From assembly GCA_903813345.2 (NCBI GenBank), contig CAIIXF020000012.1:23634184-23698183 (forward strand): DNA of 64,000 nt, read 5' to 3'. The notes beneath the pieces are model-generated. The model was given only the letters and a program-made list of their open reading frames with translations. It had not been told where the DNA came from and searched no databases. The DNA comes from Owenia fusiformis. Its lineage: Eukaryota; Annelida; Polychaeta; Sabellida; Oweniidae. Of this stretch, positions 1-64,000 are shown piece after piece. The position numbers were made by a program, and so were the translations under genes. The first letter of the stretch is position 1. Each line of letters opens with the position of its first letter.

Positions 1-1100
1 GATGCAACTGATTGCAAGAGATAATACTGGTCAAAATGCGACATCTACTGTAAGTCCTTGAAACTCAACCTAGTCCCCTAATGGAGACAAATGTGATTTC
101 AACAGGACTGTCTTTCCGCAGGAAAACTGGAAGAGTACTGGGAGTCCCCCCCCCTGCTAATGGGATGCAATTGATTGCAAGAGATAAAAACTGGTCAGAG
201 CGACATGTACGGTAGTTCCTTGAAACTCAACCTAGTCCCCTAATGGAGACAAATGTGATTTCAACAGGACCGTCCTTCCGCACGAAAACTGGAATAGTAC
301 TGGGAGTTCCCCCCCCCCTGCTAATGGGATGCAACTGATTGCAAGAGATGAAAACTGGTCAAAAGAGACATCTACGGTAAGTCCTTGAAACTCAACCTAG
401 TCCCCTAATGGAGACAAATGTGATTTCAACAGGACTGTCTTTCCGCAGGAAAACTGGAAGAGTACTGGGAGTCCCCCCCCCCTGCTAATGGGATGCAATT
501 GATTGCAAGAGATAAAAACTGGTCAGAGCGACATGTACGGTAGGTCCTTGAAACTCAACCTAGTCCCCTAATGGAGACAAATGTGATTTCAACAGGACCG
601 TCCTTCCGCACGAAAACTGGAATAGTACTGGGAGTTCCCCCCCCTGCTAATGGGATGCAACTGATTGCAAGAGATGAAAACTGGTCAAAAGCGACATCTA
701 CGGTAAGTCCTTGAAACTCAACCTAGTCCCCTAATGGAGACAAATGTGATTTCAACAGGACTGTCTTTCCGCAGGAAAACTGGAAGAGTACTGGGAGTCC
801 CCCCCCCTGCTAATGGGATGCAATTGATTGCAAGAGATAAAAACTGGTCAGAGCGACATGTACGGTAAGTCCTTGAAACTCAACCTAGTCCCCTAATGGA
901 GACAAATATGATTTCAACAGGACTGTTATTCCGCAGGAAAACTGGAATAGTACTGGGAGTCCCCCCCCCCCCTTCTAATGGGATGCAACTGATTGCAAGA
1001 GATAAAACTGGTCAAAATGCGACATCTACTGTAAATCCTGGAAACTTGACCTAGTCCCCTCGTGGAAAAAATGTGATTCCAACAGGACCGTCTTTTCGCA
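1..1100. repeat. Higher-order satellite array, ~163-base monomer
   Basis: About seven monomers begin with 'gatgcaa' at 1, 164, 328, 492, 654, 817 and 982. Odd and even monomers differ consistently (gcaactgattg with acatctac, versus gcaattgattg with acatgtac), so the true unit is a dimer of about 326 bases. Each monomer ends in a poly-C run of variable length. The array runs off the left edge of the window. Confidence 0.9.
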
Positions 1101-2230
1101 GGGACTTCACCATCTGTGCTACAAATAGATAAAACATGTTGTAGTAGTTGTTATTTTACATAAAACTTTACATAAAAACTTTAAATAAAACTTTACACTA
1201 TACTTTACACTACACTACTAAAAATTTACAGAATATTACAAAAGATAAAATTTATTTCTCCCAATTTGATATAAACCAGTAGACTTCCATATTTTTGATT
1301 TTGAAACATGAACTCTATCCCCCCGGAAACCCAACCACCCCCCTCCCACTTTACCTTAGAGTCCAAGTTTCTCCACCAAAAATATGGGTCGGCCAACAAA
1401 AGTCCACAAGTAAATATCAAACTGGGAGGCGCCCCCCATCCCTATGCAAAACCAGGAAGGAATACTTAACTTAGGTAGCAGGAACGCAGGAACGCAGCTG
1501 TTGTCTCGGTTGTGTCGTTGGTCATCGGGCTCCTCATCTCCAAGCTGAAAGGGAACCTGAAAACAGAGGAACTAACCTGTTGTAATAATTGAATAGAAAA
1601 AAAAATGTACTTACTTTGGTGACAGGAACACGAACACCTCTCGCCCATGATACTGTTTACGTGGACCGGACCTGATGGCTCAAAGTTGTCGAAAGACTGA
1701 TCCAGCTATCGCCCTAACTTGGTGTGTTTGCTGCATCTCTCTCATAGTTGTACCTGAAAGATACAAGATAAGAAAATGAAAAATACAAGGATGCAACTTG
1801 GTCGAGTCACTTCCAATGCAAGCGGAGGAGGGAATGCAAAGACATTCCTTTCATTGACTCTAGTAAATCTGTCATAGCCTTATACCCCTCCTGGCTCAAG
1901 ATTTATATCATCAAGTCAACTAACTGCTTGGGCAGATGTAACTCTGTAGGAAGAATGGAATAGTTGAGCATATGTATATTCTTTAAGAACACAGACCACA
2001 TGTGAAAATAATGAAACATGGCTTCATGGTACATCTGTACATTAAGTGAAATCAAGGCAGTCCTCTTTTAGTGTATTTCTAAGAAAAAATGTTTGCCAAA
2101 CATACATGTGCCAACAATGGGATTAGAATCCCAACAATTGAAAAATGTGTCGTTGTGGAATAACTGTACTGAACCAGAGAGCAAAATCATCAAATGATAG
2201 AACTGATTATGTGTTACAGTACCTTTAACA
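1101..2230. other. No gene recognised; splice-like fragments only
   Basis: Short minus-strand stretches at 1466-1560 and 1620-1755 are bounded by AG and TAAG-like signals, but no frame joins them into a recognisable protein. Possibly a noncoding transcript or a relic. Confidence 0.3.
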
Positions 2231-2235
2231 AGATG

Positions 2236-2426
2236 GTATGTAGATATAAATGCTGCAGATAGGTAGCACAAATTGCACATTCTCTGTGGTTTTCCTTTTG
2301 TGTTTCTTTTTGTTCTCTCCAAGGCAAGAGGTATGTAGATCACAAATGCTGCAGGTAGGTAGCACAAATTGTAGATTCTCTGTGGTTTTCCCTTTGTGGT
2401 TCTTTCTGTTCTCTCCAAGGCAAGAG
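2236..2426. repeat. 95-base direct duplication
   Basis: Two adjacent copies (2236-2330 and 2331-2426) run from 'gtatgtagat' to 'aaggcaagag'. Confidence 0.8.
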
Positions 2427-2718
2427 GACTGCACCTGAAAGTACATTTAAGGAAAAGATCAGCGATGGTTCAATTAAAAAGAAAGAAACCCCGAAACTAA
2501 GCCCACAATTTTAACATGAAAACCCAAAAGAAAAGACCCTTCAATCTACAACTGTAGCTAAAATGAACACAAGACTTCAGACCTTCAAAATTTAGATCTG
2601 GAGTAGTACTTGAAGTCAACTTTAAAATTGAATCATTACTGAGTAAGTACTGGTCAACGAAATACAATACAATACAAAACAAAACAATACAAAACTATAC
2701 AATACAATACAATATCTT

Positions 2719-2932
2719 CCAGTTTTGCACAAAGAGTGCACTTATGTGCCTAGAAAAGACTTGTGAAAATAATGTTTTGAAAAAGTGTATAAAAACAAGA
2801 AAATTCAGTGAAAAAATTCAGAAAATTTTACAATTCTTTTTCACTGAATTTTCTCGTTTTTATACATTTTACAAAACAAATCTTCTCCCAAGGCTTTTCT
2901 AGGTACATAAGTGCACTCTTTGTGCAAACCTG
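2719..2932. repeat. Foldback element, ~95-base arms
   Basis: Left arm 2719-2812 and right arm 2837-2932 are near-perfect reverse complements around a short loop; the outer ends carry the self-complementary 'gtgcac'. Preceded by an ACAAT-rich microsatellite (2655-2715). Confidence 0.8.
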
Positions 2933-3029
2933 GAAAATGTAGACAATGTGAGGAAGGAGTTATTCTTGTTTGAAAAATAACGTGTGACTCAATTGAGGAA
3001 TGCAGAAAATTTCCCAATATGCACCCTGG

Positions 3030-3475
3030 CCTTAGGTTATTCTTTCCAAACAACATTTTTGACCGTGCTATTTTCTGGAACAAAATAAATAAAGTATGAA
3101 GACGTGTGTGTATTACCTTGCTTTTTTAGGAAAGTAGCATTAGATTGTCTTCTCTAAGTAAACATAGTATAAACCGACTATAAGTGGTCAATGGAAATCC
3201 AGTATTATTGAGAAGCTTGGAGTAGAGATTTAGAAAATTGTAAAGGTGGTCATTTTGAATGATTTTTCTTGAGATTTCAGCATTTCATGAAGTTGCCAAT
3301 TACCTGCTACCCGGGCCTGCTACCAGGTTTACTAAAAAAGACATTGCAAGGATATTTTTCCGAAAAAAAGCATGCCTTCATACTTTCTACTTTATTTTGT
3401 ACCAGGAAATCACATGGACAGTTACAGTATAGCATTTTTTTCAAAAATGTTGTTCGGAAAGAATAACCCATTCAT
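3030..3475. repeat. Second foldback, diverged arms
   Basis: 'ggttattctttcc' and the following ~65 bases (3035-3097) recur inverted at 3385-3472 ('ggaaagaataacc'). The arms are less well matched than in the 2719 element. Confidence 0.6.
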
Positions 3476-3804
3476 GAAAAATATCCGTACCGTTGTCGTT
3501 GTGCTGCATGACACCACCATTCGTACTTTTGTAGTTTGTGTTTTTACCTATTTCTTAGTTTTCTTCGTCTGGAACCACTGCATGCTTTTAGACACGTGTA
3601 ATAGTTTAAAACTTTTGTTTAGTCCCATACTGGTACTTTTCCATCATACTTTGTTTATCCACTTCTTACAACGTGGTATGGTTGTCCACTTATGAAATCG
3701 TCCAAAACGAGCATTATGCTGGCATAATAATCCGGACTCTGCTTATTCATTTTGTCTACAACAACGGCAAATAACAGCATTTTTTGTGATATACTGTGTT
3801 ATTT

Positions 3805-4197
3805 AGAGTCCATTTCACTGCTTCATTTCGTCAGTAGAACGGCAAAAATAAGAAATTGGGAGACTATTGTGCAATAATATATGGAAAAGTATATTTATAA
3901 TGTACATGAATGACATTTGTATATTTCAGATTTTTTAGTTTTTTGTGCAATAAGCCTGTGCCGTCTTGTAATTTGAAGAATTTCAGCCATGTTAATCTTA
4001 TTGAAAATAACATGGCAGAGAAACATCCAAATATAAGAGGCCACACACTTTATAAGCCAAACTAGAAGCAATCCAAGATATACAAATGTCATTCATGTAC
4101 ATTATGAATATACTTTTCCATATATTATTGCACAATGGTCTCCCAATTTCTTATTTTTGCCGTTCTACTGACGAACTGAAGCAGTGAAATGGACTCT
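3805..4197. repeat. Foldback MITE, ~120-base arms
   Basis: Left arm 3805-3930 starts 'agagtccatttcactgc'. The right arm 4079-4197 is its inverse, ending 'gcagtgaaatggactct'. Confidence 0.85.
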
Positions 4198-4445
4198 ACG
4201 TATCTGCATTTTTCAAATTCGAAAATTCCTCTTATTTGTATAATGAATGCTCATAGAGATGTAACCACGTGATCAGACATACGGTGGTCTGTTGAGATTG
4301 ACCAATGAACAACGCCGAGAAATTGCTGTAATCGAATGCTAGTACACATCATGTTCGAATTTCACGACGCTAGACATTGAATGCATGCTAGTGTGAATAT
4401 TGCGTTCTATTTATACAACGTTTGAATCATATAAACATTAAAATA

Positions 4446-5190
4446 ACGTGAACATAAAATTTATTGAAAATGTCTTCATAAAAACTCATCCATTCTTCGT
4501 GGATAAAGTTAGTCCAATAAAGCTACATTTTTATGACAAAGTAACGTGTTTCGAAAATGTCTACATAAAAATTCATCCATTTTTCTTGAAGAAAATTAAA
4601 GTCCAACAAAGTTACGTTTTAAGGCAAAGTAACGTGTTTTGAAAATGGTTACATAAAAATTCATCCATTCTTCATGGAGAACGTTAAAGTCCAATAAAGT
4701 TACGTACGTTTTAAGGTAAAGTGACGTGTTTTGAAAATGCCTACATAAAACTCATCCATTCTTCGTGGATAAAAGTTAAAGTCCAATAAAGTTACGTGTT
4801 TAAGGCGAAGTAACGTGTTTTGAAAATGCCTACATAAAAACTAATCCATTCTTCGTGGATAAAGTTAAAATAAAGTTAAGTTTTTAAAGCAAAGTAACGT
4901 GTTTTGAAAGTGCCTACAAAAAAATTGATGCATTCCTAATGGAGAAAAGTTAAAATCCAATAAAGTTACGCTTTTATGGCAAAGTAACTTGTTTTGAAAA
5001 TACCTACATAAAAAATTCATTCATTCGTCGTTTAGAAAAGTTTAAGTCCAGTAAAGTTACATGTACGTTTTTATGGCAAAGTAACGTGTTCTGAATATGC
5101 ATACATAAAAAAGCATTCATTTTTAATGGAGACAAGTCGAAGTCAAATAAATTAACGTGTTAAATGCAAAGTAACGTGATTTAAAAATCT
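4446..5190. repeat. Tandem array, ~88-92-base unit
   Basis: About eight diverged copies of a unit containing 'cattcttcgtgga', 'aaagtccaataaagtta' and 'caaagtaacgtgtttt'. The reading frame at 4448-4642 is a by-product of the repeat. Confidence 0.85.
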
Positions 5191-6047
5191 TCGAATTGTT
5201 ACTTGTAAAAGAGACGAAAAAGCGTTACTTTTGAAATGTCAATATTTTCTGTCCCTGAATCATGACACATATATACTATATCTGTATCAAATTCCAAGTA
5301 AGAACGATCGTTTCTCGTGATCTTTCGTGCAAAACTTTTTGAACGACCCTGATACTAAGTTGGAATTCTACATTTTTGCGATCGCATGTACATGTAGTTA
5401 ACTACCACTTAAGTTTCGACCTGCGTCATAAGACGCAACTTAGGAGTTGCGCTTGCGCAAATTGTCGATACGCAAACGCAACGCATAAGCAAGCGCAAAT
5501 CTTGCGACGAGCGCGTTAAGGCTTCAGGCATATAAGGCTGGAGACTCCAGAAGAGTTTACCATAGGTGGCCATTATAACATTTTACCTGTATGTATCTTA
5601 TTAACGACTAGTATCTAAGCCTATACCACAGTGTTCGGGAGAGACTCGCCTAGCCTGCTATAACAATCTTACCATGGGTTGTCCACCGAATTTTTGAGAT
5701 AAATGAACTTGAAGAAACTAACCCTCTCTATCGTCATATTTCTCATAGAATTCTTGTAAAATCACCAAGGTCAAAATCACTCCGCCGCCAGTTTAAAATG
5801 AGATGGATTTCCCACTGAACTTTGACATGTTTTCAGATAAACTAGGACCTACCCTATAAATATTTAGTCCCGATTCACTTCCCAAACGCCAGATGGCGCT
5901 CCAATGGGGTAGGGAAGGAGAAAAATGACTTTTTATACAGAAAACCAGATCACTAACGGTAACCGCTAGTGGCCTTACGCAGGACTATATCTGCATGGGA
6001 TCCATGCTGACAAGAATATATTGATATGTTAGAACAGGTACTAGACT

Positions 6048-9000
6048 AGAATAGTCCCTGATCTGGTCCCTCTGAAAACAAGTTTTGTTGTCCGGTACTT
6101 TCCCACAAAAAATGATTGTACCGTTTGGTAGAACAGACTTCCCTCATTAAGTAAACAAGGTTGCATTCTGAAGTCTCACTTTCTTGTCATCACGACTCCA
6201 GGAAAACCACCAGGTGGATTTACTTCAAATTTTCACAAATATTACATGGTAAGAAGTTCTAGAGCTGATTAACTTTCCGGCGGCCATCTTCCATCTGGTG
6301 GCCATCTTGGATTTTTTTTAGATAAACATTGTCATCGCGATTCCAGAAAAACCACTTAACATATGTACTTCAAATGTTCCTCAAAAAATATATAGAATAT
6401 AAAAAGGCAAAAGGCAGCAAAATGGGATTAGACAAGGTGGCATTCTGAAGTCTCACTTTCTTGTCATCACAATTCCAGGAAAACCACCGGATGGATTTAC
6501 TTCAAATTTACACACATGGTAAGAAGTTCTAGAGCTGATTAACTTTCCAGCGGCCATCTTGCATTCTGGCGACCATCTTGGATTTTTTTAGATAAATATT
6601 GTCATCGCGATTCCAAAAAACCATTTGACAACAAATGTACACTCCCCTCCATAAGTTTGGCAACCTTTTTTCCCCCATTGAACTACGTGTTAAAGCCTAT
6701 TTACCTTTGAATTTTTATTCTCTTAACCTGCAATGAAAATATTTATATTAAATATGGAAACGTAATTTGACTTTAATTCCAATACCTTCAAATTTTCTCA
6801 ATTTTTTTCCTCAATTACAATAGGTCGAAAATTGATGATAAATTTGATGAATTTTTGAAAATCGACATTCCCATGTTAACCAATGGGAAATGGTAGGTTT
6901 GCCGCAGGTCATATGACTGAATATCCATCCATCCGAGTCCTTGCCAAAAATACGAGTTAGGCAGGCAATTGAATTTGCTAACTTTATTTAACAAAAAAAT
7001 GATATGTTTCTTCAGGTTCAACAAAGTTGTAGGGCTTTAAAGTCAAAATTGTTTTTCAAAAAACCTCTCCCATTGAAATAACACAGGAGCCAAAAAATTA
7101 TTTTCAAAAATGACTTTGAAGCGCTGTAACTTTAATATTCATCAAATAAGCTAAACACTTAGTGTTCAAAAAAGTTAGACAATTCAATTCTCTATATAAA
7201 AATATTTTTTGCTGAATCTTTTACTGAAAAGATATCCCGATTTCTGATTTGCCCCGAACCCTCCATTTCCCATTGGATTACATGGGAATGACGATTTTCA
7301 AAAATTCATCAAATTTATCATCAATTTTCGACAATTTGTAATTGAGGAAAAAAATTGAGAAAATTTGGAGGTATTGGAAATAAAGTCAAGTTACGTCTCC
7401 ATTAATATTATAAGTTATTTCATCGCCGGTTAAGTAAATAAAAATTCAAAGACAAAGAGGCCTTAACACATAGTTCAATGGGGAAAAAAGGTTGCCAAAC
7501 TTATGGAGGGGAGTGTACTTCAAATGTTCACATATGTTATAAAAAGTCCAAGACCTCATTATTTTTTTGGTGGCCATCTTGCATTCTGGTTGCCATCTTG
7601 GAAGTTTTTGGATAAAACTTGTCAATGTGATACCAGAAAAACCACTTTACTTATTTTCTTGAAATTTTTACACATGTTACATTGTAGGTTACATGCTATC
7701 TTTTATATTGATATAAACAGGGGCAAAAGGCACTAAAATGGGATTAGACAAGGTGGTATTCTGAAGTCTCACTTTCTTGTCATCACGATTCCAGGAAAAC
7801 CACCAAATGGATTTACTTCAAATTTTCAGACTTTTTAGCGGCCATCTTGCATTCTGGTGGCCATCTTGGAAGCTTTAAGATAAGTCTTGTCATTGCGATT
7901 TCAGGAAAACCAAATGGATTTACTTAAAATTTTCACATATGTTACATGGTAAGAAGTTTTATTGCTGATTAACTTTGCGGCGGCCATCTTGCATCTGGTG
8001 ACCATCTTGAAAGTTTTTTAATAACTCTTGTCATCGCGAAACTAGAAAAACCACTGGACAGGTTTACTTCAAATTTTCGCACATGTTACATGGTAAGAAG
8101 TCCTAGAGCTCATTCGTTTTCCGGTGGCCACCTTGTATTCTGGCGGCCATCTTGGACGTTTTTGGATAAATCTTGTCATCATGATTTCAGGAAAACCAAA
8201 CAGATTTACTTCAAATTTTCACACATGTTACATTGTAAGAAGTTCGAGAGCTGATTAACTTTTCGGCGGCCATCTTGCATTCTGGTGGCCATCTGGGAAG
8301 TTTTAGATAAATCTTGGCATTGCGATTCCAGGAAAACATCTTAACAGATTTATTTCAAATGTTGACACATGTTACAAGTAAGACGTTCTAGAGCTGATTA
8401 GCTTTTTGGCAGCCATGTTGCATTCTGGTGGCCATCTTGGAAGTTTAACATAAATCTTGTCATCGTGATTCCAGGAAAACAACTTACGGATTGTCTTCAA
8501 ATTTTTACACTTTACATCATGGTAAGATGTTCTTCAACACTGTCCACACTGCTATGTTTACTGTTTTGGTACGATCTTCTTCACCATGTGCCTTGTTTAA
8601 TCTGTTTTTGTACTTTAAACCACATAAATGCATTTTGTGTTTATAATTTCCCACAAGAATGATTGTACTGTTTGATAGAACAGACTTCCCTCATAAAGAA
8701 AACAGCTTTTATAATGATATAAAAAGGGGCAAAGGCACTATGGGGTAACACAAGGTTTTCACTGTTTCTTTATTTTATACCACATGAGTGCATATTTCAT
8801 GTATGGTATCAAATAATTTTTAAAACCTCAATATATTGATAGAAACAGGTGCGAAAGGCACTCAAGTGAGGTTACACAAGGTGGTATTCTAAAGACAACG
8901 TTTACTATGCTTCTGTAATAATTTGACATAAATGCATATTTTGTGCATGATATAACTTTCTATATTAATAGAAACATGGGCAACAGCCGCTTCAATGGGG

Positions 9001-10586
9001 TAACACAAAGAGATATTGTAAAATATAAATTTTTACTCTGTTTCTGTACTTTAGACCACACAAATGCATTTTGTGTTTGACATCAAACGATTTTTGGAAT
9101 AGATAACTACCTTTCATCAATAATAAAAAAAGATTATTGAAAACGTCAACCATTTCTTTGAAATCCAACAATGCATAGTGATTTTTTAGAGTGAAATGTC
9201 TGCTTAATTGGCATTGATCTGAGTATAATATGAAATTGAAGCTCTTTTAAGAGAAGCCATGTGTGTGGCCTATATGTATGGACAACGTTTCACTGTGCAC
9301 TATGTAACGAGACCTTCATAAATTCTAAAAATCAATTGATGTCATACACAAAATGCATCTATTATGTGGTATAAAGTACAAACACTGAGTAAACAAGGCG
9401 CATGGTGAACAATATCGTACCTAAAACATAACAGTGTGGACTTGATGACCCAGAGAGCAAGGTGGCCGCCGAAAAGTTCATCAGTTCTAGAACTTCGTAC
9501 CATGTGTAAAAATTTCCTAGAATCGTGATGACAAGATTTATCTAAAAACGTTAAAGATGGCTGCTAAAATGCAAAGTGGCCACCGAAAAGTTGATCAGAT
9601 GTAGAACTTCTTACCATGTAACATGTGTAAACATTTGAAGCAAATTTGTTAAGTGTTTTTTCTGGAATCATGATGACTAGATTTATCTAAAACCTTCGAA
9701 GTTGGCCGCCAGAATGCAAGATGGCCACAGAAAAGTTAATCAGCTCTAGAACTTCATACCATGTAACATGTGTGAAAATTTGAAGTAAATCTGTTAAGTG
9801 GTTTTCTTGGAATCATGATGCCAAGATTTATCCAAAAACTTCCAAGATGGCCACCATAATGCAAGATGGCTGCCGAAATGTTAATCAGCTCTAGAACTTC
9901 ATACCATGTAACATGTGTGAAAATTTGAAGTAAATCCATCTGGTGGTTTTCCTGGAATCACAATGACAAGATTTATCCAAAAACTTCCAAGATGGCCACC
10001 AGAATGCAAGATGACCGCCGAAAAGTAATCATCTCTAGACATTCTTACCATGTAACTTGTGTAGAAATTTGAAGTAAATCCGTTTGGTTTTCCTGAAATC
10101 GTTATGACAAGATTTATCTTAAAACTTCCAAGATGGCCGCCAGAATGCAAGATGGCCACTGAAAAAACTAATGAGGTCTAGGACTTTTTACCATATAATA
10201 TGTGTGAAAATTTGAAGTACATCTGTTAAGTTGTTTTTATGGAATTGCGATGACAATATTTATCTAAAAAAATCAAAGATGGCCGCCAGAATGCAAGGTG
10301 GCCGCCGGAAAGTTTATCAGCTCTAGAACTTCTTACCTTGTAACTCGTGTGAACATTTGAAGTAAATCCATCTGATGGTTTTCCTGGAATCGTGATGACA
10401 AGAAAATGAGACTTCAGAATGTCACCTTTGTGCCTTTTGCCCCTGTTTCTATCAATATAAGAGGTGTTTTCTTCATGAGGAAAGTCTGTTCTTTCAAACG
10501 ATACAATCATTTTATGTGGGAAAGTACCGGACAACAAACTCCTTTACTAGAGTCCTTTTGGAAATGAGATCAGGGACTAGAATCAG
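6048..10586. mobile_element. Large inverted composite (foldback-type) element
   Basis: The outer ends match inversely: 6048-6145 holds 'agtccctgatct' and 'gtccggtactttcccac', and 10458-10586 holds their reverse complements. Inside each end lies an array of 150-190-base units with 'ggccatcttgcattctgg' and 'ccaggaaaaccac', forward at 6160-8480 and reversed at 9440-10420. The middle (8520-9440) is also palindromic. Long terminal repeats built of tandem units are typical of FB/Galileo-like foldback elements. No transposase is seen. Confidence 0.65.
6640..7515. mobile_element. Tc1/mariner-type MITE nested in the composite
   Basis: The ends CACTCCCCTCCATAAG and its inverse are flanked by TA on both sides (6638-6639, 7516-7517). 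The inverted arms extend about 270 bases. The sequence outside the two TAs rejoins the surrounding repeat unit (acaaatg-TA-cttcaaatg), which confirms the insertion. Confidence 0.85.
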
Positions 10587-10957
10587 AGGGTTGAAAATAA
10601 CATGAACTTCATATATTTATTTATATATTTATATTTTGACGAGCCAGCAATTCATGTTTACCAGTCATGATCCTCTAAAGTGAGTCATTACATAAACAAG
10701 TTGATTATTTCAAAGTTTTCATGATCAGTATAAGTTCAATGAACTTACAAAACGGTATACATACGAAGATGATAAACGTATACAGTTGGATCTCATAAAG
10801 CTTTACCTACATGTGTGTGGAACAATTGACCGCAAAATTAATTGGCTGAGTAGGAACAGTATCCAATACTTTAACCATCAATTTGAAACACCAATCAAAG
10901 CAGTAGGTTCTAGCAATTCCTGGAAACGACCCATTCAGTAGCTCAACAAATGACATA

Positions 10958-11169
10958 CAGGGTGTTTCATAACGAGCATCTCCAAAAATTCAATTTGAGA
11001 AAAGATGGGTCTATAACATATGTACTATATATGAGCCTATTTTATTCTAGACAAACACATTTGGATCAACTAAACATCAAGAAAGTACAAATGGCATCCC
11101 TTTGACCTTTATTTATTACAGTCCGAGAGGATCTTTCCTGACGAAAAGCCCACATTATGAAACACCTTG
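10958..11169. mobile_element. Small TIR element with TA target duplication
   Basis: CAGGGTGTTTCATAA at the left and its near-inverse at the right, both bordered by TA. 212 bases, noncoding; Tc1/mariner-like by ends and target site. Confidence 0.75.
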
Positions 11170-11794
11170 TACGTTTACTTATAAGTATAAGTATACGTTA
11201 TAAGTTGTACTTTCAGTATGTGCGAAATCTCTCTATTACCACCTTGCAGGGCCTGTTCCAGGGGTTTTAGTACTAGTTGAGAAGGCATTTAAATTGCTAT
11301 ATTGACGTGAGCAATATTGTGTCGGGCGTTAATGACTTTAGTCGGGCAATAATGTCATTATCCGCCCGGCTATGTTTCCCGGGAAAAGTGATATCGTTCA
11401 GTGCGTAAGATTTTCTATTTCAAATTTGCTATTTCAGCCCTGGTCATTAACGGTGGCCTGCGGCCCTTGGTCCAATATTTCACTTTATTATATGCCTCAA
11501 ATGTATTCTAGATGCTCATTGGCTTATTCATGGTCACATGACATGGAATAGATGAACTAATTCCCTGGAAAGTCCTAAATCCCTGCTTTCAGGGAAGATG
11601 AATTGTACTAATCACCAGTTAGGTCATGTGACCAGTCAATAGTACGTTTTATCTTCCCCCAAATCTGAGATTATAGGAGTTGAAAGGTAAAATGCCTTTA
11701 AATGCCAATAAGAACCTGTGAACATTTGATATTGAAATGAAAAGACTTCTCATTTTGTTTTTGTTTACAGAGTACTTATCAGGTATATAATAAA
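11170..11794. other. No feature recognised
   Basis: AT-rich sequence with short GC-rich patches; no coding frame or repeat family is evident. Confidence 0.4.
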
Positions 11795-11967
11795 ACAAAT
11801 AGTGACTGCCACATTTTCGGGAAATAGTGTAAAAATTTTCCTCTCGGGAATATCCTGTCCACTGACATGTTCCCTCGGCCTGCAGCCTCGGGAACATGTC
11901 AGTGGACAGGATATTCCCTTGAGGAAAATATTTTGCACTATTTCCCTCAATGGCAGTCACTATTTGT
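11795..11967. repeat. Near-perfect 173-base palindrome
   Basis: The arms run 'acaaatagtgactgcca' to its inverse, with matching inner parts ('ctgtccactgacatgttccc' and its inverse), around a centre at 'cctgcag' (11879-11885). Overlapping frames on both strands are mirror images and not genes. Confidence 0.9.
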
Positions 11968-12534
11968 ACAATATTGCCCGCAGAAATGACGTTATTGTTA
12001 TTTCAACACAATGTAGGATTCTGGTATCAGTTACCAGTTTATATGATTTTGTTTATCTGCCTCAATATTTATAACCCCTCCTTCATCACCATCACCCCTC
12101 CCGCGTGACAAAAGTAGGGGATACCTTGAAAATGATTAATAATATAACTTTACAACAATGCAGTGAATAACCACCAATTTTTCAGAGAGAATAAATGTAT
12201 ACTAGTATATCATCAGTAATTGGAAAAATTCTTGGTAATTATACGTATGATAGTTTTTAAACAGGATTTGATCGTCAAAATTTATGAATTTGCGAAGATA
12301 TTGGGAGGGGGGCTGGTTCACAAAGAATACTATGCTAGTGAAATCTGCTGCAAAATTAGCATTGTTTTAAGGTTGAGAAAACTGCTTATGTATGTCCTGG
12401 ATGCATTAAAACTTAAATGATGATTGGGTTTCAATTTTTAAATTTAACGATGACCCACCCCCTCTAAATAATCCAAAGTGAGCGTGACATTTAACTGTAT
12501 AATGAAACCTACTTCAGATATTATTATTATATAC

Positions 12535-12626
12535 GCCCCAGTTGTCCGAAACCCAGTTGTCCGAAACCAATTTCTCCGAAACCCAGTTGTCCGAAATGCA
12601 GTTGTCCGAAACCCATTACTCCGAAA
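12535..12626. repeat. 17-base tandem repeat 'cagttgtccgaaaccc'
   Basis: Five to six diverged units, all with 'tccgaaa'. Confidence 0.8.
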
Positions 12627-13729
12627 AATATAGTCATAATTTACCAGAGAAGCAACTCTTCAGAAAAACGGCGATGTACTTAAGCTAAGACCAGTTCCAT
12701 GTCATGTATTTGGCCACATTAATGGCACGGACGCATTCTGATGTTCATAGATCTCTCACTTTGAATTGCATCCATTACATGGCGTTACCAGAATGGCAGG
12801 AACGGGGGATTTATTTTACATTGAGATTCTAAAAAATGTTATCAAAACACAATATATATTACATGTATTACAGAACAGTATATCTATCTTCTTCAATCTC
12901 CTTTATATAGGACCTAGGCAAAATAAAACGAAAAATTTTGATGTTGCCATTTTTAGTCTTTAGTGTTTTTAATTAATTGTCATGGTTGTTGTTGTAATTC
13001 ATGTGTTCATTATGAGTCCCAAATTAAACAGAATAAGTCAATGTTATCCAATTGATTTGATGATATATATTTATGAAATCTATACTATGCGTCTGAGGTG
13101 TTGATCCTCAGAAGCATAGCAGAGAACTAAAGTAGTATATATTTAGACACACTTTTTAGCCACTAAAGCAATGACGTAAGCAGACAGCATGTACATACAT
13201 GGAAATACAAGTGCAAGAAAGTGCTACATTTGAAACAGATAAAATAAGTTAACGCATATAGAACTTTAAGAATAAAACAGTATACATATTACGTTGTCAA
13301 AATATTTCGTCGCATTTAATTGCTTAGTCTCTGTCTCTTATCAAATCGTAAAAGAACAAAACATTCTAAACCTAATCACTTGGGATCAACTGGAAACGAA
13401 GACAGGCTGTCATCGTATCAAAATGGATGTTCTCCCATTCGCAAGAAGTTTCATTTTCGCCATGTACTCACTTCATCCCATTGAATTTAATCTCTATTTC
13501 TCGAACTAACAGAGTACGTAAATGTAGAATACGTTTTGGTTTCAAAGATGTACACGTCAACTTTACTAAATAAATGACCAGTGGATTGGGAAAGCTATTT
13601 TCCCTTTTATGAACACCCATCACCCATTGGAAAAATGTTGTTCCCTCTCAAAAAAGGCCCATGGGCCATAAAGAAAATTGGTTTAAAAATTGTACACCCC
13701 TACAGGTATGTATGTTGTTTACAGACTTG
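12627..13729. other. No gene recognised
   Basis: Unique AT-rich sequence. Frames at 12766-12963 and 13294-13509 show no recognisable domain. Confidence 0.4.
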
Positions 13730-14095
13730 CCAATCTTCCGTTTTTTTACGGGAATCTCCCGTAAATTTTTTGTTTTTCCGTAAAAAATACCAAACTCTCG
13801 TACCGTTTCCTCCCGTAAAAAGTCCCGTAAACTCCCGTACCTTATTTCTACTAAAATCTCCCGTAATTATTTTTAAAAATATGGCCGTAAAATTTCCCGT
13901 ATTTTTGCTGAAATCTCCCGTAAAATCTCCCGTATTCTGGTATAACTCCCGTAAAATCTCCCGTATTCTTGGTATAACTCCCGTAAAATCTCCCGTTTTC
14001 TGGTATAACTCCCGTAAAATCCCCCGTATTCTTGGTATCTCCCGTAAAATATCCGTTTTTTGCTGTCGAAATCTACCGTATTTAAAAGGAATTTG
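13730..14095. repeat. 'cccgtaaaatctcccgta' minisatellite, array 1
   Basis: Tandem units with 'ctcccgtaaaatctcccgtattctggtat', preceded by 'acttgccaatcttccg', the same edge that is seen inverted near 21340-21373. Confidence 0.8.
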
Positions 14096-14477
14096 ACAAA
14101 TTTGTGACCTTGATTATTGCAGGCACGCTTCTTTCTTTTACTCCAAGAAGGATTGGCTCCCATGGTTCACTATCGATACTTTCATAAATAACTTAAAAGT
14201 ACTTCATTCCCATGATTCAAATTGCTTTTCTGCGATCAGTTCGGTATGAGTTTGCACGCCAAATGTCCACAAACGGGGGCCAGTTCATATTCTGTCATAC
14301 TTCTGTCGGGAGAATACATTTTGTTTTTATATGGAGCTAAATAAAATATTCCTGCAATATAAGGCGCATTATGGGTAGGGACTGCTGTGAAATAATGAAC
14401 GTAAGTGACATCTATCTTAGATTATAAGTTTTAATTTATTTATTAACTGCGCATGCGTCATAATAATTTCAACCAAT

Positions 14478-15275
14478 TTTTTTTTCACAAATCTACCGTA
14501 AAAACTCCCCTTTTTCAAAATCTACAGTAAAAACTCCTGTTTTTTCAGAAATCTACCGTAAAAACTCATGTTTTTTTCAAAATCTACCGTAAAAACACCC
14601 GTTTTTTCAGAAACCTACCGTAAGAACTCCCGTTTTTTCCGAAATCTACCGTAAAAACTCCCGTTCTTTCAAAATCTACCGTAAAAACTCCAGTTTTTTC
14701 TAAATCTAAAGTAAAAACTCCCTTTTTTCAGATATTTACCGTAAAAACTCCCGTTTTTTTCAAAATCTTCCGTAAAAACGCCAGTTTTTTCAGAAATCTA
14801 TCGTAAAAACTCCTGTTTTTTCCGAAATCTACCGTAAAAACTCCCGTTTTTCCAGAAATCTACCGTAAAAAGTCCAGTTTTTTCAGAATTCTCCCGGAAA
14901 AACTCCCGTTTTTTCAGAAATCTACCGTAAAAACTCCCGTTTTTCCAGAAATCTACCGTAAAAACTCCCGTTTTTTCAAAACCTACCGTAAAAACTCCCG
15001 TTTTTAAAAATTTACCGCGAAAAATACCTTTTTTAAGGAATCTCCCGTAAAAACTCCAGTTTTTTCAAAATCTCCCGTAAAAACTCCCGTTTTTTCAAAA
15101 TTTACCGCAAAAACTCCCTTTTTAAATCTCCCGTAAAAACTACCGTTTTTTTAAATCTCCCGTAAAAACTACCGTTTTTTTCAAAAATCTCCCGTGAAAA
15201 CCCCCGCTTTTTTTCAAAAAACTCCCGCAAAAACTACCGGATTTAGAAAAAAACTCCCGTAAAAGTACCGCAATT
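14478..15275. repeat. 'ctaccgtaaaaactcccg' minisatellite, array 2
   Basis: About 25 units of roughly 30-32 bases, each with 'accgtaaaaactcccgtttttt'-like sequence. Base composition is strongly strand-skewed (C over G). Confidence 0.9.
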
Positions 15276-15292
15276 TTTCATTTTAGGTTGGC

Positions 15293-15842
15293 CATGGCGT
15301 AGAATAATGGAAATAGCGTCATGAATCCCGGGACAATGAATCTCGGATCCAAGTACGTCATTAATGGTCGAAAATCAAAATATTGACAAATTTATAACCT
15401 AAAAGGTTCGAAAGATTATGCGGCAAATATTGAAACGGTGGTTGTCAACATATTGTATTAGCTTTGATCTCTTAGAATCCGTTGAATCCTAAGCGATTGG
15501 AGTTGTTTAGATCACTTAACGAATGATATGAAATGATGAGGATTTGGGTTTTTTCAAAGTTTATAATGGCGCCCAATGGGGGATTTCAGCAAAATATCCC
15601 GAAAATTAAATCATTAAAAGGTCGAAAGATCTGTGGATGGATTTTGCTGTTTTTTATATCAAAATGAACAATTCATTGAGTCTAACAAGGATCCGTTGAA
15701 TCCTAAGAAAATAAATGATTTGCTAAAAAGTTATTAAGATTTTAAATTTTGATGAAGACTGCTCTCCATTGAAATCTTTGGACCATGAAATGTCGATTTA
15801 CGCGCATGCGTTGTGACGTTATTTCCATTATTCTACGCCATG
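15293..15842. mobile_element. TIR element, ~29-base ends
   Basis: 'catggcgtagaataatgg' at 15293 and its inverse ending at 15842 match over about 29 bases. The interior is noncoding. Confidence 0.8.
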
Positions 15843-16184
15843 TCTTGTAGAACCCATAGACCAATTATTATTAATTTATGCGGCCAGTTATCTTTCATTC
15901 ACCAGAAACATTATTACTAATTAGGCTCAGTTGCAGAGAGAAACTGCAATCTTAACATGTAAGTAACGTGAATTACATTGGCATAAGCATGTCAATTTGT
16001 CCTCTTGGGGCCAAATTATTATTGGCCATGTTTTCAATATTGACTTGTATTGACAATAAACTTGACAATGTGCTGTCTGCAGATAAGTGTGAGGGTCAAA
16101 TTACCGGCAACCTTGAAACAATATTGTCTCAAGTGCTAAGTTTAATAGGAGAAAATTTGCGGTTAACTTAGCCTACTATTAGAA

Positions 16185-16700
16185 ATATCAAGCATTGTCA
16201 AGTATCTATGTCAATATTGACAACAATTGGCAATTTTTACTTTTTCATATTGACGCTCTATTAGAACTATGGTCAACTTTATGACAAGCATTGTCAAGTA
16301 TTTATGTCAATATTGACAACAAGTGTAAATTTTCACTTTTTCATATTGGCGCTCTATTTGAACTATTGTCAACTTTATATCAAGCATTGTCAAGCATCTA
16401 TGTCAATATTGACAACAATTGGCAATTTTTACTTTTTCATATTGACGCTCTATTAGAACTATGGTTAACTTTATGACAAGCATTGTCAAGTATCTATGTC
16501 AATATTGACAACAATTGCAAGTGTCAATTTTCACTTTTTCATATTGGCGCTATATTTGAACTATTGTCAACTTTATATCAAGCATTGTCAAGTATTCATG
16601 ACAATATTGACAACAAGTGTCAATTTTCACTGCCCCTTTATAATATTGGCGGTCTACTTGAATAGCTGCTAACATTTGCGGAAATAATTGTCAATTATTA
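16185..16700. repeat. ~95-base tandem array with alternating units
   Basis: Five units of 'agcattgtcaagtatctatg' plus 'caatattgacaacaa'. Alternating units carry either 'tattgacgctctattagaac' or 'tattggcgctctatttgaac', a dimeric higher-order pattern. Rich in the palindrome 'gtcaatattgac'. Confidence 0.85.
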
Positions 16701-17652
16701 GTTATCGATATTGGCATCCAGTGTCAACTATTATTGACAACTATTGACTGTTGTCAATTTCTTTTTATCAATATTGTTACGTTGGGCAAATGAATTTCCA
16801 GTATCAGAATTCTAGAGACAATCCAAACTTTCGAATATTGGCGCTTATTTTTGCCAAATTGTCATTACTGTGATTAATTATTGTTCCATTTCATTTTAGA
16901 TATTTGCACTACACGGCCAATGTGGAGTTGACTTTATTCCGTCTTATTATCAGATTATCGGTAATTCTGAAGTGATATTTTGAATATTGAAAATTAAGTG
17001 TTAATACCAACTTTGAAATTGTCCGTTCCATAGTTAGACCAAATTGCATATCATTATTAATTATTATTAGATCTAATTTCCAAATCCTATTTGACGCTCT
17101 AGTTTCTATGACAATTGTTTTTAGCACTATTTACAAGTGTGGCCAGCAAACTTGCAATTGTATAAAATATTGTTCGGTCATTTACGAAGGAAATTCATTT
17201 ATAATCAATGATAGCTAACGCATTAAGCCTTAGATGCGTTTTCTCTATGGTAATGATTTGCTATATTTTGCACAGCTCGTGGCTGAGAGTTGACTGTATA
17301 CAATCTATGCACATTCTACTATAGGTTTGGCTGCGCTAAGTATGTAGAATCGCACCATTTAGAAGATGAAATATCTATATGTTTATGCGAAACTTTTTTG
17401 AGATAACTAAAAATGAGAGTATTTTCCTCGGAGATATTTGAGTCATAATTCAGAGGAAAACTGCGAGTAGTTGTACAATCGTTTCATTCTATTATTCCCG
17501 ATAACAATTTACAGTAAAAGGGGACTGCTTTTCTGAATTACATTCCCTTTATTTATTTGGCAAATTCAGAATGACTACGGTGTCAAATCTGTGTTTTGAA
17601 TAGACTCAATATAATTTATCTTCATAATTTGCAATTTGCAATTTACGTTAGG

Positions 17653-17683
17653 CAAGGACGTCTATCTGAGATAGACGTCCTTG
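17653..17683. repeat. Perfect 15-base-arm hairpin
   Basis: 'caaggacgtctatct' and its exact inverse are separated by a single G. Confidence 0.85.
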
Positions 17684-17759
17684 CGTTGAGCAAGCTTATA
17701 AATACCGATCGTGTTATTGTTTGTCTTGTCATTCTTAGATGTAAATTAATGCCCATTGA

Positions 17760-18015
17760 CAGGGGCGGATCTGGGAATCAACAAGGGGGGGGGGCCAAAT
17801 TTCAAGTCAGAGAAAAATATTTGGGCCCCTAAAACCCAAAAGTGGGCCCAAAATTTGAAATTTTGAGGCCCATTTTCTTCAAAATTTGGCCTGAAATTAA
17901 AAAATAAGGCCTTTCAAGGCCCAGTAATGACCAAAAGGCCCACTTTTTGGGGCCTCAAGGCCTTTTTTGGCCAAAATTTGCGGGCCCCCAGCCCCCCCCC
18001 CCTAATCCGCCAGTG
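17760..18015. mobile_element. Short hAT-like element
   Basis: The ends CAGGGGCGGAT and ATCCGCCAGTG are partial inverses, flanked by 'cattga' on both sides (17754-17759, 18016-18021). The interior is full of 'aaggccc'-type repeats and poly-G/C runs. A similar end is seen alone near 33515-33531. Confidence 0.6.
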
Positions 18016-19259
18016 CATTGACGTTTGTAAGTAGTGGAATTGACTTATTCCTGCCAGTCTATGTTGACCTGTAAAAGATTCTTCCTACAATGTTTTCTGC
18101 CATTATTTGAATTATTTGCTTTCTCACTATCTAACCTTGACTCAGGGTTATTAAGTGAGAATTGCTCTTACAAATGTAATTAGACAATGATCTAATTGCA
18201 AACCAAATTAATGATTCACCAGTAGTATGTTTTGTTTACACACGAACTCAGTATTTGTTCTACTAATGAGGGTAGATGGAGATGTGTTACAAACTTGGAC
18301 TAACACTATGCTCAAATTGCAACAATCTTTCTCTTGAAATATCTTCTCTTTTATACATCAGTGTTAAGATTTAGGAAAAAATTTATGTCATTTTAAAGTA
18401 AAGCTTTTTTTTCTTTACAATGACGAGTTGAGAAATTTAAAAACATCCCACTTACTGAACTTTTAAACTTTTAAGGCATGTATTTTCAAAAAGCTTTACA
18501 TTGGCGAAATTCCATTACATTCTTGGACTTAGATTATTTTGCGATTGAAAGTTGTGAACTTTTATAGCATGGATTTTCAAAAAGCTTGACATATATACTT
18601 TTATATCTTATCCTATTTTAAGGTCTCATGTTACCAGTTGTGAGTTGAATAATCATAATAGAATTGGTCAGTTAAGATTTAAATTAATATTATACATTTT
18701 TGTAAACATAAACATGTTTTTGCATGATTTTATTTGACCAGCAGCAAGATTTTTCGAGGGTTAAAAACCGGGTTAAGCCAGCCCACAATTATCAATTACA
18801 CTGAAACAATATAGTTTCATTCTTATTATTTGAAGTGTGAATTGTTAATTTTGCAAGATAACAAAAAAAATTATATAAGTTTTCATGAAGACCAATTAAG
18901 AGATTATTGTTAAAAGTTCTGTTTCAATGTTTATGTAAGTCAGCAGGATAGTGAATCAAGCTAGATTTAGGGTCAGCATCTTTATGCAATAATCATACAG
19001 TAGTTAGGTTGAGCAATTATTCTGTAGATTAGTTGCCATGGTATCCAAGTCCCTAAGCTGCCGTTGAACTCCGTTGCCACCATAATTTCTCACGATGAGA
19101 ACTGTCATACATGATGATATGTAATATTGAGTTTATTATTTTGCGATTAGAGAACCCTAATACATGATTATCGTTTACTCGGAGTTCAGATGGTAAAAGA
19201 AGCAACAGATGAACCCTCTTCTTTAATAGGTTAAATGAAGCCATTGACATACCTGCCAA
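18016..19259. other. No gene recognised
   Basis: AT-rich unique sequence. 'cttttaaactttta' and 'ttttcaaaaagctt' recur at 18470-18500 and 18560-18590. Confidence 0.4.
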
Positions 19260-19905
19260 CCTAAGACCAAAAAGTTTTTGCGGTATTTTTCAACAAAATT
19301 GCGGTAGTTTTTGCGGTAGATTTTAGAAAAAACTGTAGTTTTTGCGGTAGATTTAAAAAAAACCGGTAGTTTTTGCGATAGATTTAAAAAAATACGGTAG
19401 TTTTTGCGGTAGATTTTAAAAAAATACTGTAGTTTCAGAGGTTTGCGGTAGAATTTTGAAAAAAGCGGTAGTTTTGCGGAAGATTTAGAAAAAATGCGGT
19501 AGTTTTACGGTAGATTTTAAAAAATGCGGTAGTTTTTACGGTAGTTTTTTGAAAAACCGGTAGTTTTGCGAAAGATTCTGAAAAAAATGCGGTAGTTTTA
19601 CGGTAGATTTTGAAAAAATGCGGTAGTTTTGCGGAAAATTTTGAAAAATGCGGTAGTTTTACGGTAGATTTTGAAAAATGCGGTAGTTTTACGGTAGATT
19701 TTGAAAATTGCGGTAGTTTTTACGGTATTTTTTTTGAAAAAACCGGTACTTTTGCGGAAGATTTCGAAAAAATACGGTAGTTTTACGGTAGATTTTGAAA
19801 ATTGCAGTAGTTTATACGGTAATTTTTTGAAAAACTGGTACTTTTGCGGAAGATTTGCCAAAATGCGGTATTTTTCGGTAGATTTTGAAAAATGCGGTAG
19901 TTAAA
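19260..19905. repeat. 'gcggtagttttacggtagatttt' minisatellite, array 3
   Basis: About 20 units of 25-35 bases, inverse in sense to arrays 1 and 2 (accgtaaaa on the other strand). Edge sequence 'acctgccaacctaag' at 19252. Confidence 0.88.
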
Positions 19906-21061
19906 CCTTTATACAATGCGGTTTTCTATATTAATACAATGTTTACGTGGTCATATTGTTGTTGTTATTGTGATTACATGTTTTACTGCAAGAGTGCTTT
20001 TGATAATAACAGTTTGTAAAGCAGAACTACCACCTGAGAATTATACGAAACTATTATTTTCAAGAAATAATAGATATACTATTTTCAAGAATAAATAGAG
20101 ACTAAACACTTTTTATTCTTCATTTACCATGCCTACAATGGACTGACAGCAACTTTGGATTTTAATGTTTCAGCAACTCTTTTACAATAAATCTAGATTG
20201 ATTCAAAATACGAACACAATATTCATATCTCCACTTTTATTCACCTTCTAACCATTTTTTTAGATATCAGGATGTTTGGAAATACCATGAATGAAACATT
20301 TACTGAAATACAAAATATGGATTTTACACATATTTACTCACCATCTTAGATCTATCACTTTTACGAATTGAAATGACAGACATAATGTTCATATAACATT
20401 GGAATCATATGGTATTAAATATTGATTTGTTCACTCGCAAGTCTCTAATGATATCAATGTGTTTGTCTGGCACAAATAGAAAATAAGTACAGGTCAATTG
20501 TCTTTCAAAAATAATCTGTTATGAGCATTTGCTGAAACCTTTCCCCTGAGACATCGTTCAGATTCGGATATCACAATACTTTTATAATAAACCAGAACTC
20601 AATGCTTTATTTTTTAATTATGTACATGTATTTGTTACTGATAATGTGTTCTGATGAAAAATACAACATTTTATCGTTCTGTAAACAAATTGATTAAACT
20701 ATGTATAATGTATATGTGGCGTTCATTACTGATCATAACAAATCAAACTACGCATATTTCATACGCTAAATATGCATACGCATTTCCACTCATTTATTTA
20801 GATGAAGCGCAACTAAAATCATATTTTTGTTGCATTCGGAATAAAGATCTGTGTACAAAAGGGTTTGGTTAACTACAAAAATCATGGCAGAAAGAATTCT
20901 ATCTAGCAAGTGGTAGTTGGTGTTTGGACTGATTACACGCAAGCTTACTTAGATAAATGCGCAATAACCTGATAACCACAGACCTGCCGATACCTATTTA
21001 TATTCGGGTTGGTGAAGAAATATTACAGGGACAGTACAGGAAGACTTCAATTTTTCAGCAT
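19906..21061. other. No gene recognised between arrays 3 and 4
   Basis: AT-rich. A 72-codon plus-strand frame at 20654 has no recognisable domain. Confidence 0.4.
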
Positions 21062-21373
21062 TTCTCAATAACAATAACGGGAAATTTTACGGTAGTTTGA
21101 ACAAAAATACTGTTGATTTTAGCCGAAATACGGTAGATTTTCGAAAATTTACGGTAGATTTTCAAAAATTTACGGTAGATTTTACGGCCGTTCTCATGGA
21201 ATAAACGAGTTTTTTAAAAAGAAAATTTACGGTAGATTACGAAAAAATACGGTAGATTTTTTTACGGGCGTTTTTACGGGAAAAAATGGTATTTTTTTAC
21301 GGTAGTTTGTCATTTTTTACGGAAAAACGAAAAATTTACGGTAGATTCCCGTAAAAATACGGTAGGTTGGCAG
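21062..21373. repeat. 'acggtagatttt' minisatellite, array 4
   Basis: Units of 'ttacggtagatttt' end with 'cggtaggttggcaggta', the inverse of the edge of array 1. Confidence 0.85.
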
Positions 21374-22164
21374 GTATGCATTGAAAGGATAATTGCTATT
21401 GCCAGTGAAAATTCAAATTTACTTTTGACGATTGATAGTCTAGATACAAACCCCGTGGCTTCATGAGTGTGTGAATTATGTGTGAAATAGAGGGGGAATA
21501 GTCTGGACGCAAAGTTTTTTTGATTGCATGTACCGTACTTGTTTTCAGATATCATGCTATTTCCAGTATTCATGAGTGTCAAATTTTAAGACCCATTATC
21601 CTTCCCATGCGAATTTTAAATGCAATTTGCAAATGCATCCTAAAATCTGATTATGTTAATGCTCACCCCCCCCCCCCCTCCTCCAATGTGATTGCCTGTC
21701 TACTATTATTTCAAAGGCGCAAGGGGAACAGTTTAAATGAAATGTATCTCAAATCAGTCTCAAATACTATGACTGGTATAATTATTTGGTTCTACACCCC
21801 CTACACCACTCATTAACATAGTGACACAATGACCTAATAACGTATCCCTTTCCTTAATACTGTATACTCAAACAAGGAGAATAGGGTCAATATAGAAAGA
21901 GTACCATTTTTTAGTTGACTGTGCTTTATTGTATCAGTTGGAGGAATTTGGATTGTCTCGTTTTCGTCGACTGCTGCCCTGATGCATTTGTAGATGCAAC
22001 GCACATTCTCGGGCGCATATTTCAGGTTATATGTCATTTATGAAAAAATGAATTGAAAGGCATCATATGGAGTGGAGGGGGGGGGGTTATCATGATCAGA
22101 GTTGGGGCTAATACTTATTGTTCAGAATTAGATATGTCTGTAAACAAATATATTAGGATTATGT

Positions 22165-22292
22165 ACTGGGAGGTTTTGGATACAGGGTTTATCCCAAGGG
22201 AAATATGTGTATCTCACGAGGGACCGCAGGGACCGAGGGAGATACACATATTTCCCACCGGATAAACACTGTATCCAAAACCGACCGTACAT
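22165..22292. repeat. Foldback, ~55-base arms
   Basis: 'ttttggatacagggtttatc' and 'ggaaatatgtgtatctc' reappear inverted as 'gagatacacatatttcc' and 'gataaacactgtatccaaaa'. Confidence 0.85.
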
Positions 22293-22299
22293 AACTGGT

Positions 22300-22672
22300 G
22301 TATCTCATACTTGAGTGGGTTTGGGGTAGATATAACCTTTACCACCTTTTTCAAATGACAAGATAGGCCTATACTGTAAAAGCACAATTTATATTTAACA
22401 TTTTCATAATATTCCTTCAGTTCAATACAATAGAATTATAACATTTAAACTTTTTGAAAAATTTTAAACTTCTGAAATTTTAATTTTAAAATTTTTTAAA
22501 CTTTTTTAAACTTTTGAAAAAATTCCCGGGAGCCGGATGGATATATTATATCTGCCCGCATTTGGCCTAGAGCGGGACATATACAATCTATCCTGCCCGC
22601 TCCTCAGATATGATATCCTGTATATTCCCGGGTGATATCTACCCCAAACCCACACAAGTATGAAATACATAT
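22300..22672. mobile_element. TIR element, ~36-base ends
   Basis: 'tcatacttgagtgggtttgggg' near 22307 and its inverse near 22640-22665 form terminal repeats around an AT-rich and 'cccggg'-containing interior. It lies directly next to the 22165 foldback and may be one composite with it. Confidence 0.65.
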
Positions 22673-22915
22673 ATATATATTGTATATGTTATCAAAGCAA
22701 ATTGGATTATTTATAAACATGTCGTCTAGTTCGGATGTTATTTTAACAAATATAGTAATCAGACGGCGTATTCGCAATGTAACTTATCAGTTCTCAGATT
22801 TGTAAAGCCATGGGAAAATGAAATCTGAAATAAAGATGCTTTTCTAGCATCTTGACTGGTAAATTGAGAGTAAAGTATATTTTGAAAATCTTTTGACTCA
22901 TAGTCTTTAAATGTA

Positions 22916-23521
22916 CAGGGTGTCAAGAAACAACAGCACCCCCCCCTCTACAGCAAAATGTACTTACTGTTACAAAGTGTGTCATATCCCACTTTAAAGA
23001 CAATTTAATTCTGGAGTTTCTTTAGAAATTTCAACTCCGTATGATATAGTTTTACAGATTTACAGTTAATTATAAGTAGTTGGTATGCCAACCACTTGCC
23101 GCTCGAAAAGCAGCTAATCTGGATGGATATGATTTCAGCGAGGATTCAAAGAAAGGTTCAGCATTGCGTTACCCATATTCTTCAGAAATATCCTTATCTA
23201 CATGTATTTTCAAGAGACCCCTCTCCATCAATTCCCCTGTCTTTCACCATTGAACCTATATATTCAGCGTAGTTAAGATCTGTGCTATTTCCTACATATT
23301 AATCATTTCCAAGATTTGAGTTTAAACCAGTAATAAAGTTGCAAACAAAGTACTGAAGTAGCAAACTTCGGAAGAATATAGCTTTTTTAATTTAAAGTTT
23401 ATGAAATGAAATATTACGAGTAACTCCAGAATTAAATTATCTTTCAAATGAGATATGCCATGCCATGTAACATTTATTAGTTCTTGATGTAGAGGGGGTG
23501 TCGTTGTTTTTTGACACCCTG
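22916..23521. mobile_element. Mariner-like MITE, TA target duplication
   Basis: CAGGGTGTCAAGAAACAACA at the left and TTTTTTGACACCCTG at the right, with TA on both sides. 606 bases. A similar right end alone is seen at 31928-31948. Confidence 0.82.
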
Positions 23522-24899
23522 TACATATTAAATGGCGACAATGACATATGCATCACGCGAGGATTGATGATGAACATGTAATTTACATCTGCACTTTGTC
23601 AATATCTATATCGCCGGTTGATGTCTTATGTTCCCAAAATAAAAAAATGTTCAAAATATTCAAAAAATATGATGTGTATTGTCTTGCATCATTTGAGGAG
23701 TGATAATTTGATTAGAAAAACTCTCCGAATCTTAATCATATATTTGAAATCGAAGAATATAATGCCCCGGGACAATGCCCCGTGTATTCACCATTTACTC
23801 TCAATCCTGATTATCTCTCAATGTCTCCAGCGAGTTTGCTTCTGTGTGCCTCTCCAAGTAACAATTCTAAATGCATATTCTACATATATCGCCCAACGTG
23901 GGTCCGGGACGTGAAAAACAGACGTAGACTTCGGCAGTGCAGGGGGGGGGGGCTACAATATAGAAACTTTGGGTTTTGTATCAAGCTGATATAGTTTGTC
24001 ACAAATATTAAATACGCATTAGAGGTCGGTTTAAGAAATGAGACAAGAGGCAAAGAATAATTATAATCATAAAATCAGTACATGGTACAAGTACAGTAAT
24101 TCCTCGATGATCTCTTCTGTAATCAAGGTAGTTTTGGTACAGTTCCGCAGTTATAAAAACAAAGACATAGACTAAGTAATTAATCTTTTGTTATCATTTA
24201 ATATTAGTTACTTACAGCATTAATTTGTTTGACAAGAAGTTTAAGACTTTTGTCTCCTTACACATCTTGGATTTCCAAGGTATGATGTTTGGATTGAAAA
24301 TCAAACTGGGAAACTAGTATGCTCCTTACAGCTGTGTATATCAAATCCTGTGAAAACAATCATCCCAACCCCCCCCCCATCTAATGTCTCTTAATTACAA
24401 TTATTTCGCAAATGAAACAACCCCAAAAACGTTGATATGTCAACACAATTTTGCAGAATTGAGCGAAACGAAAGGTGAAACAAATCAGATTAAATATTCT
24501 ATTCTGAAAATGCACAAAAGGCAACAGTTGAACTAAAGAACTAAACAAAACAAATCACGATCTTACAACAGATAGCCATTTAAGAATTCTGCTTTATGGT
24601 CCGCTTCTATAGTGCCCCCATTGTCATTGTTTGAGATACATGCTACAAGGGGAAGAGACGTTACAGTAGTAGGATAGTAATACCAGATGGATGTCCATAT
24701 CAGCCTCTGAGATTGATTGCACAGAAGAAAAATATGAATAGAAAAATACCAGATATAAACTTGATACAAATAAAATTGTCGATACCCTAACCAATTGACC
24801 AACCGACTGAACCACCCCCGGGAAACCACCTACCCATCGATCGACTAATCAAGCAAACTACAAAACATCCAAGCAACCAACTTTTAAAGGAAGCGACCA
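23522..24899. other. No gene recognised
   Basis: Unique AT-rich sequence with isolated poly-G and poly-C runs (23941, 24370). No domain is found in the short frames. Confidence 0.4.
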
Positions 24900-25350
24900 A
24901 CTTTGCAATCAATCAGTCAACAGAAGGCAAGAAACAGACAAAGCAAAAACAAAGCAAGCAACCAAGCAAGTGTGGAACCACGCAAGCAACAAACAAAGCA
25001 AGGAACCAAGAAAGCAGCCAATTAAGCAACTATTCATGCAAATACACGCAAGCAAGCAAATGAACAACAAACCATCCAAGCAATCAAGCAGAAATCAAAC
25101 AAGCAAGCAACTAAACAAGCTTCCAAGTAATCAAGCAACTAGCCCAGCAACGTACCACACAAGTAATCAACAAAGCAAGCAACCAAGCAAACGACCATCC
25201 AAGCACAGAAAACTAAGCAAGCAAACAACAAACCATGCAACTCATCAACAAAGCCGGACCTATTAAGGAAGCAAGCTACTCATCAAGCAAAAAACAAAGC
25301 ATTCAACAAACCAAGCATCAAAGCAACCAACCAAGCAACTAACTGATCCG
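24830..25350. repeat. 'aagcaaccaagcaag' low-complexity tract
   Basis: Degenerate CAAG/CAAC repeats over about 500 bases. The Lys/Gln/Ser-rich frame at 24970-25266 is a product of this composition. Confidence 0.85.
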
Positions 25351-26219
25351 GTCACGTTTGCTGTTTATGTCTTGCAAATAATGCCCCTCTCCTGCAGTTT
25401 GTCAATGGTGGACATTTGATTGATTTAATTCAACTTCGAATTCCAAGTTCCAAATGAAGCACGAAGGTTGACATTTGAGAACATAACTGATACCAAAAGG
25501 ACGCGTGTAGGCAAAACTACATTTTCTTATTATTCACCTTTCCCCAAAGTCCAAAGTGTACTCATTTGACCGCTTCGCTGATTGGACGATGAAAATCAAT
25601 GACGTCAAAGCAGGGCACATTTCGCGCCAAAACTTCAATTAGTATTAGATCGCCGATTGAGTGAAATAGATCTCATTATAAAATTAAGTGAAATATATTT
25701 TTCTGACTATTTTGTCTTAAGCTGTGTCTTAAATACACCATCCGGTAAATCAAACCAGAAATAATTGTGATACGAGTGCTCATCTTTGAACAAAGTGAAT
25801 CCAACTACGCAAACCAGATTGACAATCATTCAAACAATAATATACATTTATCATGATTATTCAATTAAATAGTTCATTATGTTTCTAATAAAAAGTATAT
25901 GAGGAACAGTTTTAAATGTCAGAGTCCACTTGCATTTTTCTCATCGGGTTGACCCAATAATTTGCGATTGCTCATGGTCAAATTATATATTGAAGTAACT
26001 AATATTCATCATACTGTAGTAGTTTGCATTTTAATTGCAATTCAAAGCTTAATTACAGGCCCGTAGTCAAAAAGTTACCCCTTAGTAAAACCGCTCCCCA
26101 AAGTAAATCCTGACTACGGGCTTGAATTGCCGGAGTTTCTCTCTTGTAGGTCTACGTCCAAAAATATCCTGATAGTTCTCTTAAAGATCGATATTTATAA
26201 GAACGCCCATGGGCCCATT
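25351..26219. other. No gene recognised; small inverted repeat
   Basis: A short inverted repeat, 'gcccgtagtca' / 'tgactacgggc', is at 26059-26121. Otherwise unique AT-rich sequence. Confidence 0.4.
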
Positions 26220-26221
26220 TA

Positions 26222-26676
26222 CAGGTCCAGGATCACAATGTGCAGGGTCAGAATGACCCTAAACATGATGAAATAACCTTTTTAGCCCTTTGAAAGTGTG
26301 ACTGAAAAAAAGCTAAAAGTAGGAGCTAGGGAAGGTCACTGAACAGAATCTTTTGAATTTTTCAGACAATGTGCCCAATATAATGCTCCAACTGATACAA
26401 TCTTTGAAATTTTAGAAAATTGTCTTAAACAAAAATGACAGTCATAAAAAGGAAAATAAATTGCTTTTAAAATCAATGATATCAAATTTTCAAAGATTGT
26501 ATCATTTAGAGCAATATATTGGGCACATTTTCTGAAAAATTCAAAAGATTCTGTTCAGTGACCTTTCCTACCCTCCTACTTTTAGCTATTTTTCAGTCAC
26601 ATTTTCATAGGGCTGAAAACGTTATTTCATCATGTTTAGGGTCATTCTGACCATGAACATTGTGATCCTGGACCTG
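26222..26676. mobile_element. Foldback MITE with TA target duplication
   Basis: The ends CAGGTCCAGGATCACAATGT and inverse are flanked by TA. The arms extend about 200 bases each with few mismatches, leaving a ~60-base loop. Confidence 0.85.
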
Positions 26677-26889
26677 TAAATGGTATTTGGAACTAGTTGA
26701 ATTGACTGGAGGTCAAAACAGAACTCTGTTATCTTTGTTTAAAAAATGTTTAAAAATGCAAAAAAATTGTCACTTCCTGTTTTGTCATTTCCTGTTAAGT
26801 TCCATAGCACCTTAACTGGGGACCATTACATCAATTGGCATTATATCAATCAGGCAAAAAGAGGCCAGTGATGTGAAAATAGTCAATAG

Positions 26890-27943
26890 CACGGTGTTAT
26901 AGCATGACGGTTACGCCACCTCTGAAAACGAGGTTGGACAGCTACGTTCACTGATTTATCCAATAAAATGGCCGCGATGGAAGAAAAAACTAAGGTTGGC
27001 GCATTATTTTCTACTTCTGTGTATCAATGAAAGGATGAACGATTTATGTAAGAATCGCATTCGGTGATACTTTTAGTAATGTCTATTTTGAACGTAGCCT
27101 TTGCAAATTGATGCCCGGGGATAACATGAAATAAGAGAAAAACTGTCGAGTTTGAAATTCAAAACTACACAAAAATTTAGTAATTTGTTTATTTTTGTTT
27201 TTGTTGTTAGGGCATGGTCTACATTGCCTAAAAACCTTGTGGTATATAGATGTAACCTACATACGATCATACAAAGCCATATGTAAGATGCCCAATGCAA
27301 TTTAGTCTGGGATTTTACTTTTACCTCAATGAGTATTACTAAAAGTAGATTGGCAGACTTTATATGTTATATATTCTTGTATTACTATGCCGACTGTCCT
27401 CTGGAAATAAGCATTTTCTTGATGTTTAAGAATTTGGAATAATTGAATTTAATATTAACTTGTTACAGCTGCACTGCTGATGACTATATTTCTGATTGCA
27501 TGTATTACCAAAAGCTGATTCTTCATGGACGATGTGCATCTGGGGGGACCCTTGGGACTGGGTGGGGAAGGTCAGGTATAGGTTAAATGAATATTGATTT
27601 ACTCCAATATAGTTTACTTATACTTACAGTTAATATTTTGAGTGGCTCATGTACTGAGACAACACGAGAATGGATCAAAACTTATAAACTTTGATATCTC
27701 AGTCGGTAGGTTTACAAATTATATTCTGTTTCTTGTTGACCACCTGGCAGATTTGACCCAGTCTTTATAACCATCCATATATACGTCACCGAATGGAACT
27801 AGTTTAAAAGGAAATCTTATCTGTGAATATTGCCTACAGGCGAGAAAGAGGACATGCTGCCTTTCCCATCCGCCATTTTTTGTTATCGTTACCGCAAAAT
27901 TTTGCAAATCGCCTTGACGTAACCGTCATGCTATAACACCGTG
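26890..27943. mobile_element. Transib-like TIR element with 5-base target duplication
   Basis: Perfect 26-base terminal inverted repeats (26890-26915 and 27918-27943) beginning CACGGTG are bordered on both sides by 'aatag' (26885-26889, 27944-27948). A CAC-GTG heptamer end with a 5-base duplication is characteristic of Transib-type, RAG-related transposons. The 1.05-kb interior shows no transposase, so it would be non-autonomous. Confidence 0.65.
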
Positions 27944-29305
27944 AATAGGGGACCATAAGTTTACACATTCCATGTGTACGTTCATCAAAATAGTGCGATC
28001 TTAACCTCCCTAATAACTGAAATTGTTGACTCAACATATAGAATCATTCTATGTTTGTTTATATTTGTTCACATTAATATGGAAGAAAATCGGACATTTT
28101 GCTAAAAAGATGTTATTGTAAATCTTAGAAATAATGATAAAGGTAGTATACACCACACACTCAATGGTATTGATTGTGGTTTTCAGAGACTCTCAATAGG
28201 GACTTTAAGCTTGCAATGTTTTTCACAACCTAAATGTGAATGGAAAATATTTAGCGATGCATTTGTATGGGCGATTGCTCATAGGTTGGCGTTTCGATTT
28301 TATATGCAAGCTTAATCTCCCTAATGTTAACATTAAGGTAAGAGTGTATGTTACACATAACATTTTCTTAGGATAACATTTCTTGAATTGATGAATATGC
28401 AAAAATTATTCTTAGCATACCATCCTTCATTTCATTATTTGAATAATCAATCTGGAGATATACTACTCAAATAAGGAAGTGTGTTATAACACATCATCAT
28501 ATAGAAACATGTTCAATGTTTTTTCAGAAGCTGGATCAAAATATTTGTCTTACTAAAATTATTGGCAAAGGTATGATGTACTAAATTCTTGTACTGTATT
28601 TATGATTTTAATAGCACTGTATACCTCGTGAGTCGTGAATCATTACTGATAAACAAGATACAGAAAACCTGTTCAAAGTAAATGCTATAATAAGGCATCA
28701 TAGAAATTATCATAAAGAGAGGTATTTAGAATTTCTTAGCAACTTACACACACACACAGGTTTAACTGCACTCAAACATTAAACAGTCAACTTGACAGGT
28801 ATTCAGAATTTTTTGGGAAATGCTGAGGTTATGCTCCATTGATTAAACAGGGGATCAAACAGCAGGGGATCAAACAAGTCCAACCATTCATTTATGAAAA
28901 CATTTTGAACTAACTTTATGGCACACTAATGACATCTTATATGAGTGTGCTGTACTAAAAGCATAGCCCCATTGGATCCCCTTATATTGGATTATTCTAA
29001 TCCGAATCCACAAGGAGTTCCTTATATATTTTAAGTGATGAAACATGTGTAAAAAAAAAAATTGTAAAAAAAATGAGGGACGATGGTGAAAATGACGATT
29101 GTATTTTGAAAAAAAACTTGTTGATGGGTGGATTAAACATGGCTTATGAGATAATCCAATTGATCTTGAAACCATTCTCTGAATTTTTCTTAAAGATTAT
29201 ACATTGGCCTTTCATATGCATTCATTTTTGTACAGCCAGAAACTACTAGAAAAAAATTATTTACTGTCAAAAATCTGTTGCGATACTTTCCCTCGCTCTT
29301 TTATT
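27944..29305. repeat. 1.36-kb dispersed block, copy 1
   Basis: Runs from 'aataggggaccataag' to 'gatactttccctcgctctt'. Copy 2 at 30272 is almost the same throughout. No recognisable coding region; the 28888 minus-strand frame occurs in both copies but has no domain. Confidence 0.88.
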
Positions 29306-30184
29306 CCGAGGGAATATATGATATCGGTCAAGGAAATTATCCTATTGACCGATGGCGATAGAACAACCCACACCAGTGGACGAATTTGGTTCAATTATTA
29401 TAAATTGATAGATAGGGACAAATATTACATGGAAAATTCATTTCAAAAATTGCCTCTAAGATTTTGGATGGAACAGATCATGAATATCTTTTTGGCGGAT
29501 CTGTGAAAAAAAGTTAACCCCCTGTAAGAAGTTCTTGAACTATTTTGGGTGAGAAGAAATCAATGGCAATGGATCCGTACCCATTAGTGTACCTATAAGG
29601 ACTTAGAAATTTTTCGAAAAGGGTAAATTGGAATTCCAGGATTATTCTTAGATAATATGAATCTTTAAGAAGTATATTTTCAACAATCTTTAGAATATGG
29701 TAAAAAGTTGTATTTTACAGTGATCCTTAACACATGTCATTCTGACTCTTAAAATGAGTAATTTTCACATATTTTCACAAAACCTTGAATGAAATCTTGA
29801 TTTTTGTAGATACACTTAAAGTGTCTTTCTAAGACTTAGAGGGAGAAATGTGAGATTTCGAGCCATATGTCTCAAGAAAATGCTCTTACCTTTCTAGTAG
29901 GATGAGTTCAGGTGCCAAAAACAGCTGATCAAAGGATATATATCATTTTCTAATTGAACATTTTTGTTGAGCCCTGCATTTTTAACACTGTTTTGACAGG
30001 AAGTCATACCCGAAATGAAAACTGAATAAAACAACATTTATCCTAAATGTAGATCAAAATACTTACTCAGACATGCAAAATGTTATAATTAGTAGTAATG
30101 CTCATCATTTTTAAGAAATTTAAGCATGTAAATAAGACTTTTTTCGTCTATGATTATATAGATAAAGAATTTCTTCACCCAGAA
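29306..30184. other. Unique spacer between the two 1.36-kb copies
   Basis: AT-rich. The frame at 29204-29506 begins inside copy 1 and shows no domain. Confidence 0.4.
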
Positions 30185-30189
30185 AGCTT

Positions 30190-30275
30190 TGGTACTTTGG
30201 TGTAGTGGTTAGAGCTTTGGGCTCATACAGACTTTTATTCCAAAAGATCTGGGTTCAAATCCCTCCGGTGGAATA
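30190..30275 (+). ncRNA. tRNA-like promoter head (SINE-like)
   Basis: An A-box-like 'tggtgtagtggttagagc' begins at 30198 and a B-box 'ggttcaaatcc' lies at 30252-30262, about 50 bases apart. The acceptor and anticodon stems do not pair, so it is a tRNA-derived pol III promoter and not a working tRNA. It runs directly into copy 2 of the 1.36-kb block. Confidence 0.65.
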
Positions 30276-31640
30276 GGGGACCATAAGTTTACACATTCCA
30301 TGTGTAGGTTCATCAAAATATTGGATCTCAACCTCCCTAATAACTGAAATTGTTGACTCACACCCAATAGAATCATTCTATGTTTGTTTATATTTGTTCA
30401 CATTAATATGGAAGAAAATCTGACATTTTGCTAAAAAGATGTTATTGTAAATCTTAGAAATAATGATGAAGGTAGTATACACCACACACTCAATGGTATT
30501 GATTGTGGTTTTCAGAGACTCTCAATACGGACTTTAAGCTTGCAATGTTTTTCACAACCTAAATGTGAATGGAAAATATTTAGCGATGCATTTGTATGGC
30601 CGATTGGTCATAGGTTGGCGTTTTGATTTTATATGCAAGCTTAATCTCCCTAATGTTAACATTAAGGTAAGAGTGTATGTTACTCATAACATTTTCTTAG
30701 GATAACATTTCTTGAATTGATGAATATGCAAAAGTTATTCTTAGCATATCATCCTTCATTTCATTATTTGAATAATCAATATGGAGATAAACTCAAATAA
30801 GGAAGTGTGTTATAACACATCATCATATAGAAACATGTTCAATGTTTTTTCAGAAGCTGGATCAAAATATTTGTCTTATTAAAATTGTTGGCAAAGATAT
30901 GATGTACTAAATTCTTGTACTGTATTTATGATTTTAATAGCACTGTATACCTCGTGAATCATTACTGATAAACAAGATATAGAAAACCTGTTCAAAGTAA
31001 ATGCTATAATAAGGCATCATAGAAATTATCATAAAGAGAGGTATTTAGAATTTCTTAGCAACTTACACACACACACAGGTTTAACTGCACTCAAACATTA
31101 AACAGTCAACTTGACAGGTATATTAAGAATTTTTGGGGAAACGCTGCGGTTATGCTCCATTGATTTAACAGGGGATCAAACAGCAGGGGATCAAACAAGT
31201 CCAACCATTCATTTATGAAAACATTTTGAACTAACTTTATGGCACACTAATGACATCTTATATGAGTGTGCTGTACTAAAAGCATAGCCCCATTGGATCC
31301 CCTTATATTGGATTATCATAATCCTAATCCACAAGGAGTTCCTTATATATTTTAAGTGATGAAACATGTGTTCAAGTACAATGTAACTTTGCATGAAAAT
31401 TGTAAAAAAAATGAGGGACGATGGTGAAAATGACGATTGTATTTTGAAAAAAAAGCTTGTTGAGGGGTGGATTAAACATGGCTTATGAGATAATCCAATT
31501 GATCTTGAAACCATTCTTTGAATTTTTCTTAAAGATTATACATTGGCCTTTCATATGCATTCATTTTTGTACAGCCAGAAACTACTAGAAAAAAATTATT
31601 TACTGTCAAAAATCTGTTGCGATACTTTCCCTCGCTCTTT
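30272..31640. repeat. 1.36-kb dispersed block, copy 2
   Basis: Same limits as copy 1 ('aataggggacc' to 'ccctcgctctt'), with small indels, including about 25 extra bases near 31373-31397. Confidence 0.88.
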
Positions 31641-32616
31641 ATTCAAAACATGTTTAGACACATTGTTTTAAAAATTCAGTTAAATTGAAAAAACCAATAA
31701 AACACAGCATCATTCCTGAAACATATGGAACACCCCATATTAAGGTTTAAATATTTATTATGTGATTGGTCTGGCTTTTCTGACTTCACATTTTTCAATA
31801 TTTGTTAAGTCGAGATCCTTCCAGTCATCATGTTCCATTCACTAACCCAACCTTTCATTCAAAATACCAGCCAGAGTTGATGAGTTAATGTAACTATTGA
31901 TTATTTTCAGGTTTTAGCTGTAGCAGGCGGGGGGACTTATTTGACACCCTGTATATTATGAAAAATGACATTGTATAATATTTAATTCACTTATTAAGTT
32001 AACACTAATGACAAAAGCATCATCAAAATAGTTTGAGATCTCCAATATCAAGATTCATTACATCCGTTCATTCAAAGTACAAGGAAATCATCGTCGATTG
32101 ATTTTATTTTACGTCTGCGAAAAATTAAAAAAGCGATAACAAATCTTTATTTTTCTATACTATATTATTTATTTATTAAGAATATTTCGTAATGACAAGA
32201 TATATAATTGTTATATCGGTGATTCAATGAAGATACCACCAGACGTTTCTTCCAACACCACTTTCATGACTTTTTGCCAATCTGGAAACATGAAACAATA
32301 TATATGTCAAATATTGTATACTATACGAGGGTCGTCAAAAACTCTTGAAATTATATGGACAACTCTCTAGCATATGAATAGCAAGAGCCTAGCTCATTTG
32401 TAGTTTATGATTGTCCTTGTTTAAAAAAGAGAACAGAGTCGATGCATGGCCACTCTTTTTAAACAGTCATAGCTAACTATCACATCTTGGCTCTCATGCA
32501 CGTGATCTTTTTGTTTGAATATTTGTAGTTGAAATCGTTTTAAAGTAATTGAAATCGGAAGTAAATTAATACGATGTATAGTTTGATATTAACCTTGAAC
32601 ATGTCAAAACTTTTGA
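31641..32616. other. Region downstream of the TSP1 gene
   Basis: AT-rich, with a lone mariner-like end 'tttgacaccctgta' at 31935-31948. No gene is recognised. Confidence 0.4.
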
Positions 32617-32622
32617 TTTAAT
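32617..32622 (-). terminator. Putative polyadenylation signal ATTAAA
   Basis: ATTAAA lies on the minus strand about 30 bases after the stop at 32651. No AATAAA is closer; other AT-rich candidates lie near 32146-32180. Confidence 0.35.
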
Positions 32623-32650
32623 TGAATTAATGACATAAATTAAAATGTAC

Positions 32651-33336
32651 CTAGTCTAAGCAGCAAAGTGTTGCCCGTATTTCCTCACTTACACCTGTGC
32701 AACTTCCTGGAATAATGTTGTTAAATGCGTCAACACACGGTTGACATATACGGTCCCATTTACACAGAATGAAACCACCGTCGCATGTGGATTGAGTAGT
32801 TCCTGATCCAGTTGTTGTTGGACTATTTGTTGTTGTTGCACTTCCAATAAAAGGTAGACATTGCGTACATGTTTGTTCCACCCATGGCTGCCATATTGTA
32901 CAAGGATTTTGGGTTGTTGTTGTCGGGGCTTGAGTGGTAGTCGGCACTGTTGGACCAGGTGTCGTTGTTGGACCAGGTGTCGTTGTTGGACCAGGTGTCG
33001 CTGTTGGACCAGGTGTTGTTGGTGGACCGGTCGTCGTTGGTGGACCAGTCGTCGTTGGTGGTCTGCAGCAAAGTTCCACTCTTTCATCAACAGCATTTCC
33101 TTCACATGCGGCAGCAGTTGGTACACCGTTTATCACGCAAGGAGGACATACTCTGTTTCGTGAGCACACCTTGGTGCCGTACTCACCAGCACAGATGACC
33201 AAGTCACGCTTTCTTCTGTCTGCTGTCTTAAAGATAGTTTCGGCGCACTCAGATGGACATGACCATGATGTCCATGGTTGCCAGATTTTATTACATGGGG
33301 TTTCAGTTGTGGCCGGTGTTGTTGTAACAGTCGTAG
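32651..33336 (-). CDS. E46: terminal exon, two CC modules and Thr/Pro linker
   Basis: Acceptor TTACAG, phase 1. A Thr-rich lead is followed by CC module 8 (IWQPWTSWSC, a DRRKRD loop, NRVCPPC, ELCC). Next comes a roughly 50-residue TTTPGP-type linker (mucin-like, likely O-glycosylated), then CC module 9 (IWQPWVEQTC, Thr/Ser-rich loop, DRICQPC, LCC) and the stop at 32651-32653, three codons after the Leu-Cys-Cys. There is no transmembrane or GPI-type tail. The shared I-W-Q-P-W start shows that the two modules are an internal duplication. Confidence 0.88.
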
Positions 33337-36300
33337 CTGTAACCAAACAAGTACAGTTTTTTAAACAATGTTATACAGCCATATTTTGTCTGTTGTAATA
33401 ATATAAAGATTACTACAAAAATGATTATTAATAAGCGAAGTTGTTAATACGCTACAATAATAATACGGTAGGTGTTGAATGGCGCCCATTTTCTTCAAAA
33501 TTCCCCCCCCCCACCCCAGATCCGCCAGTGTGGATTTTCATTTCATTACTCACCGTATTGTCTGCAACACGATTCGGTTTTCTTCTCAATTGTGTGACCT
33601 TCACAATCCTGTCCATTGATACCAGGAGCAGCACAAGTACGTACTCGTACACAGGCTTTAGTACCCATCACCAAGCAGTTTGGATCACGTTTTCCGATTC
33701 CCATTGGTGCGCAATCTGGTGCGCATACCCATGCCGTCCATTGGTTCCAAGTTCCCGCACCTAATTTAATCGATGTACATATATAGAGTTAGACTCAATG
33801 ACATTTTTAGGATTTAATTTAGAAATGAGATGATTAAACCAAAATTTATGTCGGTACTTCAAAGTTGGAATTTACATCGCGTCTTGTAGATCATATATTA
33901 TCCTCACTGAATTTCAGCAAAATGATAGCGTTTCTTTCCTGGATAACCATGGTTACGTAACATACCTGTATTTACGCTGCAGCAGAGATCGGTCTTCACC
34001 TCCATACTAGCACCTATGCATTGTCCTGGGAATGTTGGGCTCCTTTTCGTGAGATGCACACTTCGTTTGCCGAACTGTGGACACGGTAGACACGTCCTTG
34101 TTCTCTCGCACGTTCTGTTGCCCAGTTGCAGACAAGGTGGCGTGTTACTGAATGTGTTAACGATGGAGTTCTGACATTCCCCGAATTTCCATGTTGTCCA
34201 ATCTCCCCATGTGCCACACACTGAATGAAAATATCGAATCATACACCAGCATATATTGGCATTTTAGTAGTGCTATATAGTAGTAGTTTGCTATAAAGTA
34301 GTAGTTTGCTATTTAGTAGTAGTTTGCTATATATGTTATCATCACAGTACTACTATGGTAGTAAATATGTTATTATCCAAGCTGCATTATTACTATTATA
34401 TGTTATTATTAGTAGTAAATATGTTATAAGAGAGAATTCGCAACTCACTCAGTATAACTTATAATTATTAATCGTTTGATATACGTCATCATTTATTGCG
34501 CAGTTCCATTATGCCTGGGTCACATATGCTGCGATTCATCGGCCGGCGCCCGGCCGATTGAGTATTTTGTTTAAAATTCAATACATTTCTGAACAAAATA
34601 CTCAATCGGCCCGGCGCCGTAGTGAAAATCGGAGCAAATGTGACCAAGGCATTAGTCAATAAGTGAACCATTCTTTTAAATCGTGATCTATACTAGGAAT
34701 ATCAATGACGTATAGCAAACTCCTTATAAGTTATACGTTATACGGAGGCCTAATTCATGAAAGCTCCGCAAGCCTGCGCAATTCCGCAACTCACTGCGGT
34801 ACCGCTATTTCCAATTCACAAAGGGACCGCAAAGTCAGCATCACCGCAGATATCTTGCGGTACCGCGAGAATTACGTCATTATCGTGCGGTACCTCTGTA
34901 CTTACCGCAAGTCACTCTCTGAAAATTCAGTGTAATGAATCCTCTTGAAAAAACACTTAACATTACCTTTCAGTGATGGTAATACGTACATGTGTAAACC
35001 TGGTATTGCTCTTTTATCAGATTAAGTTTCCCAATGAAAAACTAAAAATTTGAATGTGATATAGACGTTCAAATATGGATGTAAAAGCAACCTGTTCGGA
35101 GTATGTTTTTTAAGATTTTTAAGTTGCAGACAACATTTGAAATGACGTTAAAAGTTCAATTGTTCAAGCAAAAACCTGTATTTTATTGGCAGTGTAGTGT
35201 TTTTGAAAAAAGCCCGTCAAAATCATAAAATTGGGAATTTCGATAAAATATTTTTTTCCATGTTGGAAATTGTCTCCAGAATAAAATATGAAAATTTTAA
35301 TAAGAATGGTTTTTCTATTGCAAATATAGAGTAAAAAAATGACTGCATCATACAACCTGTCCGGGGTACTATACAGCATTTATCTATTTTCTTGCTAAAT
35401 CACTAATTGTTATTGGTACGTACTTCTTGATATATGAATGTTAGAGAAAAAACTTGAAATTGTTGATTATTCAATAATGCGTTCCATTGATTTCAATGAG
35501 TTCTAGCTACCCTTTGCATTCGTTTGACTTCACTTCTTAAAAGAGAGCTTCGTCTTCTTCTTGTAGTTTAACTAGACTCTGCACGCAGGGTAAGTTCTAG
35601 CGATACCTCGACTCTTTGAAAGTACATAAAGTACACCTTCAGTTCTGGAAAGGTTTTGGCACCCCCTAAGTCACGTTGACCTCTGTGGAGGGTGGAAGGG
35701 GGTAATTTGGTCTTGCAAATTATTGTTGTAAAAGGTTGCAAACATTAGGGTTAATTGTATCATTGATCACGAATTTTTTTTTAATCGATTTCTTTACTCT
35801 GTATTGCCGTATTGCACGATTCAGATGGAATCCGACAATAATATGTATCTTAATTCATTTATTCAGAAATGGTCAAAAATCTCTCATTGTTATGTGGAAA
35901 TTTTTCGTCTATATTGTTCGAGAAAAATAACATTTACATTAGAAAAGTGAGAATGAGTTGAGTCGAGAGTTAGAAGATCGGCTTTCCATGGTGATTTTAT
36001 ATGATGAAAAACATTCGAACATTTTAAAGTTGAAGATTTGACACAATTGTTTCATTTGGCGTAGTGTTGAATTTACACCTTCCTACGCCCCTGGGTATAT
36101 TGGTGTAATTATATTCTCCGAAATGTGAACCATCTCCCTTTAATTTCTAGAAGATACTAGATCCATTTTCCCTTTGCCCGGCTTTACTATACGAATGCAA
36201 GGCGCTACAAAATTTTGATGTAAAAACCGGTAAAATCCCGAGGTAAAACAATGACTTAGAAGTTAAATTTCCGGTATTATGGCCATTGTTTGATAAAAAA

Positions 36301-39300
36301 TGTGACTCCGAGGTCATGATTTTCAAGGGACAGTATAGCTTAAATGGGTCAAACTGACATCCCTGCCCTAATAAGTGACACGGTCGTCATGGACATAGAT
36401 TGCGGACACGGAAATTACTTGCGGACACCTAATGAATTTGCGGATAGCTTTATGAATACCACGCAACGCAATAAATTGCGGACACGCAATAGGTCCGCAA
36501 ATACATTGCGGACACGCAAGCTTGCGGAGCTTTCATGAATTAGGCCTCGGGATTCTAATATGATACGTGACGTCACACTGGCTAGAACAATTGATTTATT
36601 GGTCTATATTGGAGTATGTATGACCACTAAAATAGTTGTGTTTCTTGTCTGTTTATCATATTAGAATCGTAACAAAGACCTCGATTTTATGGTTTATGTC
36701 AAATATATGACCTCAAATCTTATTCTGGAGCCCGTTTCTCGAAAACATCGTCAATTACGATTCGTGAATTCAATTGTCTTCTACGATTTTTCCGTTTCTC
36801 GAAACTTGACGATAATCGTCAATTTACGATTTTATCGTGGATGGAGACGATATTGACGACACCTCTAAGGGTACTCGTCAACCATCCACGATTGTTTTCC
36901 TGTGATCTGATTGGTCTATAAAACACTGCACGAAACGTGTCTGAGGATAGTAAAGAAATATAACATTTGCCGGGGAAACCAGATTGGAAAACATAGCCTA
37001 TAAATGAATGGACAGGCCTTGTACCTATATTGAAGCAACCGAGGCGAACGTATTCGAGTCAAATTTTCTTGTTCTTTTAATATTCAAACTTATGTTTCTA
37101 TTGTGTATTATTTTGGAAGAAAATAGTCTTCAAATAAAATATGAATTTCATTAAATTCAAATCTCATCACGAATGACCACGATTATATCCTGGCCATTTT
37201 TACGCCCGGTGATCGGACAGAATGAACGTTGGTGACGATAATAGATCTCATATCTTAGAAGCGTATCAGTTCGAACAAAAACAAGGCATTACCATGACAA
37301 AATGTCACCACCTAGAATAGTTGCTCACAATATTATTGTAGAATAGATTTTGAAAAAATGGTCAATTTGAAGCAAGTTGTAAAAATACCTTTTTGAACTT
37401 TTTTGCCCTTGAAAAGGTCACCGAAGGTCAAATCTTCGTTAAAAAGTCAGATTTGAACTTCTGGAAACTTGTATGATTTTGAAAAACTGTCTAAAAAGTC
37501 AGTCTAAACTGTATTTGTAAAGTTATTGGAAGTTTTGTTACATTACAATTTGTTACAGACTCCAACCGCCGATCACCAACCACCAACCGCTTCCAAAAAT
37601 TGGAATGGAATGCGTCTGCGACCAAGACAGGGGCCTTCTGGGTCGAAAGTGCAATTTTACCTTTACTTGTAGAACACATTTAGTAAGACTGTTAATATCA
37701 ACTTTCTTCTACCGATTTGCGATGCCGGGTTGTGTAAAATTTAGTAAAATACGACATAATTACAATACAATACTAAGGCTAATTCATCTTCTAGATTTCT
37801 GCAGTAAAACTAATTTTCAAAGATTGCGCCAATAAAACTTTATTTGTTATATTGCTAGGCAACTGCTATCAAGTACATGGCGAAAAGTCGTCGATTACGA
37901 TTTCATTGACGAGGTGCTTCGAGAAACGCAATTTGGAAAATCGTGGACAACATCGTAGAAAACAAAAATCGTCAATCCGCGAATCGTAAATCACGATATT
38001 TTCGAGAAACGGGCTCCTGGCCATTGCCTAAGACCTCAATCGCTACGCGATTTCGGTCTTCTAACAATGGACAGAATAAAATCTTCGGTCATATATTACG
38101 CCATAAATCATAAATTCCTTAAATAATAAACATGCTATAATCAGTTGCGAAATCTCTCTATTAATACTCGTATATATATTATTATACAGTTCATAAAAAT
38201 TCCGAGATTGTTGAATTAGATTTTTGTTCTCATGAATGAAAATGTTACTACGAGATAACAGATGATATTGCAAGCGCCGTCAATACGTTCCATGGAGGGG
38301 AATCGTTTAAATTTAGTGAATAATACAGGAAAGCTTACCCTGTGATATGCAAATTTGTGTGTTACAAATATCAGGTGAAGACTCCACATTTGGGCCTTCA
38401 CATGTTGGCTCACCGCCAACAACTCCAAACTGTCTCGTCCTATAGCGAGTTTTCTCTCTAGATCCAATTCCACAGGTAGCGCTGCATTGTGAGTAGCTGT
38501 ACGTAGACCATTCACTCCATTTGCACACTAAATATAGGTAAATACTAGGTATGAGTATTCCATCGCCCATTTTCATATAGAATGGATGCAACATGCAAAT
38601 TGTTTCTACATGATCAGTTGTACATATTGCTATGTCAGTGCTCAAATAGTTTTCTAAAGGCCTTTGAGTTATCAAAAATGTAAAAACTACTAATGTCAAA
38701 TTCGGGAAAGATCAAGTATAATTAAGAGTAGGCTCCCACATGTCACAAAGATGCAAAGTCAAAATATCTAAACATGAATAGCTAATCTGCCAATTCTTCG
38801 TTTTCAATTTAAGGTATATAATGATATAATAAAGAAGTATATAATATTTACAAAGGCCGCCGCCGCCGCCTCCACTGCCGCCTCCACCGCCACTGCCGCC
38901 GCCGCCGCCACTACCGCCGCCGCCACTGCCGGAACCAGGGCAACATTTGATGCTCTTCTCCTCGTATGAATGGCCAAAGCATTGTGGGAACTGGGGACAT
39001 GGTGTGCATGATCTTTGTCTAACGCACTTTTGATCTCCCTGTTGAACACAGAGGCCATTTATTACGACGGAGCCCAGGCACTCTAGGTATTGCCATGTAG
39101 TCCACTGCTGCCACTCATTACATGCTGGAGGTAAAATACATCGAAGCAGGTTATTTTGCCAGATAAGTGAACGTAATCTGGTAGTAGTTCGAAACAAAAT
39201 CTACCAAGTTCGTAACGCTATATATGATGACCCTTTGAAGTACACTGTCAAAAGATTGCTCCACGCGATAGCATAGGAATATATGTATGTGCAATTATTT

Positions 39301-42300
39301 AAAGAGCTCAGCTAGCTTAAGGCCCCTGAGTGTAATTACAATTTAAAAGTCATCAAATAGAATAAGAATAATTGTAATACACGAATATCCCACGAGAAGC
39401 AAAAATAGTATATTAGTTAAAACAAGAGAGTCATATGGAGAAGTGGGGTCATAGTGTCGGTGATTATAATTTTATCAAAATTTCATTTCTGTATTCACCT
39501 GTCTGCGGGACGCATGTCTGGGTGTTACAAGATTCGACTTTAGTCTCAACGGGACTTTCGGTACAAGCCACCAATCCAACGGTTTGGAAAAGTTGTGTCC
39601 TTGTTCGGTATTTAGTCAAGACTCCACTTCCACATGTTTTACTGCATTGTCCATTCGCAGTCCAAGATGACCACTGAGTCCACCGGCAATCTAAAATCCA
39701 GAGGTATGATCATTGCAATTAGCATTACTTCTATTTATACATGGTGTTCAAATGGTCTCATGTTATTTCTGACATGTTACTATGACAATGTGCATGGGTA
39801 AAATGGTTCCCAATGGTTCTTGAGAATGCTAGAAGTTTATCACATCACTTTTCAAAAGTCTGAAAGTGATCAATTTAACTGAATCATTGAGAACTATTAT
39901 CGTCATTAACGATATTTTTCTCTCATCAACCCTGTTGCCCTTGTCGTAAAATGTGGACATTTCTGCATCTTTAATGTTCAGTAAAAATTTTGTGTGGATA
40001 GATATTTCAATTGGTTATTAAACATTGATTCAATTAGGGTTCTAAATAATTGTTTTGAACATTTTAAAGCATCCTTTCTTCATATACCAGTGAGACAAGA
40101 AAATGTACCTCCAGTTCCGGAACACGACTGTGTGTTGCAAATTTCAGCATAACTAGACTGTAGGGATGAGCCAATACACTGTTTCTGTCCGGTTCCAACC
40201 GAATACTCATAGTATCTCTGACGTATGCTTTGTCTTACTCCTGTTCCACAAGTGACACTACATGCGCCCTGTTGGATTACGTTCCATGGTGTCCAGGTAC
40301 AGTCTAATATAGAGATTGACACATATCCATGAATACATTGGTTAATATAGATAAGATACTATCTCGAGAAATTCGAGACAATCTATAATGTGACTTCAAA
40401 TTATTCTATAACGTTTTTATCATGTGATCTTGGGCCTAAGAAATATTCTGACTTGCTCGTAAACCATTAATTCAATGTAGGCACTTTAGTTTCATGAATG
40501 AAATCTGTATTGCTACTGAAATTTCCCCTCCGTACCAATATTTTCTTTTGGCAGATAAACATAACCTTACCAACCCTATAATCTTGTCTTTCGCTACTCA
40601 CCATTTCCGTCTAAAACTCCACATGGTTGTGTGTTGCAGCTAATTGAAGTAAATATGTAGGGTTCCCCTTCGCATGTTAGAGAGCCACCTTGTCCGAAAG
40701 CAACTGAGATTTTCGTTCTTGTATAGAAAACAGCCTGTTGCCCACCACCACATGTTTTGCTACACGTGCCTGTGTTTTGTGTCTGCCAGTCGCTCCATTT
40801 ACAATCTGAATATAACATGTGTTTACTATATAGTTAAAGTCCAATGCCTCGGTCTCATTTGATCTACAGCAACCGTATCGCGGCTGTAGCTCCCCAAAAT
40901 CGAGAGAAATATGCAGCATAAAATATAGCGATAAGCAGTACCATGTCAACTTTCTATATATGTATATAATATACGGTCGCCGTATAGCAAATGTGACTGA
41001 GACTTAAAGAACATACCCAAACAACGATTAAAATATTTTGAATTAACACTATTATCTATTTTAGCTTTTGCTACAATACTGTTTCAAATATTGAAATAAA
41101 ACTTTTTCATGAGTACAAAACAGCCGATACGTTTTCAGATTTTACACTTGGTTTGACACCACCCTTACATTGTTGGGTTCCGCAACATGAGACGGCCTTC
41201 ACTTCAGTAGAAGCCCCAAAACAAAAGCCTGGTAAAGCAGCGTTAGTTGGGCAAGTTGGACAGGAGCGTGTTCTCGTACATTGTTGTGTTCCATTTCTAA
41301 CGCAAGATCCTGTCGTTCCTATAGAACCTACACATTGTCCGTAGGCCCACGATGTCCATTGGCCATAACTTGCCTGGCAGGCTATCATAAAATGAAACAA
41401 GTGTTTTATTGCTTACATGAAATACAGTAGTTTACCACTGGAAATGGAATGAGAAGGTTATACATTAGGTCTTGTTCAGTAGAAGAGAATACCTTCAGTT
41501 CAAAACTTATATGACAAATATTTCAGCTATATCTAAATAAAAACATTTCAGAAAGTTAGTTGTTAAAATTATGAAGAGAATGATACTTGAAATGAACGAA
41601 CAGCTTGAAACAAATGAACGTTGATATATTGAATAAAGGCCAACATGAAACTATTGTCTCAGCACATTTTTCAGAGAAGATTGAGTAATGTTCCAAACTT
41701 ACGATTAAAGCATGGATTAGTGTTACACAGGCCGATGGTTTGGTTTTGTGATGGTCCATCACATTTCAGGACACCCGAATAGCTGTTAATGTACCGTTTT
41801 TGTCTTGTAAGTGTTTTGAGATTCTGTCCAGTTCCGCATGATTTTGTACACTGGGTAGCACTAGTTTCGGACCACTCAGTCCATTGACAATCTGTAAGAA
41901 ATGTGAGTGATTTAATTTCATTACTGCAGGACGATCAGTCAATGAATTGTTATGTAGGTTAAAATACGTGTGGAGTAATATACGTTACATCACGTTGATA
42001 CTATTAGCTGTATATAGTGTACGCTATATATCATTTTCTTTCTGCAAGTGTCTTCATAGCTATCAGTAGATGACGTAATTTACGTTGCATGCATTATTTT
42101 GATAAGTTCATGAAACAGTTCTAAAGTAAATCTAACCCGGTATGCATTGTTGTGTGTTGCAAGCCTCGACTATAGACTCAATAGGGCTGCTTGTACATGC
42201 AACAAAGCTAATCGTTTGGAATAGTTGATTCCTGGTTCGTGTCTTCGTTCTGGTTCCAGACCCACATGATCTGGTACATTGTCCAACAGTCCATTGACCC

Positions 42301-45300
42301 CACTGACTCCATTGGCAATCTGCAAATGAATAATTTTGATATATGTACTGTTATGCCTAGTCTTGTTTCAACACTTCCAACCTCCCTCTTATCTACTTCA
42401 CCAACACAACAGTTGCATTTGGGGGGGGGGAGGGGGTGCTCACAGGGGGAGGTTGTAGCTAAATTATATTATGCCCTGCTATGGAACCAGCCATGTCGCA
42501 TCAATAAATGATAAATAAATGATTAATAAATGATGAAGAAACAAAACTATCACTTCATTAGAAGTGGGCCAAGTTGAGATTATCATAGGGGAGGGGGATA
42601 ATAAATGGGTTATAGGGGGTTTCCTTACCTCCTCCATCACAAGAGTTCGTATTGCATACTTCAAGGCTGTTCCTAGTTGACAAACCAAAGCATTGGATAC
42701 TGCCAGTTCCCGTCCCGGGGTATGTTCTGTACCTATTCTGTACCGTCTGTCGTGTACCAACTCCACACGATGCGCTACATGATCCTACTGGTGAGCTGAT
42801 CCATTGACTCCATTGGCAGTCTATAAGATAATACGTCCAGCAAATTAATTTACATTTACGGACCTGTAAAGTTGAACTTGCGTTACTTATGAAAATATCT
42901 GCGTAGTTTATATTGTAGTTACTAGATTAGTAATATTACACTGGAACTGGATCCATTGCATGATTATAAGTGTTAAGACGTGGAATGTATAAATCGATAG
43001 AAATATAACTTAAATAGTATAATATATAATCGAATGAGTCTTGACCAGCCTTGTGCATATGTTGCTAAGATTTCATACTCATGTTAAAACTATGGCTCTT
43101 ACCACCAACGGTTCCACCGCCGCAGGGTCGGGTATTGCAAGGGGTTGCCTGGTTGTCAATGGCAGGACCAACACAAGTCAATGAAGCGCCAGGGGCACTT
43201 GGTCCAACGGAGATTTTAGTCCTGTAACGGACGGTAGTTTGGGTTCCACTTCCGCAAGTTTTGCTGCATACTCCCGAGGAGAGCACTTGCCAGTCACTCC
43301 ACTTACAGTCTGGATGAGAAAAAATAACTTTGCATTAGTTTGGAGATTGTTGAACCTGTCCCAACCTAACGCCATGGAGATGACGTGGACTTAACACAAT
43401 GCCTTAATGGGAAACCAAAATGATTAACATCTAAACAAGATTTGTATCATATATTGCGTATACTGAAATAATATGACGCATATCTGCGAGTCTTCCTTAC
43501 TTTAACGTTTGAGATTTCAAGTTAACAATTACTTTAAACTGATATTAAATAACCTTTTTAGGCAATTTTAACTTACACATCGTTGTTCCGCAGCAAGCGA
43601 CAGACTTCTCATCTGTTGCTAGTTCTGTTCCACAATTTCCTGGAAGTAATGGGTTTGTTGGACAATTTGGACAGACCCGGGTACGCTTACAAAGTCTGAG
43701 TCCGTTTGTTGTACAAGCTCCAGTTGGTCCCACCGATCCCAAACATGGGCCATAAGACCATTCACTCCATTCTTTGTATACAGTTGTACAAGCTAAACAC
43801 CAGAGGTTTAAATTAGTATATTAGGCTAAATAGTGGCTGGATATGATCACGCTTTTGAATTATTTAAATTGTAACATTTTAACTATCTAATTTTACTTAC
43901 ACCCATCGCTACCCGGACAAGGGCGAATGTAACAAGGCGCAAATGTGTTTGAGGTTGATGATCCATCGCATCTTGATCCGTCGTTAACACCTGTGTAGAT
44001 GTGAGCCCTTGTGCGTCTCACTTCCTTGAACCCAGTTCCACATGTAGCACTACATGCTCCCTCGGATGCAACACCCCAGACACTCCATTTACAACCTGAA
44101 TCGCAAGTACAACAGGTAAACACAAGGCATTAACACGCAAAATGTCACTACCTGCTATTTGTTACAGACGCCGAACTCCAACTACCGAACACCGTCCAAA
44201 AAAAGTTGGAGTCATTATGTCACCATATATATGAACCCTTTGTTGAATGATCATGTAAACCTTGTCCTCTCAATCAAATTGATGAGCAAATCGTGCAACA
44301 AAAACCACCAATACGATTAAAGTTCTTTGACGCTTTACCTTATATGGGCAATTAAGAAAAGACAATAATATAAAATGCCAAATGGCATGAAATGTTAATG
44401 AATCACCGAATTGTATTTATTTTATTTGTTATTCCAGGTGAATACAAGATAGAATGACTAGAGTACGAATCAACTACTACCCTGCGTGCAGAGTCTAGTT
44501 AATCGACGAAGCTCTCTTTTAAGAAGTGAAGTCAAACAAAGGGTAATCAACTACAACTCACCTCCTCCAATTCCACACTGTTGGGTGCTGCATGCTTCTA
44601 AAGTAGACTCAGATGAGAGACCATCACACCTGAGAATTCCACTGTTGGTTCCAATATAAATCTTATTTCTTGTTCGGGTTGAGGTTCGCTGTCCACTTCC
44701 GCATGATTTGGAGCAAACTCCCTTTGTGGCAGCAGTCCATGGAGTCCAATAACAGTCTACAAGTAATATAAATATCTACAAGTGAAATATATGTCTACAA
44801 GTAATATAAATGTCTACAAGTGAAATATATGTCTACAAGTGCAATACATGTCTTCAAGCGCAATACAACATGTCTACACAAGCAACAACTGTCTACCAGT
44901 CTACAAGTGCAATGTCTACCAGTCTACAAATGCAATGACATGGTCATATTCTCCTACTACTTGTTCTTTATTAGACGTTTGTGAATGTAATGAATGCATA
45001 TGTTCACCGACTATGCGCATAGTGCTGACCATGTTCGGGATAATTATGATAGATTACTAGTGAAACTTGTGACATTTATATGTCTCTCAGTCTCAAACGA
45101 TGTAATGGAATCAACTTGAAGATGTTTAATGTTTCCGTTACCTTGGGAACCAGAATTTCCACATGGATTTGTATTACACTGTTCAAGTGACACCTTCTGA
45201 GAATCTCCAACGCACTGAAGAGTTCCGGTTCCACCAAAATATGTGCGGCTTCTCACTTTAAGGACTTGTTTACTTCCTGTACCGCATGTCTTGTCGCAGA

Positions 45301-48300
45301 TGCCAGAATAAGAGTTAGACCATGAACTCCAGATACAATCTGCAATATGACAGTCATGAATTGATCGACTTGCATTTGTCTCTTTAAGAACATATGGATG
45401 GCTATATTTATAGTACACGGGCTCTCATATTTTGCGTGGATACCTAATTTGGATCATTAGTCGTGCGCAGTATTGAACAGGTAGGTAAAAACAAAGATCA
45501 ATATAATATAATATAATAATATAATATGGGACAATATTCTTGGAATATTTTCTTTGATGCCGGTTGGGGCCTTAGTACTATGAGTCAAATTCCAATGTAT
45601 AGTGAATAAATACCTCCGCCAGCTCCGCATGCCTGTGTGTTGCATATGACCAATTTCAACTGACTGTCTGGGCCATCACATCTTCTGATGCCGGTAGCAG
45701 TACCAAGGTAATTACGGGTCCTTGTTTGGCTATCTTGTCGGGTTCCAGATCCGCATGATTTCCCGCAGACTCCCTGAGAAATTGTTGTCCATGGGCCCCA
45801 CTGGCAGTCTGCAAATAAGAATAAAGTTAACTTCAGTATGAGTAGAATGATTTCCGAATTCAAAAGTTACTTTTATTTCAAAAACATTTCCATCTAAAAA
45901 GCAAATGCCATAATCGTTTCACAATTATTCCCTGAAATAGGAAATTACTCGAGGGCTCTTACTCTCTCGCAGTTCAATTTTAGTAGAATGTAAAGTGGGT
46001 AGTTGCATAGATGTACTACATATACAGAATTACGATTTTGCAAAGTGGCAACAATTAATAAACCTTTGTGCAAAACAGATCAACGCTATGCTTAAGGAAT
46101 TCACATCGGAAGCAAATGTCACCTCACTTTACTCAATTCGCCATATATTGTATTTAATGTATATATTGTAATTTAATTAATTTGTCTTAATTTAGCTCTC
46201 CAAATTGGAGGAAATAAAGAATCATATCATATCATGTTAATTAACCCGAATCAGCCACCTTGTAGTGAAACTGGTATCTTCTTACTCGCATCTCATTTAA
46301 TGGCAACTTTTAGAAAACAAACATGCCTAAGAATGATATTTATTCAAACGATTCCAGAGTTGAAATTTTTTGATACTTCTTCCAGAACAAATTCAATTTG
46401 GTAGCCCATATGATACATGTACCTGCATTTCCTCCACATGGGTTCACGTTGCACACTTCCAGGATGTTATCATTGGCAACCCCGTCACAGGTGATTGATC
46501 CGGCAAAAGTTGCGCTGTATTGTTTTGATCTCTGACGTAACACAGTTCGAGTACCGATTCCGCATGTCTTACTGCAAGAGCCACGGTTCACAACTGCCCA
46601 TTGACTCCAAGCACAATCTGGAATGAAACGTGCCACCGATAGAATAGTGCTGGGCAATATTAACGATAATACACCAAAAGAATCATTATTTAACATTTAA
46701 TAATCAAAGGGACTTACATTGTTGCACCTGTGTTTTGCAACATTGTTCGGTTTTTTGTTGGATAGATTGTCCAATACACTGTAATTGACCAGGGCATGGA
46801 CTACACGATCTTGTCCTATTACATGCTCTTATGCCATAGACAGCACATGGCTGGGAGAGTTGTTGACCTTGCAGCTGCGTGTTAAGGACATTGGTTTGTT
46901 GGCATGTTCCATAGTTCCATTGCGTCCACTCGCCCCATACGTTGCAAGCTAATCAAATTATCAATAAAGACAGTTAAGCTTAGCACTATTAATAAAAAGA
47001 GAAATCTAAATGACTTGATGTGAGACGTATGCATATAATGATTTTGCATTTACTCTTGTAGTCTAATTGATAATACAAAGTCGGATAACGATTTTTTGGA
47101 CATATTATGTATAAGAAAATTTTGAAATATTGGACAGGTCAGTAATTTTGTATCAACATCCAATACGATTATTTACAAACCTTGCTGACATGGCGAGCGC
47201 ACACATGGAGTAGGTGCTTGGGTTCTGTCAACACTATCACCATCACAGCTACCGGACACAACTGCAAAGTTCTTTTGGCGTGTTCTAATGTACCCTGTGT
47301 ATCCATTACCACAAGTGACGCTACACGCCGTGTAGGTAAGTTGGCTCCAAGGGCCCCATTGGCAAGCTGAATCAGAAATGTCAATTTAGTACTTTATTTC
47401 CGTTGCTGTGCCATATTGGCATTAATAGCCCAAATATCGTTTTTGACGTATATAAGAAACTTTTGTAATACTGCATCGGTCAGCAATTGTGCCTATTATT
47501 CCCTGTAAATTAATGGGATATGATCGTATTATAAATGCTCATGTTCTGAGTGAATATAACCCAAGAGGGTGTTTAGGTCGACTAAAAAAATATGCATGGA
47601 CAGGCCACTACTAACATTTTTGCCGACTCAGTCGCTATAACAACCATACTAGAGAAGCTTATGACGTGTAGACCTGTGATTCTGATCATGTAAGAACACC
47701 GATGCACGGCAACAGAAGATGTTATTGTATGACGAAAATAGCCGAAAATACTTTAAGCACGACTCAAATTCTTTAAAGAGTTGGGGTTTGATCTTCAGCT
47801 ATCGTCGATTGCAGTACAAAAATTGTTACATATTATGAAATAAGCACAGTGAAATGAGGGATTACTTACGTGCACATGCTTGTGTATTACAGACGCCTAG
47901 TTTTGATTCAACTGTAGCTCCGACACAATTTATTCCACTTATAACTACTCTTGAACGAGATTCAAGCCTCGTTCCCACACCACACGATTTACTGCATTGG
48001 GCGTTAGATTGATAGGCACTCCATTGACTAAACTGACATCCTAGAAACAGTAAGAATTCGAATTCATTTTCTTAATATAATCAAGTAAAGTTCAATAAAA
48101 ATAGTTTGATGCGATGTATGTAATACATAATCAAAATATCATGATCCATAAGTTTTAAAAATCAACAGTGAACGCATAGAAATTACTTTGTATCAACATC
48201 CAATACAATCATTTACAAACCTTGTTGCTGACATGGTGGGCGGACACATGGAGTAGGTGCTTGGGTTATATCAACACTATCGCCATCACAACTACCGGAG

Positions 48301-51300
48301 GCAACGGCGAAGTTCTTTTGGCGTGTTCTGATGAATCCTTTGTATCCATTACCACAAGTGACGCTACACTCTGTGTAGGTAAGTTGGCTCCAAGCGCCCC
48401 ATTGGCAAGCTAAAACAGAATTTTTTATTTATAAATCTATTTCAATGGTTATGTCATTTTTGTATTAATAGCCAAATCATTTGGAAATTGACGATTTTGA
48501 CGAACTCTTTTAAAGCGCCAAATTTTGGTCCTTTGCAAACAACAAACCTTGTGTTTGTGTCTGGCATGGTGGGCGGACACATGGAGTAGGTGCTTGAGTT
48601 CTATCAACACTATCACCATCACAGCTACCAGAGGCAACGGCGTAGTTCTTTTGGCGTGTTCTGATGAATCCTTTGTATCCATTACCACAAGTGACGCTAC
48701 ACTCTGTGTAGGTAAGTTGGCTCCAAGCGCCCCATTGGCAAGCTAAAACAGAATTTTTTATTTATAAATCTATTTCAATGGTTATGTCATTTTTGTATTA
48801 ATAGCCAAATCATTTGGAAATTGACGATTTTGACGAACTCTTTTAAAGCGCCAAATTTTGGTCCTTTGCAAAAACAAACCTTGTGTTTGTGTCTGGCATG
48901 GTGGGCGGACACATGGAGTAGGTGCTTGAGTTCTATCAACACTATCACCATCACAGCTACCAGAGGCAACGGCGAAGTTCTTTTGGCGTGTTCTGATGAA
49001 TCCTGTGTATCCATTACCACAAGTGACGCTACACTCTGTGTAGGTAAGTTGGCTCCAAGCGCCCCATTGGCAAGCTAAAACAGAATTTTTTATTTATAAA
49101 TCTATTTCAATGGTTATGTCATTTTTGTATTAATAGCCAAATCATTTGGAAATTGACGATTTTGACGAACTCTTTTAAAGCGCCAAATTTTGGTCCTTTG
49201 CAAACAACAAACCTTGTGTTTGTGTCTGGCATGGTGGGCGGACACATGGAGTAGGGGCTTGAGTTCTATCAACACTATCACCATCACAGCTACCAGAGGC
49301 AACGGCGAAGTTCTTTTGGCGTGTTCTTATGAATCCTTTGTATCCATTACCACAAGTGACGCTACACTCTGTGTAGGTAAGTTGGCTCCAAGGGCCCCAT
49401 TGACAAGCTAAAACAGATTTTTTATCTATAGATTTATAACAATGGTTGTGTCATATTAACATTAATAATAGCCCAAATAAAATTGTTGTTGACATAGGCT
49501 ATTCAAGCAAGTTGGGGTTATGGTCGTGTTATGAATCCTTATGCTGTAGGTTAACACAAAGAGGGTTTTGGTAGACAGACAGATATACATAAACAGGACA
49601 TTACTGAGATATTTTGCCATTAAATCAATACATTGATACAGGGTATTTCCCTCCAAAACACATATGGAAACGTATCGTCAAATTTGCCATAAATTCTCAT
49701 CAAAATGACGAATGGAAATCACGAACGGAAAATGATCATAGCTTTACTAGATTAAGACAAATACAAAACAATCTAGAACCAAACCCACTATGGCTGTACT
49801 CAAGAAAGATTCCCGGTCTTCTTAAATATGCAACTGTCATAGCAAAGTTTCTAACTATTCCACTTGACCCAAATAAACCTGAGCTTTGTGAATATTGTGG
49901 AGCACTAGAGGGAGACATTATCTCACACAGAGCAGCAATGTGCACGGAAACTGCTCCAGAACGAAACAATATGTTGAATAGAATCACTGTGGCTATAGGT
50001 CAGTCTGAAGCTGGGATTTTTCTCAGAGAATTCGTTAAAGCCCCTCTTCCAGTGTCAGTGAAAGGCCTTTCTTGTTTTAGCGACTGTGTTAATTTGAAAA
50101 CGGTAAACATAGTGTTGCCTTACTTTAGCAATATAATTAAAAACTCTAATGTAGAATTAAACACACCATTCCAATAAGCTATAACCGTTGAGTTATGACG
50201 TGCAATTAAAACCCCAGAGGTGCAATTTTTTACTTGCTTTTAACTTTGTAAACTTTTATAATTATTTGTTTTGTTATATTTTGTTCTTTGTTTATTACGT
50301 GTATGTTGTATGTTTTGGTTATTGTTGTATTGTTTGATTGATTTATGTTTACATGTTTAATCCATTTTACTATGGGAATAAAAGCGACATAAAATAAAGG
50401 CATACAATAGAAGCTTATGAAGTGTAGACCTGTGATTCTGATCATGTGAGAACACCAATGCACCGGCAACAGAAGAGTTTATTGTATGACGAATATAGCC
50501 GAACATACTTTAGACACCACTCAAATTCTTTGAAGAGTTGGGGTTTGATTTTCGGCTATCTTCGATTGCAATACAAAAATTGTTACACATTATAAAAGAA
50601 GCACAGTGAAATGTTGAGGGATAATTACTTACGTGCACATGCTTGTGTATTACAGACGCCTAGTTTTGATTCAACTGTTGCTCCGACACAATTGGTTCCA
50701 CTTATAACAACTCTTGTACGAGTTTCAAGCTTCGTTCCCACACCACACGATTTACTGCATTGGGCGCTAGATTGATAGGCATTCCATTGGCTAAACTGAC
50801 ATCCTAGAAACAGTTAAGAATTCGAATTCATTTTCTTAATATAACCAAGTAAAGTTCAATAAAAATAGTTTGATGCGATGTATGTAATACATAAACAGTT
50901 ATCATGATCGCATGAGTTTTAAAATCAATAGTTATTACGCATAGAAATTACTTTGTATCAACATCCAATCCGATTATTTACAAACCTTGTTGCTGACATG
51001 GTGGGCGGACACATGGAGTAGGTGCTTGGGTTCTATCAACACTATCACCATCACAGCTACCAGAGGCAACGGCGTAATTCTTTTGGCGTGTTCTAATGAA
51101 TCCTGTGTATCCATTACCACAAGTGACGCTACACTCTGTGTAGGTAAGTTGGCTCCAAGCGCCCCATTGGCAAGCTAAAACAGATTTTTTATTTATAAAT
51201 CTATTTCAATGGTTATGTCATTTTTGTATTAATAGCCAAATCATTTGGAAATTGACGATTTTGACGAACTCTTTTAAAGCGCCAAATACAAACATGCTTT

Positions 51301-54300
51301 GTTGAATGATTCAAAAGGGGACTAAAGGATGGCACAATTATTAAGTTGGCACTATGGGTGAACAATGGCCGAAATTAACATCTGAAATAAAGTAATCCCA
51401 GGAAACACAATGGTCGTAATAATGACTTGCTTGGCTTGGTTATAGTCCATTTGTCACCCCTATACATCCAATAGTGAACCTAGAAATTGTTAAAAGTACG
51501 ATGTTTTATGGTCGATTTATGATAATAAGGGTTTTCTGAAGTGATTAAACTGGGTTGCCAAAAAAGTTTGTTTGGGGAAAAAATTATATGGGCTGATTAG
51601 GGAGGGGTGCAATCGCTTAACATGGTGTTGACTATTGACTTAGCGTAGGGATACCACCATATACCTAGTATGTTACCATGGGAATTGATACAAAATTTTT
51701 CCCCAAAGTTATTTTTTGGGCAACCCAGCTAAATCACTCCAATAATCCCTAATGATAGTATTTACGCAGAAAAACATCATTCTTTTAACTATTCAAATGG
51801 ACTATTATGGGAAAATTAAAAAACAATACTATGTAAAATTTCCCTTGCTGTTACGGTCCTGAATTTTGATGATGGAATTGAACAGCGGGTATTAAAAAGT
51901 GTTTGTTTCACAAGGGAATATGGGTTTTGGATTGTGTGGTTATTCCTTATGACTATACACTTATATTCTTTTTCTCGCTGAGTTCCTTTACAAATTTTGG
52001 TCCTTTGCAAAAAACTAACCTTGTGTTTGTGTTTGGCATGGTGGGCGGACACATGGAGTAGGTGCTTGGGTTATATCAACACTATCCCCATCACAACTAC
52101 CGGAGGCAACGGCGTAGTTCTTTTGGCGTGTTCTGATGAATCCTTTGTATCCATTACCACAAGTGACGCTACACTCTGTGTAGGTAAGTTGGCTCCAAGC
52201 GCCCCATTGGCAAGCTAAAACAGAATTTTTTATTTATAAATCTATTTCAATGGTTATGTCATTTTTGTATTAATAGCCAAATCATTTGGAAATTGACGAT
52301 TTTGACGAACTCTTTGACACTACACGCCGTGTAGGTAAGTTGGCTCCAGGCACCCCATTGGCAAGCTAAATCAGAAAATTTTATTTATAAATTTATATCA
52401 ATGACTTTGCCATATTGACATCAATAGCCCAAATAATTCGGAAAACGATTTTTTTGACATATATAGGAAAGTTTTGTAATATTGCATCAGTCAGAAATTG
52501 TGCCTATCTTTCCCTATGATTTAAGGGGATGTGATTGTGTCATAAATTTTTATTTTCTGAGTTAAAATAGCCCCAACTGATATTTTTGCCGACCCAGTCG
52601 CTATAACAACCATACAAAAGAAGCTTATGATGTGTAGACCTGTGATTCTGATCATGAGAAAACACCGATGCACCACAACCAAAGATGTTCTTATATCACG
52701 AATATAGCCGAAATACTTTAAGGGACCAATCAAATTCTTTGAACAGTTCAGGTTTGATCTTCAACCACCTTCGGTATTTGGCCAAGAATCGTAATATATT
52801 CTGAAATAAGCACAGTGCAATGATGGGGTATCACTTACGTCCACATGCTTGTGTATTACAGACGCCTAGTTTAGTTTCAATTGAAGCTCCGACACAATTG
52901 GATCCGCTTATAACTACTCTTGTACGAGATTCAAGCCTTGTTCCCACACCACACGATTTACTGCATTGGGCGTTAGATTGGTAGGCAGTCCATTGGCTAA
53001 ACTGACATCCTAGAAACAACAACTCTTTGAATTCAGTTTTACAAAATAATCATGTTAAGATGGTTTATGCTGTGTGATGTCAGATGATATAGAGTAAATT
53101 GTATCTCTTCTTTATACCTACTCTGAACCTGATATTGTATTCCATGAATATACTCCAAGTTGACTGACAAGAGTTAGATCACCGATTACAACTTTGCGAA
53201 GAAAATAAAATAGATCGCCGATTTCAAAATTGTTTGCTGTATGTATCTTATCATCATGATCTCAAAAGGTGTTTTCATCCAGTTCCTATATCGTATAATA
53301 TATATTGCGTTTGCCATGTATATGAAAGAACAAAAAGCAATTGCCATAATGTATTATTACTTGTATCAGCAAGGAAGATTGGAAGCCGTTATTCAAACTC
53401 AATACTCCGTTTCCCGGCGTTGACCAATTTGGTAACAATATCACTCATATTTTGAAGACTAGAACTGCTGACAGAGGAAGCTTGAATACTACCAAAATAT
53501 TAGTAATGACCATTTTCAACGAAATACTTTGTCCAGGGAGAACCTTATAGAATCTTTTTTACTAAATTGTTCCACTGCAGGCAACGGAGTATCGAGTTTG
53601 AATAATGGCTGCCAATCCTCCTCGATGTAACTGGTAGAAGTATCGTAAGGCATATTAAGAATGTCTAGAAATAAAGTCTAAAATGACCTAACCTGTTCCC
53701 CCACCACCGCTGGTACAGCATTTTCTTGATGTTACTTGTATTGACTCTCCAACACATTGTTGTTCTTCAGGGAGTTCTGGGAATGTCCTCTTATGTAGAT
53801 CTCGTTTGCCGACTGGGCATGGCGTACATGTCCTTGTTTTCGTTACGTTTTGATCACCTTGGACTAGGCATACTCCAGTGTTGGGATTCACAAGGAAATT
53901 TTTGCATTGTCCGACTTGTTCTGACCACGCAGACCACTGGCCACAACCTTTGATAAAGAGTGCATCATTTTAAATCAATAGTCCAGACACAGGTTAATTA
54001 CTTTGTATCAAAAACCAATACGATTATTTACAAACCTTGTGGCTGACATGGTGGGCGAACACATGGAGTAGGTGCTTGGCTACTATCAACACTATCACCG
54101 TCACAACTACCGGAGGCAACGGCGTAGTTCTTTTGGCGTGTTCTGATGAATCCTGTGTATCCATTACCACAAGTGACGCTACACTCTGTGTAGGTAAGTT
54201 GGCTCCAAGCGCCCCATTGGCAAGCTAATACAGAATTTTTTATTTATAAATCTATTTCAATGGTTATGTCATTTTTGTATTAATAGCGAAATCATTTGGA

Positions 54301-57300
54301 AATTGACGATTTTGACGAACTCTTTTAAAGCGCCAAATACAAACATGCTTTGTTGAATGATTCAAAAGGGGACTAAAGGATGGCACAATTATTAAGTTGG
54401 TACTATGGGTGAACAATGGCCGAAATTAACATCTGAAATAAAGTAATCCCAGGAAACACAATGGTCGTAATAATGACTTGCTTGGCTTGGTTATGGGAAA
54501 ATTAAAAAACAATACTATGTAAAATTTCCCTTGCTGTTACGGTCCTGGATTTTGATGATGGAATTGAACAGCGAGTATTAAAAAGTGTTTGTTTCACAAG
54601 GGAATATGGGTTTTGGATAGTTGGGGTTATTCCTTATGACTATACACTTATATGTTTTCTTTTTCTCGCTGAGTTCCTTTACACATTTTGGTCCTTTGCA
54701 AAAAACTAACCTTGTGTTTGTGTTTGGCATGGTGGGCGGACACATGGAGTAGGTGCTTGGCTAATATCAACACTATCACCATCACAGCTACCGGAGGCAA
54801 CAGCGAAGTTCTTTTGGCGTGTTCTGATGAATCCTGTGTATCCATTACCACAAGTGACGCTACACTCTGTGTAGGTAAGTTGGCTCCAAGCGCCCCATTG
54901 GCAAGCTAAAACAGAATTTTTTATTTATAAATCTATTTCAATGGTTATGTCATTTTTGTATTAATAGCGAAATCATTTGGAAATTGACGATTTTGACGAA
55001 CTCTCTTAAAGCGCCAAATACAAACATGCTTTGTTGAATGATTCAAAAGGGGACTAAAGGATGGCACAATTATTAAGTTGGTACTATGGGTGAACAATGG
55101 CCGAAATGAACATCTGAAATAAAGAAATCCCAGGAAACACAATGGTCGTAATAATGACTTGCTTGGCTTGGTTATGGGAAAATTAAAAAACAATACTATG
55201 TAAAATTTCCCTTGCTGTTACGGTCCTGGATTTTGATGATAGAATTGAACAGCGAGTATTAAAAAGTGTTTGTTTCACAAGGGAATATGGGTTTTGGATA
55301 GTTGGGGTTATTCCTTATGACTATACACTTATATGTTTTCTTTTTCTCGCTGAGTTCCTTTACACATTTTGGTCCTTTGCAAAAAACTAACCTTGTGTTT
55401 GTGTTTGGCATGGTGGGCGGACACATGGAGTAGGTGCTTGGCTAATATCAACACTATCACCATCACAGCTACCGGAGGCAACAGCGAAGTTCTTTTGGCG
55501 TGTTCTGATGAATCCTGTGTATCCATTACCACAAGTGACGCTACACTCTGTGTAGGTAAGTTGGCTCCAAGCGCCCCATTGGCAAGCTAAAACAGAATTT
55601 TTTATTTATAAATCTATTTCAATGGTTATGTCATTTTTGTATTAATAGCCAAATCATTTGGAAATTGACGATTTTGACGAACTCTTTTAAAGTGCCAAAT
55701 TTTGGTCCTTTGCAAACAACAAACCTTGTGTTTGTGTCTGGCATGGTGGGCGGACACATGGAGTAGGTGCTTGGGTTCTATCAACACTATCACCATCACA
55801 GCTACCGGAGGCAACGGCGAAGTTCTTTTGGCGTGTTCTGATGAATCCTGTGTATCCATTACCACAAGTGACGCTACACTCTGTGTAGGTAAGTTGGCTC
55901 CAAGCGCCCCATTGGCAAGCTGAATCAGCATCATTGACTTTCAATTATTTTTGGTTCAATTCAATTTTATGGAATTTTAAGCCTGCTACAAATGTGTGAC
56001 CACCGATGTGTGATACGAATTTTAGTTTGGTAAACTACCAGTTTATTATTAATCCGGACTAGGATGAAAAAACATAATTTGAGAAACCTCGAAAAAGTTT
56101 TATAAATATATTTATGCGTATGCATGCATGCTGTACACAGATACTGAGGATGGCAGACAAGGCAAGGGTCTTATTCTATGCAAATGCATGGTAATGCAAG
56201 TAAAGAAAATGCGTGGATGGTTGATTTACGCATGTAATTACAACTTCGTGAAGGTTGGCTAGCATGGATAAATCAAATTTGTATCAAATATAAAAAATAA
56301 AAAATTGAATATCATTAACTAACCTTGTGTTTGTGTCTGGCATGGCGAGCGCACACATGGAGTAGGTGCTTGGGTTCTATCAACACTATCCCCATCACAG
56401 CTACCGGAGGCAACGGCGTAGTTCTTTTGGCGTGTTCTGATGAATCCTGTGTATCCATTACCACACGTGACGCTACACTCTGTGTAGGTAAGTTGGCTCC
56501 AAGCGCCCCATTGGCAAGCTAAAACAGCACTATTGAATTTAATTTTTGGTTCAATTCGATTTGTAGAATTTTAAGCGTGCTATATGTGACGACTGACGTG
56601 TTTTTACGAATTTAAGCTTGGTAAACTACTAATTTATTATTAGTCCAGACTATGATGAAGAAAACAATATTTGAGAAACCTCGAAGTTTTACAATATATT
56701 TCATGTCTATGCATGCATATTGTACAAAAATACTGGGGATGACAAGAATGGATAAATAAATTACTTTGTATCGAAATTCAAAACGATTATTTACAAACCT
56801 TGTGTCTGTGTTTGGCATGCCGGACGGACACATTGGGTTAGTGCTTGGGTTCTATCAACACTTTCACCATCGCATCTACCGAAGGCAACGGCGTAGTTCT
56901 TTTGGCGTGTTCTAATGTATCCTGTGTATCCATTACCACAAGTGACGCTACACGCCGTGTAGATAAGTTGGCCCCAAGCCCCCCATTGACACGCTAAATC
57001 AGCATAATACAGGGTGGTCCAAAAAGTGAACTGTTCCAATGGGCTATATTTCCCTTATTACTTGCAGGAAATCTTTCATATTTTCACATGTTGTAAAGGA
57101 AGGTTTTTGTTGGTATCACACATTTTTTTTTCTAAATCTTGAGATTTGCAGAAATTATAAGCACTAACCCAAAATCACTGAAAATGGATAAAATGTGAAC
57201 TGCGATTCTTCCACCCTTCAACAACCTTCCCGTTGACTTTTTTAGCTGCAGTCTGAAAAACCGAATGTTTCCGATTTTGTTTGGTTTTGAATCCCGCACA

Positions 57301-60300
57301 TTATGGTGTAAAAATTATCATCCTACCTCCAGTTGGAAAGTTATTGTGAATTGTTCAAAAGACAAAACATCTTCCAGTGAAATCGCAACCACTACATGGT
57401 CTTTAAATGTCAATATCTTCATTAATCATGGAAACTTTTAATAGAATATTGCTCATAACACTGAATACTACGTTTCCTTTTGATATATGTAAGCTATTTA
57501 TATGAAGGGCTTCTCAGATTTTGGGTAACATGGGGTAACTTTGCCCCATTTAACCGTTTGTGTAGGTAGCATGCCCCTTAACTGTTGATTGGTTTAAATT
57601 ACTTCAAAATGCTCAATGGAAGTGTGAAATGTGTTTTCTGCTCAAATATTTTTCCATTTGTCACATGGTAGGGTTTAAACTTAGTTGTATATCTTTCACT
57701 GAAAGCTTGTTTAAGATCATCCAATGTGTTTCAACAAGTTCCGTAATTCACGTCGGTGCAATATCTTATTTTAGGCATGTTTGTTTAAGTCTTGTAATTC
57801 TTCAAAATTCAAGACTGAAAATAAATTATGGCATCAACAGAAGATTTAGACCTTTCTCTCCAAGATGTAATAAAATGAGCCAATTCATGCATGTATTATT
57901 AGGAAAATACAGCCTGTTGCAGTTTTTTGGACCACCATGTTTTGGATAGACATTTTTTGTAAATATTGTTTGCAGGAATTTTAAACGTGCTACGCAACGG
58001 TGCTGGACAACATGTTTTCACGTGTATAAACTACTAGTTCAGTATTCGTTCTGTCTAGGCTGAAGAACAGAAGATTTGTGATTGTAAGCTAAAGGAAGGG
58101 ATAAGTCACGGTACATACGTGGTTCAGGGCAAGCGTTTGAGTTACAGGAAAGCATTTGCTTCTCCTCCGAATCTCCATCACAACGAGTTAGACCTCCAAA
58201 ATTGCCAAAAACCTTTGTCCTTGTTCGAGATTTAGACATAGTTCCACCTCCGCAGGACTTTGAACACTGTCCATAGACAAACTGAGTCCATGCTCCCCAC
58301 TGGCAGTCTGTAAAACGTTTATTTGTTCAATCTCGTTGTTCTTCAAAGTAATATTTAGCGTATGACTAAATCATGTTTTGGCGGGTGTTTTGGCCAGTGG
58401 AATGGCTTTGGTAATGATGGGGAATGGCTATTCGTGTGGGTTAGCTATGATGATATGAAACTTTTATCATGTAGCAACATTGTAACTTATTCATAGAATG
58501 TGGTCACCATCATAGGGCATATTAACATAGCAATGGGATAATTGCTTGACGAATTCTGTTTGTAATGTAGATGTATTGGTCAGCTGGATTTCAGATTTTT
58601 GTAGTATGGGCTCAAAGTATGATTGATACGGATACAACTTACTTGGGCATGGGTTATTGTAGCATATCTGAGATTGTTGTGTTTGAACAGATGCCCCAAG
58701 ACATTGTCCAAAATTTCCGGCTCCATAAAGTTTTGTTCTTGAACGGGTCTGATTCCTTACGCCGTTGCCGCATGTGACAGAGCACGCTCCTTGCTGCCAC
58801 GCAGTCCAGTCGCTCCATCTGCAGCTTAAGCCTAAAATGCCAAATTCAACAATGACCTATTCTGACACAATCTAGCGTATGAATGATTCTAGCTTTGAAT
58901 TGCGTGGTTCGTTCAGTGTTAGCTACATGCGCAGTCGTTAGTGCAAATCAGGATGGTTTATTTGAAACCTGTACTGAGAAAGCCTAAGACGATGACCATA
59001 CCTCCGGTACCTCCTCCACAAGGCTGTGTGTTACACACGCCAGTAAACACTTCGCTGCTTTGTCCAAGACAAACATTGTTTCCTGTTGATCCGAAAAGTT
59101 TTATCCTTCTTCTTTCTTTTCTTATGATTCCACCGTTGCATGATTTAGAACAAGGTTGGTCTACCCATGAACTCCACATGCCCCATCTACAGCCTATATA
59201 TATGTAGAATACGGGGGATAGAAGTCAATTAAATTAGGTCAAATGTCGGTATAACGGTGCAATATTCGGTCAAATGGACGTGGAGGCATTTAGTAAAATC
59301 AGGTAGAACAAAGTTAGATACAGTTAAGCATACGGCAGAGGTAGACTAATGTAAGGCAGATTAGATTTCAATTTCATTTTCACAAACCTTGACTTAAACT
59401 ACTTAATATATTCTTTTAAGGGGTTAAGTTAATTTCAGTTTAACCAAGGGGTACATTTATGTTGATCTAGATAAGTAATATTCGTACATGGATTGGCAGC
59501 TGTTCCGCATGTTTGAGGTCCAGGCCCAGGCCCAGGCCCAGGCCCAGGTGCATCCTTTTTCACACAGCCACAAATGTTGACAGCTGTGACCCTAAATACC
59601 TCGAACCTTTTGCATTTCTTTGCCATGACCTTTGAAGCGTTGCTCTGGTGATAACAGGTGTACCCATTTTTGACAGTTGCGGTGTGAAATACTTGGTCGA
59701 CGCAACAAGATGTTGGAGGAGAGCCTCCGTATCGAGGATCACTAGCTGGTGGGCATACACCTAATTAAAATCATATTATGAATTTTACAGTATTTATAAT
59801 CTCATGTATGCATTTCAGATAACAGAGACGCAATAAAAAGATCACAAAAATGAGCCAATAGATTAAATTATGTTTTGTGTATCCGACTTAGATTCGATTT
59901 TTGGTAGATTTGATAAAATACTAGCCTTTTTTCACTACACACTTGGTCATACACGCTTTAAGTTGATTCCTGATGTCAGAACCTGCGTTGTCGACACACT
60001 CTACCCAACAAAGGTGGTTAATGTCTTTCCCCTGGAATTTAGATTTTAAAGGAACTGATTTTAATTAACGAACAAGCTGTCTGCATCATCCTATGCAGGT
60101 ATCCAGAATCCGTACCTCTTTCTTCACCCTGCTATAACCAATTTGGAAGCGCCCGATTAAAGTACACGTAGTTTGCTCAAATTCGCTGGATACACCCGTC
60201 GGGGAGAGGAAAAAGAAATGTTACGACAGTGTAGGCTCAAAGGGCCAGTCCGCTGGTCATTACCATGGTACTTTTGATACGAACCAGTTGATTTTTTCAC

Positions 60301-63231
60301 TAGGTATAGGAAAATAAAATTGCAATTTGCAACTGGTTCGTAATGCCATTTTGACCAGCAGCTCTCAGATTCGTAGGGCATATACTGACTGTATTGGAGT
60401 TGTGATTTTACCTACAATTATGTAGATTTGCTTAATTCAACATGATGCATTATTTTCAATGCATTGTAATATGGCTGGGATCATTGTATTCAGTGTATGC
60501 CCTTATAAGGTTCGTAAAAAGTACCTTTTATTGGTCTCGTCTTTTTCAATACGGCCACGAGTGCACGTTTCTTTACAAGTTCTACATCTTTCTATACACA
60601 TGACCGAAGTCAAAGAATTGAACTATGCGAGGACTTTAGGCAAATGTGATTTCATGATCATGATGATGCAATTTATTTTTCGACGAACGATAAACTAGCC
60701 TAGGTTTCCCAATACATGATTACGCTGTGTGTAGATCTGATAGTCTTTACCTACCTTGGGTATTTTGCATACGCTCGCACATTTTGACATTTTAAGCCTC
60801 TTGCACTTTGTCTTGCAGGGAGCATACTGGCTTTTCTTCCCACCTACAAACAATGCAATACATCTAAAAATCTATATTTGATTATCCCAGAAAGAGCCCA
60901 GATGAGAGTTATTTATTTTGAGGTCTTTCATTTCAGCTTATAGTTCATCCAATAGGTAGCATAGAACTTTTGAAGATTGTATCCCCTATACCTGTGTTAA
61001 TATCTAACGTCAGTGACAATAGAGGAATATTGGAATGCCCGAAGACCTATTTCGAAATATCCAACAAAATGCTTAGATTGTATATATAGCTTTTGACATT
61101 GTTGCATTCAGTGTTAAAGCAAATAAATAAATATTGAAAATAAAGTAGATGGGAAATACCTGTTTAAGGTGTTCCATTTCTGAAAATTCTTACTAAAATC
61201 ATTCCTTTTTATTTAAATGAAAATTAATTTCGTAGTCTTAGTTTTTTTTTTTAATTCTATATTTACTATGAGCATGGCCTGTTGGACATGTTTACCTTTG
61301 ACCCTTTTGGGCTTTTGGGGCTCTGTGCTAACTTTGGGAATTGAGCACTCAGTTATGCATCCTTTCAATTCAGGCAGCTTATCTGTCGCCGCCATCACCA
61401 ATTTAGCGCATTCCTTCCAACACGTTCCGTTAATTTCCATACCCTAAACAAGTGACATGTGAAAGGTGGCGTTAGTATATAGGAGACATACATGCTTTGA
61501 AGGACGTTAAAAACTGCTGGCCGAATTACTACAAGTAGTATTACTTTGAAGTGTGCAATTTTTGTTTTCAAAGCCACTCATTATTAGAATGATGAACATG
61601 TAGACATCTATTATCATCGTAGCTTAGGAATATAATATTTCTGTTTTTCTATTTTGTTTGAAACATCCCGTTTCTATTTGCTTGGTAAACGGACGGGAAT
61701 TAAAGTTATGAGTTTTTTTTGTTAAAATCGCCTAACATCGCTTGAACATATGTGCTCAGAAGGTATTTGAAGTTGGCCAAACTTCTGGAGAGTGACTTTA
61801 CCTTTTTAACTCCACATGGTGGTCCACAGTTATCTGCTATTTTCAATGACGAACATAACCTTTTACACGGTGCATAGGCACTGAGAGCCGTACCTGAAAT
61901 ATATAAAATAATCAGCTTACATTCTATGTAAAATACAGCTTGCATGTCTGAGGCATCATACTCGTTTACCGATTTGATTTTCAATCACAAGTATGAGAAA
62001 TTGATGAAATATAGAGCTATCGGTTTATTTCTATTTCTTAAAGTGAAATTAATATAAAAGGCATTAATACATGTATGTCATTGTCATTTGAAAACTACGT
62101 GTCTGAGTGAATATGTTTTTTTTATTAAGCCCCCGGTACTTTTAAGATATCAGGAAAAGCTCATTGTCCAAATTATATCAAACATGAATTATGGTTAAAA
62201 TTGATTCTTTATTTATTTTACAGCGAACTTTGGGGTATTTCTTTTATACCACCTTCTATCCATGCAACTATTTGACTTCGGGTGATCAAAACAGCAAGAG
62301 TAATTATAGATAAATTAATATATAAATTAATATATGATATTAATATATTATATCAATATAAATCACATAGACACGTTCTGCCATCTACATAGTATTGATA
62401 GATAGCATTCATGCCATATGGGTAAATTATATTTACAATTTTTTGTATGAGTATTGTTTACAATTTTTGTTTAAACAGTTTTTATGATTTTTGAATAAAC
62501 ATTTTTTATGACTTTTGTATAAACATGTTTTACGATTTTTGTTGTGTGAAAGTGGGGCGAATTGGAAAATTGATTGTTTAAAGTAGCGACAAATTCACGA
62601 TCGATCACCTGATTAAATAAACATGCCGTTAAAATAACCCTGCTATATATTTATGTATATTTGATCCGATCCTTCTGGAGTTCCTTGAATATATCGTAAT
62701 ACATAATTAACTTCATTTTTTCTAAACAAATTTGTTTTATGCATGATATCTGAAAATTTCGCTTGTGTCTGTAATTTCCAATAATCTGTTCTGCGGCCAT
62801 TTTAAATTAAAATATATTTTATTGTCAAGATAACAATTTTCAATTAGGCTATACTATTAATTTTAAGAAACAAAAGATCTGTGAAATGACTGAATGAATT
62901 TTTCAATTAAAATTACACAATGTTAAACAAATTAGCAAGTTCATCAGCGATTTCATAAAGAATCCAAAGTTTTACAGTAACATATATTCGAATGATTAGA
63001 TTTTTTTGTCCAAATCAGGTTTTAATATTTTAACGTTACAAAATAAAATAGCACTAATCGACAAAAGAAATGCACATTTGGGCGATTTCGCCGTGATTGC
63101 ATTTCGTGTTTAAACGAAGTATATCGAAATAGTCATTTTGAACAGTTTGAAACATCTATTGAATTAAACAGCAACTTACCTATGACAAATAAGGCAACTA
63201 AGACCGCAAGTAAGGTGCCTCTGGGACTCAT
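32651..63231 (-). CDS. Giant secreted multi-TSP1 protein, 46 coding exons
   Basis: A single minus-strand gene inferred by joining exons E1-E46. All joins keep frame and every TSP1 exon is symmetric phase 1-1, so modules can be gained or lost without frameshift. The conceptual protein is about 3,071 residues: signal peptide, four CXXXC-pair exons, an unrecognised Cys-rich domain, 32 TSP1 repeats and nine CC-ending variants, then a stop with no membrane segment. TSP1 repeats are recognised by W-x2-W, the CS-x-[TS]-CG-x-G core, the R-x-R layer and the C-N-T-x2-C end. Known TSP1 proteins act in matrix assembly and in protein or glycan binding, so an extracellular structural or adhesive role is an inference. 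The weakest joins are E5-E6 (non-canonical donor) and E6-E7 (weak donor). If E6 is really terminal, there are two genes or two isoforms. No orthologue name can be given. Confidence 0.83.
32944..33062. repeat. 18-base coding minisatellite in E46
   Basis: Six to seven units of a 'gttggaccaggtgtcgtt'-like repeat encode the TTTPGP linker on the minus strand. The units next to the flanking CC module are more diverged (ggaccagtcgtc). Confidence 0.8.
33554..33760 (-). CDS. E45: CC variant module 7
   Basis: TWNQWTAWVC, DCAPMGIGKRDPNC, CVRVRTC, then AAPG where other CC modules have C-x-P-C, DCEGHTIEK, SCC. It lacks the second Cys of C-x-P-C but gains one in the first loop, suggesting rewired disulfides. 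Donor G|GTGAGT. Confidence 0.85.
33966..34220 (-). CDS. E44: CC variant module 6, with dibasic loop
   Basis: CGTWGDWTTWKFGEC, CLQLGNRTC, TRTCLPCPQFGKR, LTKRSP, QCIGAS, LCCS. Same 255-base length as E16 and the same GKR...KR loop, so these two are probably direct relatives despite lying about 20 kb apart. Confidence 0.87.
34262..34345. repeat. 'tagtagtagtttgctata' tandem repeat in intron
   Basis: Three to four ~20-base units in the intron between E43 and E44. Confidence 0.75.
34508..34654. repeat. Foldback in the E43-E44 intron
   Basis: 'atgcctgggtcacat', 'ggccgg' and 'caaaatactcaatcggc' are mirrored on the other side, ending 'tgtgaccaaggcat'. Confidence 0.8.
34745..36548. mobile_element. 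1.8-kb TIR element in the E43-E44 intron
   Basis: GAGGCCTAATTCATGAAAGC at the left and its exact inverse at the right, followed inwards by 'ttgcgg/ccgcaa'-rich subterminal repeats. No transposase and no clear target duplication. Confidence 0.7.
35513..35595. repeat. Dispersed repeat, inverse copy at 44470-44545
   Basis: 'tttgacttcacttcttaaaa' and 'actctgcacgcagggt' recur in reverse orientation in the E31-E32 intron. Confidence 0.75.
36727..38017. mobile_element. 1.3-kb TIR element in the E43-E44 intron
   Basis: GGAGCCCGTTTCTCGAAAA and its inverse at 37999-38017 are the ends; subterminal 'tcgtcaattacgat' motifs are repeated in both orientations. A non-autonomous DNA transposon by structure. 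Confidence 0.75.
38339..38527 (-). CDS. E43: TSP1 repeat 32, last canonical module
   Basis: CKWSEWSTY, CSATCGIG, TRYRTRQFG, TCEGPNVES, CNTQICISQG. It is followed by a 4.1-kb intron filled with transposon remnants before E44. Confidence 0.9.
38852..39124 (-). CDS. E42: CC variant module 5 with natural Gly-Ser linker
   Basis: CNEWQQWTTWQYLEC, CVQQGDQKC, RSCTPCPQFPQC, FGHSYEEK, IKCCPG, then about 27 residues of Gly with a Ser every five or six. It resembles E16 and E44 (QGDQ, TPCP, E-E-K). The donor CTTT|GTAAAT fits phase 1. The linker is encoded by a GCC/GGC-rich repeat at 38857-38933. Confidence 0.85.
39499..39690 (-). CDS. E41: TSP1 repeat 31
   Basis: CRWTQWSSW, CSKTCGSG, YRTRTQLFQT, ACTESPVET, CNTQTCVPQTG. 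Sister of E36. Phase 1-1. Confidence 0.9.
40109..40303 (-). CDS. E40: TSP1 repeat 30
   Basis: CTWTPWNVI, CSVTCGTG, IRQRYYEY, QCIGSSLQS, CNTQSCSGTGG. Sister of E35. Phase 1-1. Confidence 0.9.
40602..40805 (-). CDS. E39: TSP1 repeat 29
   Basis: CKWSDWQTQ, CSKTCGGG, YTRTKISVA, SLTCEGEP, CNTQPCGVL. Sister of E34. Phase 1-1. Confidence 0.9.
41169..41381 (-). CDS. E38: CC variant module 4
   Basis: CQASYGQWTSWAYGQC, VGSIGTTGSC, CTRTRSCPTCPTN, FCFGAS, VSCCGTQQ. Sister of E33. Donor T|GTAAGG. Confidence 0.88.
41703..41891 (-). CDS. E37: TSP1 repeat 28
   Basis: CQWTEWSET, CTKSCGTG, TRQKRY, KCDGPSQNQ, CNTNPCFN. Fourth TSP1 of its block, with no clear counterpart in the next block. Confidence 0.9.
42137..42319 (-). 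CDS. E36: TSP1 repeat 27
   Basis: CQWSQWGQW, CTRSCGSG, TRTRNQLFQT, ACTSSPIES, CNTQQCIPG. It resembles E41 (RTxLFQT, ACTxSPxE). Donor GTTAGA. Confidence 0.9.
42629..42820 (-). CDS. E35: TSP1 repeat 26
   Basis: CQWSQWISS, CSASCGVG, QNRYRTY, QCFGLSTRN, CNTNSCDGGG. It resembles E40 (QCxGxS, TxTG region). Phase 1-1. Confidence 0.9.
43103..43309 (-). CDS. E34: TSP1 repeat 25
   Basis: CKWSDWQVL, CSKTCGSG, YRTKISVG, SLTCVGPA, CNTRPCGGG. It resembles E39 closely (CKWSDW, RTKISV, SLTC), suggesting that blocks E33-E34 and E38-E39 share an origin. Confidence 0.9.
43577..43792 (-). CDS. E33: CC variant module 3
   Basis: CTTVYKEWSEWSYGPC, LGSVGPTGAC, LCKRTRVCPNCPTN, a loop to NCGTE, then VACCGTTMC. It is clearly related to E38 (shared GSxGxTGxC and CCGT). 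Donor T|GTAAGT. Confidence 0.88.
43901..44095 (-). CDS. E32: TSP1 repeat 24
   Basis: CKWSVWGVA, CSATCGTG, VRRTRAH, RCDGSSTSN, then CYIRPC in place of CNTQPC. Phase 1-1; donor T|GTAAGT. Confidence 0.9.
44562..44756 (-). CDS. E31: TSP1 repeat 23
   Basis: CYWTPWTAA, CSKSCGSG, TRTRNK, RCDGLSSES, CSTQQCGIGGG. Phase 1-1; a tandem 20-base repeat abuts its acceptor side. Confidence 0.9.
44757..44935. repeat. 'gtctacaagtgaaatatat' tandem repeat in intron
   Basis: Seven or more ~20-base units lie directly beside the acceptor of E31. Confidence 0.8.
45142..45339 (-). CDS. E30: TSP1 repeat 22
   Basis: CIWSSWSNS, CDKTCGTG, VRSRTY, QCVGDSQK, CNTNPCGN, with a Ser/Gly-rich tail. Phase 1-1. Confidence 0.9.
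45614..45808 (-). CDS. E29: TSP1 repeat 21
   Basis: CQWGPWTTI, CGKSCGSG, TRTRNY, RCDGPDSQ, CNTQACGAGGG. Phase 1-1; acceptor TTGCAG, donor G|GTATTT. Confidence 0.9.
46423..46617 (-). CDS. E28: TSP1 repeat 20
   Basis: CAWSQWAVV, CSKTCGIG, LRQRSK, TCDGVANDN, CNVNPCGGN. Phase 1-1; first of a block of five TSP1 modules (E28-E32). Confidence 0.9.
46718..46948 (-). CDS. E27: CC variant module 2
   Basis: CNVWGEWTQWNYGTC, a Gln-rich loop, CAVYG, CNRTRSCSPCPGQLQC, IGQSIQQKTEQCC. Same C-x-P-C and CC marks as E16, but the loop is short and has no dibasic site. Donor T|GTAAGT. Confidence 0.88.
47181..47366 (-). CDS. E26: TSP1 repeat 19, T subtype (186-base form)
   Basis: CQWGPWSQL, CSVTCGNGYTGY, RTRQKNFAVVSG, CVRSPCQQG. 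It ends the T/Q array on the C-terminal side. Like E10, it has the YTACSV and YTGY readings, so the two ends of the array resemble each other. Confidence 0.9.
47870..48040 (-). CDS. E25: TSP1 repeat 18, Q subtype
   Basis: CQFSQWSAYQSNAQ, CSKSCGVG, ESRSRVV, NCVGATVESK, CNTQACAR. Third Q exon, donor C|GTAAGT. Confidence 0.9.
48221..48409 (-). CDS. E24: TSP1 repeat 17, T subtype (189-base form)
   Basis: Short-ended T module (PPCQQQG), GTTTGT donor, directly before Q exon E25. It completes the T...T-T189-Q cassette. Confidence 0.92.
48548..48742 (-). CDS. E23: TSP1 repeat 16, T subtype
   Basis: CQWGAWSQL, CSVTCGNGYKGF, RTRQKNYAVASG, CQTQTQG. Third unit of the 332-333-base ladder. Phase 1-1. Confidence 0.92.
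48880..49074 (-). CDS. E22: TSP1 repeat 15, T subtype
   Basis: CQWGAWSQL, CSVTCGNGYTGF, CQTQTQG. It differs from its neighbour E23 at only a few positions (for example YTG/YKG and F/Y before AVASG). Confidence 0.92.
49213..49407 (-). CDS. E21: TSP1 repeat 14, T subtype
   Basis: CQWGPWSQL, CSVTCGNGYKGF, RTRQKN. First of three units set 332-333 bases apart (E21-E23). The intron after it matches those of E22 and E23 almost base for base. Confidence 0.92.
49618..50405 (+). mobile_element. 5'-truncated LINE fragment, C-terminal ORF2
   Basis: The plus strand, antisense to the host gene, carries an open frame to 50177. It holds a C-x2-C-x9-H-x4-C motif (CEYC...H...C at about 49887-49942) typical of the C-terminal region of non-LTR retrotransposon ORF2 proteins. 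After the stop, an AT-rich tail with AATAAA (50377) follows. Flanking intron sequence matches the intron near 47600-47660, so the limits are set by where that match breaks. Reverse transcriptase and endonuclease domains are absent. Confidence 0.75.
50633..50803 (-). CDS. E20: TSP1 repeat 13, Q subtype
   Basis: CQFSQWNAYQSSAQ, CSKSCGVG, ETRTRVV, NCVGATVESK, CNTQACAR. Paralogue of E17 and E25 with shared flanking intron sequence. The intron on its 3' side carries a LINE fragment. Confidence 0.9.
50986..51174 (-). CDS. E19: TSP1 repeat 12, T subtype (189-base form)
   Basis: Short-ended T module (PPCQQQG) with a GTTTGT donor, immediately upstream of Q exon E20. It repeats the T189-Q arrangement of E24-E25. 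Confidence 0.9.
51443..51804. mobile_element. Harbinger-type MITE in the E18-E19 intron
   Basis: The ends TAGTCCATTTG and inverse have diverged arms about 100 bases long. The site reads gg-TTA-[element]-TTA-tggg, whereas the paralogous introns at about 54494 and 55175 read ggTTAtggg. So the target duplication is TTA, as for PIF/Harbinger elements. Confidence 0.85.
52020..52214 (-). CDS. E18: TSP1 repeat 11, T subtype
   Basis: CQWGAWSQL, CSVTCGNGYKGF, RTRQKN, SCDGDSVDITQ, with a GTTAGT donor. Y-K-G instead of Y-T-G groups it with E21, E23 and E24. Phase 1-1. Confidence 0.9.
52312..52363 (-). pseudogene. Truncated T-subtype exon fragment
   Basis: After an intact-looking acceptor (TTTAG), the first ~50 bases of a T exon are present (CQWGAWSQLTYTACSV equivalent). 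The sequence then jumps straight into intron sequence shared with other T units, so the cysteine core and donor are missing. Probably left by unequal crossing-over between exon copies. Confidence 0.75.
52839..53009 (-). CDS. E17: TSP1 repeat 10, Q subtype
   Basis: CQFSQWTAYQSNAQ, CSKSCGVG, ESRTRVV, NCVGASIETK, CNTQACGR. At 57 codons this is the shortest TSP1 form in the gene. The first Trp is Phe (CQFSQW), a shared mark of the three Q exons. Confidence 0.9.
53693..53947 (-). CDS. E16: CC variant module 1, with dibasic loop
   Basis: CGQWSAWSEQVGQC, then CLVQGDQ, TRTCTPCPVGKRDLHKR, CVGES and a closing KCC. This is a TSP1-related layout (W-x2-W, R-T-C layer) with a C-x-P-C motif and a terminal CC instead of C-N-T-x2-C. 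The loop between C-x-P-C and the next Cys carries KR twice. A Gly-rich tail (TSGGGGTG) leads to E17. Confidence 0.85.
54036..54224 (-). CDS. E15: TSP1 repeat 9, T subtype (189-base form)
   Basis: T module six bases shorter at its end (PPCQPQG rather than CQTQTQG). This short form is followed by a CC module here, and by a Q-subtype exon at the equivalent place in two other cassettes (E19, E24). Phase 1-1. Confidence 0.9.
54711..54905 (-). CDS. E14: TSP1 repeat 8, T subtype
   Basis: Almost the same as E13 base for base, including its downstream intron. CSVTCGNGYTGF, SCDGDSVDISQ, CQTQTQG. Loss of the Arg in the last loop (DISQ instead of DRTQ) marks the E13/E14 pair as sisters. Confidence 0.92.
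55392..55586 (-). CDS. E13: TSP1 repeat 7, T subtype
   Basis: Same module as E14, including the Q-A-S-I-N linker reading in place of Q-N-R-T, and the same GTTAGT donor. It belongs to a 681-base repeat period shared with E14 and E15, so exon and intron were copied together. Confidence 0.92.
55725..55919 (-). CDS. E12: TSP1 repeat 6, T subtype
   Basis: Near-identical to E13 and E14, starting exactly 333 bases from E13. CQWGAWSQL, CSVTCGNGYTGF, RTRQKNFAVASG, CQTQTQG. The acceptor side flows into a unique intron, marking one edge of the recent tandem block. Confidence 0.92.
56324..56518 (-). CDS. E11: TSP1 repeat 5, T subtype
   Basis: T-subtype module with CSVTCGNGYTGF, RTRQKN and SCDGDSVDRTQ. 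The donor is GTTAGT, unlike the GTTTGT of most T exons. Its second half carries a Ser-Pro-Cys ending like that of E26. Phase 1-1. Confidence 0.9.
56799..56993 (-). CDS. E10: TSP1 repeat 4, T subtype (founder-like)
   Basis: CQWGAWGQL, CSVTCGNGYTGY, RTRQKN, RCDGESVDRTQ, ending ACQTQTQG. It is the most diverged of the 195-base T subtype (ALTQCVRPAC where the others have APTPCVRPPC), so it may be close to the unit from which the later array grew. Confidence 0.9.
57010..57939. mobile_element. Mariner-like element in the E9-E10 intron
   Basis: CAGGGTGGTCCAAAAAGTGAACTG begins after TA (57008-57009); the right end reads CAGTTTTTTGGACCACCATG. About 930 bases with no transposase frame. Confidence 0.72.
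58119..58307 (-). CDS. E9: TSP1 repeat 3
   Basis: CQWGAWTQF, CSKSCGGG, SRTRTK, RCDGDSEEK, CNSNAC. Phase 1-1; donor C|GTATGT. It is separated from E10 by an intron holding a mariner-like insertion. Confidence 0.88.
58643..58831 (-). CDS. E8: TSP1 repeat 2
   Basis: CRWSDWTAW, CSVTCGNG, TRSRTK, CLGA, and a divergent end CYNNPC in place of CNTQPC. Phase 1-1; acceptor TTTTAG, donor A|GTAAGT. Confidence 0.85.
59002..59193 (-). CDS. E7: TSP1 repeat 1
   Basis: CRWGMWSSW, then CSKSCNGG, RKERRR, CLGQ and CNTQPC. The first Gly of the usual CG-x-G core is replaced (CNGG). Phase 1-1; donor G|GTATGG. First module after the N-terminal Cys-rich region. Confidence 0.85.
59488..59760 (-). CDS. E6: unrecognised Cys-rich domain with Pro-Gly tract
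   Basis: Acceptor TTAG at 59761-59762, phase 1. It encodes a roughly 70-residue domain beginning VCPPASDPRYGG, with a CC pair (TSCCVDQ), a lone C (GYTCYH), C (AKKCKRF) and a terminal CGC (NICGCVKK). A five-times repeated Pro-Gly linker and TCGTAANPC follow. The paired CC and closing C-x-C recall cystine-knot-like domains, but I do not recognise the family. The exon is modelled to end at a weak donor T|GTACGA that gives phase 1. Without splicing, the frame continues 17 codons to a TGA at 59435-59437. Confidence 0.6.
59519..59548. repeat. 'cccagg' coding microsatellite in E6
   Basis: Five hexamer units encode the Pro-Gly tract on the minus strand. Confidence 0.9.
59926..60031 (-). CDS. E5: fourth CXXXC-pair exon, long type B
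   Basis: Acceptor TTCCAG, phase 0 in, 1 out, as in E3. It encodes LCWVEC, a 14-residue spacer, then CMTKC, matching CWKEC...CITEC of E3. The exon end that fits the next frame uses a GC donor (AAAAAAG|GCTAGT). The GT alternative AAGT|GTGTAG also keeps frame and shortens the exon by 12 bases. Confidence 0.68.
60755..60843 (-). CDS. E4: third CXXXC-pair exon, short type A
   Basis: Phase 1 in, 0 out, as in E2. It encodes YAPCKTKC...KCASVC, a C-x3-C-x7-C-x3-C pattern preceded by Y-A-P exactly as in E2 (AYAPCKRLC). It is a paralogue of E2. Confidence 0.72.
61296..61443 (-). CDS. E3: second CXXXC-pair exon, long type B
   Basis: Phase 0 in, 1 out (donor AAAG|GTAAAC). The motif is CWKEC, a 16-residue spacer ending LPELKG, then CITEC. 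A Lys/Pro-rich tail (QKPKRVKG) links to the next module. E2 and E3 together form a phase 1-1 cassette that E4 and E5 repeat. Confidence 0.75.
61802..61893 (-). CDS. E2: first CXXXC-pair exon, short type A
   Basis: Acceptor TTTCAG and donor AAG|GTAAAG, phase 1 in and 0 out. It encodes PCKRLC...NCGPPC, a C-x3-C-x8-C-x3-C arrangement. Two CXXXC motifs separated by a short helix-prone stretch are the hallmark of alpha-helical hairpin (hairpinin-like) folds. The fold assignment is inferred. Confidence 0.7.
61897..63173. other. First intron, no feature recognised
   Basis: AT-rich, with short 'atttttatgattttgtataaac' repeats near 62440-62545. Confidence 0.5.
63180..63231 (-). CDS. E1: start codon and signal peptide
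   Basis: The exon encodes MSPRGTLLAVLVALFVIG, with a basic residue followed by a hydrophobic core, as expected of a secretory signal. The donor is G|GTAAGT, leaving phase 1. Cleavage would fall in E2, after the small residues of TALSAYA. The ATG is the only one in frame ahead of the hydrophobic stretch and lies just below the TATA box. Confidence 0.75.
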
Positions 63232-63269
63232 CTTGGCGTAGAAGGTGAGGAGACAAGCAAGGCGTGTAG

Positions 63270-63278
63270 TTTATATAC
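63270..63278 (-). promoter_or_regulatory. TATA box of the TSP1 gene
   Basis: The minus strand reads GTATATAAAC here, about 40 bases upstream of the ATG at 63231. A start site some 25-30 bases downstream would fall near 63245, leaving a very short 5' UTR. Promoter use is inferred from spacing only. Confidence 0.5.
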
Positions 63279-63289
63279 AAACACAACAA

Positions 63290-64000
63290 TGGTACATATC
63301 GAGGGTTAAAACAATAGTGGAATATTATTTATTACATTTGTGATGTCTTTGACATATCAATTGACAGGTCAGTTAAAATATATGAGCTTTCATACGATGC
63401 AAGTCAATCACGAGAATTTTGTTTTTCAGTTGGCGAAAATATGGACAATAAAATAATTGAAGGGTTGATTGATTGCAGGTACAGAGGCTTTTTTGAACGT
63501 CATTGATAACGTGACCATCGGAATTTAAAAGCAAATTTTGATTTATGGAACGTTGGTTGACTTATTGACAACGATTGATGGCAACTAAAAGTTGTTGTTT
63601 TGAAGTCCGATTATTGTCCGTCACACTTCCCCCACTTGTGAAGGTAATTGATTATTTCAAAAGACTGCAGCTGGCTTGAAATCGACATTGTACTGGAAGT
63701 AGCGGGAATGACGTCAATAGAAGTGTGCAGTTATGAAAAGTATGATACTCGGAGGGAGGAAGGGGATTACTATCGTGGGGCACATTGTGATTATGTACAG
63801 CATTACATGATTAGCTATACGAGCCTATAGAACACAAAGCATAAGGTTCACGATCGAGGAAAAAGATAATTTTCAATGCACGATTGTCCAGAGATTGACA
63901 GTGCCTAGCCTGCAAAGGAGGCCATTTATCAATCAATTTCTAGCTGACATGTCAATACACTAGGAGAACAAATACTTGTCATACCAATGGGCAATGGGAG
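63290..64000. other. Upstream of the TSP1 gene
   Basis: No coding region is recognised; the plus-strand frame at 63648 lacks any domain. It may hold regulatory sequence. Confidence 0.4.

Follow-up and report, generated by a model that had tools for sequence, protein, structure and literature searches.

The window, a stretch of 64,000 nucleotides (C12:23634184-23698183), was analyzed together with the genome it belongs to, which was searched as 498 Mb in 525 contigs, at least 12 of them large (C1 to C12 each have matches past 27 Mb). It contains exons for the erythrocruorin linker of annelids (three matches, best E 5e-7), which makes an annelid the likely source. On the minus strand, open frames and splice sites combine from 63231 to 32651 into a model of 46 exons that encodes 3,071 residues in a single frame. 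An earlier reading, made from the sequence only, had claimed one continuous frame of 46 exons and ~3,070 residues, and our reconstruction arrives at the same exon number and the same ends. The coding length is 9,216 bases including the stop codon, which is the sole one in the frame and terminal. We consider this gene model, and the gene family described below, to be highly probable. The features are the following, all on the minus strand:

63270..63277, minus: TATA-box-like element by sequence, TATATAAA, 39-46 bases 5' of the ATG
63180..63231, minus: exon 1, start codon (ATG at 63231) and predicted signal peptide, phase 1 donor GTAAGT
61802..61893, minus: exon 2, CX3C header half A1, phase 1-0
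61296..61443, minus: exon 3, CX3C header half B1, phase 0-1
60755..60843, minus: exon 4, CX3C header half A2, phase 1-0
59926..60031, minus: exon 5, CX3C header half B2, phase 0-1, with a GC donor (G/GCTAGT) or, for an exon end at 59941, a weak in-phase GT
59488..59760, minus: exon 6, 'CPP' cysteine domain, GP-repeat linker and CGTAANPC tail
54036..59193, minus: exons 7-15, nine TSP1 modules (59193-59002, 58831-58643, 58307-58119, 56993-56799, 56518-56324, 55919-55725, 55586-55392, 54905-54711, 54224-54036)
53693..53947, minus: exon 16, CC module 1, 8 Cys, two KR sites in the loop
47181..53009, minus: exons 17-26, ten TSP1 modules, two duplicated subtypes (53009-52839, 52214-52020, 51174-50986, 50803-50633, 49407-49213, 49074-48880, 48742-48548, 48409-48221, 48040-47870, 47366-47181)
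46718..46948, minus: exon 27, CC module 2, 9 Cys
43901..46617, minus: exons 28-32, five TSP1 modules (46617-46423, 45808-45614, 45339-45142, 44756-44562, 44095-43901)
43577..43792, minus: exon 33, CC module 3, 9 Cys
41703..43309, minus: exons 34-37, four TSP1 modules (43309-43103, 42820-42629, 42319-42137, 41891-41703)
41169..41381, minus: exon 38, CC module 4, 9 Cys
39499..40805, minus: exons 39-41, three TSP1 modules (40805-40602, 40303-40109, 39690-39499)
38852..39124, minus: exon 42, CC module 5, 9 Cys, glycine-rich tail
38339..38527, minus: exon 43, final TSP1 module
33966..34220, minus: exon 44, CC module 6, 9 Cys, two KR sites in the loop
33554..33760, minus: exon 45, CC module 7, 8 Cys
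32651..33336, minus: exon 46, CC modules 8 and 9 (10 Cys each) on either side of a Thr/Pro mucin-like linker, then the stop codon (end 32651)
32103..32177, minus: candidate polyadenylation signals AATAAA (starts 32177, 32151, 32108); also ATTAAA at 32622

All 45 acceptors in the model are AG and 44 of the 45 donors are GT, the exception being that of exon 5. Every exon is open, and the lengths of exons 6-45 are all divisible by three. The exon finder offered phase 1-1 sites only, so that continuity of the frame is not by itself independent evidence. A less biased check, using neither donors nor a choice of phase, is the spacing of AG and cysteine: an AG lies exactly two bases ahead of the first cysteine codon in 37 of the 39 exons 7-45, compared with 60 of 1,040 TGY triplets (5.8%) on the same strand in positions 1-32000 of the window. 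An additional CX3C-like frame (60622-60506) was excluded from the model, its splice phases being judged by eye not to fit.

Elsewhere in the window, intron 20 contains a 189-codon open frame on the opposite strand (49608-50174, plus) that by eye looks like a retroelement fragment and has no Pfam match at 0.01. Positions 1-32000 carry tandem arrays with units of 163 bases (1-1102), 142-145 bases (7830-8533 and 9513-10403) and 31 bases (14480-15239 and 19335-19902); four long open frames tested from this region gave no Pfam match above cut-off.

The sequence-only reading had counted 32 TSP1 modules, and we recover them as 32 exons, each containing six cysteines and grouped in runs of 9, 10, 5, 4, 3 and 1. 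The Pfam search that it had proposed as a check identifies them as members of the TSR superfamily: TSP_1 scores above cut-off in all three TSP1 exons scanned singly, a subset of the modules, and in all three longer pieces scanned. These pieces, 2,013 residues in total, returned only TSP1-type families at E<=0.01 (exons 1-5 were scanned apart, and within exons 13-26 the scans covered two single exons and exon 16), and in one of the three TSP1_spondin reached 43.8 bits against a cut-off of 41. A three-module TSP1 stretch had no PDB match at 0.01 by phmmer. The W..W motif is present in 29 of the 32 modules and the O-fucose site C..[ST]CG in 31, where it sits between the second and third cysteines; this position corresponds to group 2 TSRs in the part of PMC11990869 on which we draw.

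Nine CC modules, spread over eight exons, were also claimed. Their count stands, but their description as a CC variant is better replaced by that of divergent TSP1 domains: compared as a group with the TSP1 modules, they obtain 94.5% in hhalign, and on this profile evidence they are probably derived TSP1 domains. Plain HMM comparison, in either direction and with tiny search sets, is weak for many single modules. All nine retain W..W and lack the fucose site. Five of five CC exons scanned alone had no Pfam match at E<=1 (exons 38, 42 and 45 were scanned inside longer pieces), and sequence searches of PDB with CC modules gave only antibody-hinge matches, at E 0.17 or worse. An AlphaFold2 model built from nine window sequences (pLDDT 79) has two long strands; Foldseek returned 18 PDB chains for it, none significant (best E 1.2), with properdin entries at ranks 1-7, 9 and 10 and an F-spondin TSR at rank 15. 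Among 31 distinct CC modules from this gene and related ones, nine is the commonest number of cysteines (23 modules), ahead of ten (five modules) and eight (three modules); rows below 30 bits were dropped, identical modules were counted once and two unparsable modules were skipped. For the present gene alone the numbers are five, two and two for nine, eight and ten cysteines. A further locus outside this count, L055, has two CC modules with ten cysteines. Dibasic pairs occur in the loops of 13 of the 31 CC modules, versus any pair in four of the 32 TSP1 exons; these are raw counts, uncorrected for the differing lengths of the loops.

The N-terminal part of the predicted protein is of another kind. 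The CX3C exons consist of A and B halves; a comparison of nine A-B pairs, drawn from several genes, shows eight invariant cysteines and one invariant proline. Sequence matches of this header are weak: zf-Tim10_DDP scores 17 bits on exons 1-5, below the Pfam cut-off of 22.3, and is found in two of nine members (best E 0.00032), with TIM9 and TIM8 at E ~0.04 and peptide W37 at E 0.25. The header thus shows a weak resemblance to twin-CX3C helical hairpins. For the CPP domain, at least 37 matches are listed in the genome, 33 of them at E<=0.0011, its own included. Of 34 full sequences, 31 entered the alignment; the three omitted were near-identical copies, and three fragments were dropped too. Its 31 members gave chance-level Pfam matches only, with no CBM_14 at E<=1, and the domain had no PDB match at E<=10. 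Identification as CBM14 was rejected, hhalign giving only 13.8% (controls: TSP1 0.1%, CC 0.2%) and the order of cysteines being different; a single-sequence AlphaFold2 model (pLDDT 42.6) was too poor for use. The header and the CPP domain thus appear to be two modules that find no place in curated families.

The module kit recurs in other genes, many of them on the same chromosome, and constitutes a gene family in this genome. Architectures were read with five module models. The present gene (P1) has the order A-B-A-B-CPP followed by 32 TSP1 modules, one truncated remnant and nine CC modules; a truncated TSP1 exon of the repeated subtype lies at ~52262-52384 (minus), with an acceptor-like AG and only the first part of the module. 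P2, 1.9 Mb away (C12:21.75-21.79 Mb), repeats the full order of signal peptide, CX3C A-B-A-B, CPP, TSP1/CC and Thr/Pro-rich last exon, with 14 TSP1 matches (one truncated), six CC modules and matching last exons. P3 (C12:22.54-22.56 Mb) reads A, A-B, five TSP1 and eight CC without CPP, its first B half being visible by eye and missed by the model. P4 (C12:6.48 Mb) has A-B and then six CC-CPP pairs; in the loci L017 and L018 (C12:6.48-6.49 Mb) one header is followed by six alternating CC and CPP modules, and the model detected no TSP1. P5 (C12:6.27 Mb, a partial stretch) reads A-B-CPP-CPP-TSP1-TSP1-CC-CPP, with two weak CPP fragments in addition. The headers of P2, P4 and a gene on C6 each have, on their 5' side, a signal-peptide exon with a phase-1 donor; for P5 and L020 the scan gave none. 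Further header-type exons are on C6, where L053 (39.01 Mb, with a candidate signal-peptide exon upstream) and L054 (27.18 Mb) have header A-B exons and, by eye, no TSP1 or CPP exon in the stretch. CC arrays are on C4, where L019 (24.30 Mb) and other matches at 24.13-24.30 Mb form a distinct subtype with no header or CPP exon by eye within 3.5 kb. The family thus joins a known domain (TSP1), what is probably a strongly derived form of it and the two modules without a curated family, as symmetric exons.

Dense one-strand clusters of TSP1 exons were also observed at C1:24.23-24.27, C1:60.93-60.95, C1:22.89-22.91 and C7:30.98-31.07 Mb, in a survey that scored 150 of 1,008 candidates and in which none of those listed falls in the window. 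They are possibly further giant TSP1 genes. The claim of a very high module count therefore needs tempering: 32 is high, but given these clusters it may not be unique within the genome.

Some of the repeats in P1 are recent. Exons 13-15 include a 983-base tandem duplication with 98.3% identity (54037-55019 and 54718-55700, minus), and there is a 333-base array with 97% identity. Such figures, together with the truncated exon (at about 52366-52262), are what would be expected if part of the array were an assembly artifact or a decayed stretch and the true module number lower. We think this unlikely. The 46 exons are all open, and when all pairs of 13 repeat exons of one subtype are pooled, pN/pS is 0.22; because the differences are biased to synonymous sites, most copies look real and constrained. 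Between P1 and P2, over 535 aligned codons in ten matched pieces, pS is 0.79 (saturated) and pN 0.39. The substitution pattern thus supports purifying selection on the gene. Copy number could nevertheless vary between individuals or assemblies, some of the repeat exons being recent, and the locus offers a clear example of recent exon amplification within one coding gene.

We favor a single secreted protein encoded by exons 1-46 as the best and simplest reading, because a single signal-peptide exon was found in the gene span and because P2 and P3 join, in open frames, modules that are separate exons here. The 19-residue mean of hydropathy is highest over residues 7-25 (2.35) and reaches at most 1.25 in windows starting past residue 25. 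This one strongly hydrophobic stretch bears out the claimed signal peptide and absence of a membrane anchor and, with the exon scan, is what is expected of a secreted glycoprotein. When the gene span was scanned for signal-peptide exons with a good phase-1 donor, one emerged, at 63231; two control stretches, positions 1-31900 of the minus strand and the plus strand of the whole window, gave one each. The 43-kb span of P2 likewise gave one, located at its 5' end, and the P3 stretch, whose start lies just ahead of the first P3 header exon, gave none. A single open frame of P3 holds both the last CX3C exon (B2) and the CGTAANPC linker, and a TSP1 exon close to exon 7 comes next; in P2 the CPP domain continues into a W..W..W stretch without leaving its open frame. 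The sequence thus argues against transcripts that end at exon 6 or restart at exon 7.

That the locus holds two or more genes, such as a small CX3C gene that stops at exon 5 plus a TSP1 gene further on, or a separate gene after intron 43, is in our view very unlikely. The weak spot of the model is exon 5, whose donor is non-GT with a stop codon just past the GC site, or else the weak in-phase GT 15 bases upstream, which would re-form a cysteine codon across the junction; its P2 counterpart has a GT donor usable in the same phase, and exon 6 has no in-frame start between the upstream stop and its first cysteine, as a gene beginning there would need. The 4,118 bases of intron 43, with five AATAAA, would also suit separate genes, as would the large gaps between neighboring modules in P2 (up to 11 kb) and P3 (up to 7 kb). 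Against this, no second signal-peptide exon was found in the span of P1 or P2, and the last CC exons of P2 and P3 are within ~2 kb of their neighbors.

As to function, we see about an even chance that the protein serves as a structural glycoprotein open to cross-linking, whether in an extracellular matrix, a tube, mucus or an adhesive secretion. The signal peptide would export a giant protein in which the A-B-A-B header and the CPP domain are followed by 32 TSP1 modules, split and ended by the nine CC modules, with the mucin-like Thr/Pro stretch between the last two of these. The motifs for O-fucose and C-mannose would make it a long glycosylated rod, which is likely because the fucose and W..W motifs are accompanied in the genome by a POFUT2 gene (best PDB match POFUT2, E 7.5e-75) and by DPY19-type exons. 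An odd count of nine cysteines may leave one free to bond to another module or chain, so that the CC modules could act as cross-link points along the rod, in a family that would have been amplified through exon and gene duplication. It is this combination of a likely glycosylated rod with odd-cysteine CC modules that suggests a structural, cross-linkable role. However, four of the nine CC modules of the present gene have eight or ten cysteines, and a bond between two odd modules within one chain is also conceivable.

A more specific version is speculative, and we would give it a minor chance. Here the CC module would be a new kind of TSR acting as a polymerization node: three extra cysteines would surround the R-x-R strand, loops with dibasic sites, often paired ones, would in some modules be cut by convertases, the nicked chain would stay disulfide-linked, and the freed cysteine would join chains. 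If this were true, genes of the header-CPP-TSP1-CC type would be a previously undescribed class of polymerizing matrix proteins, in which the length of the TSP1 runs is the spacer between cross-links; the cross-linking reading itself, if correct, would imply a new route from TSP1 modules to a polymer.

Two other functions have to be weighed against a structural one. The protein could be a soluble defense protein, a many-module opsonin or pattern-recognition molecule like properdin, expanding under microbial pressure, which we regard as doubtful. Clustered paralogs, recent repeats and the properdin entries that top the Foldseek list would fit, but those matches are insignificant and the TSR fold is widely shared; moreover, Pfam reported no protease, lectin or other domain in the parts scanned, and the pN/pS between repeats indicates constraint. 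Less probable still is a developmental signaling or guidance protein acting like SCO-spondin or F-spondin. A giant secreted TSR array is in keeping with this (human SCO-spondin has 25 TSRs in the portion of PMC11990869 used), as is the TSP1_spondin match in one of the three pieces. A multi-gene expansion, however, sets the family apart from a single guidance gene. In SCO-spondin the TSRs are accompanied by EMI, VWD, LDLa and CTCK domains, whereas no non-TSP1 family rose above cut-off in the scanned parts of the present protein.

The structural glycoprotein that we prefer can be set beside several known systems. Thrombospondins carry TSP type 3 repeats and a C-terminal domain, neither of which appeared in the Pfam-scanned parts. 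With properdin, thrombospondins, F-spondin, THSD7 and other TSR proteins the modules share W..W, C..TCG and R.R; they differ from properdin, thrombospondins, F-spondin and THSD7 in their number and in the CC modules, which mostly have nine cysteines and long loops. The header has the twin CX3C spacing of small TIM proteins and alpha-hairpinins, with weak sequence matches, and is unlike them in its secreted context and in having the A and B halves on separate exons. By eye, the CPP domain has a CP.G..F....C stretch as in CBM14 (peritrophin-A, chitin-binding), a likeness that is not convincing in view of the different cysteine order. No description of the header-CPP-TSP1-CC architecture was found in the open-access literature, as far as our partial coverage extends. 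We read the product as a secreted protein of the TSR superfamily with a probably derived TSR and two modules without a curated family; the TSP1 domain itself is known. The TSP1 modules agree with the group 2 TSRs of PMC11990869, as described in the part used, in their six cysteines and in the place of the fucose site. Similar in overall form is human SCO-spondin, also a giant secreted protein made mostly of TSRs that carry POFUT2 sites (16 of the 25), from which the present gene differs by its 32 TSP1 and nine CC modules, its CX3C header and its CPP domain. These 32 plus nine modules exceed those of every TSR protein entry that we compared from PMC11990869, including the 19 TSRs of human THSD7A.
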